A stretch of DNA of 64,000 nucleotides from Limnomonas spitsbergensis (lineage: Eukaryota > Chlorophyta > Chlorophyceae > Chlamydomonadales): positions 3,720,001-3,784,000 of the forward strand of contig JAYJMM010000037.1 of NCBI GenBank assembly GCA_037349105.1. The letters are read 5' to 3'. The notes beneath the pieces were generated by a model. It had not been told where the DNA came from. It did not search any database and saw only the letters and a program-made list of their open reading frames with translations. Below are positions 1-64,000 of this stretch, piece after piece. The stretch's first letter is position 1. Every line of letters starts with the position of its first letter. Both the position numbers and the translations under genes were made by a program.

Positions 1-1
1 G

Positions 2-103
2 ACGCAACCGGATCTGGATGAGGATCTGGATGAGGATCTGGTTGAGGATCTGGATGAGGATTCGGATGAGGATCTAGATGAGGATCCAAAGGGAGAATAT
101 TAA
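2..103 (+). CDS. Possible 3' end of an acidic-tail protein (partial)
   Basis: Read from base 2, the plus strand gives an uninterrupted Asp/Glu/Leu-rich stretch of repeated DEDL units that ends in PKGEY and a TAA at 101-103. It is encoded by a 12-bp tandem unit (GATGAGGATCTG and variants, about 10-90). The third-position changes and the clean stop fit the acidic C-terminus of a gene that begins left of the window. The same bases could equally be an intronic or intergenic minisatellite that happens to be open. The family cannot be recognised from 33 residues. Confidence 0.3.
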   Translation, partial: TQPDLDEDLDEDLVEDLDEDSDEDLDEDPKGEY

Positions 104-2011
104 AAAACGGTAAACACATGAAGCAGCCCTGACGTCCTTTTGGCTGCCCTCAGGCGGATTTGTCTGAGTTTGCGACATTGATCATTTTTGGTTTGTAGTC
201 GAAAGGGGAATTAATAACGCAAGTGCCACGGGCGAACCTGGCTTATTAATTGCTAAACGTATTTCAGCATTTGTCAAAATGTTCTCTAGGAGCTAGGATC
301 CAGAATTATGTTGCTCATTTACAATAAAGCGTGTTGTTAAGTTCAGTAGCCAAGGCTTTCATGACAGTTCACTGTCCTTTGCACAGAAGCAAAAGCCATG
401 ACCGGTACTTCATCCTACGCGTGTTACTTTGTAACATTCATTCAAATCTAAGAATGGAGAAGATAATAATAATTGGTGAAGTGAAAAGTAACACAACGTT
501 AAATGTCTAACGCATTAGAGGGTTCGGGGTTTTGAGGGACGCCAGCCAGCTTCCTATGCCTTTGTCTTCACAACCTATGCTTCACAACTTTTGATTTTGT
601 CTTCAGAACTGTCATGTTGACTTGTCCCTTGTCCCTTGTTTAAAATTGTGTGTGTTTGGTTTGGGGGGGGGTAAACTGGGGTGTGAGATGTAACATTTCG
701 GCAATTTTATTTTGTGAACTAGACATTACAAAAGGCAACCAGCTTCAGTAGCAGGGTCAAAGGTTAGCAAATGAGCGCGATAGCTCCTGAACCGGGACAG
801 AAACTACGGTAGTACGGAAAAGGAAATTGCCCATAAGGTGTAAATTTGAGACGGCCATAAACAGCGACATAAGTATGTGCCGTCACCCTCCCAGGTCACC
901 CCAGGCGGCAAGCGACCAGCAAGGCTACCTGTTCACCCTCTCCCTGGACATGATTGAGAGGGTAGGATGGGGGCACCTTTTGTCACACCGGGCGGGCACT
1001 GGCTAGAGAAATAAGGCCTTACAAATGACACAAAATTGAAGTACAGCCCGCGGGACACAAGGTGCTAACTGTCAGCAAGCTGATCACCCGTTGAGGGAGG
1101 CTGTGATCACTTTTTTTTTCTCGGCTACAAGTTCAACCTTGGCAGGCTCTTTCAGGACTGAAACTGGACCGGCCTGCAATTGGTGACCAAAGCAGCAAGG
1201 CTGGCCACGAATGAGGCCTCCGGCCAGGCAGCGGCCGGAGTGTAGCTGACATGTAGCTGAGTCACGAAAAAAGAAACACTGGCTGCGATGATCCTGGCAC
1301 AACTGGGAAGAAGGCAGTGATGACAGCCTGGTTAGGGTGTAGCCTGATTTCTGTCTCCTCTCCGCCATGTGCCAGCGCCCAGAGGTAGAGGCCCCTTAGA
1401 ATATAGCCGCCACAACTGCAACGCATACCACCGCCCAAACTTTAGCATGGATTCTGGGCGGGCTGCAAGATTCCCACTGCTGAGCTGGAGAGAGGCGTCT
1501 CCGGGTGGGTGGTGAGGCGGAGGAGGTCCTCCTTCACCGCTTCCGCCATGCTGAGATGGTCCAGATGGTACAACATGCGGCTGACAACGTAGGAAACTGC
1601 CGCCTGGGCACAATTAAAGACGGAGAAGCGGGTTTTTTAATTTTGGGAATGAGAATAGGGAGGCCGGCCGTCGAGCAGCCGTTAGCTGTCAGATATGAAA
1701 AATTAGATCTCAGACAGAAAGCAGAGACACAAATCACTTCAGAGGATCCTAAGTACCACGCAGCAGAACAGCAAAGACAAGGCCTAACCAAAGAGCGCGG
1801 TTTATTTACAATGGGGGGCCGATGGCTGAGCAGCCGTTATCCCAAGTGCTACATCTGGAGAGACAGATCCCATATAGACAACTGAAAAACGTAGGGCTGG
1901 TCCAGGTCAGGTGAAGTGAATTTCAGAAGAGGGAAAGCAAGATAAGCGCGAGGTGCAGCTGGAGTGTATGGAATCTATGTATAATTGCTGGTTCACAAGC
2001 AAGACATGAAT
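104..2011. other. Intergenic, no gene recognised
   Basis: No reading frame here resembles a known family, and I found no convincing chain of splice sites joining coding segments. Frames of about 90-126 codons around 1084-1885 overlap on both strands with no biased codon use, so they look like chance. A G run lies at about 663-671. Confidence 0.5.
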
Positions 2012-2083
2012 GTGTCCATAGTCAAACGGTTATGATTCTCGCCTTCCAAGCGAGTGGCCTGGGTTCGACTCCCAGTGGACACA
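2012..2083 (+). tRNA. tRNA-Gly (anticodon TCC)
   Basis: A complete cloverleaf of 72 bases can be folded by hand. The acceptor GTGTCCA (2012-2018) pairs perfectly with TGGACAC (2076-2082), followed by discriminator A at 2083. The D stem is GTCA/TGAT. The anticodon stem CTCGC/GCGAG encloses loop CTTCCAA with anticodon TCC at 2045-2047. The T stem CTGGG/CCCAG encloses TTCGACT. There is no intron and no encoded CCA. It reads GGA (and probably GGG) codons. A T5 run at 2086-2090 immediately downstream fits a Pol III terminator. Confidence 0.95.
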
Positions 2084-2085
2084 CG

Positions 2086-2090
2086 TTTTT
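2086..2090 (+). terminator. Pol III T-run terminator of tRNA-Gly
   Basis: Five T residues lie three bases after the tRNA discriminator base, the usual position for RNA polymerase III termination. Confidence 0.7.
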
Positions 2091-2786
2091 GGCACAGGAG
2101 CGCTCGCGCTGATTACACGAAAAGTAATCATGGAAGTTGTTATCGGAGAATGGGCTTCTGCATTGTGCTTCTACTTACAGTCACATACAATTCCTACCGC
2201 CTTTCGCCGAGGACGCGTGCTTGGTTTGAGAGTACTGTCGTCAAGTGCGCGGCCACGCTCCGCTCGTGAACCAGCAAATAGGGATGATCAGAACCTGTGT
2301 GCCCGACCTGTGTGCACACAAGTGGCGGGACTTTTGAGTACCCGTGATTTTCAATGGAAAGCTCGTTCCGCGTATATAGACCAGCAGCTCAACCAACCAG
2401 TGTTGTGTGGCTGCTGGGCAGCTCGTGTACGACAAAATACCTGTACCCAACTACCCACCACTGGTGTGCCCCTCAAAGCATCGGCGCAGCACCAAGGCGA
2501 ACCAGGCCTTAGATACCTCATGTTCAAGGGGTCTAGCCACATCCTCCTCCAGGATGCCATGGTAGCGTCCAGTTTTTTTTAGTGGGATTTGCAATTAATT
2601 TTGGTTACTTTCTGTGCGCAATCGAAGCGAGCCAGGGGGGTGTGGGGGGTTTCCCCCCCACATGGGGGTCCGCGGCAACGCCCCCGGAGCTCAGAAGAAA
2701 TAGCTCTATCTGCAGAGGAAGACACATTGTGAAAATGCTCAGAATTAAATGATTTGAAGTTAAATAACATTATTAGTGACAAAGCC

Positions 2787-2905
2787 AATGAGGTCCACAT
2801 GGGGCACCAAATGTCCAGTGAAGTTCCAATGGGGCACCAAATGTATGTCCAACGAGGTTCAGATGGGTCAACAATTGTCCAATGAGGTTGCAATGGAGTG
2901 CGTCC
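2787..2905 (+). repeat. Degenerate tandem repeat, about 30 bp x 4
   Basis: Four successive units share the pattern AATGAGGTTCxxATGGGGCAxCAAATGTCC (for example at 2787, 2817, 2850 and 2880), with substitutions and small indels between copies. It lies just downstream (in transposase orientation) of the hAT-like relic and may belong to that element. Confidence 0.65.
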
Positions 2906-2930
2906 AACATGGGGGGTTTGTTTGGTTTGA

Positions 2931-3829
2931 TCACTTGTCCACACCCCTCCTCTGCTTCGCTAGCGCCCACCGGCTGATGCCCTTTCTGTAAGGGAAAGAG
3001 GCCAGGGTGTACCTCTTGGAGGCTTTCATTCTGATCACATCTGTGACGTGGGGATTCACTAGCCTACTCCTCAGGGAATTCTTGGTGAAATTCATGATGG
3101 AGAAGAGCCTCTCATCCTCCACAGAACCCGGAACCATGACTAGTGCAATCTGAGCAAGCTTAACCCACTCCGAGCACGAGCGAGAGAAAGAACTCCCCTT
3201 GCACAGAAGGGCCATGAATCGAGAGGCCAGCCCAACGGTCTCAGCCATCGACGGGGCTCTCCTCTCGCTCCCCCCTCGCCTCCTCCCCCTCCTCCTCCCT
3301 TGCATCCTCCTCTTCAACCATGCTCCACAACTCCTTCACCGCTGCCGCAGCATAGACCTTAAAGCTGCCAGCCTGCTGCTGCAGCTGGTCCGCATCAAGC
3401 ATGGGTGGGATGATGGCATCACCCACCGTTGCCTTTGCGACACCGTAGAAGGTACAGATAGTGTCAAGCCTGGCCTTGAAGTCTGGCAGTGAGAAGTCTC
3501 CGCGCAAGTGCTGAGGGAACATCAGCGACAGAGCTCGCAGGAGGGACTGCGCTGGAAAGCGCCTTGCTAGCTCTGGCAGCAGCACCAAGACAGCCCGGGT
3601 GGCAGATGCCTTGACACGGCTCACAATGCCGTCCAGCATGGGCTCAGTGACTCGCACCAACTGCATGCTTGCTGGTGCGTCGGGTGTAATGCACGGGCAA
3701 GGCCCCAGGCTTCCGCATGGGCTGGATCTCTACTAATGTGTCAATATTTGCGGCCACGGCATTACTTGTATTAGGAAGAAACGACAGAATCGAGCGTTGC
3801 TTGCCCAGGCTCGGCCCCCTTGGCGGCAT
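2931..3829 (-). pseudogene. Broken hAT-superfamily transposase-like gene
   Basis: Three minus-strand segments in different frames read as one decayed protein. The N-terminal part (3829 to about 3644) starts MPPRGPSLGKQRSILSF. The middle part is about 3666-3241. The C-terminal part (about 3250-2931) contains PGSVEDERLFSIMNF followed by LRSRLVNPHVTDVIRM, which has the form of the hAT C-terminal dimerisation region (conserved E/R-F-S near the start, then LR.RL). Frame changes near 3650 and within the polypyrimidine tract at about 3245-3300 break it; one could in principle be a short intron. No BED finger or complete catalytic core is present, and no terminal inverted repeats or 8-bp target duplication were found. 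It is probably a dead transposon or a domesticated fragment. Confidence 0.55.
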
Positions 3830-5265
3830 TGTTGCGAAAGGAGTTCAGAAAGGCACTTCGGCAATTAAGAAAAGCGTCTCGAATCGAAAGAAAGAAAGAA
3901 AACGCCTGAGCGTGGCTTGAGGAATACGGGATTTTAAATGCCGTACACCGGACGCTGTTTGTCGAACCTTTGCCTCACGGTACAAAGCAGGTTACGGGGC
4001 TTACGATCTTGAAGCGCAAATAATTAAAATCTGGTTACCGCTCAACTGAGCCTCTGCGAGGCCGAATTAATTGTTTGGTTACCGGTTTGGTTACGAGTCG
4101 TAACCGGTAACCACAAAAAAAAACTGGTGGCGTCACTCTACTCCACACCTCCGACAGGAGGGTGGCATGCATGGCTGCATCATCGTACTGGCTGTGCATG
4201 GTAGTCATTCAATACCAGCCCCACGCAGCCGAGCAGGGCCCAGCGGGTATGCACTGTTCTAAACCTATCAACCGGTATCTGCAACATCCTGGCTACCTGG
4301 GACTCACGCAGGTCGCAGGGATTGCAGGCTGCATGCCCACTTCTTCTTGATGCCGGCCTCCTCCTTGGCTCCTTGGGCTACGGACCACCCCTATACGGTA
4401 CTCAACTACCGTACAGGTCAACACGGTCCTGTAATACGACAGATGTATGATAGCAGGGGGCAGGTTTTTATTAGGAATACACCGTACATATCAATGGATT
4501 GTAGCGGATTTGGGCAGTTGGAAACATGGCGGGATAGGACATCCCGGAGCAATGAGTGAATGACGCTTGTAGATTGCCACTTGCGAGGCTGCTGCGGTGC
4601 TGGAATGCAAGTTTATTGAGAAGCAAATCCACGTATGCATGAGGCAAGCAGGAGGCCAGTCCAAGCATGAAGAGTACGGTAGTTAATTTTAATTGGTGAG
4701 GTCCAGCAGCCTAGCCAGGCCATTCGACAGGCTAGGCTCTGCAGCCTGGGCAGCCTGGGCAGGTTATAAGCAGGTTATAAGTACATCGAAGAAATGCATG
4801 ATGCGAATATTGGAGGGTTCCTGGCTGTGGACTCTTTTCCATGTGCTGAGTAGAGCGGCATGACTGCATACTCTCCCATAGGAAACAAAGTACCCTACAG
4901 AAACAACCTATGAGAAAAAGGGTACACAAAGATGTACTTTGCCTTTGTGTGAGGCGATTACTTTGAGTTTTTGAACCGCAGGGCCAAAAGTAGATTTTAT
5001 TAAGCCGCAGGGGCCACCCATAGCAATGTTAATCCGCGAAGCCTCCTTCGTGGAAAGCTGGCGCTTCGCTAGCAAGATCAGGCGTAGCAACTACAAGGGT
5101 AGGTGGGAACGCAAAGAGCATGACGATCAGAATACCAGTACCATTGTGGGAAAGTGTGGGGAAGTGTGGGGAATTTGTACGGTGTCGGTACTCCAGGCAA
5201 ACATTTCAGATTTTAAGTACCGATATCAAGTACACCCTAGAATGATTAATTATTCAACTGCGTGT
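3830..5265. other. Intergenic, no gene recognised
   Basis: AT-richer sequence with short CGGTAC/GTACCG-like motifs (for example around 4390-4420 and 5180-5225) and a TAACCGGTAACC palindrome-like patch near 4075-4110. No coding signal was recognised. Confidence 0.45.
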
Positions 5266-5267
5266 TA

Positions 5268-5698
5268 CCGTAGTATCAGTCAAATTTCGTTTTATATTGA
5301 ATTCGTTTTTTGTTTGGAAACATTCTAATTAACAAAATCACGGTGTCGTTTTAGTGGTTTGTTTTTCTGATCGGAGGCTGAATTTGTTTACGATCACTGA
5401 TCCGTTTCTGCTCCGGAACCACGAAAACAAAAATGACAAACATGTGCCAGAGCAGCCCGTGCCTTCGCTGTAGGGAAATAATACAGCTTTTAGCTCATTA
5501 CGACAGTATTTATATGCGAAAGGAGCGAGGCTGCGACGTGTACAGTGCTCTTTTTCGCGAGGCGTTTTGTTTCATGTCTTGGGACAAAACATTCGTTTTT
5601 TTTGTTCGTTTTCTTGTTCCGGTCGAAATTATCGTGGAAATCAGCCATTCGTTTTCTTGAAAAACGATCAATAAAACGAAATCGGACTGACACTACGG
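5268..5698. mobile_element. MITE-like element with 28-bp terminal inverted repeats
   Basis: Bases 5268-5295 and the reverse complement of 5671-5698 match at 25 of 28 positions, beginning CCGTAGT and ending TTTCGTTTTAT. Both ends are flanked by TA (5266-5267 and 5699-5700), the duplication expected for Tc1/mariner-type insertion, although TA is too short to be strong proof. The roughly 430-bp interior has no transposase-sized frame but is rich in CGTTTT/AAAACG motifs. A non-autonomous element is the simplest reading. Confidence 0.65.
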
Positions 5699-5700
5699 TA

Positions 5701-7725
5701 TTCCGCACGGGCATATTAACATTAAATGGTGCTAAGTCAAAGGACGTCTACGATACAGTACATGCTGGCCAAGCAACAGCCGCCCATTTTCGTTTTCCCA
5801 CCCGTAGATGAGTAGATTTGGCGCCAAGCAGCCGAGCCCTTTGGAACCGGGTCCAGAGGGGCAAACATCTTTGACTTGATGGCCACCCCCCCAGACTCCT
5901 GGAAAGGAGCCCAAGGTGGTTAGGCCTCAGCCCTAGTATCAAATTTGCAGGCCCTATCCTACCAGCCCCAGCTGACCCCACCCCAGCCCCAGCCAGTCAG
6001 CCATACAGATCTAGCATTCCAGATTTCCAGGAGGGCCCAGAGGTGCACCGTCATGGACAGATCCAGCATTCCCTCGTGTTTGTTCCGTTCTTTATTTCCT
6101 CCCAACCCTTTACTAAGGCGCCCACGCGGCCGAGCCTTTTTGAGCAGGGCCCAGAGGTTGAATGCCAGTGACAAATCTGACATTCGCCCCCAAACTCCTG
6201 GAAAGGAGTCCAAGGTGGTTCGGCCTCAGCTGTAGTCTAAAATTTGCAGGCCGTATGTATGAATATATCCTACCAGCCCTAGCCTTATCCAACCCCAGCC
6301 CCAGCCCCTGCCTGAATGAACCCCAGCCCCAGCCCCAGCCAGGCAGCCATACAGATCTAGCACTCCCCCCGCCCCAGCCGTAAAGCCCTAGCCCCACACC
6401 CAGTTACGTGCCGCTGTTTGAAGTTGCGCCACAGAATCCCAGACCTCTGATAGTGGCCACAGCAGGCTCAGCCCTAGCCCATATATACACACCCCACGTC
6501 TCACCCTTTTTAGCCAAGGTAGCACCCGCCCTCCCCTTCGCCATGCATGCAATCCCATAGGAGCAGTCTATTTAGGCTGCTCAACAGCTGCTGGGATGCA
6601 GGTTCCGAATGCTGGCAGCTGCTTCGTAAGCTGCTTTGGATTCCGTGTCGCATATAGATGAGGCTAAAAGGTGGAAGCTGATCACCTGCCGAGGAATGTA
6701 CCTTGAAAAATCGCATTTTCACGAAATCCCATGCACCGTCGGTACTGCCTTGCACCGTCCGCTAAATTGAAACGAGACCTTGTGACTGACGGCACCGGGC
6801 GACTGATGGGCTGAGGAGTGCGGCCATTGATGGAGGACGCCAGTCGTCGCTTGAAACAGAGCTTGAGCGTAAGGGTTCACAACTTCCATAAATCCACGTG
6901 AGGAGTGTGCAGGCATGCTCCCGCGCCCGCTCTTTACGACCAGGGTTGTCGACCTAAAAATTCTCCTGAATTGCGTATCAGGGGTTCATATCTAGCCACT
7001 AAAACGATTAATATCTGGAGCGCATCGTTGGCCTTGAGCAATCCTTGAGCTTTGCACTTCTGCAGCCTGCTATCCTGCCTCCAGAGTCCAGAGCGAGTGC
7101 AGGCGTGTAGCATTAGTTGAGCACATCCACTTCAGCACATCATTGCCTCTGGTGAGCGAAAAGGGACAGAAGGTGGGGTAACAACAAGTGGGCAACAAGA
7201 GGGACATGCTTGTCATGATAGGGTATGTCAGGGACTCCGGGATATCTGTTTAGTTCTTCTCATGATTGTGTTTGGCCCAAAACTAGCCCTGACAGCAAAA
7301 GTTTTTGGTGGTCCTTTACTACGTGGAGGGTTTGACCCTGCTTCAGTTTCCTTCGATTACCATGTTTCTTCATGGGACATTTTTCTGCGCCACTGGTTTG
7401 CACAGCCCGGTTCTTTTCGAAATCCCAACATGCTTAGGGGTGGGTTTGTAGATGAAAACAACAGCAGCGGCAGCCCCGCAGCCCAGAACGGCAAAATTAG
7501 CATCCATGAAGCATGCTGTAGATTTACTTTGCATTCCCTCATAATTAACCTTGTTTGGGGGTGAAGGGTACATTGAAATAATAATTATAAATCATTGAAA
7601 CCAGTTTCCAGTCAGAAATGGAGACTTTGGGTCGACAAAGTCCTCGGAGGGCAGCATGAAAAAAGTTAACTCATACCTGAATGAATGAGAGCAATGAAAT
7701 CTATGGTGAAGCCATTATTGGCTTT
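5701..7725. other. Intergenic, dispersed and local repeats only
   Basis: Contains a local duplication (5812-5970 and 6112-6280) and CCAGCCCCAGCC runs (about 5960-6000 and 6290-6385). No gene was recognised; frames in the C-rich part are low-complexity artefacts. Confidence 0.45.
5812..6280 (-). repeat. Two copies of a ~160-bp repeat containing dispersed family C
   Basis: 5812-5970 and 6112-6280 share an ordered set of blocks: GCCGAGCC, a (C/G)GGxCCAGAGG block, an ACTCCTGGAAAGGAG palindrome, AAGGTGGTT(A/C)GGCCTCAGC, and AATTTGCAGGCC followed by CCTACCAGCC. The second copy includes the CGCCCACGCGGCCGAGC core that recurs at 11.3 kb and 46.3 kb in the opposite orientation. It looks like a short dispersed element that was also duplicated in place. 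Confidence 0.6.
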
Positions 7726-8257
7726 CAGTGTTGGGCGATTTACAGTTGCGGTGTAACTTGGGTATTCTTTTACGGTGTACATTACCGTACAGGCCAGATT
7801 TCACCGACGGCGTGATTACGGTGATTTTGGATACGGTAAATTACAGTCATCTCAGAGGCATATAACCGTAAATTACAGGTTCAAAACCGTAAATTTACAG
7901 GCATACAACCATAAACCGTAAAATTACAGCCCTTGGCCGAGTAAGCCGGGTCCCTGGCCGGATATCCGGTCATCTGATGCAGTGATGCCTCCTCATTTTG
8001 CTGTGTAGCCTCGTGAATGCTGCTGAATTAGGCTTAGCACCTCGCCCTTTATTTTTGTAACCTGATTAGCCATGGTGTGTGGCTGCTGAGTCCATAGTGA
8101 GCCCAATATTCACACGGGAGAGGCTCCACACTTTTACGGCTCATGAAAACCGGAGGAGTTCTATTTTTACCGTAGTTTAAGGTTTACGGTGTTAATAGGT
8201 AAACACACCGTATTTCTAACACCTGAGTCCCTCTTACGGTGTAATCACCCAATACTG
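7726..8257. mobile_element. MITE-like element, hAT-type ends
   Basis: The left end CAGTGTTGGGCGATT (7726-7740) and the reverse complement of the right end (8243-8257) match at 13 of 15 positions. Ends beginning CAG are typical of hAT elements. The 8-bp flanks agree at only 5 of 8 bases, so any target duplication has decayed. The interior carries repeated ACCGTAAATTACAG-like motifs in both orientations (about 7760-7930 and 8165-8245) and no protein-sized frame. A non-autonomous hAT element is inferred; the broken transposase at 2931-3829 is of the same superfamily, but no link is shown. Confidence 0.5.
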
Positions 8258-8397
8258 CTGGTTTATGTTTATTTGGATGTAGACTTATTTTGACCTGCAT
8301 GAACCTAGGTCAAACTCTTCCTCACTGTCCCGTTGAGCAGTAGAGACGTACTCAGCTGATTGAAGATCCGCTAATCTGGGGTCTGACAAACCACACC

Positions 8398-10059
8398 ATG
8401 ACCTCATCCACTTCAATCGAGGCTATCAAGACAGTTGTGTCCCCTTCTCCTTCCCCAAACGAGGGCCCAGCCATAGTCACTAGTATGCAAGATCTTGGTG
8501 CAGACACTCTTGGCATCATCCACAGCAATGCAGATGCATGGCTATGCAATGCTCAAGGCCCCCCTCAACCTGGTGCCCCCCGAACCAGTAGGGTACAGTA
8601 TGGAGCATGGCGGGTGTGCAGGCAGTGGCGCGACTGCCTCAGCGCCAGCCCCATGAACCTGGCCCGTGCCATGGTGGCCGTACACGGTCCTGACTTGGCC
8701 CTCATGAGAGCTGTTGGCTGCAATTGCCGATAATTTAACGACTTGGAGCTTGTGGCGCTCATGCTTACATTGGGTGCAAGAGCAGACAGTGAGGATGGAG
8801 GAGTGTTGGTACATGCAGCAGAGTATGGACAGACAGCTATGTTGCTGGGGTGGAGAGAGCATGCTCCCCGTGCTGATTGCCAGGATGGGGGGGCCCTGCT
8901 GGGTGCAGCACGACATGGCCACCAGGCGATGGTGCGGCTTTTGTTGGGATGGAAGGAGCATGCTCCCCGTGCTGATTGCCAGGATGGGGAGGCACTAAGG
9001 CTAGCTGCGCGTATGGGCCAAGAGGCGGTAGTGCGGCTGTTGTTGGATTGGAAGGAGCATGCTCCACGTGCCAACTGCCAGGATGGGGAGGCACTTACGC
9101 TAGCTGCGTGTATGGGCCACCAGGCGGTAGTGCGGCTATTGTTGGGATGGAGGGAGCATGCTCCCCGTGCTGATTGCCAGGATGGGGAGGCACTTAGGCT
9201 AGCTGCACGTATGGGCCAGGAGGCAGTAGTGCGGCTATTGTTGGATTGGAAGAAGCATGCTGCCCGTGCCGACTGCCAGGATGGGGAGGCACTTAGGCTA
9301 GCTGCGTGTATGGGCCAAGAGGCGGTAGTGCGGCTATTGTTGGAGTGGAAGGAGCATGCTCCCCGCGCCGACTGCCAGGATGGGGGAGCACTGGTGGGGG
9401 CAGCACACAATGGCAACGAGTCAATGGTGCGGTTGTTGTTGGAGTGGAAGGAGCATGCGCCCCGTGCGGACTGCCAGGATGGAGAGGCACTGTTCCTGGC
9501 AGCAGAGAATGACGACGAGGCGATGGTGCGGCTGTTGCTGGAATGGAGGGAGCATGTGCCCAGTGCGGACTGCCAGGATGGGCAGGCCTTGGTCTATGCA
9601 GCACAAAATGGCCACGAGGTGGTGGTGCGGCTGTTGTTAGGGTGGAGTGAGCATGCGCCCCGTGAGGACTGTCAAGTTGGAAAGGCACTGTTGCTTGCAG
9701 CCGGGTTTGGCCACCATGTGGTGGTGCGGCTGTTGTTAGGGTGGAGGGAGCATGCGGCCCGCGCTGACTGCAAGGATGGGAGGGCACTGGTGCTGGCCGC
9801 CGCAATGGGGGATGAGGCGATGGTGCGGCTGTTGTTGGGATGGAAGGAGCATGCCCCCCGGGCTGACTGCCATAATGGGTTGGCACTGGTGGCGGCAGCC
9901 GACATTGGCCACGAGTCCATTGTGCGGCTGTTGTTGGAGTGTAGGGAGCACGCCCCCAGTGCCGATTTTAGGAATAGGTTGGCACTCTTGTCGGCAGCCC
10001 ATTATGGCCACCAGGCGGTGGTGTGGCTGTTGCTGGATGGTTGTGAGAATGCACCCTAG
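8398..10059 (+). pseudogene. Ankyrin-repeat gene interrupted by one in-frame TAA
   Basis: One continuous frame runs from ATG 8398 to the stop at 10057-10059, broken only by TAA at 8731-8733. The first 111 residues contain a WRVCRQWRDCLSASPMN segment of unknown function. After the stop the frame carries 12-13 ankyrin repeats of 33 residues (99 bp) of the form DGEALRLAARMGQEAVVRLL followed by LDWKEHAPRADCQ. The LAA...G..AVVRLLL core is the ankyrin signature; the fixed W.EHAPRADC inter-repeat segment is distinctive. Repeats in the middle are nearly identical at the DNA level, so expansion is recent. The first ATG after the TAA is 8761; the codon at 8743 is TTG and an unlikely start. It could be a recent nonsense pseudogene, a read-through or edited transcript, or a downstream-start gene. 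Ankyrin proteins mediate protein binding; no partner can be named. Confidence 0.65.
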
Positions 10060-11303
10060 GTCGTAAACCCTGAACACTATTCCCTAACCTAGGCCCTGGC
10101 TGTCAGGGGGGGAAGGGCACTACACTTGGCTAATAGGTGTTGGTTTTCCCCACGCAGCTGTCATAATGCATATGTTACTAGAACGTTGTGGCACACTGCC
10201 GCTTGTATACGGTAAGCGGCATCCTGTTTGTAGCAACATGTCACACAGGTGTACACCTTGTGGATATGTACTGAAGTTATGTTTCTTGCACAATACACTT
10301 GTGCATGCTTGCCAAGATTTTTTTAAGAAACGCCTTGCTCTATACTGCCTGTGCCACCCTGGGATGTGGTAAATCATCAATTGCTTAGTCCAAATGTACA
10401 AACTGATGTACATGACAGGTATGTGTACACACCAATTTACCGTCTCAGCCAGACCTGGCAGCTTAAAATGCTACAGTGTCACCATGTAAGCCAAAATTGT
10501 TTTTCCGACCTCAGCGATTTCCCATGGATTATGCTTGCGGCCTAGCCCCTTTGATTTTCCAAATGATGCACGTTTCTTCGCATGCCACGATCTGTCTTAT
10601 CCTATCCAAACCTGTTCGGGATACCTGTAAACATACCATGCTCACTAGCTGATGGAATCTTGTTGTTCACGGTATAGTAATTTGCAAGCAAATTATTGTA
10701 CATCCATATTTGTTTCATATTTACTGACAGATGCGAAGGCTGGGTGGGGAGGGCCTTGCGTGCATGGTTGGGGGTCAATGACGTTACACCTCTTTGTACA
10801 TGGTTACAATTTAACGGCATGCTTACACCAACGACATGATTACAATTTCCCCAGAACAACTAACACATGAATATCAGAGGGGGCGTTGCTGCTGACGCAA
10901 TGGTTAAAAGCCCTCAAACCCCTCAGCTGTGTCATCAAATATATTAAATGCTGAGGCGAATCCCCAAGGCGCTTCAGCCGTTCATTAGACCAGCCACTTT
11001 AAAAGCTCTTTGTTTCCGAAAGGAGCGTGGGCGAGACCTTCGAGACCAGAGGAAATCAACCCTGAGGCATCGTCCCAACTAAACGCCTAGCCGTGCCAGT
11101 GACGGACTGAAGGCTGCTTACTGCAAGGGTAAACAGAACTTGAGAACCTCCAGACTGCAGAAGCATGTCCGACGCCATGCTTGAATGTCTGCCCCCACTC
11201 AACTTTTTCCTAGCCAGCCTCATGCCACACTTTTGCGTGCGAGGCCCTTGGGCTTGGGACGGTCCGCAAGGCAATATTCAGTGAGTGAGGGGGATACCAT
11301 AGG

Positions 11304-11390
11304 GGTCAATGACGTTACACCTCTGGGCCCGCTCAAAGCTCGGCCGCGTGGGCGCCCACCTGTTCAGAAGGGAGAAAACAAGACAATAAA
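11304..11390 (+). repeat. Dispersed repeat family C
   Basis: Core GCTCGGCCGCGTGGGCGCCC preceded by GACGTTACACCTCTGGGCCC and followed by an AAAACAAGACAATAAAAGG-like A-rich tail. The same core and order occur at 46291-46385 (same strand), at 6089-6172 (opposite strand), and in weaker form at 11851-11915, 11980-12030 and 5815-5878. Confidence 0.6.
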
Positions 11391-11850
11391 AGGAAGAGGG
11401 GGGGAAAGGAACAAAAGGAGAGGCCGGGAAGGCAGTGAAGACCAAGTCCGACACCTGAGTTCCACTAGAGACTAGCCCTAAACAAAGCCTCTGAGAAAAG
11501 AAAAATCCACAAAAGCAAGCGTATCCCACCCCTGCTCGGCCTGGTACAACTGGTGGAAGTTAGTGGCAGCGCCTGGAGGACCTGCCCACCCCCGCTCCCG
11601 TAACTGCTCCCTGACACTAGGGCACTGGAAGCACACATAGGGGACACCATAGGGGGTATTGACTCCTCTGGATGGTACCGGTACATATCAGACCGAGAGA
11701 AGCTTGGTATCTGGAGGGCAGAAGGAAGAATTGAGACCATAATCGACACATATCCCTGCTGACGCGGTCGAGCATTCAGCATGTCTCAGAGGCGTGACAG
11801 CATTGGCAAGCATGTAATCCCAATGGCGGCCGCCTACGTCCGGATGGCAT

Positions 11851-12030
11851 GTTAACGACGTTACTCCTATGGGCCTTGCTTAAACAAAGCTCGGCCACGG
11901 CGGCAAACAGAAAGTCAGAAACTCAGTCCGTATGGCATGTCTGTCTCCCATGGGGACCGACGACGGACGTCCGCAGGTTAATGGCGTGACTTAAATAAAG
12001 CTCGGCCTCGTCGGCAGACAAAAAGTCTGT
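11851..12030 (+). repeat. Two diverged copies of dispersed family C
   Basis: 11851-11915 and 11980-12030 both keep a GACGTTAC/GGCGTGAC start, an AAATAAAGCTCGGCC-like block and a CGGCAxACAxAAAGTC end. This is the family C order with more decay than at 11304. Confidence 0.5.
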
Positions 12031-13503
12031 TAAGAAACTCAAGGGAGAAAGCGCGAGAGAAAAGAAAGAAAAAAGTGTCCACCTTCCATACAACAATTAA
12101 AACCAAGTATGACAGGCCAACCAAATCCCCAGCCCCTAAAGAGAATAGCCCTCAACTTGACCTTTGCGGGTGCACATAGGATATAGTGAAGAGTGAACAC
12201 TTGGAGAGAATGCACAACCGATAGTGCTAGGGAGCAAGGAGAAAAAATAAAGACAATGGCCTGGGACTGACATGGGGCATGAGCAGCGGTTGCAGGGGTA
12301 CGCAGGGTACAAAGACAGTTCACTTCTGATCGCAAATCGTTTGGATCCATGACCCCAACCAATTCATAAAAGTGCAGTGAAGGGCAAAGAAATCGGCAAA
12401 AACTGTTTTCTAGCATACAGCTTACCTGTACCAGGAATTTAGGGAACCCCTGCCGGTACTTATTCCTCTATACTTTACTGGCCCCCCCCAGCAAAACTTG
12501 AGGGTAGACACAAAGACATAAAGCTATTTTCCATCCATACGATTGCCCCCAAGTAAGGACCCAAGAGACCACTGCTGCCATCAGCTAAACTTAGATATGT
12601 GCATCCTATTTAGAGAATTGCACAGGAGTATCGTGACAAACAATTAATATACGCCTACTTCCGTAACACGCGACACCCATGCATGCGCGTTGAATTGCCC
12701 CTGTGCCCATTTCATTTGGTGTTGCACAACATGGATTCGATTATATTGAGGACCCAAGCTGTTGGTTCCAGCGTTGATTATAAGGAGAGTTCAGAGTCAA
12801 GTCTTCATCTGCGACATGCTGTCACCAGGGCCGCCACCATGCTCACTGTGAGCTCACTCCTCAGTCCTCACCATCGAAATGTTTGAGGAGGCCAATCAGT
12901 AACATGCAGGGGTAGCATGCTCAATGTGTAATTGACTTGATGTGTACGGTATGTTGATCATCGAGAAGTCTTGCATCCCATATAAATGCACTCGGGTCTC
13001 AGCCATTTCGTTTGGCGATATGGATCACCTGTAAGTGCAATGCATGGGCTCATGTCAAGCCTCAAAATGGCATGGGGCGCATGGCAGGCAGGACAAATGT
13101 CTTCCCTTTTGTTGTCCACTCTTCCCATGTGCACCTCATGGATTTCATGCACACATTTCATGCACACATGCACACAAAATGGCACTCGCGACTTCGCGAG
13201 GTCCCGCCAGGCGACCCTTTCACATCAATCACCTGAATCAATCAGAAGTGAGAAGGACACAGCTTGCATGAGCGTAGTATGAAATCCGCCATAAGTGCCA
13301 ACTTCGACCCAATCTGGACTAATGTTATTTTCCCTGTCTCCCATATCTCTTCCTGCCAGATGCCCGCCGAACGGCTGAGACTTCTCACACCTTCCAATAT
13401 AAATCCGGTTTAAATCCACACTAAAAAGCTGTCGAGGTTTTCAAATCTGACTGCCCGCCTCAATTCGATAAGCGGATACGCAGGCAATTACTAGTTGGGC
13501 CAC

Positions 13504-13516
13504 ATATATATTTATA
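13504..13516 (+). promoter_or_regulatory. Candidate TATA box of the MOR1-like gene
   Basis: ATATATATTTATA lies 62 bases before the chosen start codon at 13579, a plausible distance for a core promoter with a short leader. The transcription start is not known. Confidence 0.45.
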
Positions 13517-13578
13517 CCTCGTGGCGCTGGCAAACAGTCACATTCTATTGATCGATCTGCTCTGACTCAGGGTGTTCA

Positions 13579-16500
13579 ATGGCCGAGGATGAGGTCCGCG
13601 TGCTGACGGAGGCGAAGTCTCTGCCCATGGTGGAGCGCGTGGCTCATTCAAATTGGAAAGCCCGCAATGCTGCTTACGAAGACATCAGAGTTGCTTGCCA
13701 ACGCGTGTACGAGGACTCAGACCCGTGCTTGGGTGAATACGGTAGGGGCAGAAACTCGCTGCTCCTCATGCCTCGGTGTCGCTGAAAATCTTGGAAGGAC
13801 CACCTGTCACGTCGACGTTGCAGGTGGCTTGTTCACGAAGGCCGTCGCAGACTCCAATGCTGCAGCGCAAGACAAAGCGTTGGAGAGTCTTGTCGTCTTC
13901 CTTAGCAAGGCCTCAGAGCAGCATGCAGCAAAGTGAGGAGCCCCTATTGGTGGACGCCATGCTGACATGCATGCTGACCACGCTGACGGAAATCCTTGCA
14001 TGCTTTCATTGGGCATGTGCTCACATGTCATGACCACACTTCAGGATGTCTGAAAGAACATGCTCAGCGATCGTGAACAAGGCACTCAATGGCAAGACCA
14101 GCGCCATTATCAAAGCCAATGATGCACTGTTGGGGTTCGTCGAGCTTGAGCAGGGGGATAAAGTCATGGTGAGAATAAACCAACCGCTTGGGTGTCCCAG
14201 AGTTTTTATTGCATGGCGATTGCTAGGCAATCCAATACAATCGCTGTCTGGGCTGCATTGGCCCAACCAGAAAACACAGCTGACCACACCGATGCACGTC
14301 TCGTGACCTGGCTGATATATTTTCAGATGCATGAAGTATGGGCAGCCCCTGCTGAGGAGGAGCTTGATTTCTTCCGTGCCTTTTATCTTAGGACGCCCTC
14401 CTCAGCTCGGGGCTCACGCACAAGGTGCCCAAGGTGGTCATCACAGTCCTGGAGGCGATGATCCAGGTCTTCAGGTGTGTGATTTTCCCCTGGGCAGGAG
14501 CAGGAGCGTGAAGGCTTGTGTTCACATCTTAAGGATTGTCAGTGTTTCATAGGCTGGATCACAGGGCCCATTGCGCTAAGCTGCTCTTTGGAGCTCGTAG
14601 TCTTGTACTCCTCTGGGTCCTTTGCCATTTGTGATGATCAATATGATACGGAGCCAGTAATGGACATCTTCCAGTAATTTCTACCGCACACGCCCATTTT
14701 AGCTTCCCCCCCCCTTATGCTCTAACATTCCAGTCGCCCTCTCAGCTCCTTTTTTTTCGCCACCCTGCACAGTCCACTCTCACCTCATCATTTTTCCGCG
14801 TCCACCCATGCAGCACATTTGGCACCAAGGTTGTGGCCCCGCAGCCGGTGTTCAAGGCCCTCCCGGCCCTCTTTGATTCAAAGGACGGGAAGGCGCGCGA
14901 GAAAGTCAAGGACCTGGTGGTAAGCAATGCCGGTGTCCGTCTCTTGCTGGCAAGCCTTTACTCTAGCTCATGGGCCCCTGTACCCAAGGCAGGCTGCGAC
15001 CCTACTAAAGGGCGCTGTATGTGGCCAGGAGTTCCTGCACCGGGATGAGCTGAGCTGAGCTGAGCTGAAGGATGAGCTGATGAGCTGGGGGATGTTTCAA
15101 GGGCTGGACGGGGGGCAGCATGTTGGGGGTGCTGCCCAGCTGACAATATGGGTTTGGGTAGAATACTGCAGGTTGTAGCAGGTCTTACGATGGATGGTGG
15201 GCGTTGTACGCTACGGGCACACCTCCGGACGTACAGCTTAGCTGGGCCTTGCCATGCATGTCAAGCACCATACCCGACTCTGAGCATGCTAACCTCAGAG
15301 TCTCATCTACGCAGCAGTGTCTTGTTTCGTTGGCACCAAACCACCTTGGGGGGTCTGCTGGCGGCCACCACTGAGCCGATCGGGACACAACTTTGAACAG
15401 TCTTTGGCAGCCGGCAACCCCAGCACTTAGGTTCGATTTACCAATTTGATGCGCCTGGATCTCTCGGGCGGCCGCAGGCCGTGACATCGCCGAAATCTCC
15501 CTGAAATGCAACTGAAGTGTGTGTGTGTTTTCGAATAATTAAAAAAACGCTGATGTTGCCCAGGTGGAGCTGTCGCGGTGGATTGGCGTCGAGGCGATAC
15601 GTGCCTCTCTTTTCCCCAAGGTGAGCGGCCTGTGGTATCAATTAGGGAAATGCACCTTGATGGGGATGCATGGCGAGAGAGGTCAGGCACTCACCCTGTC
15701 CTCAAAGGTGGACAAGCGAGCATACCTCCCAACCTGGCATGTATGATTGCATGATTTGATTTATGGACACCTAAACAGAATCAAATATAAAGAAACCGAT
15801 GCCAGTACAGAAATAATCACTATTTGATACAGTGATATGTTAGTATATATAAGCAGATGTAGGAGGGGAGGGGAGAAAACTCCTGGCCAACCTCAGAAAA
15901 ACACAAAGTGCCCAGCTCGTGGCATCGTGTCCCTGCTGTACTTGCATGGCTGTGCACGGCGTCATGCCACTGCTTTGCATGGTATGCATGGCGTCATGAC
16001 ACTATTTTGCATGGCTCTGCATGGCATCGTGCTACTGCTGTGCACAGCTGTGAATAGCAATGAACAGCTATCAAGCTATGCATGGCTTACATGGCATGGC
16101 TGTGCATGGTGTCATGCCACTGCTTTGCATGGCTGTGCATGGTGTCATGCCACTGCTTTGCATGGCTATGCATAGCGTCGTGCCACTGCTGTGCATAACT
16201 GCGAATGGCATCAAGCCACCTGTTTCTTTGGTTTTTGGGACCTCTCGTCTCAGCTTGTCACCTGAACAACTACTCATAGACAAGCATTAAATCCATGATA
16301 TCACATCAGCTACAGCACGATGACGAATTCCTTTCTGTGTAGTCTACCACGAAGCTCAGCAATACCGCATAAACATGATGATCCCACCGCCTTTTCCTTT
16401 CCCTGTACCCTAGATGCGTGACGCCATGAAGGAGGACATTGAGAAGGCCATCGCTGCCCTGGTGGAGCTCGGGATTCCCAAGCCCACGCCCGCACGCCTG

Positions 16501-19500
16501 ACTCGCAAGGAGCAGGCCAGGCAGGCTGCGCTCGCTGCTGTTGCTGCCTCGTCGTCTGCGCCCATGGATGTCGACGATGAGGGCGGCGCCGCGGGGAGTG
16601 CGGGAGGGGCTGCTGTGGAGGTCGCTGAGGAGGAAGAAACACAGGTTGGTGTGTGAAGAGGAGGAGGGTGCTGGGGTGTGGATGGGGTGGGTGGGCTGCT
16701 GCGGGTGTTGTGGGGAGGAGGTGACGCTCAGACACAGGTTGGTGTGTGAAGAGGAGGAGGGTGCTGGGATGTGGATGGGGTGGGTGGGCTGCTGCGGGTG
16801 TTGTGGGGAGGAGGTGACGCTCAGACACAGGTGTGTGGGGGGGGGGAGGAGAATGCTGAGGTGTGGATGGGGTGGATGGGCTGCTGCGGGTGCTGTGGGG
16901 AGGAGGTGACGCTCAGACACAGGTGTGTGTGTGGAGGAGGGGGGTGCTAAGTTGTGGATGGGGTGAGTGGTCTGCTGCGGGTGTTGTGGGGAGGAGGTGA
17001 CGCCGAGACACATGTGTGTGTGTGTGGAGGAGGAGGGTGCTGAGGTGTGGATGGGGTGGGTGGGCTGCTGCGGGTGTTGTGGGGAGGAGGTGACGCCGAG
17101 ACACAGGTGTGTGGGGGGGGAGGAGGGTGCTGAGGTGTGGATGGGGGGGGGGGGATTCCGGGTGCTGTGGGGAGGAGGTGATGCTCAGACACAGGTTTGT
17201 GTGTGAAGAGAAGGAGGGTGCTGAAGTGTGGATGGGGTGGGTGGGCTGCTGCGGGTGTTGTGGGGAGGAGGTGACACTCAGGCACATGTGTGTTTGTGTG
17301 GAGGATGAGGTTGCTGAGGTGTGGATGGGGTGGGTGGGCTGCTGCGGGTGTTGTGGGGAGGAGGTGACGCTCAGGCACAGGTTGGTGTGTGAAGAGAAGG
17401 AGGGTGCTGAAGTGTGGATGGGGTGGGTGGGCTGCTGCGGGTGTTGTGGGGAGGAGGTGACGCTCAGACACAGGTTGGTGTGTGAAGAGGAGGAGGGTGC
17501 TGGGATGTGGATGGGGTGGGTGGGCTGCTGCGGGTGTTGTGGGGAGGAGGTGACGCTCAGACACAGGTTGGTGTGTGAAGAGGAGGAGGGTGCTGATGTG
17601 TGGATGGGGTGGGTGGGCTGCTGCGGGTGTTGTGGGGAGGAGGTGACACTCAGGCACAGGTGTGTTTGTGTGGAGGATGAGGTTGCTGAGGTGTGGATGG
17701 GGTGGGTGGGCTGCTGCGGGTGTTGTGGGGAGGAGGTGACGCTCAGACACAGGTGTGTGTGTGTGGGGGGGGGGAGAATGCTGAGGTGTGGATGGGGGGG
17801 CAATGCGGGTGTTGTGGGGATGAGGTGACGCTCAGACACAGGTGTGTGGGGGGGGAGGAAGGTGCTGAGGTGTGGATGGGGGGGGGCAATGCGGGTGTTG
17901 TGGGGATGAGGTGACGCTCAGACACAGGTGTGTGGGGGGGGAGGAAGGTGCTGAGGTGTGGATGGGGGGGGGCAATGCGGGTGCTGTGGGGAGGAGGTGA
18001 CGCTCAGACACAGGTGTGTTTGTGAAGAGGAGGAGGGTTCTGGGGTGTGGATGGGGAGGGGCCCGCCGCACAGGTTTTGGGGACGAGGAGACAGAGGTGT
18101 GTGTGAGGGGGAGGAAGGCGCTGCGGCGTGGATAGGGACAAAGGCGAGGTGCTCAATTATTAAATTATAGCCTGAACCCTTCACCGTCACTGTCCAGATG
18201 GGTGCCAGGGACCTCAAACCGCTGCCCAATACTTAATTTCTAAACCTGAACCCTGAACTCTAAACCTAAGCGCTTCCTGGCCTGATGGACCCGTACAACA
18301 TGACAGATGCCAAGGACATTCTACCGCTGCTCAACATTTAATGTTCAACCTGAACCCCAAACCCTCACTATCCAGATGGACCCGTACGACATGACGGATG
18401 CAAAGGACATCATACCGCTGCTCAAGAAAGACTTCTGGGATGGCCTTGAATCCAAGAAGTGGAGCGACCGCAAGGGTCAGCTCACGATCCTCAAGGAGCT
18501 TGCTTCATACCCCCACCTTGCGTCGGGCAGGTGTGCAGGCACCGGTGTTCCATCCAGGACAAATTGAAACTTATACTCACTGCTGCACTGAGTATGTCAT
18601 TTTTTTGTCGCCTGTCAGACCTGACCCTCCTCAACCTATTTGTACCGATAGCCGTTCACGTACCTTGCACTCAAGCTTCAACCCGGCCTGCCCTTAGCTG
18701 GCCACCGGACGCTGCTTTAGCGCAGTTGTAACATACTCTGACCACACCCCTCCATTTCGTTCTGGCTGACGCCACGCCTCTCATTTATTTTCCTGCCGCA
18801 CTTACACGGCGCCCCCAAAACCTAAACACTGACACGGTGAAACCCTAGACCCTAAACCCTAAACCCCTGTTTGCTCCTCTTGGCTATCACGAACTCCATC
18901 AGGGACTGCGACTATGGCGACGTCAACCGCGAGTTGCGTAAGCTCATCACCAAGGATGCCAACATCCAGTGTGTGGCCGAGGGCATTGCATGCTGCGGCG
19001 TCATGGCCAAGAGCATACGTGCGGGCTACTCGAACACCGCCAAGGTAGGAGGGGGTCACGGCTTCACTCAAACAAAGCTACTCTCTTTCAGCTGCATTCT
19101 GCTTACGTTCAGAATGATAAAAAATGAAAACTACGCTCCCTTAGGGGCATGTGGGTTAAGGAACAGTGCAGCTCAGGGCCAAAGCCAAAGTTCAGTTGTG
19201 CCCCATCGTGTGGCCGAGTGGCCTGGAATTGCGCAAACCAAGAGTTCAAGGAATGCGGCCGCCTTGTGCAATAAGACAGCATCCAAAACAGCACACATGC
19301 TGCACGCAAGAATGCCTGTCAAGCTTTGATCCTGAACCGTTCAACCCGACCCCCCCCCCGCGGGCTTCCTGCGCAGGGCCTGGTGGAGGTGCTGTTTGAG
19401 AAATTCAAGGAGAAGAACGCGGCTGTGGGGCGGGCAGCTGCGGAGACACTTGCGGCCATGCACAAGTACTGCTGGACACTCATGGATGTTGCCGAGAGTT

Positions 19501-22500
19501 TAGCAGGTGGGCGCGTGAGAACGGCCCCAGAGTTGGGCCAGTGGCTGGCCTGGGGGTACGGTGGTGGTGGGGTGGTGGTGATTACTTCAATTTACTGCAT
19601 CACATCTCCTCTGTCCACGCACTCCCTCCTCCTCCAGTTGCGCTGGGTCACGCCAGCCCCAAGGTCAAGGAGGAGACACTGGCATGGCTACAGGCGGAGA
19701 TTGGCTCCGAAGCCAAGCCCGCGCTCTCCAAGCTGGCACCGCAGTTGCTGCCGCTGGCCGCCAAGTGCGCGGAGGAGGCAACGCCTTCACTGCGCGAGGC
19801 TGCAGTGGGCTTCCTGGTGGCCTTTGCTGTGAAGGTGGATAGTCTCTAAACCCTGCATTGCGCGGCTTGTGCTGTCTAGATGACTGAACCCTAAACCCTA
19901 GACCCTTTTTGGCCGCCTTTGTGTGGCACATTTTTCTGGTAAGGTGATTGAGCCCTGGACTGTACGTTGCCTTTGCCTAAATCTCCCGCGCTGTTATTGC
20001 TGAGTGCTTTATGCACGTAATGTACTTCTGCTGAAGCTACTGCTGCTCATGTATGAGGTATATTGTATACGAGGGTTCTTACTTCTATGTGTTATGTGGC
20101 AGTGGGCTGCATGGTGCCATGTTCTGTGGAGGTAATATGATTCTTGTGCTGTTTATTTGATGCCTATACGTTGCATGAACCGCCGCAAATGGGAATTGTA
20201 TCCTTTCCATCTAAGGTGCCAGCTGCCCAACTGCTCCTCCCTGCTGCCCTCCAGTTCGGGAACCCCGTGGTGCTGGACAAGTACACCTCCAAGCTCGACG
20301 ACGCCCGCAAGAAGGCGATAGAGAAAGGGCTCGCAGACGCCACCGGGGCGCCTGCAGAGGTAGCCGGGAGGCCCGGCGGCAGCGCCGCTGCCGCCGGCGC
20401 AAGTGCCGGCGGCGCGCCGGCCTCGTCCGCGCCTCCACCTGCGTCTGTGGTTCGCCTGTCAGCTTCCGCCCTCGTTGCCCAGGCCAAGTCTGCCAGGACG
20501 GGTGGCGCGTCCACCTCGGCGTTGCGGTCGTCGACGGCGGCAGTACCCAAGGGGACGAGCGGAGCTGCCAAGAAGCCGACCGCTTCGACCGGGGGCGCCA
20601 ATGCTGGTGGCAAGGTCATTGCAGGTGCGTGTTTTAATCTTTTTCAGGGTACTTTTGGAGTTCAGGTTCAAGGCATGTACGGTGTTGTGGGCCTGCTGCT
20701 GTAAGCCCTGCTGCTGCAAGCCCTGCAGCTACTGGCCACAGGCCTGCCAAAGTTTGGTCTCTGTCTTGGCCCAGTGGTGGCCGCCAAGGGGCCTCTGTCA
20801 AAGCTCCGCTTCAATCCGCGAAGCCGATTTGAAGTATGTAGCGCCTGCATGTTGTGGATACCGAACATGAAGGCACTGTTGCACTACCATGCTCACTCAC
20901 TGGTGGGAGAGCGGCACGTCGCCGGCACTGCAGCCCATCTCTTGCCCCCTCCCACCACGTATGGCTTAATTGAAAGCGGCTCTAGAGCTTTTTACCTTTC
21001 TGCCGGCTAAGATTCCGAAGATTTTGCAAGACTATCGATGCCTCAATGCTTAACTTCGGCTCCATAACTGATGGCCCCCCGCCCGCTCAACCTTTAGCAG
21101 CAACTATTAAAGCTCGGTCCGCCGCCCTGCTTTTGCGCTCTGCCCCTTTCCGATTTCCAGACCCTGAACCCTGGACCCTGACACCCTAAACGCTGCATTT
21201 CCTTCAGATGACGATGAGGCGTCTCTTTCTGCGGGCAGCCTGGCCAAGGACGTGCTGCTGGCTCGTCTCACGGAGCTGTTCGGGGAGGCAGAGGTCAAGG
21301 AGCTGGCAAGCGAGGACTGGAAGGTGTGTGCTTGTCGCCTGTCTAGGGCTCTTAAATAAGAAACTGAGATTCAAGGTGTGGTGTGTGTTTGCCGCTCGTA
21401 AACAAAAAACTGAGATCCCCATTGGGAGTCCCCCTGAGTTAAAAGGTGTGATGAGTGTTTGCCGCTTGTCTAGGGCTTTAAAAACAAGAAACTGAGATCC
21501 CCTTTGAAACCGTAGTGTCCGAGCCTCGTCTGTTGCTGTATCGATCCGTGCTTGAGGTATTGAAGATCTTTCAGGCCTCCTAGCCTTGAGGTATCGAAGA
21601 TCTTTCAGGCCTCCTAGCCTTGAGGTATCGAAGATCTTTCAGGCCTCCTAGCCTTGAGGTATTGAAGATCTTTCAGGCCTCCTAGCCTTGAGGTATCGAA
21701 GATCTTTCAGGCCTCCTAGCCTTGAGGTATTGAAGATCTTTCAGGCCTCCTAGCCTTGAGGTTTTGAATATCTTTCAGGCCTCCTAGCCTTGAGGTATTG
21801 AAGATCTTTCATGCCTCCTAGCCTTGAGGTATCGAAGATCTTTCAGGCCTCCTAGCCTTGAGGTATTGAAGATCTTTCAGGCCTCCTAGCCTTGAGGTAT
21901 TGAAGATCCGCAACAAGCCTCTTAGGTTTCAGGTTGTGCAGGCGTGCATCAGGCCTGTACCTGAGGCGTTTCTGGCTTAAGAAGGCTTCCTACACGCTTT
22001 AAGCCTCGGCCTAAAAAGCTGTCCAGCCACCGTTTGGCCATCCAAGCTGACCGTGCCGCTGCCCCGTCCCCTAAGTGCGGCTCGCTACCGTGGAGCGCAT
22101 CTCCACCTTCGCTCAGGACCCCTCAAACTGCCAGTTCCCCTGGTTCCCTAACCCAAAACCCTTAACCCTGATGGTGCCGCTGTCCCCGCCGTCCCCCAGG
22201 TGCGGCTCGCTGCCATGGAGCGCATCTCGACCTTCGCCCAGGACCCCTCAAACTCCCAGTCCCACTGCGCGACGCTCGCCCAGGGCATGGGGGCGACGCC
22301 CGGCTGGGGGGAGAAGAACTTCCAGGTGCGAGCAAGGAAGGAAGGGGGGGGGTCAATTTGATGGTAGGGAGGAGTGGAGGGACTGAGGCGCGGCACAGGA
22401 TGTTTGGGAGCTGGGGGCTGAGTCGTGAGGATGGCGTGGGGGACTTCGGCACGGGGGGACTGAGGCTTGTTGGTGGAGTGGACGGCTGAGGCGCAGGACA

Positions 22501-25500
22501 GGGTCAGCTCCCTCTTATTTCCCTGCGCACTGTGCTTTGCTTGCCCTTGGCATGTGGGAGAGGAAGAACTTCCAAGCAGGTGGAGGGCAGTAGATGGGTA
22601 GGGGGGCGGGCTCAGGTGTGAGGAGGCGTGGGGGGCTGAGGCACAGTGGGACTGAGGCATGCTGGGGGAGGCCCTGTTGCTCGCGGTTTGGTCCCCTTCA
22701 GCAGGGTTGGTTGCTGCCCAGCCGGCTTTCAAACCGGTGGTCTGGTGCACACTTTAATATTGCGGTACCGGTGCAACAACCGTGCAACAACCCTCCAATC
22801 AACCTGCAACAAACCTGTGACCACTGTGCAACAACTGTGCAGGTGATGTCCAAGCAGTTTGAGGTCATACGGTCCGCGGCCACAGCTTCCACCAGCTTCT
22901 CCAAGCATGATGCGTTTGTGGGCATCTCTGGTAAGCTTCGGTGGACAGTGTTTCTTTTCGGTCGTGCGTCTGATGGTCAGCTACAATTTTGGTACTTCCT
23001 AACCCCTACCCCCTAACTCCCGTATGTAAGATAGGTGCACGTACATTTGAATTGTCTTGCCTCGGGTACGATTTATTTGTTTATTTAATGCTGCCCTCAG
23101 GTCTAAGTATGGACAAAAAGTAAAGATTTGTGAGCTGAAACTGTTGCGTTGACATGGCGAGAATTATTATTTCTATGAATCCCTCACCCCTGAACATCGT
23201 TAATCGTGAGGGAAGGCAATTCATTCTACATTATCGGTACTTCCTGGCCTCTAACACCTACTGGTATTTATTTAAATTTTGGTGTCTCCGACCAGCAGTC
23301 GGAGTTCTATTGCATGACCAGTTATCCTGCTTGGGCATTTGTCTAAATGCCGGTCAAGGTTGGGTCCCAAAAGTCAAAGAGCCAATCGACCTTTGTGGGT
23401 CGCTGGGGTTTCTCGAGGCTGACCACCATGAAGGTCACACTTCCGTTCAGATGGCCAGGCACTCTTGTTCATACTAGTTTTTTTCTTGTTCACACAGGAG
23501 CCATCGAGAAGCTGGCGGACATGAAGCTCAAGGGGCCTGCCTGCGAGATGCTGCTGGCGGTGTGCGAGGCGGTGGGCCCTCAGTTTGTGGTTCTGCTGAT
23601 GCACAAGAAGGCGGCTGCTCACAAGAATCCCAAGGTGTGAGGGTGATTGGGGGGGGGGGGGGCGAGAGGTTGTTGCTAGCTAGGGGGAGGATGATTGGTG
23701 GGGGGGGGGGAGAGGTTGTTGCTAGCTAGGGGGAGGATGATTGGTGGGGGGGGGGGAGAGGTTGTTGCTAGCTAGGGGGAGGATGATTGGTGGGCAGTGA
23801 GCGGTGCTGCAGATGCACAAGAAGGCGGTTGCTCATAAAAATCCCAGCGTGGGAGCGTGATTGGTGGGGGGGTGGCTGCAGCAGTGTGAGTGAGGAAGGG
23901 GGGGGCTGTGGGATGGCTGATACTTTAGGCAGAGTGTTCAAGATGCAGGAGGTGGTTGTTCACAAATATCTCTAGGTAGGGGTGTAGGGGAAAGGGGTTG
24001 CAGAGTGGCGTGACGGGGGAGGGAGGCATGGCTGATTGCAATTGGTGTTGTGATAGGAGGCGGCTGCCCACAAGATTCGCAAGGTGGGACTGTGATTGTG
24101 GAGGGGGCTGTGGGATGGCTGATACTGAAGGGTGTGTTCAAGATGCACAACAGGGCGGCTGCTCAGAAGAATCGCAAGGTGGGGGTGTAGGGAGGAGGGA
24201 TCTCGACCCGATTAGGGCGGGATTGCACCTCCAGCGGGCCGGAGAGGATTCTGCCAGCTAGTAGGGGGAGGATGGTTGGTGGGCAGTTTGCGTTGTTGCT
24301 GATGCACGAATAGGGAGCGGATCACAAGAATCCCCAGGTGGGAGCGCAGGGGGGGGGGGGGGGGGCTGAAGGTCACATGGTAGCATGGGTGGGTGGGTGA
24401 GGGGGTGGGGGCAATTTGTGGTGTTGCGATTGTACACGAAAGGCTGGCAGCTAAAAAATAAACCTCGCCGACCCCTGCATCTGCTCCCCTCCCCTCAGGT
24501 GCTGAGTGAGGGGCTGCTGTTCATCAGCCACCCCTACTTCGCCAACCCCCTACCTCACCGACCCCTACCTCACTGACCCCTGCATCCATTCCCCTTCCCT
24601 CAGGTGCTGAGTGAGGCGCTGCTGCTCATCAGCCAGGTGATCGAGGACTTTGGCCTCTCCCTGCTCCCGGTGAAGAGCTTGCTGGACTGGGCCAAGGAGG
24701 ACCTTGCATCGGCAAACGCCGGTGTCAGGAACGCGGTCATTCAAATGTTGGGAGTGATGCACAGGTGAAATGGGGAACCAATCCTGGGAAACCACTCCTG
24801 GGAAACCACTCCTTGTCCTCCTCGTATCTCCTCCGCCCGGATGTCAGACTTGCGTCCACGACTGCCACCAACTTGAGAAGCAGACTCCCCCTCCCCACTC
24901 TCCCTCCACACCACTTTAGGGTTTGGAAGCAGACCAAATTGAAAATGCCCCCCCCCCCCCGCCCTTTGCTGCTGCTTTCCTCAGGTTCCTTGTTGCCCCA
25001 CTGGGTTCAGGGTGAAGAGGCACACAAAATTGAACATGTGCTCCCCCCCCCACTCGCCCTTGCTGCTGCTTTCCTCAGGTTCCTGGGTCCCCCACTGGGT
25101 GATATGATCCGCTCTGACGTCAAGCCCGCCTTGATGACTGCCATCGACACAGAGTTTGGGAAGAACCCCAAGAGGGGTGCGGGGGAGCACGTGCCCTGCA
25201 GGACCAGCCGGACGGCGGCAGCAGCGGCAGCGGGAGCAGGGGCCAAGGGCAAGGGTGAGGACCCTCAGATGCGGCATGCCATTTCATGTGTATACTTCAT
25301 TGTACAGTACAAATTTTGCAGCTGGACAGTTTTGATATCTGAAGTACGGTGAATAAGATAACGGCCCCATCCCTGCAATCTCTCCCTTAGATACTCTTAG
25401 AACACTCTGGCATTTGTCCAGCTCTTATTAGTTCCGACCCACGTCCTTTCCCCACTCCCTGTCTCCCATGACTAGTTTCACCGCTCTCCGTCTTCCCCCT

Positions 25501-28500
25501 GTTGGGTGCTCCCCGACCCCGGCTCTTAATTTCACCGCTCTCCATGCCCTGGAAAATGGGTGGTACTCGGTATTAGGTGCTCCCGCTCCCCGGCTCTTGT
25601 ATGCCCTGCTCCCCATGCCCTGGAAAATGGTTGGTACCCCCTGTTGGGCGCTCCCCAACCCCGGTTCTTAGATTCCCCCGCTCGCCGTCTCCGCGCTGTT
25701 GGGCAGTCCCTGCCTCCACTGCCTCCACTCCTCCTGCTGCTGGGTGCTACCCGTCTCCTTGCCCCCCATCTCTATCCTGTCCCTCTGCTCCCCGCTCGTG
25801 GGCCAGGTCTCCCCCCACACCCCCACTCCCTGCCTGCCCTGCCTCCCATCTCCCCATCCCCACCCCACCCCGCTCCCTGTCTGCCCTGCCTCTCATCTTC
25901 CCATCCCCACCCCACCCCGCTCCCTGTCTGCCCTGCCTCCCATCTTCCCATCCCCACCCCACCCCGCTCCCTGTCTGCCCTGCCTCCCATCTCCCCATCC
26001 CCACCCCACCCCGCTCCCTGTCTGCCCTGCCTCCCATCTCCCCATCCCCACCCCACCCCGCTCCCTGTCTGCCCTGCCTCCCATCTCCCCGTCTCCCCGC
26101 CCCACTCCTCTCCCTGCCTGCCCTGCCTCCCATCTCCCCATCTCCCCATCCCCACCCTACCCATCTCCCTGCCTGTCCTGCCTCCCCGTCGTCCCAGCTC
26201 CCCATCTCCCCGCTCCCTTTCTCCATGCTAATCAGCCCCATGTCTGCTATCTCTTCTCAGGCGGCGCCGCTGCCTCCACCTCCAACCCATCTGCGGGCGG
26301 CGGTGACGGCGGCGACGATGACCTGCTGCCCCGCAACGACATCAGCAGCTCCATAACGTCAGCCATCACCACCAACCTGGCCAGGTGCGACGCCGCCTCG
26401 CCTCGTGGAAGGCGCCCTTGCACCCTCTCCATCAAGGGATGTACATAGAGTATAAGCCGGATATTATCCGGCGGATAATCTTCAGTGTCGCGTCCACTAT
26501 TTTGTATGAAATAAACAACTTTCTGTTGCTTCAGGTTACACTTTGGGTCCCCCCCCCCGTGCTGTAGATCCCTTAATACACACCGGTAATACCGTAGTAA
26601 AAATGTTTCCTGAGCCTCAGGATACCGGCATGCCTCATATTCTCGTACTGCCGTAGTAGTAGGGGAAGGGGGGGGGGCACAAATATTTTCAGTTACAGGC
26701 AGTAGCACCCCCTAAACCCTAAACTAGGAAGGGGGGGGCACAAATATGAAATTACCGGCAGTAGCACCCCCATCATGAAGCTGTATTTCAAATGTATTTG
26801 TCACAACGCTGAGTAGAATGTCTCGTCCTCTCCGCCTGATCCTCATCCTGCTTCCTTATGCTGCCCTTGATGACGGAAAACGCTGGGAGGAAAAACAGGC
26901 CTGAAGCCCGCCCCCCCCATCACATTAGCAAATCCTCGTCATGAAGTTACCGGCAGTAGCGCCCCGTTGTGAAGCTGTTTTTTCGCTTTACCGGTACTGG
27001 CGCCCAATCCCCCCCCCCCATAAGATCAGCGAATCCTCCTCCTGAACGCAGCTCCAACTGGAAGGAACGCAAGGCGGGCATGGATGAGGTGGAGGGTCTG
27101 CTGGCCGCTGCGGGACACAGGATCCAGCCCAAGGTGGGGTCAGGGATCAAGGCATCATGCCCCAGAGAGGATATGGGACCCGTCGGGTCCCACATCACAC
27201 TCGGGTCCGACCCAAGTGTGTGTATGCCGGAGTCCGTGGTGATCGTGGGAGCAGGCAAATCTGCGATTGTAGGATTACACATACCCTAACCCTACCCTTT
27301 TCTCCCATCACAGCTACGGGACCTGGTCTCCGCCCTCAAGCCGCGCATGTTGGACAGTGGCTAGGGACAGGCACTATTGCAGCTGTCAGCCCACCCGTGT
27401 ATTCACCTCTGTGCCTCCTTTCTTCTCCCATCGCAGCTAGGGGACCTGGTTTCCGCCCTCAAGCCGCGCATGTCGGACAGCAACAAGAACCTGACGGTGC
27501 AGGCGCTGCAGCTGCTGGCCAAGCTGGCGAGAGCCATGGGCAAGCCGATCGACAGAGCTGCCCGGCAGCTGCTGGATCCCGCACTCAAGAACATCTCGGA
27601 CCAGAAAAACTCGGTGGGGGGGGGGGTGAAGCAGGAGGGAGGGGGGGGGGGGGGGGGGGCGGGGGAGAGGTGTGGTGGAGGCCAGGACAGGTGTGTGTGT
27701 GTGCTTTGCTCTGTGGCTTCATACGGCAGGTGTCTGCAAAAAAGTACCAGGAAAGCTGAACCTTTGGTAGTACGCTCGACAGCTACAATTGGGCTGATTT
27801 TGACAGAACCTTGACATGCCATCAGCGCATGGCCAATGCAGCATGCCTTCGTGCATGAGGTGCCCCCGGCCAAAGGCTCTGAATGTAACTCAATGGTAGC
27901 GTAGGTGTAGCTGAAGCACCCTGAAACAAGCAGCGCCCCTGTCCTAACGTGTCTGGCTGCACAGGTCCGCTCGGCGGTGGTGGAGGTGCTTGAAGCGTGG
28001 GCCTCGGCTTGTGGAGTGGAGGGACTGATACCTGAGGTGAGCTATGACTCTTAGGCTTTGTTGAAGCATAATTGTGGCTGTAGCACCCTGCAGAATGCAA
28101 GGCTTGAAAACGGCTATTAGCTCGGTACTTTCGCTGAATTGTGGCTGTAGCCCTCGAAGGATGCAGGTCATGAAAACATTTGAAAGACCTTCTGCGCAAT
28201 GTGTAGGGAGACGATGGGTGCACAGCAATCTGAATTTAAATACCGTAGACAAGATGTTGGAAAGATTCTGATTTTGACTATCTGGCGAGATGAGACGAGG
28301 CCGGCATCCCAAAAACCGGCGTCCCACAAAACCGGCACTTTCCTGCAGGTGCTAGAATGCCTCGGCGCCAAGTCAAGCGCGGAAGGGCGAGCCGAGGGCG
28401 TTGCTTGGCTGGCTACGGGTGCTGTCGAGTCGGGACGCGCCTCTACAGCCCAGCTGCCGGATCTGCTTCAGGTGAGTTCTACCGATTGGGACCACAGGCC

Positions 28501-31500
28501 TTCTGACCGGCCCATGGCCATCAATCGCATGTTCCGGGGTGGACGGCCATGGGCCAGTCAAGGCCTGCATCCAAGCCTAGCAGCATCTGAATCGACCTTG
28601 ATTATTCACTGATGACGACACAGGGCAAGGTTGTTGGTTACCTGCTTGTGAGTACAGATGAGTTGATAGAAAGAGTGAAAGCTACGCCACACTAGGGTTT
28701 GCGGAAACAACGCAGCTGAAGCCACATCCGTGCTGTCTCCATAAAATGCTTGTTAGCCTTAATGCATTAGACACGGTGGTATCAAGGGTGGCTGGAACAT
28801 GTGTATGCGTGGGGGGGGGGAGGGCAGGGGGGGCGTTGAGGATGGGGGTTGAGGTGTAGGGGAGGGCAGGATAGGGCGGCACGGGACTAAAGGGGGGATG
28901 ACAGGGGATGTAGGAATGGCCCCAGTCCAAAATGAACGCTGTCGTGATGCATTTTTTTCTATTGTTGTTTCGGTATTTAAAGTGCCTCCATCCCGACATC
29001 GCCCCTCAACTTACGCCCTGTGCTGCAGGCGCTGGCGATGGGCAGCATGGACAAGACTGCCGAGGTCCGCGGCGCAGCCGCACGGCTGGCCGAAGCTCTG
29101 GGCGGGCGGTTCTCTCCGGCAGAGCTGACGTCAGGCCTCGGTGGCCTTGACGCGGGACACCGCAAGTCGGCGAACGACGCCCTCAGCAAGGTTCTGGGCG
29201 GCGGAGGCGCGCTGGCGGCCGCAGCCGCTGCAGGCGGCGGCGGCCCCGCCGCTGCCGCCCCTGCCCGACCGGTGTCTGGCGCTGCGTCGTCGCTGCGCTC
29301 CTCCGTGAATGCGCGGCCGGGCTCGGCGGCGCCCACGTCGGGCCTGCGCGCCAGCATCAGCCGGGCGCCTGTGGCTGGGCTGCGAGGGTCTATAAGCATC
29401 ATCAAGTGAGGGATCGCTGGCTGGCTGTGAGCACTCTCTTGATACAGTGGTGTTCTATATGTACTGTAGATGTCTTTAGCGTTACCTTGTAGCACCGGGA
29501 TACAAGGTCGAGGGATACAAATATGAGTGATTGCTCGTCAACGCCAGTTTCCAGTTTGTCATTGCTTATACCCTGCTTCCCTGCCCCAGGTCGCAAGGGG
29601 GTGGCAAGGTGGACTTGTTGGCGGCGCAGGACGGCGGACCCCTGCTGCTCCTCGATGTTAAGAAAGACGACCGGGCCAAGAAGGTGTGTGTGGTAGATCA
29701 GGGCGGGTGATGACAGGGGCAGGAGGGTGTGTGTGGCAGATGAGGGCGGGGGATGACCGGGCCAAGAAGGTGTGTGTGTGTGGCAGATCGGGGGGACTGA
29801 CGGCAGGGCCAAGGGCCTAAGGCTGTCCACACATCTCAATGATGTGCAATGATGTACAATGGCTTCACCTAAGTATATAGTGCCCTGCTGCTTCTTGATG
29901 CTAAGTAGAAGGACCAGGCCAAGAAGGTGTGTGTGGCAGATCGGGGCGGGACGAAGTCGCGCTGGGGGAGGGTGGGAGGAGGAGGAGGGGCCCGGTCTCC
30001 CGTGGAGTGGTCCATATTCTCCTCAGGATGGATCCACTACGCTTAGCCCGTGAAGGTTATCATGAAGTGGTAGAATCAAGGTTTCGCCAATGCCTTCAAG
30101 AATCTCTGTTGATAACAGGTCATGCAGAGAGATGGATCACAGATCGGAAAGGGTGACAACAGGGCCAAAGAAGAAAGAAAGATTGCGCCCCGCAGGGGTG
30201 TGAAGGTTGAGGGAACAGTGCAGCATGGGCCGTGGCCGCGTCTGCACCGTTACCATCACCACAACAGGGCCAAGGCTGATCCCACTTCAATGAAGTTCAT
30301 TGGCTTCACTGAAGCGCTGCTGCTCCGGGGCTCCAGAATGGAAGGCTAGGCCTGACCCTGACCTCCACCCCGCCCTCGCCCCCTTCCCCTCCATCCCGCC
30401 TCGCCTTCAAGTTCCGTAAGACCAGCCTTTCCCCAACCCGAACCTGCCCCCCCCTCCCGATCCAACCACACCTTCAGGGCAAGTTCCGTCCCACCAAGTT
30501 TGAGGTCCGCCCCGATGAGGGCTCCGTGCTGGAGGCTGAGCTCTCCCCGCTGCTGTCCGCTTCGCTGCGGGCGCTCATGTTCAACAACAAGGGGGACTTC
30601 AAGAAGCACTGCGAGGCCGCAGCAGCCCTCACGGAGGCGCTGCCCACCATTTTCGATGAGGTGGGACGTGGGCTTGGGCGGGGGAGTCGCGTAGGGCGAA
30701 GATGGGCTGGGAGGGCTACGTACTTGTCTTTTCGATTTTCATGCTGCCTGGCATCTCACCAGAAGGAAACTATTTGAGATAATTGACGGAGCCTGAATTA
30801 CTATTCCTGAAATCTGGCCCCTGAACTCTTGAGGGGGGGTGAGCAACAGCCTCTCTATCTGTTACTGCTGGTTATGGATATGGCCTGGGTCTGCTCATGC
30901 CCTCTGTACCACAGCCACGAAATGAAAACAGTATTTCCTTGTGAATGCGCTGGTGCGTGCACCGTATCACAAGAAAACATGAAACATCTCTCCCCCTGTG
31001 AATGCAGGTGAAGGCTTGCCTATACCTGCTTCTGCACAAGTGAGTGCTCCACAAAGCCAAACAAACGGGAAACGGACATCTCCCCCCCTGTGAATGCAGG
31101 TGATGGGGTGCCTGGACCTGCTCCTGCGCTGGTGTGTGCTCCGAATCGTCGAGTCCAACACGCAGTCTCTGGTCAAGACCACAGAGCTGCTCAAAGCTAT
31201 CATGGACGCGATGGAGGAGGCAGGCACAAAGTGAGAGGCACACCCGACTATTTGATGAGTAGGAATGAGAATATTAAGTGGCAGTGAGCCCAAGGGGTCA
31301 ATGAGAAAGGATTGCAAACAGCCATCATGGATGCCATGGAGGAGGCGAGGACGGAGTGAGGTACGCGTGAGGTATGTGGATGGATAATTAGGGATGGCAG
31401 AATAGAGAGGTAGTGAGCCCCAAGGGGGCGGAAAAAGAAGTGTAAAAAGCCATTATGAATGCAATGGAGGAGGCAGGCAGGCAGGCAGGCAATGGAGGCA

Positions 31501-34500
31501 GGCAGGCAGGTAATGGAGGCAGGCATGGAGGCAGGCAATGGAGGCAGGCATACCATGCTGGAACTGCTGTGACAAAAGGGATGTATACATGAGGTCATGA
31601 GCTGCTGTGATCCTGCCCTGTCGCCTCCTCCGCCTCACTGAGAATGCTGCCAAGCTGCTGGTCCCTCCTATTGACGTGCAGTCACAATGGCAGCCTACCT
31701 AGTGCATGCTACGGCCAAACAGGGAGCTTCCTTAATGTATTCCTCAGAATTTGTTTGTTTAATTTATTGATAGCGCAGTCACAACCAGCGCAAGCATGTC
31801 CCACTGCTGACCCCTCCTGCCCCTCCCCCCAGGCTCACTGGGTTTGAGGCCAAGCTGCTGCTCCCCGCTGTGGTGGAGAAGAGTGGTCACAAACCTCTGA
31901 CAAGCATTTGCCCCTGATCACCCCCCCTGCCCCTGTGTTTGCTCCCTCCTCCCAGGCTCACTGAGTTTGAGGCCAAGCTGCTGCTCCCCGCAGTGGTGGA
32001 GAAGAGCGGCCACAACCAGGACAAGATCAGGGCTGAGCACCGGGAGCTGATGCGCAAAGCGGGGCTGATCTTCGGCACCGGCAGGGTCATCCTATATATA
32101 AAGGTGGGAATCAACACACTTGATTTTGAGGGATGATGATGTCACATGGCACCTACCATTTAGCTATGTCTCGGCCGGGGGGGAGCTGATGCGCAAGGCA
32201 GGGCTGATGTTCGGCACTGGCAGGGTCATCCTGTATATTAAGGTGAGCATCACCGTAAATCTGAATAGCCTTCCTCCGTAAAGTTAATGCTGTTCGCGCG
32301 TGAGGAATTCAATAATTATTGATTGTCAGCGCCAGTTTCTGTCGGCAATCAAGAGTTGTGTCATTATTCTGTCCTAGGGCGCGCGTCCATTGAACGATTA
32401 ATTTATACCCCCGTTATACTGCTGCGTTGGAAACCTGCCATTCGTGTTCCCGTCTGAGCCCTTCCCCACTCCCATGTTCCTCTTCAGGACGGCATTGACT
32501 CCAAGAACAACAAGACGCGCGTCGTGTGTGTTGAGGAGATAGGGCACATGATTGACCAGGAGGGGCCTGTCCTGTACCGCATCAACAGACAGGTGCGTAC
32601 GGCCTGTACCGCATCAACAGGTAACTGGGCATGTCCTGTACCGCATCAACAGACAGGTGCATATGGCCTGTACCGCATCAAAAGCCAGGTACGTACTGCA
32701 TGTACCGCATCAACAGGTAACTTGCATGTCCTGTACCGCATCAGCAGACAGGTGCGTATGGCCTGTATTGCATCAACAGACAGGTGCGTATGGCCTGTAC
32801 CGCATCAACAGGTAACTGGGCATGTCCTGTACCGCATCAACAGACAGGTGCGTATGGCCTGTACCGCATCAACAGGCAGGTGCGGACTGCATGTACCGCA
32901 TCAGGAGACAACTGGGCATGTCCTGTACTTCACAAACAGAAGTTGGCAAGGGTTTGGCCACACTAGACCCAGTTGTAGCTACCCGGCAGCCTTGGGATTG
33001 CATGGGCATGGGTGTGAACGTACATGACCTTTGGCAGTGCAGCTCGTACCAATATTCTAACAATCAGCGTATCCCTTGGAGGGGCGTGACCCAGAGGTGC
33101 CCCTGGCACGTAATTCTTGCAACTTCTGATTCCCAGAAGTGCCTGCCCTGGTACGGCATTTCAGCCCCGAGTTGCAAGCATGGGGGGCCTGTCATGGGTT
33201 GGCCTCCTGACCCTCCTGGACACCCTGTGTGGGCACTGTGGTGACTGCACTGGACTGTAGCTGGGCCTGGCGGGGCTCCATCTGCCTGACAGTTGTCGCC
33301 CGGCAGGCCTGCCGTGAACCTCCTGGTTGAAAGAAAGAAACAAAGCTCCCCCCATGGGGGGTGTGAGAGTTAAGGAAACAGCGCAGCCTGGGCCGAAGGC
33401 ACATCCGCGCCGATACCGTAACCTGTTTGAATGGAGCTGGCCTGCCTCGTTTTCTTAGGTGGACATCTTGGGTCAGGTGGCCAAGCTGGTTACGGAGCGG
33501 GACAACAGCCTGCGGCAGGCGGTGCTGGGGACCATGGAGGCGGTATACTGCTGCGAGGGCGACGGTAGGTGATGCTTTCATTGTGTCAGTGGGGGATTTA
33601 GGAGGTTCTTTTGTTGTGAGGGACTACAGCCTGTATTAGGGCGAGCTAGGGACCCTGGAGGCGGTCTACTGCTGCGAGGGCGATGATAGGTGATGCCTCA
33701 GGGGTTTTGGTGAAGTATTACATTGCAAAACCGTAGACGAAGCACCCCATATCCACAACTTCTCCTGTGGTTCATGCCGTTATGAAAGTGTAATGTAGTG
33801 AAAGTATAACGTAATGAAAGTGTGGTGTAATGAAAGTGTAATGTAATGTGCCAAAGACAAGCGCAACTGTCCATTGCCCATCACTGATTGCTTTGCATGG
33901 TTGCGACAGGGAACAGAAGAGTTGGTCACTCTTGCATGTCCTGACTTTTTGTGATGCTGCTTGTTTTGCCTACCGAATCCAGTCTGTGATGCTCAACCTC
34001 GTTCCTCCAGGCCCGTGGACAAAGGTTTGCTTTTTTGCGGCCGTAGGATGGCCCGCCGAAGATGGCCATGCAGCTTTGAAATGAAACACTATTGCCGATT
34101 CACGTCCATGTTGTACCGTCTTGTCCTTCTTTGCTTGTGGACCTGGCTTACACTACTATTTTGGCTGTTGCAACAATCCCGGTGTTGCCTTGTGTTGCAG
34201 GCATGTGGAAGTGGTTGGGTAAGCTGAGTGACCAGCAGCGCTCGCTGATTGAGGAGCGGCTCAAGTATACGGACAAGGAGCTGGCCAAACAAGGCCTGAA
34301 GCCTGGATTCAGGTACAAAGGGGGAGGGGGGGGAGACAGACAAGGAGCTGGCCAAGCAAGGCCTGAAGCCCGGGCTCAAGTACGAGGGGGGGAAGGGGGA
34401 CAGCTTGAAAGTAAATGAGGATGAAGACAGGGGCGGTAAAGAGGGGACCTGGAGTTGGCCTTGCAAGGCTTGAAGCCAGGATTCAGGGACGAGGGGGGGC

Positions 34501-37500
34501 AGGGGGCGACAGAGGTAAAAAAGCAAATGGCAGTGAAGACGGGGGCGGTGAAGAGGGGACCTGGAGTTGGTCTTGCTGGGATTGAGGCCAGGATTTAGGT
34601 ACAAGGGGGGACAGGGGGCGACAGAGGTACAAGGGGGGGGGGGGGGGTATAATGGGGGAAGGGTCGGGTCGCAAGGAGGAGATGCGGGGTCACTGATGAT
34701 GCCTCTGATGATGCAGATGCACATTTCTAGAACTGTGCATGGCCATATGGCTACAAGCCAGGGGGAGGGGAGATGGAAGTTCAAGCTGCCTGCCTTTCCT
34801 CCACTGCCTCTGCCAGGGCCTAACCAGAGCAACGGCCAAACGGGTGGCTTCCCTAATCCACTCCTCATTGCACATTTTTTTTTACTTTGTGCCTGCCTTT
34901 CCCCCGCCTGCCTCTGCCAGGGCCTGCCTAGTGCTACAGCCGAAAGAGTGGTACCCCTGTGTCTACGCCTCAGTGCACATTGTTTACTCGTGTATTGCCT
35001 GCCTTATTTTGTGCCTGCCTTTCCCCCGCCTGCCTCTGCCAGGGCTGCTCTGATGGAGACCGCTGGAGCCGAGGGCATGGAGTGGGAGCCAGCCAGCGCC
35101 TCTAAGGCTGCGGCAGGCAGCGGGGCAACCCCAAACAGCAAGAGCGCCGTGGCGAACGCCGCTGCAAACTCCCCGTCAGACAAGCGACCGCAGTCGCCCG
35201 GCCTCCGCCGCTCGCTGCAGTCCGCAATGGCCGGGGCAGGCGCCGCAGTGGGAGTGGGGGCGGGGGTGGCCGTAGGGAGCAGGATCAGCAGCGGTGGCGG
35301 CGGCGGTGGTATCCTGGACGGCCTGCACATGTCTCTTTCGAATCTGCCTCCGGGAGTGCCTTTGGATGTGGTCATGGCGGATGTGGGGCCGCCACCACCA
35401 GCTCTCAGGTGAGGGCCCTGAAAGCAATTTATTTGCTGGAATTATTTCGTTCGATTTAAGGCGAAATCAGTGCCGAGGCGTTTTTTTTTGCGGAGTTCCA
35501 TTCGTTTGCACCGCCTCAAATCTGCATCTGGCTGTATGTAGCCTCAAACGAAACAGCTTGCTGTGTAGTACCCTGTTGTTTAAGCGGTACTGCTGATTTG
35601 TCCACTTGGGGCGATCAGTTTTGATGGTGCAGAACTGGCCAGATCAGTTTTGATGGTGCAGCACGCGGTCATTCAAACAGTAATGCTGCTGTACTAATGC
35701 AGAATACCACTTATGCAGAATAACACATTGCCGTTGACCAGCATTTTGTTTTGCCTGCTCGTGTAGGAACTGGCCAGAAGGCGCTGCAGTGCCACAGCCG
35801 ATGCAGGTGGGTGGGCCATAGGCATGCGAGGCTGCTCAAGAAATTAGCGGGCATGCCAACCTGTTTGCAGGGTACCCCAGTGGAAACCCCCTTGCAACAC
35901 CCTGAGTAACTCCCTGTAACTCCTTGTCTAAGTCCTTGTCTGAATTTCTATGCACCCCCTTGTGTACCTTATTTCTACCCCTGTGTACCCCTGTTGTAAC
36001 TCCTTTTCTGACCCTCATGTGTAACTCTTTTGTCTGCATCCCTTGTGTAACCTCATGTGCAACTATAGGTTTTGCTCCATAAAGATAATTTTATAAATAT
36101 CATTGAACCTTCATATTTTACAATCACATACAGTGAATATCCAAGATTTTGCTTGATATCAGATTTAGCTTGATATTAGATTTTTAATTTAGGTTTTTTG
36201 GGGGTTTATACAAAATTCTGCTCCCCCTGTCCCCCCAGTGGAACCCCTCTCCTCCTTCCATGGCCTCCACCCTACCCTAGGCATGTCAATCAACAGCTGC
36301 CTGTCGGCTGCCCTGCCCCTCTGCGTGTAACTGCCCCCCTCCTATATTTTCATGACGTCAACCCTGCCCTGGGCATATCCACGGACAGCCGCCTGTCGGT
36401 TGCTCTGCCCCTGCATATGTAGCTGTTTGCCGACCCCTCTCCTTCTTCCAGCGCTTCAATCCCGCCCTGGGCTTGTCAATCAACAGCCGCCTGTCGGCTG
36501 CCCTGCCCCTACATGGCTGCACCTTTTGTTCACCCTCTGTGAAAATTACCGTCTACCCCTCTCCTTTCCTTTCAGGGCTTCAACCCTGCCCTCGGCATGT
36601 CGATGAACAGCCGCGTGTCCGGCAGCTTTGCGTCGCCCATCCAACAGCTGCGTCGCGACTCTGATGGCAATGCGCGGGAGGACTTTGACCGCTGCCTGAA
36701 GGAGCTTGAGAGTGGGTGCTGGCGGCGTTAGCGCCTGGGGGTCTTTGGGGAAGGCTGCGTATACAAGTTATTGTGTGTGTGTGTGTGTTCCATAGGCTGT
36801 GCGCAATGCAGCGGTGCATCTTTTGATGTTGTTATTCTTTAATCAATGGTAACGGTGCGGACGCGGCCTAGGCCCATGCCACGTTGTTTCCTTAACCCTC
36901 ACGCCCCTGCGGGGCGTAGTTTTATTTCTTTCTGTTATTCTTTTTCCATCAGCCTCGGCAGTGTGGTTTCATAAACTGGCCTCCTTAACCTCCCATCCCC
37001 AGTCTTGCTGCCCTATCCCCTCTCACCCTGCCCTCACCCTCTCTCCTCTCCCTCACCCTCCCCCTACCCTCTTCCTGTCCGGGAGCGCTTGGGGGGGGAG
37101 TCCATCATCCAGGTGATAAAGATGCTGTGCTACGGGTTGAGGTCCTGCACCCTTCCCTCCCCCCTTACCCCTCCCCCCCCTTCCCTCACTCCGCCTCCCC
37201 TTCCCTCACCCCTTCCCTCACCCCTCTTCCCCTTCCATCACCCCTCCCCCCTTCCCTCACCTTTCCCTCACCCTTCCCTCCCCCCTCCCCCTCCCCCACA
37301 CCTCCCTCCCCCCCCCCCCCTCACCCCACCCCTCCCTGTCAGGGAGTGCCCAGGGGGAGTCCACCATTCAAGTGATGAAGCTGCTTTGCTACGAGTTCCA
37401 GGACCTGCACCCGATCGTGTTGGAACTCTTCAAAACAAACATCGATGTGCTGGTGGACAGGCTGTGCACAAGAATGGATGAGGTGTGTGAAATGGGTGCA

Positions 37501-40500
37501 GAGCTTATTTCAGGGATAGCGTAGGCCTTTTTCACCTCCGCAAAGGAGACGCAATTTTTTTAGCTGAAGTGGGCTTCACTTGATGATAGCGCCGAGCCAA
37601 AAGTTGTGATTTTCTTTGAAATTGGGATTTTCATAAGGCGCGACAGCACATTGTTTTTTCTTGCGGAGGCAAAGGATGTCTACGGCATGAATTCATGCAT
37701 GAGGTTGCATGAACGGGGGTGGAGGGGTTGTATGGGATGTGGAACACTGATTATTTTAGCTCCCATTAGCTACAAGTCGGCTACATCAAGGCCTACAGCT
37801 ATGGGGCCCTGGTGCAGCAAGCCCTACTGCTCTGTTCACCGGCTGTAGGCCGCTCAAGGTTTCGCTTTCATTGGCCCAGTAATGGCCGCCCGGTGGCCCC
37901 GCAAAGGTGCTCTGGCACGTACTAAAATAAGCACCGATGTGGGGTGACAGGCCTAGAGAACAGGCGTGCTTAGATCAATGAGTTGCGAGATCAGGGGGTG
38001 CAAGAGTGCATGTACCAATGCTGTGACGGCCTGACGGGCCGCTCGCATGTCTCTTCCAACTGTCCCTTAGCAGCTCCACCCACCAAGATCTTGCAGGTTG
38101 AAAGTCACAGGTTTGCTTCAGCTTCTGTTTCAGCTTCTGTTTCAGTTTCAGCTTCTTTATGGCCCCTGAGCCTGCAGCTTCAGGAACGGCTTTGCATCAG
38201 CGGATTGGGCCCCAATGGTACAGCGCCTGCCCCCTCCTCATGAGCCTCACCCCTCCCCCATCCTCGCCGCACCACCCACCACGTTCCTCCCCCACCTTGA
38301 CCCCTTGCCCCACCCGCCACCCCACCCACCACGTTCCTCCCCCGCCTTGACCCCTTGCCCCACCTGCCACCCCACCCACCGCCGCTTCCCTCCCCCACCT
38401 TCACACCTTATCCCACCCGCCGCCTCCTCTCTTCACTCACTCCACACACCCACACCTGTCCACAACCATGACACCCCACACTGTCTACCTGCCTTCACCC
38501 GCCCTTCATGGCCCATTTGCATCATCTTCAGATTTCTTGCCCCTTCATTCCTCCCTCACCAACCCCTCCCCGCATTATCTTCAGATTTTCTCGGCCTCCG
38601 GCGAGGCGGTGGTTGCGGGTCAGCCGCACAACAACCGCGCTTGCAAGTACGTCCTGAACTTCATGGCCAACATCTTCAACATGGTACCGCTGGCATCGGT
38701 GAGTGATGTTCACACTGTAGGGCTGCCTGAAGTGTGAACATAAGTGCTGTAGCCAAGACGTGCTTATAATTTCGTCCTAAACTCCGTGGCCAACATCCTG
38801 TGCGTTGTGCCACTGGCGTCAGTGGGTGGTATTCCCGTTTTAGCAGCCAAAGGTGTGAACAAACGTATGGAGGTCAAAATGTCCAACATATTCAACATGG
38901 CATCACTCCACCCAAAAATAACCTTTGGCGTTTTCTACATCACGCTCTCAGTTGGTTAAGGAGATTCATCTGCTCCTCACCTTCACCTCTCCCCTCCTTT
39001 GATGATCTTGTAACGAAACCCCGTGTTGAATCCCACCACCCCAAATCTCATCCCGTCACGAAACCCCTCTCCTCCCCCTTTCAACTGGTGGGTGAGCTGC
39101 TTCTCAGCCTTACTTCCACATCTTCTCTCCCTTTCTCACCCCGCCCCGGTGCCCCTCAGCTCTCTTTCTCCCCCCATTTCTTCCGCTCACATTTGGTGGG
39201 TGAGCAGCCACTCCTCCTCACCTTTCCTCTCCTTTTCATAAACCCCGTACCTCCTTCCTCTCCCCCCATTCCTCCTGCCGCTCTCAGATTGTTAGCACAC
39301 AGCCCTTGACCCTCTCCTCTTCTCACCTTGTCTCTCGCCTTATTTCATTCACTCACCCCATTCCCCCCGCTCTCAGATTGTTGGCGAACAGTCCCTCCGC
39401 AAGACCGTGTCCACGGTGCTGTGCTGCCTGGTGGACGATCGCATCCTTGCCGCGCCTGAAGGCGTGGCGCTGCTGAGGGCCCTCAACCTGCTGATGATGA
39501 AGACACTGGAGAACAGCAACAGGTGAGGGTGCAGGAAGATGCCTCGGGGAAGTCATCATGGGAAGGTGCTATTCAAGTGCGTGAACCTTTTTTATCCGGC
39601 TGCAATATATTGATAATGAGGACCTCAAGCGCACCCCCCTGGCCTGCGCACCGATACCAAGGTACACCTGCTCCTGGACCCCTCCGCAGGACGTTCGTAT
39701 TTAGCGCGCTCATCCCGCTGTTGCTTCACCCGCACGAGCGGCTCCGGAGCCTGAACCCCAAGTACGAAACCATGTGGTACGAGCTGGTGGTCAAGTGCAC
39801 CATTAAGGTCACCAAGGCACTGCAGCAGGCAATCGAGGTGGGGGGGGAAGGGGGGAAGGCAGTATAGGCGCAGGGGGGTGGGGGAGGGGGTATGCGATCG
39901 AAGTGTGGGGGAAGAGGAAGACAGTAGAGTTGCGGGGGGGTGGGGGAGGGGGTATGCGATCGAGGTGTGGGGGAAGGGGGGTAGGCAGTAGGGGGGCAGG
40001 GGAGGTTGAGGGAAGGGTATGCGATCGAGGTGCGGGGGAAGGGTGGTAGGCAGTAGAGGGGAAGGGGAGGTTGGGAGAGAGGGTATGCAATCAAGGTGTG
40101 GGGGAAGGGGGGAAGGCAGTAGAGGTGCAGAGGAGGGGAGAGGTTGGAGAAGGGGTATGCAATCTAGGTGTGGGAAAGGGGGGTAGGCAGTAGAGGGGCG
40201 GGGGAGGGGAGAGGCTGGAGGAGGGGATATCCGATCGAGGTGTGGGGGAAGGGGGGAAGGCAGTAGAGGGGCAGGCGGGGGGGGCAGGCTAACAAATGCG
40301 GCTGAATTTGACGACCGATGGGCGTCTCCCGCAGGTGAGGAGATGCATGTGCCTCAAGGTGAGGGTTGAGGAAAAGCAGGGTGCTTGCTAACCTGCATCA
40401 TTTGCCCTGAAGCTGCCCCCCATCCCCCCTGTGTGCTTCCCTCTGCCAACCCACCAGTCTGTGGACCTGGCATCGCTGCTATTATACATCCACGAGTTCT

Positions 40501-43500
40501 TTGACGCGCTCGGTCCCGAGGAGCTTCGCAAGCGGGGCGCGAGGGAGGACAAGCCGGTGAGTGCTGTCAAGACCGGGGGTGGGAGGTCTAACCTAGTTGG
40601 CAAATTGAGTTGGGCCGTTGAGAGTGGGCAAGAGACCTCCCCCTTCCCCTCCCTCTTGCCGTCCCCCTTCCCTCTCCCCGCACAACACTGCCCCTACCCC
40701 TCCTCTCTCCTACCCCTCACTGCACTGCCCCTCCCTTTCCCTACCCCTGCCCACCCTCTCACCTCTTCAGTGGTGCCCCCCCCCCCCCTACCCCTGCACC
40801 TACCCCTGCATGGCAATGCCCCTTACCCCCCCCCCCCCCCTACCCCTCAGTAGTGTCCCTCCCCTCCACACTCCATCCCACACTCAGGTCCGCATGGTCA
40901 AGACCATCCTGCACGAGCTCTGTAAGGCCAAGGGCCGAGACATCTACAACTACACCACCCACATCCCTGGCGCGGATCTAGACCCTGCCAACCGACCTCA
41001 CATCTTCCCCTACATCGACCTCAACCTGAGCACCATGGGCGTGGCGCCGCCTCCGCAGCACGCCCAGCACGCGCCTTCCGCGGCACGGCCGGGTGCTGCT
41101 ACCGCCTCTGAGCCGGCCAGAGCGCCGCCGCAGGTGCAGCAGCAATCGATGTTGCCCCAGGCTTCAGCAGCAGGTGCGCTGGATGGGCAGCAGGCGGTGT
41201 TGTAAAATAGAAGGGCCGGTCTCTCGAAATAAAAGTTGTTGCCGCACTTCCAGCTAATCAGGTGAAGCACAGGCACACACAGGCACACACACAAACGAGT
41301 GTGATGCAATCATTAATGCAGCTTCACTCGCGGTGCGCTCCGCTGCCCTTGCAGGCACGCATACGCTGACAGCAGCGGCGCTGCAAGCGGTTGCCCGGGC
41401 GCCCATGCCGGCAGCGGGCATAGCGCCCCGGCCCGCCGCAGTTTCGGCGGCGGCGCCGGAGCCGACCCGGACAGGCAGCAGCAGCGGCGGCGGTGCCGTG
41501 GTCCTGGCGCCCTCTTGCGAGATGTTTGGAAGCCACGCCAGCGACGACGCCACGGCCCGCAACATCCTGGCAACCATCTTTAAACGCATTGCAGAAAAGG
41601 ACACGCAGGTACAGCTCGATCCCTTCACACACCCACACGGTGCACACAGCACATATCATTACACAAGTGCAGGTCGACTTGTGAAGCACTCCCGCCGCGA
41701 GCGGGCGTGCCTCCTTTTTGAAAAACGCATTCGTCGTACAGGGAATGCAAAATTAAGATAACATACCGGTACAGCTATGTAAATTATTTTCAAGTCCTGG
41801 TGATGGCATAGTCGTGTGCCCATCTCCCTACCCCTTGCCTCATTGTGTCCCTTGTCCCATCACGCTGTCCCATCTCCCTCCTTGCAGGCCCCTGGGGGAT
41901 GCGCTGCTGTGCCATCTCCCTCCTTGCAGGCCCCTGGGGGATGCGCTGCTGTCCCATCTCCCTCCTTGCAGGCCCCTGGGGGATGCGCTGCTGTCCCATC
42001 TCCCTCCTTGCAGGCCCCTGGGGGATGCGCTGCTGTGCCATCTCCCTCCTTGCAGGCCCCTGGGGGATGCGCTGCTGTCCCATCTCCCTCCTTGCAGGCC
42101 CCTGGGGGATGCGCTGCTGTGCCATCTCCCTCCTTGCAGGCCCCTGGGGGATGCGCTGCTGTGCCATCTCCCTCCTTGCAGGCCCCTGGGGGATGCGCTG
42201 CTGTGCCATCTCCCTCCTTGCAGGCCCCTGGGGGATGCGCTGCTGTGCCATCTCCCTCCTTGCAGGCCCCTGGGGGATGCGCTGCTGTCCCATCTCCCTC
42301 CTTGCAGGCCCCTGGGGGATGCGCTGCTGTCCCATCTCCCTCCTTGCAGGCCCCTGGGGGATGCGCTGCTGTGCCATCTCCCTCCTTGCAGGCCCCTGGG
42401 GGATGCGCTGCTGTCCCATCTCCCTCCTTGCAGGCCCCTGGGGGATGCGCTGCTGTGCCATCTCCCTCCTTGCAGGCCCCTGGGGGATGCGCTGCTGTCC
42501 CATCTCCCTCCTTGCAGGCCCCTGGGGGATGCGCTGCTGTGCCATCTCCCTCCTTACAGGCCCCTGGGGGATGCGCTGCTGTGCCATCTCCCTCCTTGCA
42601 GGCCCCTGGGGGATGCGCTGCTGTCCCATCTCCCTCCTTGCAGGCCCCTGGGGGATGCGCTGCTGTGCCATCTCCCTCCTTGCAGGCCCCTGGGGGATGC
42701 GCTGCTGTGCCATCTCCCTCCTTGCAGGCCCCTGGGGGATGCGCTGCTGTGCCATCTCCCTCCTTGCAGGCCCCTGGGGGATGCGCTGCTGTGCCATCTC
42801 CCTCCTTGCAGGCCCCTGGGGGATGCGCTGCTGTCCCATCTCCCTCCTTGCAGGCCCCTGGGGGATGCGCTGCTGTGCCATCTCCCTCCTTGCAGGCCCC
42901 TGGGGGATGCGCTGCTGTGCCATCTCCCTCCTTGCAGGCCCCTGGGGGATGCGCTGCTGTCCCATCTCCCTCCTTGCAGGCCCCTGGGGGATGCGCTGCT
43001 GTGCCATCTCCCTCCTTGCAGGCCCCTGGGGGATGCGCTGCTGTCCCATCTCCCTCCTTGCAGGCCCCTGGGGGATGCGCTGCTGTCCCATCTCCCTCCT
43101 TGCAGGCCCCTGGGGGATGCGCTGCTGTCCCATCTCCCTCCTTGCAGGCCCCTGGGGGATGCGCTGCTGTGCCATCTCCCTCCTTGCAGGCCCCTGGGGG
43201 ATGCGCTGCTGTCCCATCTCCCTCCTTGCAGGCCCCTGGGGGATGCGCTGCTGTCCCATCTCCCTCCTTGCAGGCCCCTGGGGGATGCGCTGCTGTGCCA
43301 TCTCCCTCCTTGCAGGCCCCTGGGGGATGCGCTGCTGTGCCATCTCCCTCCTTGCAGGCCCCTGGGGGATGCGCTGCTGTGCCATCTCCCTCCTTGCAGG
43401 CCCCTGGGGGATGCGCTGCTGTGCCATCTCCCTCCTTGCAGGCCCCTGGGGGATGCGCTGCTGTGCCATCTCCCTCCTTGCAGGCCCCTGGGGGATGCGC

Positions 43501-45815
43501 TGCTGTGCCATCTCCCTCCTTGCAGGCCCCTGGGGGATGCGCTGCTGTGCCATCTCCCTCCTTGCAGGCCCCTGGGGGATGCGCTGCTGTGCCATCTCCC
43601 TCCTTGCAGGCCCCTGGGGGATGCGCTGCTGTGCCATCTCCCTCCTTGCAGGCCCCTGGGGGATGCGCTGCTGTGCCATCTCCCTCCTTGCAGGCCCCTG
43701 GGGGATGCGCTGCTGTGCCATCTCCCTCCTTGCAGGCCCCTGGGGGATGCGCTGCTGTGCCATCTCCCTCCTTGCAGGCCCCTGGGGGATGCGCTGCTGT
43801 GCCATCTCCCTCCTTGCAGGCCCCTGGGGGATGCGCTGCTGTCCCATCTCCCTCCTTGCAGGCCCCTGGGGGATGCGCTGCTGTGCCATCTCCCTCCTTG
43901 CAGGCCCCTGGGGGATGCGCTGCTGTCCCATCTCCCTCCTTGCAGGCCCCTGGGGGATGCGCTGCTGTGCCATCTCCCTCCTTGCAGGCCCCTGGGGGAT
44001 GCGCTGCTGTGCCATCTCCCTCCTTGCAGGCCCCTGGGGGATGCGCTGCTGTCCCATCTCCCTCCTTGCAGGCCCCTGGGGGATGCGCTGCTGTGCCATC
44101 TCCCTCCTTGCAGGCCCCTGGGGGATGCGCTGCTGTGCCATCTCCCTCCTTGCAGGCCCCTGGGGGATGCGCTGCTGTGCCATCTCCCTCCTTGCAGGCC
44201 CCTGGGGGATGCGCTGCTGTCCCATCTCCCTCCTTGCAGGCCCCTGGGGGATGCGCTGCTGTGCCAACATTTGTTCGTGTCCCATCAAATCCCTTCCTGT
44301 GGACGTTGTCCCATCTCCCTCCTTCTTACCACATTGTGTTTCTCGTCCCATCATGCTGTCCTGTCCCATGTCCCCACCACTCCTTGCAGGCCCTGGTAGA
44401 CCTGTACTTCTTCAAGGAGGCAAACCCTGGACAGGACATCGAGGCCATGCTGGCCAGCGCCAGTGCAACGTTCAAAAACTTCATCATGCGAGGGCTGTAC
44501 AAGGTAACACATATCTGTCCCCTAGTAGCCAACCCAGTGCTGCGGCGGAGCAGGTGGCTCCTTGGATCCATGCTTCAGGGCGTATTTGATATTTTTTAGA
44601 AAGCGTCGGTCTCCCCTATGAGAGTATGAGCTCCCATTGTGGGCCTCCGTCGCGGATGGGTTGTTTGCTGGTAGGTAATCCATGGGGGACCCGGGTCTCT
44701 TTCTGGCTTGCTGTCCAGGGCAGGGGTCCTCTAGTCCCAAATAATAAGGGCCAAGCTTTTCATCTTGACGGTTTGCGGGCACTTGTCCCTTGGTGGAAAT
44801 GCGGTGCCTCTAGACTTCGAAAATTGGAACGTGCGCGTGTTGGGTTCTGATTCTTACCCTAAACCTTGAACCCCCGTCCTAGGTGAAAAATCAAGCTGCG
44901 AACCAGAAGGTGATGGATTCAGCGGGGGCTGCTGCTGACCTGGGGATGGTCCGCAGCCGCCTCACGGCTAGCTCGGATGCAGGCAGCCTTCCTTCTGCTG
45001 ACGGAGAGGCCGTGGTCAACACAGTCATACCCAACGGTGCGTCTCGTCTGATCTGGATTTGCCAGTGTGCTGTTGGGATATGAATTTTATTATTGTATGG
45101 ATATATCGCACTGACATGCTGATGTTCGTTCGCACCCGAAAGAAAATAACCCCGAAGAAGAGCAAATACCCCGGGGTTAAAGAAAAAGAAAAGACGCCAA
45201 AAGTACCCCAGGAAACGTGCGAAGATCCCCAAAATTGTTTCATGTGTATGGAACAGATGATGGATTTCCTGGTGCTGCTGGGATACGTATATGTTTCCAC
45301 TGTCCACTCGCCGCAGCACGGGGCTTTTTGTCGCATTCTGCAGAAGCTGTAGAGAATCGGATATTTTGTACTTTTAAGGATAACGGCTGGCTGGCTTTGA
45401 TATCAGTTTGTCCTGCAGCAACAGCAAAGCAAAATGTCCAGTCCTTGGCCTGACCCGTGTCTTGGCCCCACCTAACAAATGCCCCCCAGGTTCTTCCAAG
45501 CTGGCTGCGCTTGCCTCTGCTGCGGCGGCGGACCTGACCGGCCCCCTTAGCCCGGCTTCCCCCACCCGAGGCAGCCGCGTCGGCGGGGAGAACATCGCGG
45601 CGCTGCGCGAGCGCATGTCGCAGATCCAGATTGCATATTCGCAGCAGGCACGGCGGCCAGCCTCGGCGGGGGTGGCGGTAGCGGCCGACCCCGTGCCCGC
45701 GGCTGCGGCGGCCGTGGGCTTTTCTCCACTGCGTGCTGAGGCAGGGATGGCGGCGTCCGGGGGGAATCTGCAGGCAATACAGAAGCGGATTCGGGACCTG
45801 GGCACTGGAGTGTAG
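13579..45815 (+). CDS. MOR1: MOR1/XMAP215/ch-TOG microtubule polymerase, 44 exons, 2275 aa
   Basis: TOG-domain microtubule-associated protein that binds tubulin dimers, adds them at microtubule plus ends and works at centrosomes or spindle poles. I chained 44 exons with GT-AG junctions; lengths sum to 6828 bases (2275 residues plus stop) with every phase matching. Family members are about 1980-2070 residues; the extra length is in Ala/Gly-rich linkers. Order: TOG1 (1-250), TOG2 (292-500), TOG3 (640-870), TOG4 (920-1120), TOG5 (1215-1500), conserved C-terminal region (1640-2120), basic/Ala-rich tail. The intra-HEAT-loop Trp that contacts tubulin is visible in TOG1 (SNWKARNAA), TOG2 (KKWSDRKGQ), TOG3 (EDWKVRLAA) and TOG4 (SNWKERKAG) but not TOG5 (GDFKKHCEA). 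The start ATG 13579 gives MAEDEVRVLTEAKSLPMVER, directly leading into TOG1. The family identity is certain; individual small-exon borders are hand predictions. Confidence 0.95.
15326..15420 (-). repeat. Dispersed repeat family B (intron 5)
   Basis: The reverse complement shows GCCGGCTGCCAAAGACTG, then CTCAGTGGTGGCCGCCAGCAG, then an AAGGTGGTTTGGTGCC-type end. The GGCCCAGTGGTGGCCGCC core recurs at 20.7, 37.8, 48.5 and 48.8 kb. Confidence 0.5.
15940..16215 (+). repeat. Degenerate CATGGC-rich tandem repeat (intron 6)
   Basis: Successive units of about 30-45 bp of the form TGTGCATGGTGTCATGCCACTG followed by CTTTGCATGG occupy MOR1-like intron 6. Copies around 16100-16170 are nearly identical while outer ones are decayed. 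They are unrelated to the flanking exons. Confidence 0.65.
16637..18060 (+). repeat. ~96-bp minisatellite, about 15 copies, at exon 7 donor (intron 7)
   Basis: Units read AGACACAGGTTGGTGTGTGAAG, then GAGGAGGGTGCTGGGGTGTGGATGG, then GGGCTGCTGCGGGTGTTGTGG, then GGAGGAGGTGACGCTC (spaced apart here only for reading). The first block copies the exon 7 end and donor (GAAACACAG|GTTGGTGTGTGAAG), so the array grew from the exon-intron junction. Long frames through it on both strands arise because the period is near a multiple of three and the unit lacks stops; they are not genes. Confidence 0.85.
18180..18344 (+). repeat. Two decayed copies of the exon 8 start
   Basis: About 18194-18235 (CCAGATGGGTGCCAGGGACC) and about 18283-18343 (ATGGACCCGTACAACATGAC, then AGATGCCAAGGACATTCTACC) copy the acceptor region and first ~20 codons of exon 8 at 18376. 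Each is followed by a similar CCTGAACCC-rich spacer. The second copy runs into a stop and lacks the rest of the exon, so the real exon is the last one. Confidence 0.8.
18840..18870 (+). repeat. CCCTAAA telomere-like run before exon 9
   Basis: AACCCTAGACCCTAAACCCT followed by AAACCCC lies 33 bases before the exon 9 acceptor. Similar runs on the sense strand occur near many 3' splice sites in this window. Confidence 0.6.
19120..19195 (+). repeat. Dispersed repeat family A (intron 9)
   Basis: CTACGCTCCCTTAGGGGCATG, then GGGTTAAGGAACAGTGCAGC, then CAGGGCCAAAGCC matches the family A order seen at 30.2, 33.3, 36.9 and 53.7 kb. Both ends are decayed. Confidence 0.5.
20690..20812 (+). repeat. Dispersed repeat family B (intron 12)
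   Basis: GCTGCTGCAAGCCCTGCAGC, then GGCCTGCCAAAGTTTGG, then TTGGCCCAGTGGTGGCCGCC, then a CTGTCAAAGC end. It aligns block by block with 37799-37925 and 48785-48905. Confidence 0.6.
21551..21910 (+). repeat. 34-bp minisatellite, 11 copies (intron 13)
   Basis: Unit CTTGAGGTATTGAAGATC then TTTCAGGCCTCCTAGC, exactly 34 bp apart, with a T/C variant at one position (GTATTG or GTATCG). Each unit holds CTTTCAG and CTCCTAG, which resemble 3' splice sites. The real exon 14 acceptor is about 290 bp downstream. Confidence 0.85.
22070..22135 (+). repeat. Decayed copy of exon 14 start (intron 13)
   Basis: TGCGGCTCGCTACCGTGGAG, then CGCATCTCCACCTTCGCTC, then AGGACCCCTCAAACTGCCAG copies exon 14 (22200-22325) from the first codons. 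The preceding AG context is also conserved, but the copy stops half way. Confidence 0.8.
23640..24345 (+). repeat. 60-bp G-rich repeat plus copies of exon 16 end (intron 16)
   Basis: Three copies of AGAGGTTGTTGCTAGCTAGG followed by GGGAGGATGATTGG lie at 23660-23790. Then copies of the exon 16 end with its donor follow at about 23808, 24056, 24143 and 24300: variants of ATGCACAAGAAGGCGGCTGC, then TCACAAGAATCCCAAGGTG. The second array is derived from the exon-intron junction at 23634. Confidence 0.8.
24496..24545 (+). repeat. Copy of exon 17 start (intron 16)
   Basis: CCCTCAGGTGCTGAGTGAGG followed by GGCTGCTGTTCATCAGCCAC repeats the acceptor and first 12 codons of exon 17 (24604) about 105 bp upstream. 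It loses the frame after that. Confidence 0.8.
24976..25019 (+). repeat. Copy of exon 18 acceptor and start (intron 17)
   Basis: CTTTCCTCAGGTTCCTTGTT then GCCCCACTGGGTTCAGGGTG copies CTTTCCTCAG|GTTCCTGGGTC... at 25071-25100, placed about 98 bp upstream of the real acceptor. Confidence 0.75.
25832..26225 (+). repeat. 47-bp pyrimidine-rich minisatellite (intron 18)
   Basis: About eight units of TCTGCCCTGCCTCCCATCTC, then CCCATCCCCACCCCACCCCG, then CTCCCTG, spaced 47 bp. Because 47 is not a multiple of three the array cycles frames; the long frames on both strands here are artefacts. It forms a very long polypyrimidine tract before the exon 19 acceptor at 26260. Confidence 0.85.
27300..27366 (+). 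repeat. Copy of exon 21 start (intron 20)
   Basis: TCCCATCACAGCTACGGGAC, then CTGGTCTCCGCCCTCAAGCC, then GCGCATGTTGGACAGTGGC copies the acceptor and 16 codons of exon 21 (27437). The copy soon meets a TAG, so it would be a null exon if used. Confidence 0.85.
28674..28740 (+). repeat. Dispersed repeat family A, decayed (intron 23)
   Basis: GTGAAAGCTACGCCACACTAG, then GTTTGCGGAAACAACGCAGC, then TGAAGCCACATCCGTGCTG: family A order with the central hairpin lost. Confidence 0.45.
29690..29965 (+). repeat. Copies of exon 25 end with donor (intron 25)
   Basis: Variants of GACCGGGCCAAGAAGGTGTG, then TGTGGCAGATCGGGGCGG occur at about 29755 and 29908, with partial copies at about 29720 and 29803. They reproduce the last codons of exon 25 and the donor GTGTGTG at 29684. 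Confidence 0.8.
30170..30260 (+). repeat. Dispersed repeat family A (intron 25)
   Basis: GAAAGAAAG, then GCGCCCCGCAGGGGTGTGAAG, then GTTGAGGGAACAGTGCAGC, then TGGGCCGTGGCCGCGTCTGC, then ACCGTTACCATCACC. The CGCCCCGCAGGGG(C/T)G core is a small hairpin. Confidence 0.65.
31300..31560 (+). repeat. Copies of exon 27 end and CAGG slippage repeat (intron 27)
   Basis: Copies of AAAGCTATCATGGACGCGATG then GAGGAGGCAGGCACAAAGTG lie at about 31316-31362 and 31446-31480. The last runs into GGAGGCAGGCAGGCAGGCAA units to 31555. The CAGG expansion starts inside copied exon sequence. Confidence 0.8.
31830..31902 (+). repeat. Copy of exon 28 start (intron 27)
   Basis: CCCCCAGGCTCACTGGGTTT, then GAGGCCAAGCTGCTGCTCCC, then CGCTGTGGTGGAGAAGAGTG copies exon 28 (31956) almost exactly for 60 bases, including its acceptor. 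Confidence 0.85.
32186..32246 (+). repeat. Copy of exon 28 end with donor (intron 28)
   Basis: GGGAGCTGATGCGCAAGGCA, then GGGCTGATGTTCGGCACTGG, then CAGGGTCATCCTGTATATTA then AGGTGAG copies the exon 28 3' end at 32041-32107, donor included. Confidence 0.85.
32593..32945 (+). repeat. Array of exon 29 end plus donor (intron 29)
   Basis: About nine units of the form CCTGTACCGCATCAACAGAC then AGGTGCGTATGG repeat the last seven codons (LYRINRQ) and donor of exon 29 (real donor at 32593). Two alternating spacers (GTAACTGGGCATGT and GTGCGTATGG) suggest a higher-order unit. Every unit keeps a GT donor-like dinucleotide. Confidence 0.85.
33327..33424 (+). repeat. Dispersed repeat family A (intron 29)
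   Basis: GAAAGAAAGAAACAAAGC, then CCCCCATGGGGGGTGTGAG, then GTTAAGGAAACAGCGCAGCC, then TGGGCCGAAGGCACATCCGC, then GCCGATACCGTAACC. Confidence 0.65.
33640..33695 (+). repeat. Copy of exon 30 end with donor (intron 30)
   Basis: GGACCCTGGAGGCGGTCTAC then TGCTGCGAGGGCGATGATAG then GTGATG copies the exon 30 3' end and donor region (33530-33570). Confidence 0.8.
34313..34665 (+). repeat. Three or four copies of exon 31 end (intron 31)
   Basis: Copies of GACAAGGAGCTGGCCAAGCA then AGGCCTGAAGCCxGGxTTCAG then GTACxAGGGGGG begin at about 34335, 34449 and 34559, followed by G-rich spacers. The unit is the last ~14 codons of exon 31 plus its GTACAAA donor. Confidence 0.85.
34798..34930 (+). repeat. Two copies of exon 32 acceptor (intron 31)
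   Basis: CTGCCTCTGCCAGGGCCT at about 34803 and 34911 repeats the polypyrimidine tract and acceptor of exon 32 (35030-35045), each preceded by TTGTGCCTGCCTTTCC(C)-like sequence. Confidence 0.75.
36235..36500 (+). repeat. Three copies of exon 34 start (intron 33)
   Basis: Near-copies of CTTCAACCCTGCCCTxGGCA then TGTCxATxAACAGCCGCxTGTC begin at about 36258, 36353 and 36448, each about 95 bp apart, before the real exon 34 at 36576. The copies diverge after GTCGG(C/T)TG, where the real exon continues GTCCGGCAGC. Confidence 0.85.
36845..36945 (-). repeat. Dispersed repeat family A (intron 34)
   Basis: In reverse complement: GAAAGAAATAAAACTACGCC, then CCGCAGGGGCGTGAGGGTTA, then AGGAAACAACGTGGCATGGG, then CCTAGGCCGCGTCCGCACCG, then TTACCATTG. 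This is the best preserved copy, with a perfect CGCCCCGCAGGGGCG hairpin. Confidence 0.7.
37072..37152 (+). repeat. Copy of exon 35 start (intron 34)
   Basis: TCCGGGAGCGCTTGGGGGGG, then GAGTCCATCATCCAGGTGAT, then AAAGATGCTGTGCTACGGG copies the first 20 codons of exon 35 (37343), followed by a long CCCTCAC-rich tract to the real acceptor. Confidence 0.85.
37799..37925 (+). repeat. Dispersed repeat family B (intron 35)
   Basis: GGTGCAGCAAGCCCTACTGC, then CGGCTGTAGGCCGCTCAAGG, then TTGGCCCAGTAATGGCCGCC, then CGCAAAGGTGCTCTGGCACG. It aligns with 48785-48905 over the whole length. Confidence 0.7.
38760..38835 (+). repeat. Copy of exon 36 end with donor (intron 36)
   Basis: TCGTCCTAAACTCCGTGGCC, then AACATCCTGTGCGTTGTGCC, then ACTGGCGTCAGTGGGTGG is a diverged copy of exon 36's last ~17 codons and donor (38648-38705). 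Confidence 0.75.
39838..40275 (+). repeat. ~65-bp array of exon 38 end plus donor (intron 38)
   Basis: Six or seven units carry GTATGCGATCGAGGTGTGGG then GGAAGGGGGGxAGGCAGTAG. GCxATCGAGGTG copies the final codons (AIE) and donor of exon 38 (GCAATCGAG|GTGGGGG). The remainder of the unit is G-rich intron sequence. Confidence 0.8.
41888..44266 (+). repeat. 42-bp minisatellite, 57 unit starts (intron 41)
   Basis: The unit GCCCCTGGGGGATGCGCTGC, then TGT(G/C)CCATCTCCCTCC, then TTGCAG repeats with exact 42-bp spacing from 41888 to a last partial unit at 44240. Copies differ almost only at one G/C position (TGTGCC or TGTCCC); one unit has TTACAG. Every unit ends in a strong 3' splice-site-like CTCCTTGCAG, and the real exon 42 acceptor (CTCCTTGCAG|GCCCTGG at 44380-44396) looks like the same sequence. 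All three plus frames and one minus frame stay open for 859-927 codons because 42 is divisible by three; these are not proteins. Confidence 0.95.
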
Positions 45816-46290
45816 TTGTGGCGAAAGCCTGTGCAGTGCGGGTGGCAGGGCGCTGCGGTGTGGCTCGCGGGGTGTGTTTCGGGTCAAGGGTTTAGATGCA
45901 GGGGATTTTTGGCATACTGTTAAGCTCTCTGTATTGGCTCTACTTTTGGATTTGACAACAAAAAACGTATTATGTACATTTGGCCGTTCCCTCCGCCCTT
46001 CTGAATGCTGACGGTTGAATTTGTCGGCAGATCCGGATGGATATCTGCGGGTGAGGGTCATGAAGGTGAATAAACTTATCCTCACTGCCGTGATTGGCCT
46101 CATCAAAAGCGATGCGCAGGTCTGCTTTCCCCTTCGTGACAGAACCTCATTGAGAGTGCTTAGACTAAGCAGAGCCAGGTGTTTTCAGAACTCGTGTGCT
46201 GCTGTAAGGTGCTGCACTTCTGCCTGCGCCTGTTATGTGGGGGGCATGCCAACAATCTATGCCGCTCAGGCATGAAGACCTTCCTCCCAG

Positions 46291-46385
46291 GTCAAGGACG
46301 TGACACCTCTGGGCCCTGCTCAAAATGACTCGGCCGCGTGGGCGCCCATCTGTCCCGTTGTAAGAAAATAAATTAAAGGCAAAAG
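46291..46385 (+). repeat. Dispersed repeat family C
   Basis: GTCAAGGACGTGACACCTCT, then GGGCCCTGCTCAAAATGACTC, then GGCCGCGTGGGCGCCCATC, then an AAGAAAATAAATTAAAGGC A-rich end. Closest to 11304-11390. Confidence 0.6.
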
Positions 46386-47452
46386 GGGAAGAAAGACACC
46401 TTCCTCCCAGATGTAGCGGGATCACACACTCAGCCCACTCATGTTATGCAAGCAACATGCTGACAGCTGCAATCTGAGTCTGGCTCGAAAAAAAATGCAG
46501 AACACGGCATGGAGAGCACCTAGGAAAGCTGTGTCATTGATTCGTTGCGATGCTGTGGAGGCGAATGTCAGCAAGCTCGGAAGCAGGGATAACAAGGCTA
46601 ATCAAGAGACAAGAGAATATGAGAATGATTAAGTGGCAGACAACCACACAGGCCACAGTCGTGAGGTGTTCAGTTGTAACGTCATTAACAGATCACATTC
46701 GAAACAACCATTGCACCGAGGGGAGGGTCAAGACGTGTCAGCTGTTGCAGCTACAGTATTCAAGATGATGAAGTGCTTCCACTTTTAACTGCATCCGGCG
46801 GCGGCACTGGTTCATGGTGGCATGAAGCGGCGCTGCTCTGCCAGAAATGCATGGCAAGAGGGAATCCAGCTTAACCTTGTTCGGCTTGCAGGCGGGTGGA
46901 TTGGGGAAAGGCTTATCCGGCTTATGATAATGAGGCCGCGCTCACATTTATGGCTGTGACTATTGGTGCAAAAAAAGGCAGCGACAATTGGTACTTATTC
47001 ACGGTACTTGAAATTACATGCATCTTTCACTCTTATTCATCCTCTCTCACACAAGATAATTTCACATCCAAGCTCCCTGTGTTTTTTCTCTCCTCCTGCA
47101 GGTTGGTTGCCGATTTTCCGTCTTGGGTGGAAACGTTCGCAGACGCACCAGCTGCTATGTGTCCATTTTGCTTCCTCGCTGGACTTCAAAAAGTATTCAC
47201 AAGCAAGTCATGCATCACGGCATGTGGCTGCAGCAATGCCAACCCATGCTTGATCCACCTTTCAAACACAGATCCCTGGTTTCAACGCAGCATGAGTGAT
47301 CGCAATCTACAAATAATGCCAAGACAGCAGAAGCATCCGGCAAATGGCGTCTCTGAAGAAATCCCCGCCTAGGTGCACCTGACAGGACACAAACCGGCCA
47401 TGGCCCTGTCCATGGCTTTGCCCTTGTGAAGCTACAAGATCAGGGGTTCGCC

Positions 47453-47505
47453 TCGGTGGTCAGGTTGAGCCCGTGCCACTCCTTCAGATCTAGAAGCAGA
47501 TCTGC
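47453..47505 (-). repeat. Partial copy of BOLA3 exon 3, downstream
   Basis: The reverse complement reads CTGAAGGAGTGGCACGGGCT then CAACCTGACCACCGAGGCG, giving LKEWHGLNLTTEANP and a TGA. It copies the last 13 codons of BOLA3 exon 3 (EMKEWHGLNLITKADS and stop) just downstream of the real stop. It is another exon-edge duplication, here at a gene end. Confidence 0.75.
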
Positions 47506-47531
47506 TGTCATGCAGATCTGGCCTTAGGGCT

Positions 47532-49105
47532 TTACGAGTCTGCCTTGGTGATCAGGTTGAGCCCATGCCACTCCTTCATCTCGTCCGTGAGAACCCGGTG
47601 GACAAATTGATGTTGCTTGATCACAGACTGTCCTCTGCGCCATGCAACAAGGAGAATATTGCGTGATTTAATTCCAGTTGTTTGCTGTCAAATGCGTCTT
47701 GCCCGGCAGAGTTTCACAGTTGAAGCAGGGACAGGTGCCCGTACACCGCTTCTAGTGCCAATAACTAAGACAGATGAAAAAGGAAATTACCGGAAAAACT
47801 GGTGGCCTTCTAGACCATCCGTTCAGGTATTTGCAAGTTGGCCTGCGTGTTCACAACCTTGATTATTTTAGGGTTTAGGGTTAAGGGTTTTAGCTACACT
47901 TGAGCAGCCACCAGGCCCATGGCAGGCAGGGCTTGGGGGGCAGCGGCGTGTCTGCTGCTAAGGGTCACCTGCCCTAGGCCCGTCCACTTTTAATCCCCTC
48001 CGGCCCACGGGTGTTCGCCCTAAGGTGGGATCTGGAACGTACTTCATTCAGCTCTGGTTAAGAAACACAGTAGCTCGCAAAGAAAGAGGATTCTGCAACT
48101 GAGAAACGGTGGGAGAGATCTTACTTGAATTCGCTGGCAACTATTTCAATCTTGTAGAACGAGCCGCAGCCGCCGCTAGTATCTTGAACCACGATGCTGC
48201 AGGAAGAGAGGCACATGGGTGGGGCATAATGTTTATTATTTGATGCTTAAGCAGCGCATCCCCCAAGACCTGGCCTTCCGCAAGGGGCCCCTCCGGTGGG
48301 GCAAAAGTATGGTTGCCCTTGTAGGTGTTGCACTTGCACTTGCAGGTGTTGCACTTGCACTTGCAGGTGTTGCACTTGCACTTGCAGGTGTTGCACTTGC
48401 ACTTGCAGGTGTTGCACTTCCATACTCTTGCCTGATCCAAGCTACGGCCAGGGTGACCTGGTGCAGTAAACCCTATTGCTCGTGACACAGCAGCATAAGC
48501 CGGTGAAGTTGCCTATCTAGGTTTAGGGTTCAGGTGAAGTCCCCATCGGCCCAGTGATGGCTGATCAGCAACCTCCCAAAGGGGGTCTGGTGCGCACCAA
48601 GAAGACACTGGACAGGGATCTGCAACAAGGCTGGACGGAGGACATGGAGGAAGACGTGCTATGCGTGTGCATGATGGGTGTCTGCTGGAAATCATTTGAT
48701 GCGCACTTCGAACATCGATGCCTCACATTCATGCTGACGATTTTGAAGAGTCGATAAATTCTGCTACATCACAGATTTTAGCCCAGGGGTGCGGGTGCAG
48801 CAAGCCCTGCTGCTCAGGCCATTGGCCGTACGCCAGTCAAGGTTTGGCTGTTATTGACCCAGTGGAGGCCGCCCAGCGGCAAGCCAAAGGTACTCTAGTG
48901 CACGCTGCAAAAGCAGAGGGGACCATGCAGATGCATGGCATGGCCGTTTGTCAAATTGTCACCTGGTGGCTCCCTTGATGCTGTCTTGCAGCTTTGTTGC
49001 AATCTGGCGCTCGGTATCTCCCGCCGCGGTGATGGTTGCTAGCATCCGAGTAAGCTGCGGCCAAGCCGTGGCCATGGCCACTCGTGAGCTCGATTGGAGA
49101 AACAT
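47532..49105 (-). CDS. BOLA3: BOLA3-type mitochondrial BolA protein, 3 exons, 105 aa
   Basis: BolA3 proteins act with monothiol glutaredoxin and NFU-type carriers in late mitochondrial [4Fe-4S] cluster delivery. Exons on the minus strand: 49105-48963, 48196-48125, 47634-47532; phases 2 and 2; total 318 bases including TAA. Exon 1 starts MFLQSSSRVAMATAWPQLTR, Ser/Arg-rich with no acids, fitting a mitochondrial presequence. The mature part reads TERQIATKLQDSIKGATS, then IVVQDTSGGCGSFYKIEIV, then ASEFKGQSVIKQHQFVHRVL, then TDEMKEWHGLNLITKADS. The SGGCG cysteine and the HGL histidine are the two metal-ligand positions of the family, and the length matches human BOLA3 (about 107). Donors are GTGACA and GTAAGA; both acceptors end GCAG. 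No single frame covers it, so it is easily missed. It is convergent with MOR1 and divergent from CDKC. Confidence 0.92.
47866..47893 (-). repeat. CCCTAAA-like run in BOLA3 intron 2
   Basis: On the minus (sense) strand this reads CTAAAACCCTTAACCCTAAA then CCCTAAAA. The C-rich strand is again the transcribed-sense strand, as in the plus-strand genes. Confidence 0.6.
48323..48420 (+). repeat. 21-bp minisatellite, about 5 copies (BOLA3 intron 1)
   Basis: Units of GGTGTTGCACTTGCACTTGC then A, spaced 21 bp. It is within BOLA3 intron 1, where the sense strand reads TGCAAGTGCAAGTGCAACACC. It gives open frames on both strands, including a Cys/Lys-rich minus-strand one, that are not genes. Confidence 0.8.
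48446..48605 (+). repeat. Dispersed repeat family B, with inserted sequence (BOLA3 intron 1)
   Basis: CCTGGTGCAGTAAACCCTATTG, then CAGCATAAGCCGGTGAAG, then CATCGGCCCAGTGATGGCTG, then CCAAAGGGGGTCTGGTGCGC follows the family B order. A TTTAGGG-like motif lies in the middle. Confidence 0.55.
48785..48905 (+). repeat. Dispersed repeat family B (BOLA3 intron 1)
   Basis: GGTGCAGCAAGCCCTGCTGC, then CCGTACGCCAGTCAAGGTTTG, then TTGACCCAGTGGAGGCCGCC, then AGCCAAAGGTACTCTAGTGC. A well-preserved copy, antisense to BOLA3. Confidence 0.7.
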
Positions 49106-49472
49106 GTTAAATACCTCGCAGGTCAGATGTGATACTTTGAGTTCGATTTTCCCAGTGGCGACAAGCGGACAGAGGTCAGGGCAGGTGCCCTGTTCGTCCT
49201 ACCGTCCACCAGACTACCAGCTCCGAAACTTGGGAACCATGGGGCCATGGGTAACGGACCCATGCAGAAGCTCCCTTGTACTCCTGTCTTCGTCGTCTTT
49301 CTCGCTACCAATACAAACTGGGTTACTATTTTATATACAAATTTGCGGGAAATCACACAGCGGCTGAAACAGAAGCTAGACACGGGTCGATGAAATCCGA
49401 TTCGTACAAATTATAAAACCGAGACAGGCGGGTGCGCGACAGGGACCGTTTCGTTCTCCTCTTTCCGGCAAA
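49106..49472. promoter_or_regulatory. Divergent BOLA3/CDKC intergenic region
   Basis: The 367 bases between the two start codons must hold both promoters. A TATA-like TATTTTATATACA at 49327-49339 lies 133 bases before the CDKC ATG. No clear TATA box was seen for BOLA3. Shared regulation is possible but not shown. Confidence 0.55.
49327..49339 (+). promoter_or_regulatory. Candidate TATA box of CDKC
   Basis: TATTTTATATACA is the only TATA-like string in the short divergent region and is oriented toward the CDKC start codon. Confidence 0.4.
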
Positions 49473-52400
49473 ATGGCTGGTTTATCGCCCGGCACCTTTG
49501 GCTCTGGACACCCCATCCTTTGCAAAATCGAGCTGCCCTCCTCGGGTGACGACGAACAGGTGAGATGTCGCATGCCGGGAACAGGAAGTCAGAAATGCAA
49601 GACGACCCGGGCTGTGACAACTTTGATACGCGCGAGTCTGCCTGCCATCGTGTCTGCTCTTTCGAAATTATCACGACATTGCTTTTGCCGCCTGCAACAA
49701 CGAATCGGCGCTCCTGTGCCCCCACCGTGCAGTATGGGGGCACACGCACGGTGACCTCAGCGTACAAAATAGACGCAGACAAGCAGATCGGAGAGGGCAC
49801 GTATGGTCAGGTCTTCATGGGGAACGACAAGCTGCGAGACCAGGTGTGTTCATGTACCTGCCGGCTACATGGTCACATGAGAGGAGTGAGACCTATGATT
49901 TGTTCCACCATGCATGGTGGCATGGGATGAGGAAGTCCCATGGTATAATGCACCATGCATGGTCGCATGGGAGGAGAAGTCCCATGATATATTTTACCAT
50001 GCATGCTCGCATAGGAGGAGGGAGGCCCACAATCCGTCCCACCATACATGGTCGCATGAGAGGAGTGAGACCTATGATATGTCCCACGAGACATGGTCGC
50101 ATGGGAGGGAGGCACATAATCCGTCCCACGGGGCATGGTCGCATGGGTGGAGGGGGGCACATAATTCGTCTCATCAGACATAGTCGCATGGGAGGAGGGA
50201 GGCACAGTATATCTTCCACCATGCATGGTCGCATGAGAGGAGGGAGGCCCATAATATGTCCCACCATGAAGGGTTGCATGAGAGGAGGGAGGCCCATAAT
50301 ATGTTATCCATGAATAGTCGCATGGGAAGAGAGAGGGTGAGAATGTGTCCCACCATGAATGGTTGCATGAGAGGAGGGGGGCCCATAATTTGTCCAACCA
50401 TGGACGGCTGCATGGGTGGAGGAAGGCTCATGAGTCATGACACATACCACCATTCAATTTGTGACGTCCTGTCCCTTGGGTAACTGCAGCGCCAGAGGGA
50501 CATCCCTGTCCCAGGGTGATTGCAGTCCTCGGAGGGTACGCAATTGGAAAGGATCGCCTATCCTTGCTGCCTCGCGATGCTGATACATTGTTCCAAAGGG
50601 ACTGCCTTCCCATGCGACCTCCTCCGCCATGCCATGCTTCGCACCCCATGTACAGATTTGAGCGCTCACATTATGCACGGGGCGGATCTCATGCAAGCAT
50701 TCTGCCCTGCTCTGCATTTCTCCCCATAGCTGGGCTACATTGAAGGTACTTATAGGCATCCGGCCAGAGGCCCCATGCACGGCCAGCCATACTGCTTGGG
50801 CCTGTGTGTGTAGGCCCGTCTCTGGGTTCGCCCCTATAAGCAGGCCTTTGCAGCCGCTGGGCGGCTTTCAGAAGGCTGTCTCATAGCCGTAAAACAACTG
50901 GTATGACATGCCTCACCTCAGGAGAAAGTGGCGCTCAAGAAAATCCGCATGGACACTGAGAAGGAGGGCTTCCCTATCACGGCTATTCGGGAGATCAAGA
51001 TCCTCAGCACGCTGCAACACGAAAATGTGGTAAACCTGCGCGAGATCGTCCGCTCGGAGAGTGAGATGGCTAACCTTTTGATAACCCTAAACTCTGGACC
51101 CTGGCCCCATTAACCCTGAACCCTGAACCCTAAACCCTGAACCCTGAAATGTGGTCAACCTGCAGGAGATCGTTCGCTCGGAGAGTGAGAGAGGGCTGAA
51201 CCTGTAAACCTTATGAGAACCCTGAACCCTGAATGCTGAACCCTGAACCCTAAACCCTGAACGCTGGTACCGTGCATGTTATCGTTCGGTTGGTAAGTGA
51301 GAGAGGGTTCAACGAGAACCCTAATGCCAATACCTTTAAATGTTGTGGATCGAAGGGACATTGTCCAGTCGGATAATGAGAGAGCTTAACCCTGAACCTT
51401 TAACCCTAATCATGGCCAAGGTTTATGTATGGTGATCCACATGGTCACTGATCATGCTTGACAGGGCCTGCCTTCACACAGGATTGTCTCCGTGCTTGTC
51501 GGGGCCTGCCTTGCCTGTCGGTGAGCCTCTGGTTTTCCCCCCTTTGTCCTCCCTTTCAATATCACCCCTCCCTTTCAATACCACCAGATGGTGTCATTGG
51601 TGTGCCACTTTCGCTCCTCTGGTTTTCTCCCCTCCCTCTCAATATCACCATATGGTGTCCTCCCTTTCAATACCACCACATGGTGTCGTTGGTGTGCCAC
51701 ATTCGCTCCTCTGGTTGCTCCCTTCCTCTTACCTTATTTTCCAATTCTCCACACATTGTGCTCCTGTTGCTGCCCCCTCTTACCCTCCTTTGCAAACTAC
51801 CTTGCAGTTCACAAGCACAACAACTACAAGGGCAGCATTTACATGGTGAGCAACGGTTTGTCACGCCCTACCCTGAGGGTTTGAGTATGGACTTTTCACT
51901 GTGTCAAGTCATGTACCCTTGGGGGGTTGCACTGACCTTCACATGTTCCAAAGTTCTTACAACCCCCCAAGTCTCTGTCCTGAACCCTAAACCCTAAACC
52001 CTAAACCGTTACAACCCCCCAGGTCTCTGTCCTTAACCCTAAACCCTTAACCCTAAACCCTAAACCCTTAACCGTTACAACCCCCAGGTCTCTGTCCTTA
52101 ACCCTTAACCCTAAACCCTAAACCCTAAACCCTTAACCGTTACACCCCCCCAGGTCTCTGTCCTAAACCCTTCACCCTAAACCCTTAACCGTTACAACCC
52201 CCTAGGTTTCTGTCATTCAGAACCTATATTGGCCCCGGCCCGCCCTGCCCCAGATGGAACATTCATACGCGGGGTCAGTGACGGACAGGTGCCGGAGTGG
52301 CGGAGCCTTAATTATTATTTTGTTGCGTGTGCCTTGACACTTTTACTCTATCGGCATCGAGTAATGAAGCCACGCAGGGCATCTGAACGTCTTTGCATCG

Positions 52401-55400
52401 CCGTGCATGGGGATGACACCCCTCCAGCTTATGTGCACCTGTCAGATGGCATGGCCTCCTCTGCTATGCCCGTGGCGCATGCATGCCCAAACCATGTCAC
52501 CTTGTCTCATCTGCTCCTCTCCCGCGCATGAGGATGCTCTCTCTGGCTGTTGGAGGAGGCCATGCCGTGGGAGACTCTCATGCTCCCATGGCATGGCCTC
52601 CTCTGATATGCCTGTGGTGCATGCATGCCCAAACCATGGCGCCTTGAATCATGTGCCCATGTCCCGTGTCTGTGGCGCAGGTGTTTGATTACTCCGAGTA
52701 TGATCTTACGGGCCTCATGGAGACCGTGAAGTACAAGTTCACGGAGGCTCAAGTGAGAAGGGGGATTACGCCAGGAGGTGGCAACGCACGACCCCCCCCC
52801 CCTTTACCCCTAACCCCTAAACCTCGAACCCACCACGTACGCTTTCGTTCTCCTATCACGCCTCCGTTGCTGACCCTTTTGCTCCTCCTGTTGCGTCTCC
52901 TGATTCCCTTTCCTTCCTCTCACTCTGCTATCCTTCCTGTCCCCCCATCTCTGCCGCCCCTTCATCCCTCCCCTGCTATGTCTTTCCTCCGTCTCCTTCC
53001 TTCATTTCACCCAGCCGTCCCTTTCCTTCCTATCCACCTTTCCTCCCGTCCCTCTCTCCTTCTCCTGCTTCACTTACCTCCAGCCCCTCCCCCTACTAAC
53101 TCCACCCACCCCTCCTGAAAGCTGTCCTCTCCCTCCCTCACCCCCCTGCGCCCCAACTCCAGCAGGCTGCCCCCCTCCCTCCCCTCCATCCCCCCTTCTC
53201 TTTATGGCTGCCCCCTCCCTTCCCCCCCTCCCTCCCCCCTCCTGTTGATGGCTGCCCCCTCCCTCCCTCACCTCCAGGTCAAGTGCATCATGAAGCAGCT
53301 CCTCAAGGGCCTGGCCTACGTGCACTCTAATGGAGTTCTGCACAGGTATATTTGGCAACATGTTCTGGGAGTGTGAACGTCCTGAACCCTACGTTCACCC
53401 TTTTGGAATCATGCACATGCATGTCAGGCAATGTGTCCTGGGAGTCTGTGCAGCGTCAACACTCCACCCTTAACCCTACGTGCACCCTTACGGAGTCCTG
53501 CAAATGTACAGTAAGACACTAGGCATGGACTGGGAGTGTGAACGTCCTATACCCTATGTTCACCCTAATGGAGTCCTGCACAAGTACACTAGGCATGGCC
53601 TGGGAGTGTGAACGCCCTTGACCCTGAATCCCAAACCCTACGTTCTTCCTAAAAACGTTATATTCGGGTTAACTGGGCAACGTGTCCCAAATGTGATTTC
53701 TTAAACCCTGAACCCTGATGGTAACGGCGAGAATGTGGTTAGTCCCCAAGCTGCGTTGTTTCCCTGACCTCCACGCCCTTGTAGGGCGTAGCTTCCTTTC
53801 TTTCTTTGAGCCCTGAACCCTACATGCACTCAAACAGAGCTCTGCGCGGATGTGCGGGTGCAGGGACTAGATTTGGGGTGAATGGTCCCAGGGATTCCAC
53901 CCTAGCATCGAGGCAATATTTGTCTAGCTCTGGTCGCCGTGAAGGACCCCAGCCAGGCTGATATGCTTGGCTGCCGATCAGCGACCGGGACCTTCCTGCA
54001 CTGGCACAAAGGCCGGACTTTCGTTAGGTCCCAGGATTTTGTCCTCTAGCTCGACAAGCGTGATTTTACTGGCACTGCTTGCCTTGAAGGAACCCCAGCC
54101 AGGCTGCTACGCTCGGCTGCCAATCGGTGACCGGGACCTTCCTACACTGGCACAGAGACCGGAGTCCCAGGATTATTAGGTCCCAAGATTTTGTACTCTA
54201 GCTCGCCAGGCGAGGTTTTACTGGCAATCGTTGCTTTTAAGCAGCCACGGCCAGGCAGCCACGCTCGGCTGCCGACTGGCAACTTGGATCCTTCTGCACT
54301 AGACGCAGCGTCCTGGGATCAGGACCATGCGCTCATGTTTTGCATGTGTCTGTGTGGGGCATTGGCCCTCCTGATGTATCGGCTGTCTTTCACTTTTCCT
54401 TTTGTCCCTCTTAGGCATCAACCAGCCTGGAGCATTAGCCTTCCTCATGCGTAAGCCGCCCTCTGTTGATCCGCCCTGTGCTCCAAGGGACCTTGCAGCC
54501 TATGGTTAAGCCTGCAACCCAAACCCCTAACTCTGCTGATCCACCCTGTGCCCCAAGGGACCTCAAAGCCTCCAATATACTCATTGATCGGAACGGCATC
54601 GTGAAGCTAGCAGGTGCGGCACTAAGTTCATCGAAACCCTGTCGTAACCGTCCTCGAAATTGTTCTTCATGTGTTGCATACGCCTGTTGAAAGAGGTACC
54701 CCCCCCACCCTCTACGTGTGCTACCATTGTTGAAAGAGGTACCCCCCCCACCCTCTACGTGTGCTACCATTGTTGGTTACCTTTTGGGTGGTTTCCATGT
54801 GGATTGGATTTCTTTTGTGCATCGGTGTTCCATGCAAGATGTTTTGCCATGTGGAGGACCTCAACTTTTTTGCCCCAGTGTTCCATGCAAGATGTGAAGC
54901 CACCGGTGTTCCATGCAAGATGTTGTCATGCAAGATGTTACCATTTTAGATGTTGCCATGCAAGACGTTGCCATGCAAGATGTTGCTATGCAGACCTGGG
55001 AGATACCGCCCACGTCCTCCTTGTTGACTTAACAAATATCTTTTCTCCTTGCAACAGACTTTGGTTTGGCACGAACGTACCAGAACAAGCAAGACGGGCG
55101 TTTGACGAACCGAGTGATCACACTTTGGTACAGGTGTGAATGGGTTGATCACTCTTTGCCTTCATTGGCATATGTGTGGATGTGCTTGTGGCCATGGGGC
55201 CTGTCGTCCTGCAAGTCTTACTGTTGAATCTCATGGATTTCTTCTGCTTTTATTGTGTGAGGCACAGGCCGTGAGGCAGATGTGTTTTTAGTTTTGAATT
55301 TAAATACCCCCCCTTCTTGCGTGGGCTACAGCTGGGATTTGAATCTAAAGAATGTTGCGTTGCCCTGTAGACCCCTGAACCGCTGCTTGTATCCAAATAA

Positions 55401-58400
55401 AACTATATTAAATGCCCCCCCCTCCCCCCCCAACCTCTGTATTCCCCTGAGCCTCTGCTGAGATCTGACTTCCTTTCCTCCCATATTCCACCTGTGCTGC
55501 TGCGGGGATCTGATTTCAAATTCAAATATATTATCTTCATACCGCTGCCCCCCTGAGCTGCTTCTGATACCTGATCATACGTCAAATTTTTCCACCTTCT
55601 CCCATGTTTCTCCTGAGTCTCTGCTGGGATCCGATTTCATATTTAAAAAAACCCGTCCATCCCGAACACCCCTGCTATCTTCTTCTGGGATCTGTGTACA
55701 AATTTAAATACACCCTCCTCATCACGTAGCCTCCCTGAGCTGCTGCTGGGATCTTGATTCAAATCCAAACATACCCCTCTCATCCTGTAGACGCCCTGAG
55801 CTGCTGCTGGGATCTTGATTAAAATTCAAATATACCCCTCTCATCCCGTAGCCTCCCTGAGCTGCTGCTGGTATCTTCATTAAAATTCAAATATACCCCC
55901 TCATCCCGTAGCCTCCCTGAGCTGCTGCTGGTATCTTCATTAAAATTTAAATATACCCCTCTCATCCCGTAGACACCCTGAGCTGCTGCTGGGATCTTGA
56001 TTCAAATTCAAATATACCCCCCTCATCCCGTAGACGCCCTGAGCTGCTGCTGGGATCTTGATTCAAATCCAAACATACCCCTCTCATCCCGTAGACGCCC
56101 TGAGCTGCTGCTGGGATCTTGATTCAAATTCAAACATACCCCTCTCATCCCGTAGACGCCCTGAGCTGCTGCTGGGATCTTGATTCAAATTCAAACATAC
56201 CCCTCTCATCCCGTAGACGCCCTGAGCTGCAGCTGGTATCTTCATTAAAATTCAAATATACCCCCTCATCCCGTAGCCTCCCTGAGCTGCTGCTGGTATC
56301 TTCATTAAAATTCAAATATACCCCCTCATCCCGTAGCCTCCCTGAGCTGCTGCTGGTATCTTCATTAAAATTTAAATATACCCCTCTCATCCCGTAGACA
56401 CCCTGAGCTGCTGCTGGGATCTTGATTCAAATTCAAATATACCCCCCTCATCCCGTAGCCTCCCTGAGCTGCAGCTGGGATCTTGATTCAAATTCAAATA
56501 TACCCCTCTCATCCCGTAGACCCCCTGAGCTGCTGCTGGGATCTGATTTCAAATTCAAATGCCCCCCCTCATCCTGTAGACCCCCTGAGCTTCTGCTGGG
56601 ATCTGAGCGGTACGGACCGGAGATCGACATGTGGAGTGTGGGATGCATTCTCGCCGAGCTGCTTGTTGGCAAGCCCATCTTTCCCGGTGAGCAGTGTTGA
56701 TGGCATTTGTGTGAATCAAGAAGAAATGACAGGTCCTTGCTGGCAGGCCCCACCTTCCCTGGAAATAAGCATTATTGACTCAATGTTGGTGAATCAATGT
56801 AAAATCAAGGGGAGGAAGCCAATCGTCCCCCGTGTTCAGCATTTTTACTAAATGTTGGTGAATCAATGTAAAATTAAGCAACTGCTCATTGGCAGGCCAA
56901 TGGTCCCCCGTGTTCAGTGTTGTAAATTTCACTATTGAGGAATTAGTCAAGGAACTAATCAAGGAACCACCCTAATTTGAATCATTGCTGGAGCCGAGTT
57001 ACAGTTGGGGGGTGCGGTACGCATCCTGGCTGAGCTGCTAGTGGAGAGACCTATACTCCCGGAATAGACACCAGCAGGGCTTGTCGAACCTGTACATGTT
57101 CACTGAATTCACACCGTAACAGTAGACTTAGTATAAACCCGGGAGAGGGTTAAGGCACCATTCTAAGCCAAACAGCATCAGGCACCTCCGCACCTGGCAC
57201 CTGGCATCAAGCACCTGCCACCCAGCATCAGACAGGCAGGCATCACGCAGGCAGGCATCAGGCAGGCAGGCATCAGGCAGGCAGGCATCAGGCAGGCAGG
57301 CATCAGGCAGGCAGGCATCAGGCAGGCAGGCATCAGGCAGGCAGGCATCAGGCAGGCATCAGGCAGGCAGGCATCAGGCAGGCAGGCATCAGGCAGGCAG
57401 GCATCAGGCAGGCAGGCATCAGGCAGGCAGGCATCAGGCAGGCAGGCATCAGGCAGGCATCAGGCAGGCAGGCATCAGGCAGGCAGGCATCAGGCAGGCA
57501 GGCATCAGGCAGGCAGGCATCAGGCAGGCAGGCATCAGGCAGGCAGGCATTAGGCAGGCAGGCATCAGGCAGGCAGGCATCGGGCAGGCAGGCATCAGGC
57601 AGGCAGGCATCAGGCAGGCAGGCATCAGGCAGGCATCAGGCAGGCAGGCATCGGGCAGGCAGGCATCAGGCAGGCAGGCATCAGGCAGGCAGGCAAGCAG
57701 GCATCAGGCAGGCAGGCATCAGGCAGGCAGGCATCAGGCAGGCAGGCATCGGGCAGGCAGGCATCAGGCAGGCAGGCATCAGGCAGGCAGGCATCAGGCA
57801 GGCAGGCATCAGGTAGGCAGGCATCAGGCAGGCAGGCATCAGGCAGGCAGGCATCAGGCAGGCAGGCATCAGGCAGGCAGGCATCAGGCAGGCAGGCATC
57901 AGGCAGGCAAGCATCAGGCAGGCAGGCATCAGGCAGGCAGGCATCAGGTAGGCAGGCATCAGGCAGGCAGGCATCAGGCAGGCAGGCATCAGGCAGGCAG
58001 GCATCAGGCAGGCAGGCATCAGGCAGGCAGGCATCAGGCAGGCAAGCATCAGGCAGGCAGGCAGGCATCAGGCAGGCAGGCATCAGGCAGGCAGGCATCG
58101 GGCAGGCAGGCATCAGGCAGGCAGGCATCAGGCAGGCAGGCATCAGGCAGGCAGGCATCAGGCAGGCAGGCATCAGGCAGGCAGGCATCAGGCAGGCAGG
58201 CATCAGGCAGGCAGGCATCAGGCAGGCATCAGGCAGGCAGGCATCAGGCAGGCAGGCATCAGGCAGGCAGGCATCAGGCAGGCAGGCATCAGGCAGGCAG
58301 GCATCAGGCAGGTAGGCATCAGGCAGGCAGGCATCAGGCAGGCAGGCATCAGGCAGGCAGGCATCAGGCAGGCAGGCATCAGGCAGGCAGGCATCAGGCA

Positions 58401-61400
58401 GGCAGGCATCAGGCAGGCAGGCATCAGGCAGGCAGGCAGGCATCAGGCAGGCAGGCATCAGGCAGGCAGGCATCAGGCAGGCATCAGGCAGGCAGGCATC
58501 AGGCAGGCAGGCATCAGGCAGGCGGGCATCAGGCAGGCAGGCATCAGGCAGGCAGGCATCAGGCAGGCAGGAATCAGGCAGGCAGGCATCAGGCAGGCAG
58601 GCATCAGGCAGGCAGGCAGGCATCGGGCAGGCAGGCATCAGGCAGGCAGGCATTGGGCAGGTAGGCATCAGGCAGGCAGGCATCAGGCAGGCGGGCATCA
58701 GGCAGGCAGGCATTGGGCAGGTAGGCATCAGGCAGGCAGGCATCAGGCAGGCAGGCATCAGGCAGGCAGGCATCAGGCAGGCAGGCATCAGGCAGGCAGG
58801 CATCAGGCAGGCAGGCATCAGACAGGCAGGCATCAGGCAGGCAGGCATCAGGCAGGCAGGCATCAGGCAGGCAGGCAGGCATCAGGCAGGCAGGCATCAG
58901 GCAGGCAGGCATCAGGCAGGCATCAGGCAGGCAGGCATCAGGCAGGCAGGCATCAGGCAGGCAGGCATCAGGCAGGCAGGCATCAGGCAGGCAGGCATCA
59001 GGCAGGCAGGCATCAGGCAGGCAGGCATCAGGCAGGCAGGCATCGGGCAGGCAGGCATCAGGCAGGCAGGCATCAGGCAGGCAGGCATCAGGCAGGCATC
59101 AGGCAGGCAGGCATCAGGCAGGCAGGCATCAGGCAGGCAGGCATCAGGCAGGCAGGCATCAGGCAGGCAGGCATCAGGCAGGCAGGCATCAGGCAGGCAG
59201 GCATCAGGCAGGCAGGCATCGGGCAGGCAGGCATCAGGCAGGCAGGCATCAGGCAGGCAGGCATCAGGCAGGCAGGCATCAGGTAGGCAGGCATCAGGCA
59301 GGCAGGCATCAGGCAGGCAGGCATCAGGCAGGCAGGCATCAGGCAGGCAGGCATCAGGCAGGCAGGCATCAGGCAGGCAGGCATCAGGCAGGCAGGCATC
59401 AGGCAGGCAGGCATCAGGCAGGCAGGCATCAGGCAGGCAGGCATCAGGCAGGCAGGCAAGCAGGCATCAGGCAGGCAGGCATCAGGCAGGCAGGCATCAG
59501 GCAGGCAGGCATCAGGCAGGCAGGCATCAGGCAGGCAGGCATCAGGCAGGCAGGCATCGGGCAGGCAGGCATCAGGCAGGCAGGCATCAGGCACGCAGGC
59601 ATCAGGCAGGCAGGCAGGCATCGGGCAGGCAGGCATCAGGCAGGCAGGCATCAGGCAGGCAGGCATCGGGCAGGCAGGCATCAGGCAGGCAGGCATCAGG
59701 CAGGCAGGCATCAGGCAGGCATCAGGCAGGCAGGCATCAGGCAGGCAGGCATCAGGCAGGCAGGCATCAGGCAGGCAGGCATCAGGCAGGCAGGCATCAG
59801 GCAGACAGGCATCAGGCAGGCAGGCATCAGGCAGGCAGGCATCAGGCAGGCAGGCATCAGGCAGGCAGGCATCAGGCAGGCAGGCATCAGGCAGGCGGGC
59901 ATCAGGCAGGCAGGCATCAGGCAGGCAGGCATCAGGCAGGCAGGCATCAGGCAGGCGGGCATCAGGCAGGCAGGCATCAGGCAGGCAGGCATCAGGCAGG
60001 CAGGAATCAGGCAGGCAGGCATCAGGCAGGCAGGCATCAGGCAGGCAGGCAGGCATCGGGCAGGCAGGCATCAGGCAGGCAGGCATTGGGCAGGTAGGCA
60101 TCAGGCAGGCAGGCATCAGGCAGGCGGGCATCAGGCAGGCAGGCATTGGGCAGGTAGGCATCAGGCAGGCAGGCATCAGGCAGGCGGGCATCAGGCAGGC
60201 AGGCATCAGGCAGGCAGGCATCAGGCAGGCAGGCATCAGGCAGGCAGGCATCAGACAGGCAGGCATCAGGCAGGCAGGCATCAGGCAGGCAGGCATCAGG
60301 CAGGCAGGCAGGCATCAGGCAGGCAGGCATCAGGCAGGCAGGCATCAGGCAGGCATCAGGCAGGCAGGCATCAGGCAGGCAGGCATCAGGCAGGCAGGCA
60401 TCAGGCAGGCAGGCATCAGGCAGGCAGGCATCAGGCAGGCAGGCATCAGGCAGGCAGGCATCAGGCAGGCAGGCATCGGGCAGGCAGGCATCAGGCAGGC
60501 AGGCATCAGGCAGGCAGGCATCAGGCAGGCATCAGGCAGGCAGGCATCAGGCAGGCAGGCATCAGGCAGGCAGGCATCAGGCAGGCAGGCATCAGGCAGG
60601 CAGGCATCAGGCAGGCAGGCATCAGGCAGGCAGGCATCAGGCAGGCAGGCATCGGGCAGGCAGGCATCAGGCAGGCAGGCATCAGGCAGGCAGGCATCAG
60701 GCAGGCAGGCATCAGGTAGGCAGGCATCAGGCAGGCAGGCATCAGGCAGGCAGGCATCAGGCAGGCAGGCATCAGGCAGGCAGGCATCAGGCAGGCAGGC
60801 ATCAGGCAGGCAGGCATCAGGCAGGCAGGCATCAGGCAGGCAGGCATCAGGCAGGCAGGCATCAGGCAGGCAGGCATCAGGCAGGCAGGCAAGCAGGCAT
60901 CAGGCAGGCAGGCATCAGGCAGGCAGGCATCAGGCAGGCAGGCATCAGGCAGGCAGGCATCAGGCAGGCAGGCATCAGGCAGGCAGGCATCGGGCAGGCA
61001 GGCATCAGGCAGGCAGGCATCAGGCACGCAGGCATCAGGCAGGCAGGCAGGCATCGGGCAGGCAGGCATCAGGCAGGCAGGCATCAGGCAGGCAGGCATC
61101 GGGCAGGCAGGCATCAGGCAGGCAGGCATCAGGCAGGCAGGCATCAGGCAGGCATCAGGCAGGCAGGCATCAGGCAGGCAGGCATCAGGCAGGCAGGCAT
61201 CAGGCAGGCAGGCATCAGGCAGACAGGCATCAGGCAGGCAGGCATCAGGCAGGCAGGCATCAGGCAGGCAGGCATCAGGCAGGCAGGCATCAGGCAGGCA
61301 GGCATCAGGCAGGCGGGCATCAGGCAGGCAGGCATCAGGCAGGCAGGCATCAGGCAGGCAGGCATCAGGCTGGCAGGCATCAGGCAGGCAGGCATCAGGC

Positions 61401-64000
61401 AGGCAGGCATCAGGCAGGCAGGCATCAGGCAGGCAGGCATCAGGCAGGCAGGTAGGCATCAGGCAGGCAGGCATCAGGCAGGCGGGCATCAGGCAGGCAG
61501 GAATCAGGCAGGCAGGCATCAGGCAGGCGGGCATCAGGCAGGCAGGCATCAGGCAGGCAGGCATCAGGCAGGCAGGCATCAGGCAGGCAGGCATCAGGCA
61601 GGCATCAGGCAGGCAGGCAGGTAGGCATCAGGCAGGCAGGCATCAGGCAGGCAGGCATCAGGCAGGCAGGCATCAGGCAGGCAGGCATCAGGCAGGCATC
61701 AGGCAGGCAGGCATCAGGCAGGCATCAGGCAGGCAGGCATCAGGCAGGCAGGCATCAGGCAGGCAGGCATCAGGCAGGCAGGCATCAGGCAGGCAGGCAT
61801 CAGGCAGGCAGGCATCAGGCAGGCAGGCATCAGGCAGGCAGGCATCAGGCAGGCAGGCATCAGGCAGGCAGGCATCAGGCTCCTTATCACCTCCGGCCAT
61901 TGTGGTACCCCCTGTTTCTCCTTACCTTCTTGATGGTCAACTCCTTTGACAGGTACTGATGAAATGGACCAGCTTGACAGGATCTTCCGTACCATGGGCT
62001 CCCCGACAGACCAGAACTGGCCAGGTTGCACCAAGCTGCCTTTGTAAGCTGCCCTTGTAAGCTGCCCTTGTAAGCTGCCTTGGAAGCTGCCTTGAAAGCT
62101 GCCTTGAAAGCTGCCTTGAAAGCTGCCTTGAAAGCTGCCTTGGAAGCTGCCTTGAAAGCTGCCTTGGAAGCTGCCTTGAAAGCTGTCTTGAAAGCTGACT
62201 TGGAAGCTGCCTATTTTCCCTTGCACTCGCAAGGCATGGCATGACGTGTGCGTGCATACACTCTGACACTCCCCATCTGATCAGACCTGACCAGGCCACA
62301 CCATGATGCTTTTGTAAGCTGCTCTTGTGTGCGCATGCATTGGCATCATATGTGCATGCATGGCACGTCATGTGTATGCGCGTGCATGGCACGACATGTC
62401 ACCTGTGCACGCGCTTGCATGGCATGACATGTGTGTGCGCATGCATGATGTGGCATGTGCAGGAGCCATGGTGTCTGCACCATGGGCTCCACGACCAATC
62501 ATACCCGGCCAGTCTACCCCAATCTGCCCGTGTAAGGAGAAATGTGCATGGTGCATGCATGGGCGCATGGGCGCATGGTGCATGCATGGGCGCATGGCAC
62601 GCATGGTGTTATAGATGTGGTTTCCCGTTAGCCCCAGTCATTGTGTCAGAGAGTGAGGCTCGTACATTGCCTCTCCTTGCTTGATACCTGGTTTTAAGCT
62701 GCTGCGCAAAACTTTACAAAATACGTTTTTACTTTGCCGGGCAGGTCCAAAATGTATGTGTGCTCCAGATTTTGAACGCCGTTTACCTGCAATATCTACC
62801 GGTATCTACCTCTTGCCTTTGATGAGGTCCTTTTGCTCAAATAGAAGGGCAGCCAGCTCAAGAACTGGCTGCCGGCTCCCCCCACACACACCCGCTATTT
62901 GCTATGCAACATCTGCCCCTGTTTGCTCGAGCTTTAACAAGGTTCTCCAGGCCTAGGTTTTGCCCAGCTTAAGGGCTGCCACTTGAATAAATGGCTGCGG
63001 GACATGGGGGATAGGCCAAATCCGATGCTTCATGTAGTTGTGTTTTCGAACTTGCACGCCCACCCCCTCCGTTGCCTCTTCGCTCCAGCTTGACAAGGTC
63101 CCTCCTGTTGTTGGGCAACTTAACAAAGAAGTGGCTGTGTGCCCCCCTCATTTGCTCTATCTGAATGTGTAGCGTCTGTAACAGCTGGATCACCTGCAAC
63201 ATCTGTTTCGTGTGCAACACCTTCCTTTCTTTGCTTCAGCTTTGACAAGGTCCCTCCGAACAAGTACAAAGGCAACCACCTGAAGAAATGGCTGCGGGAC
63301 ATGGCCAGCAGGGCCAACCTTCTGCTCAACGTGAAGGATGATGCGGTGGCGCTGCTCGAGAAGATGTTGTCCCTGGACCCGACTCGCAGGATCTCGGCGC
63401 TGGAGGCCATCAAGGCAAGGGGGTGCAGATGTTGCATATGTTGCATTTCTGGGGGAGGCAGGGGGGGCCAGCGCGGCGCATTATCCCGGGAAGTTCCATT
63501 TGTAACATTAGCCCAAGTTTCAGCTCATTGCAGGTGACCAAGTCCTCCGCTCGCGATGGTCGTGAGCATTGGAATCGATCATCTTGCAGCTTGTGTTTGC
63601 CGTGTGCTGTCATGCTACGCCTCCTCTACACTTGCAACGCCACACTCCCGCACATGACCCTTCTGGTTTTGAGGTGACCGTATAGCCCTAAACCCTAAAC
63701 CTTGAAATTCCGCACAGGACCCCTGGTTCTGGCAGGACCCCATGCCTTGCTCTCCCAAAGACCTGCCCTGCCACGGCTCCCAACACGAGTTCACAATGAA
63801 GCGTCGCCGCAACGATGAGAAAGAGCAGCTGCTTATGCCTCTGCAGCTGCCGCAACAACAGCAACAACAACAACAGCTGGAATACGAGGACCGGAGCCGG
63901 CAGGGCGGGCTGGCAGGCTCGGTGGGAGGAGGCAGGATGCCGGCGCTCATGCAGCAACAGCAGCAGCAACAGCAGTTTCGCCAGCAGGTTGGCGCAGCAC
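49473..64000 (+). CDS. CDKC: CDKC-type cyclin-dependent kinase (CDK9/CDK12 class), 3' end outside window
   Basis: Serine/threonine kinase that pairs with cyclin T/K-type partners and phosphorylates the RNA polymerase II C-terminal domain. Exons: 49473-49559, 49733-49843, 50922-51060, 51808-51845, 52681-52752, 53278-53345, 54558-54613, 55058-55133, 56580-56686, 61953-62043, 63240-63414, 63718-64000+ (434 residues seen). Landmarks: glycine loop IGEGTYGQV (48-56), VALKK lysine K72, C-helix PITAIRE (the CDKC form), HRDLKASN (171-178), DFG (191-193), T-loop [36 protein letters not shown], then [13 protein letters not shown] and [17 protein letters not shown]. After the kinase domain comes [10 protein letters not shown] and Gln runs. 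ATG 49473 has context CAAAATGG. Exon 11 uses a GC donor (AAG|GCAAGG, 63415) because no GT choice keeps the frame into DPWFW. Exon 7's acceptor is CCCAAG. Introns are large and repeat-filled. Confidence 0.94.
49860..50440 (+). repeat. ~58-bp minisatellite, about 10 copies (CDKC intron 2)
   Basis: Units of CATGGTCGCATGGGAGGAGG then GAGGCCCATAATATGTCCCACC differ by substitutions and lengths of 55-61 bp. The array begins about 20 bases after the exon 2 donor; no clear copy of exon sequence is visible in the unit. Confidence 0.8.
51061..51400 (+). repeat. Copies of exon 3 end with telomere-like spacers (CDKC intron 3)
   Basis: AATGTGGTCAACCTGCAGGA then GATCGTTCGCTCGGAGAGTG at about 51149 copies exon 3's last ~13 codons with the donor GAGA|GTGAGA. 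Weaker copies follow at about 51283 and 51356. They alternate with ACCCTGAACCCTAAACCCTG runs. Confidence 0.8.
51530..51720 (+). repeat. Tandem copies of a CTCTGGTTTTC...GGTGTC unit (CDKC intron 3)
   Basis: Three partial units with CCTCTGGTTTTC(T)CCCC, then TTTCAATA(C/T)CACCA, then ATGGTGTC and GTTGGTGTGCCAC occur at about 51530, 51610 and 51665. Confidence 0.65.
51975..52205 (+). repeat. CCCTAAA telomere-like repeats in four blocks (CDKC intron 4)
   Basis: Four blocks, each starting CCCCCAGGTCTCTGTCCT or a close variant and followed by three to six AACCCTAAACCC-type heptads and ACCGTTACAA, make a ~60-bp higher-order unit. The heptad is the plant/green-algal telomere repeat (TTTAGGG), here on the sense strand as CCCTAAA. 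Interstitial, not a chromosome end. Confidence 0.8.
52440..52680 (+). repeat. Duplicated acceptor-proximal block (CDKC intron 4)
   Basis: GGCATGGCCTCCTCTGxTATG, then CCxGTGGxGCATGCATGCCC, then AAACCATGxCxCCTTG occurs at 52449-52505 and again at 52589-52645, next to the exon 5 acceptor at 52680. Confidence 0.7.
53380..53620 (+). repeat. Copies of exon 6 end (CDKC intron 6)
   Basis: Variants of CACCCTAATGGAGTCCTGCA then CAxGTxxAxTAGGCA with GGGAGTGTGAACGTCCT follow exon 6 at about 53395, 53483 and 53560. They reproduce exon 6's CACTCTAATGGAGTTCTGCA then CAG end plus the first intron bases. Confidence 0.8.
53719..53808 (-). repeat. Dispersed repeat family A (CDKC intron 6)
   Basis: Reverse complement: CAAAGAAAGAAAGGAAGCTA, then CGCCCTACAAGGGCGTGGAG, then GTCAGGGAAACAACGCAGC, then CTCGCCGTTACCATC. 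Same order and hairpin as 36845-36945. Confidence 0.65.
53930..54310 (+). repeat. ~125-bp tandem repeat, 3 copies (CDKC intron 6)
   Basis: Units share CCCAGCCAGGCTGCTACGCT, then CGGCTGCCAATCGGTGACCG, then GGACCTTCCTACACTGGCAC, then GTCCCAGGATTTTGTCCTCTA, then GCTCGACAAGCG. Three diverged copies start near 53945, 54085 and 54245. Confidence 0.75.
54466..54560 (+). repeat. Copy of exon 7 acceptor region (CDKC intron 6)
   Basis: GATCCGCCCTGTGCTCCAAG then GGACCTTGCAGCCT (54466-54500) copies GATCCACCCTGTGCCCCAAG|GGACCTCAAAGCCT at 54538-54571. It includes the unusual AAG acceptor and first codons. Confidence 0.8.
54690..55000 (+). repeat. Short tandem repeats (CDKC intron 7)
   Basis: A 42-bp unit AAAGAGGTACCCCCCCCACC then CTCTACGTGTGCTACC then ATTGTT occurs twice (54690-54773). 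Then GTTCCATGCAAGATGT/GTTGCCATGCAAGA units follow at 54828-55000. Confidence 0.75.
55430..56579 (+). repeat. 61-bp minisatellite built from the exon 9 acceptor and first codons (CDKC intron 8)
   Basis: The unit is CTCATCCCGTAGACGCCCTG, then AGCTGCTGCTGGGATCTTGA, then TTCAAATTCAAATATACCCC, spaced 61 bp in the best-conserved part (about 55720-56579). The first two blocks are the exon 9 acceptor and its start: CATCCTGTAG|ACCCCCTGAG then CTTCTGCTGGGATCTGAG (codons [10 protein letters not shown]). Some 14 regular units plus decayed ones back to 55430 precede the true exon, which continues GCGGTACGG. Each unit offers an acceptor-like (C)GTAG and a few in-frame kinase codons before diverging into AT-rich sequence. 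Confidence 0.9.
57005..57066 (+). repeat. Copy of exon 9 end (CDKC intron 9)
   Basis: CGCATCCTGGCTGAGCTGCT then AGTGGAGAGACCTATACTCC then CGG copies exon 9's last ~14 codons (CATTCTCGCCGAGCTGCTTG then TTGGCAAGCCCATCTTTCCC then G). Confidence 0.75.
57170..61880 (+). repeat. 4.7-kb array of a 15-bp unit with 1433-bp higher-order repeats (CDKC intron 9)
   Basis: The unit CATCAGGCAGGCAGG (15 bp) fills most of intron 9, with interspersed 11-bp (CATCAGGCAGG) and 19-bp variants and point changes. Rare variants recur with a fixed offset: GAATC at 58571 and 60004, AAGCAGG at 59458 and 60891, and the double CATTGGGCAGGTAGG block near 58650 and 60083. All are 1433 bp apart, showing a duplication of a long block; one 15-bp unit was later gained or lost. 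A more diverged block lies to the left. The frames of 350-410 codons (Met-Pro-Ala-Cys-Leu repeats) exist because 15 is divisible by three and are not proteins. The array ends about 72 bp before exon 10. Confidence 0.95.
62044..62215 (+). repeat. 12-13-bp array grown on the exon 10 donor (CDKC intron 10)
   Basis: Exon 10 ends AAGCTGCCTTT|GTAAGCTGCC. The intron continues with CTTGTAAGCTGCC units (13 bp), then CTTGGAAGCTGC/CTTGAAAGCTGC units (12 bp), about 14 in all. The first two or three keep a GTAAGC donor-like string; later ones have G-to-A/T changes that destroy it. Confidence 0.88.
62270..62545 (+). repeat. Two decayed copies of exon 10 end with donor (CDKC intron 10)
   Basis: About 62283-62330 (GACCTGACCAGGCCACACCA then TGATGCTTTTGTAAGCTG) and about 62470-62540 (CACCATGGGCTCCACGACCA, then CCGGCCAGTCTACCCC, then AATCTGCCCGTGTAAGG) follow exon 10's ACCATGGGCTCCCCGACAGA ... 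CTGCCTTTGTAAGC. Confidence 0.8.
62815..63145 (+). repeat. Three copies of exon 11 start (CDKC intron 10)
   Basis: Near-copies of TTTGACAAGGTCCCTCCGAA, then CAAGTACAAAGGCAACCACC, then TGAAGAAATGGCTGCGGGAC occur at about 62818-62880, 62930-63010 and 63087-63143. The middle one still has AATAAATGGCTGCGGGACAT. The real exon 11 is the last at 63240. Each copy carries stops or indels. Confidence 0.85.
63686..63705 (+). repeat. CCCTAAA run before exon 12 (CDKC intron 11)
   Basis: GCCCTAAACCCTAAACCTTG lies 12-30 bases upstream of the exon 12 acceptor. Confidence 0.6.

Follow-up and report, generated by a model that had tools for sequence, protein, structure and literature searches.

In the snow alga Limnomonas spitsbergensis, a member of the Chlamydomonadales, pieces of exon-intron junctions seem to recur in the adjoining introns of two large genes, and the question raised by this locus is whether duplication is aimed at splice sites or whether junctions are copied in the course of a more general process. 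According to the available part of the genome report, 33.16% of this genome is repetitive, largely unclassified, the introns of the merged annotation have a mean length of 788 bp, and IsoSeq data have been published (PMC11228838). The original prediction, made by inspection of the letters, named 26 splice junctions as copied, together with one site past a stop codon, and ascribed them to local tandem duplication centred on splice sites. As a whole, this interpretation is partly supported by the analysis reported here.

Materials and Methods

The window, that is, the whole stretch of 64,000 nucleotides under analysis, corresponds to G000:C37:3720001-3784000, and the assembly searched comprises 260,226,709 bases in 124 contigs. 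A spliced protein-to-DNA aligner written for this analysis provided the MOR1, CDKC and dynein models. The MOR1/XMAP215-like gene (13579..45036, plus strand, the 3' end past 45036 being provisional) was modelled with 43 exons by spliced alignment to P0001 of Chlamydomonas eustigma, the closest homologue found (65% identity); a 6-base exon and an empty exon were removed and exon 12 was lengthened to 20216. The CDKC-like kinase gene (49466..63921, plus strand) has 12 modelled exons in the window and extends beyond it; its model is based on spliced alignment to P0060/P0062 and shows a Pkinase Pfam match. The exon numbering of both genes appears to match that of the original prediction. As a sample from elsewhere in the genome, we used the AAA1 region of eight dynein heavy-chain genes, drawn from 16 AAA1 gene regions that were grouped by eye, after removal of exons shorter than 20 bases and of the spurious-looking tail exons of loci L033 and L035.

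These models gave 105 introns (42 from MOR1, 11 from CDKC and 52 from dynein genes). The anatomy, coverage, decay, splice-score and simulation statistics refer to 91 introns (39 MOR1 and 52 dynein) with 182 junctions, in which the splice consensus is ordinary (GT donors in 90/91, GC in 1/91). A third sample consisted of 43 exons that were predicted ab initio and scored at least 18 for coding, in 264 kb outside the MOR1-CDKC part. Since the ab initio model was trained on MOR1, its recovery of 40 of the 43 MOR1 exons is no independent check; two ab initio runs fused genes and were set aside as gene models. In the main test, the 40 terminal exon bases were compared with their own adjoining intron, and a Smith-Waterman score of at least 28 was counted as a copy.

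Junctions are copied into their own introns

In the protein-supported models, the adjoining intron held a copy for 25 of the 105 donors and 30 of the 105 acceptors, against 1/3150 donors and 1/3150 acceptors when the exon ends were paired with introns of unrelated genes, as expected if the copies come from the adjoining junction. The proportions were 11/53 donors and 11/53 acceptors for MOR1 and CDKC together, and 14/52 donors and 19/52 acceptors for the dynein genes. The ab initio sample behaved in the same way, with copies at 9/41 donors and 13/40 acceptors, wrong pairings at 1/402 and 1/393, and exon middles matching in 0/41 and 2/40 cases. It is thus confirmed that junction copies are real and recurrent, in eight dynein loci and at further exons of the same contig, and roughly one in four of the exon-intron boundaries sampled is accompanied by a decaying copy within the adjoining intron.

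Exon interiors, with which the original prediction had wished the junctions to be compared, are copied far less often: their middles matched in 0/39 MOR1 and 2/52 dynein cases (threshold 30). At the same threshold, the distal ends of the exons on either side, compared with the introns, gave 0/91 and 0/91 matches. Exon interiors are probably protected by selection, so that noncoding DNA is a better control than they are.

Anatomy of the copies

A copy detectable by BLAST was present at 51 of the 182 junctions (23 donors and 28 acceptors). The best copy per junction spans 12-97 exon bases, almost always together with intron bases, and exceeds 70 exon bases in 2/51 cases; the lags lie between 66 and 354 bases, plus a single value of 1452, and their medians are 109-125. 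In all 28 best acceptor copies, at least 33 bases separate the end of the copy from the real junction, a spacing that may reflect a need to keep the branch point and the pyrimidine tract. Sharp lag peaks near 92, 105 and 123 in MOR1 were not upheld in the dynein loci. Lags below 60 are absent from the BLAST self-comparison histogram, yet TRF finds many shorter periods, and this gap is therefore probably an artefact.

Of the 26 junctions named beforehand, 23 were recovered, including all ten MOR1 donors, eight of them by the Smith-Waterman test and donors 7 and 38 by arrays (all coordinates are those of the window, plus strand unless stated). The array at donor 7 (16639..18060) has a 93-bp unit in 15.6 copies, starts within the final 6 bases of exon 7 (ACACAG, followed by GTTGGTGTG) and gives a unit-to-junction alignment score of 65, while that at donor 38 (39832..40275) has a 65-bp unit and likewise starts within the final 6 bases of exon 38. 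Donor 16 has four copies between 23795 and 24366 (23795-23875, 24055-24107, 24142-24181 and 24284-24366), donor 25 has two (29752-29811 and 29883-29950, within 29752..29950) and donor 31 has three (34336..34625). Single copies follow donor 27 (31320..31474, 36 exon bases), donor 28 (32181..32252, 62 exon bases, match 89% identical, with a donor score of 11.8 against 11.4 for the original), donor 30 (33620..33696, in which the donor GT has become AT) and donor 36 (38759..38861, 63 exon bases). At donor 29, a 32-bp array of about 11 copies starts in exon 29 (32571..32928); a search of the genome with the region of this array gave one other match, at L010 (G000:C116:2101950-2102279, 66% identical), possibly a related gene or array.

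Eight of the nine MOR1 acceptors also held: acceptor 8 (18203..18334, 50 exon bases), acceptor 14 (22047..22142, 68 exon bases), acceptor 17 (24462..24530, 32 exon bases), acceptor 18 (24915..25006, 22 exon bases), acceptor 21 (27300..27357, 44 exon bases, match 93% identical), acceptor 28 (31821..31892, 60 exon bases, match 93% identical), acceptor 34 (copies within 36243..36495) and acceptor 35 (37016..37152, 70 exon bases). The exception is acceptor 32, where the repeat includes 3 exon bases only. Three further MOR1 junctions, absent from the original list, have copies, namely acceptor 27 (30984..31050, 43 exon bases), acceptor 37 (39260..39305, 18 exon bases) and, weakly, donor 11. In CDKC, five of the seven named junctions were supported: donor 3 (51148..51192, coordinates taken by eye, score 56), donor 6, acceptor 11, acceptor 9, with a 61-bp array of about 16 copies that enters exon 9 (55612..56604), and donor 10, by a 12-bp array of about 15 copies that starts in exon 10 and crosses the donor (62033..62212). 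Donor 9 and acceptor 7 fell below the threshold and were not supported. The predicted copy past the stop codon of BOLA3 is also present (47450..47486, minus strand, original at 47542-47578); this second version of the C-terminal coding end is identical to the first at 34 of 37 bases, and the site is no splice junction. The two joined BOLA3 pieces match the BolA Pfam family with 21.2 bits, below the cut-off of 25.7 bits.

Larger arrays were observed in the same genes. In MOR1, the intron that precedes exon 42 contains a 42-bp unit repeated 57 times with 98% matching (window 41864-44266), and each unit bears CTCCTTGCAG followed by GCCC, 14 bases identical to the exon 42 acceptor; judged from this identity, the array may be an amplified acceptor junction offering about 57 decoy acceptors. 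CDKC intron 9 contains about 313 copies of the 15-bp unit GCATCAGGCAGGCAG over 4.7 kb (window 57225-61880), and telomere-like CCCTAAA/CCCTGAA runs lie in other parts of the CDKC introns (window 51083-51148, 51217-51266 and 51979-52190), with similar units in introns of L034, L038 and L039. Kilobase arrays with 48-bp and 384-bp units (L035:1532-4142 and L036 reverse complement 3706-5104) end in dynein exons, with the acceptor junction included. Elsewhere in the window, a 99-bp/297-bp tandem repeat lies within a 441-codon open frame (8840-10037), perhaps a repetitive protein-coding array, and an open frame on the minus strand (2934-3335) shows a putative resemblance to the C-terminal portion of a hAT-type transposase.

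Placement of the duplications

Targeting of duplication to splice junctions, caused for example by co-transcriptional R-loops, by stalls or by breakage at splice-site tracts, would lengthen introns from their edges. However, coverage by local direct matches has no peak at the junction: 50 of 182 junction points (27%) are covered, compared with 22-35% at intron depths of 20-300 bases and 43% of the intron positions that lie over 60 bases away from any junction (16% without the matches that touch junction copies). Inside the exon, coverage is 20, 11, 4 and 6% at 20, 40, 60 and 80 bases, and over MOR1 it amounts to 14.7% of exon and 34.9% of intron. In a simulation with even tandem placement, neutral decay in introns, protected exons, a minimum of intron for splicing and matched intron coverage, run with five parameter sets whose settings (unit length, substitution, indel and filter values) were our own choices, the ratio of junction to intron coverage was 0.42-0.63. 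The observed ratio is 0.63 (bootstrap 0.48-0.88), so that even placement fits it within error and targeting is not required to explain how often junctions are copied. The ratio is 0.81 when the four introns (of 91) longer than about 1.6 kb are left out, and exon parts of more than 70 bases are rarer among the observed best copies (2/51) than in the simulation (20-32%).

The tandem arrays found by TRF speak more in favour of targeting. Exons are overlapped by 20 of 76 arrays, where 11.1 (sd 2.9) are expected naively; this excess of 1.80-fold compares with 0.65- to 1.25-fold for simulated even placement and thus exceeds it 1.4- to 2.8-fold. It persists for arrays of ordinary composition (18/58 against 8.9 expected, sd 2.6), and comes mainly from the dynein genes (14/47 against 7.1), being slight in the genes of the window (6/29 against 4.1). 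Arrays clear of exons also lie within 50 bases of a junction more often than expected (19/56 against 11.3, P 0.007); nevertheless, those with ordinary units do not do so significantly (11/40 against 8.5, P 0.21), and the arrays near acceptors with a pyrimidine or purine skew (8/16 against 2.9) are in excess as pyrimidine tracts would produce. Grouped into families, the matches gave 53 junctions with a family and 21 intron-only families, and the closer matches lean to the junction at an identity of at least 90% (14 junction against 5 intron-only) and of at least 85% (18 against 12). The family counts alone pointed to strong targeting and the base-level coverage to none, and the simulation was needed for this reason.

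The claim that duplication is centred on splice sites is weakly supported: on one side, arrays enter exons more often than under simulated even placement; on the other stand the coverage without a junction peak, duplication of the same type across introns and the remainder of the 264 kb, and the BOLA3 site, where a stop codon has been copied as well. A residual junction excess of 1.4- to 2.8-fold is possible in this small sample. For R-loops or replication stalls over splice sites, suggested at the outset as causes, this analysis gave no positive evidence, and we regard targeting as a rather unlikely source of the copies.

Fate of the copies

The copies decay roughly neutrally. Comparison of exon and copy gave a dN/dS of 0.42 for MOR1 and 0.35 for the dynein genes, with 6 in-frame stops, where we reckon that a copy drifting neutrally away from a fully conserved exon would show about 0.5. 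The totals still include four array cases for which global alignments are meaningless (L035 acceptor 3, L036 acceptor 5, L036 donor 5 and L038 donor 5), and for this reason we relied on the MOR1 value. Splice signals, predicted to survive in some copies, are retained in many: the splice cores are kept in 32/39 donor and 31/39 acceptor copies, and 20/39 and 29/39, respectively, score in the range of real sites.

Such retention could suggest that the copies serve as alternative exons or as splice decoys maintained by selection, and in some of them (acceptors 21 and 28, and acceptor 6 of L038) the exon part seems better conserved than the intron part. However, the cores are retained about as well as neighbouring positions, and among the 39 donor and 39 acceptor copies there was no sign of preferential destruction of the splice dinucleotides. 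In the MOR1 matches, gaps number 0.58 per 100 bases in the exon part and 8.54 in the intron part. This contrast probably arises because matches stop where gaps occur and because intron sequence is repetitive; the intron parts, being rich in repeats and prone to indels, may for that reason have been lost faster. The near-neutral dN/dS and the in-frame stops speak against the idea, also considered, that the exon part of the copies is constrained. A function under selection is therefore very unlikely.

Orientation and arrangement

In 264 kb, 785 direct local matches stand against 15 inverted ones and 14 in a shuffled control, and direct local duplications cover 31% of the sequence, compared with 0.7% for inverted ones and 1.3% for an order-2 shuffle. 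Together with the rarity of matches in wrong pairings, these values uphold the view that the process is local, direct and mostly tandem, with no transposition. Insertion of templated sequence during end joining, or transposition that disperses exon edges, would account for several two-copy cases in which the lag exceeds the length of the detectable match; this shortfall may reflect decay or a non-tandem origin. Nevertheless, inverted local copies occur at chance level, wrong pairings match in 1/3150 cases, and 22 of 75 TRF arrays (76 entered the exon-overlap test) consist of head-to-tail units bearing the junction, by a strict test in which two arrays of MOR1, that at donor 7 and that of 57 copies preceding exon 42, were scored as intron-only. 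An origin of this kind is highly improbable.

Least probable of all is that the repeats are birth marks of introns recently gained by tandem genomic duplication, a model that has direct repeats at splice sites as its hallmark, since the tail of the upstream exon was found at the intron 3' end in 1/102 cases and the head of the downstream exon at the 5' end in 0/102 (0 and 1 of 2040 in wrong pairs), and several intron positions are shared by paralogous dynein genes, so that those introns are old.

Discussion

Taken together, our findings suggest that the junction copies are probably a by-product of very frequent short local duplication in the genome, with at most a mild concentration at exon-intron boundaries. 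In this alga, very frequent direct local duplication, mostly tandem, would affect introns and other sequence, with units of about ten to a few hundred bases. When such a unit straddles a splice junction, the exon-proximal junction would stay in use and the other copy would be left within the intron, where it would decay roughly neutrally. Duplications within exons would be purged by selection, and those at junctions would persist only where enough intron had been duplicated to provide working splice signals. Chance straddling combined with this filter would make exon edges recur in introns without any dedicated mechanism; the duplication at the BOLA3 stop codon counts for such a general process. 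We infer both the selective filter and a general mutational origin, by replication slippage or repair.

A bolder reading, which is possible but doubtful, would make splice junctions mild hotspots of tandem duplication (about 1.4 to 2.8 times even placement), with introns growing partly by edge copying and with decoy sites, often of comparable strength, at about a quarter of the junctions for the spliceosome to ignore. Even as a by-product of general duplication, the copies provide a natural experiment on how splice sites are chosen: in many introns a close duplicate of the donor or acceptor, exon context included, lies within some 25-200 bases of the correct junction, which is presumably still used despite it. 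Gene finders and spliced aligners may also stumble on introns with junction copies.

Within the titles and abstract beginnings of the open literature searched, there was no recognised account of such junction copies in an alga. Within that literature, it therefore seems to be new to recognise that such repeats often reproduce the junction next to them, and that about a quarter of the sampled junctions are concerned.

Chlamydomonas reinhardtii and Volvox carteri belong to the same order of algae as this species. In these two algae, according to the available part of the report, the density of tandem repeats is highest in introns and rises toward the intron ends (PMC3887541), a likeness to the repeats described here that also speaks for some targeting to junctions. 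Unlike the copies in L. spitsbergensis, the intron motifs of that report, so far as its available part goes, are short (GT/AC) and are not identified as copies of exon edges with their splice signal (PMC3887541). In human genes lying in segmental duplications, internal tandem repeats at exon-intron boundaries have likewise been described, in connection with alternative splicing and novel introns; the available part of that account concerns 27 intron modifications in recently duplicated genes, whereas about a quarter of the sampled junctions are affected in the alga, mostly with decayed copies (PMC2812944). With intron gain by tandem genomic duplication, finally, the present system shares local tandem duplication that includes splice signals, but the arrangement of the copies is the opposite (1/102 and 0/102 for the arrangement of that model), and exon-edge repeats are not to be taken as intron gain.
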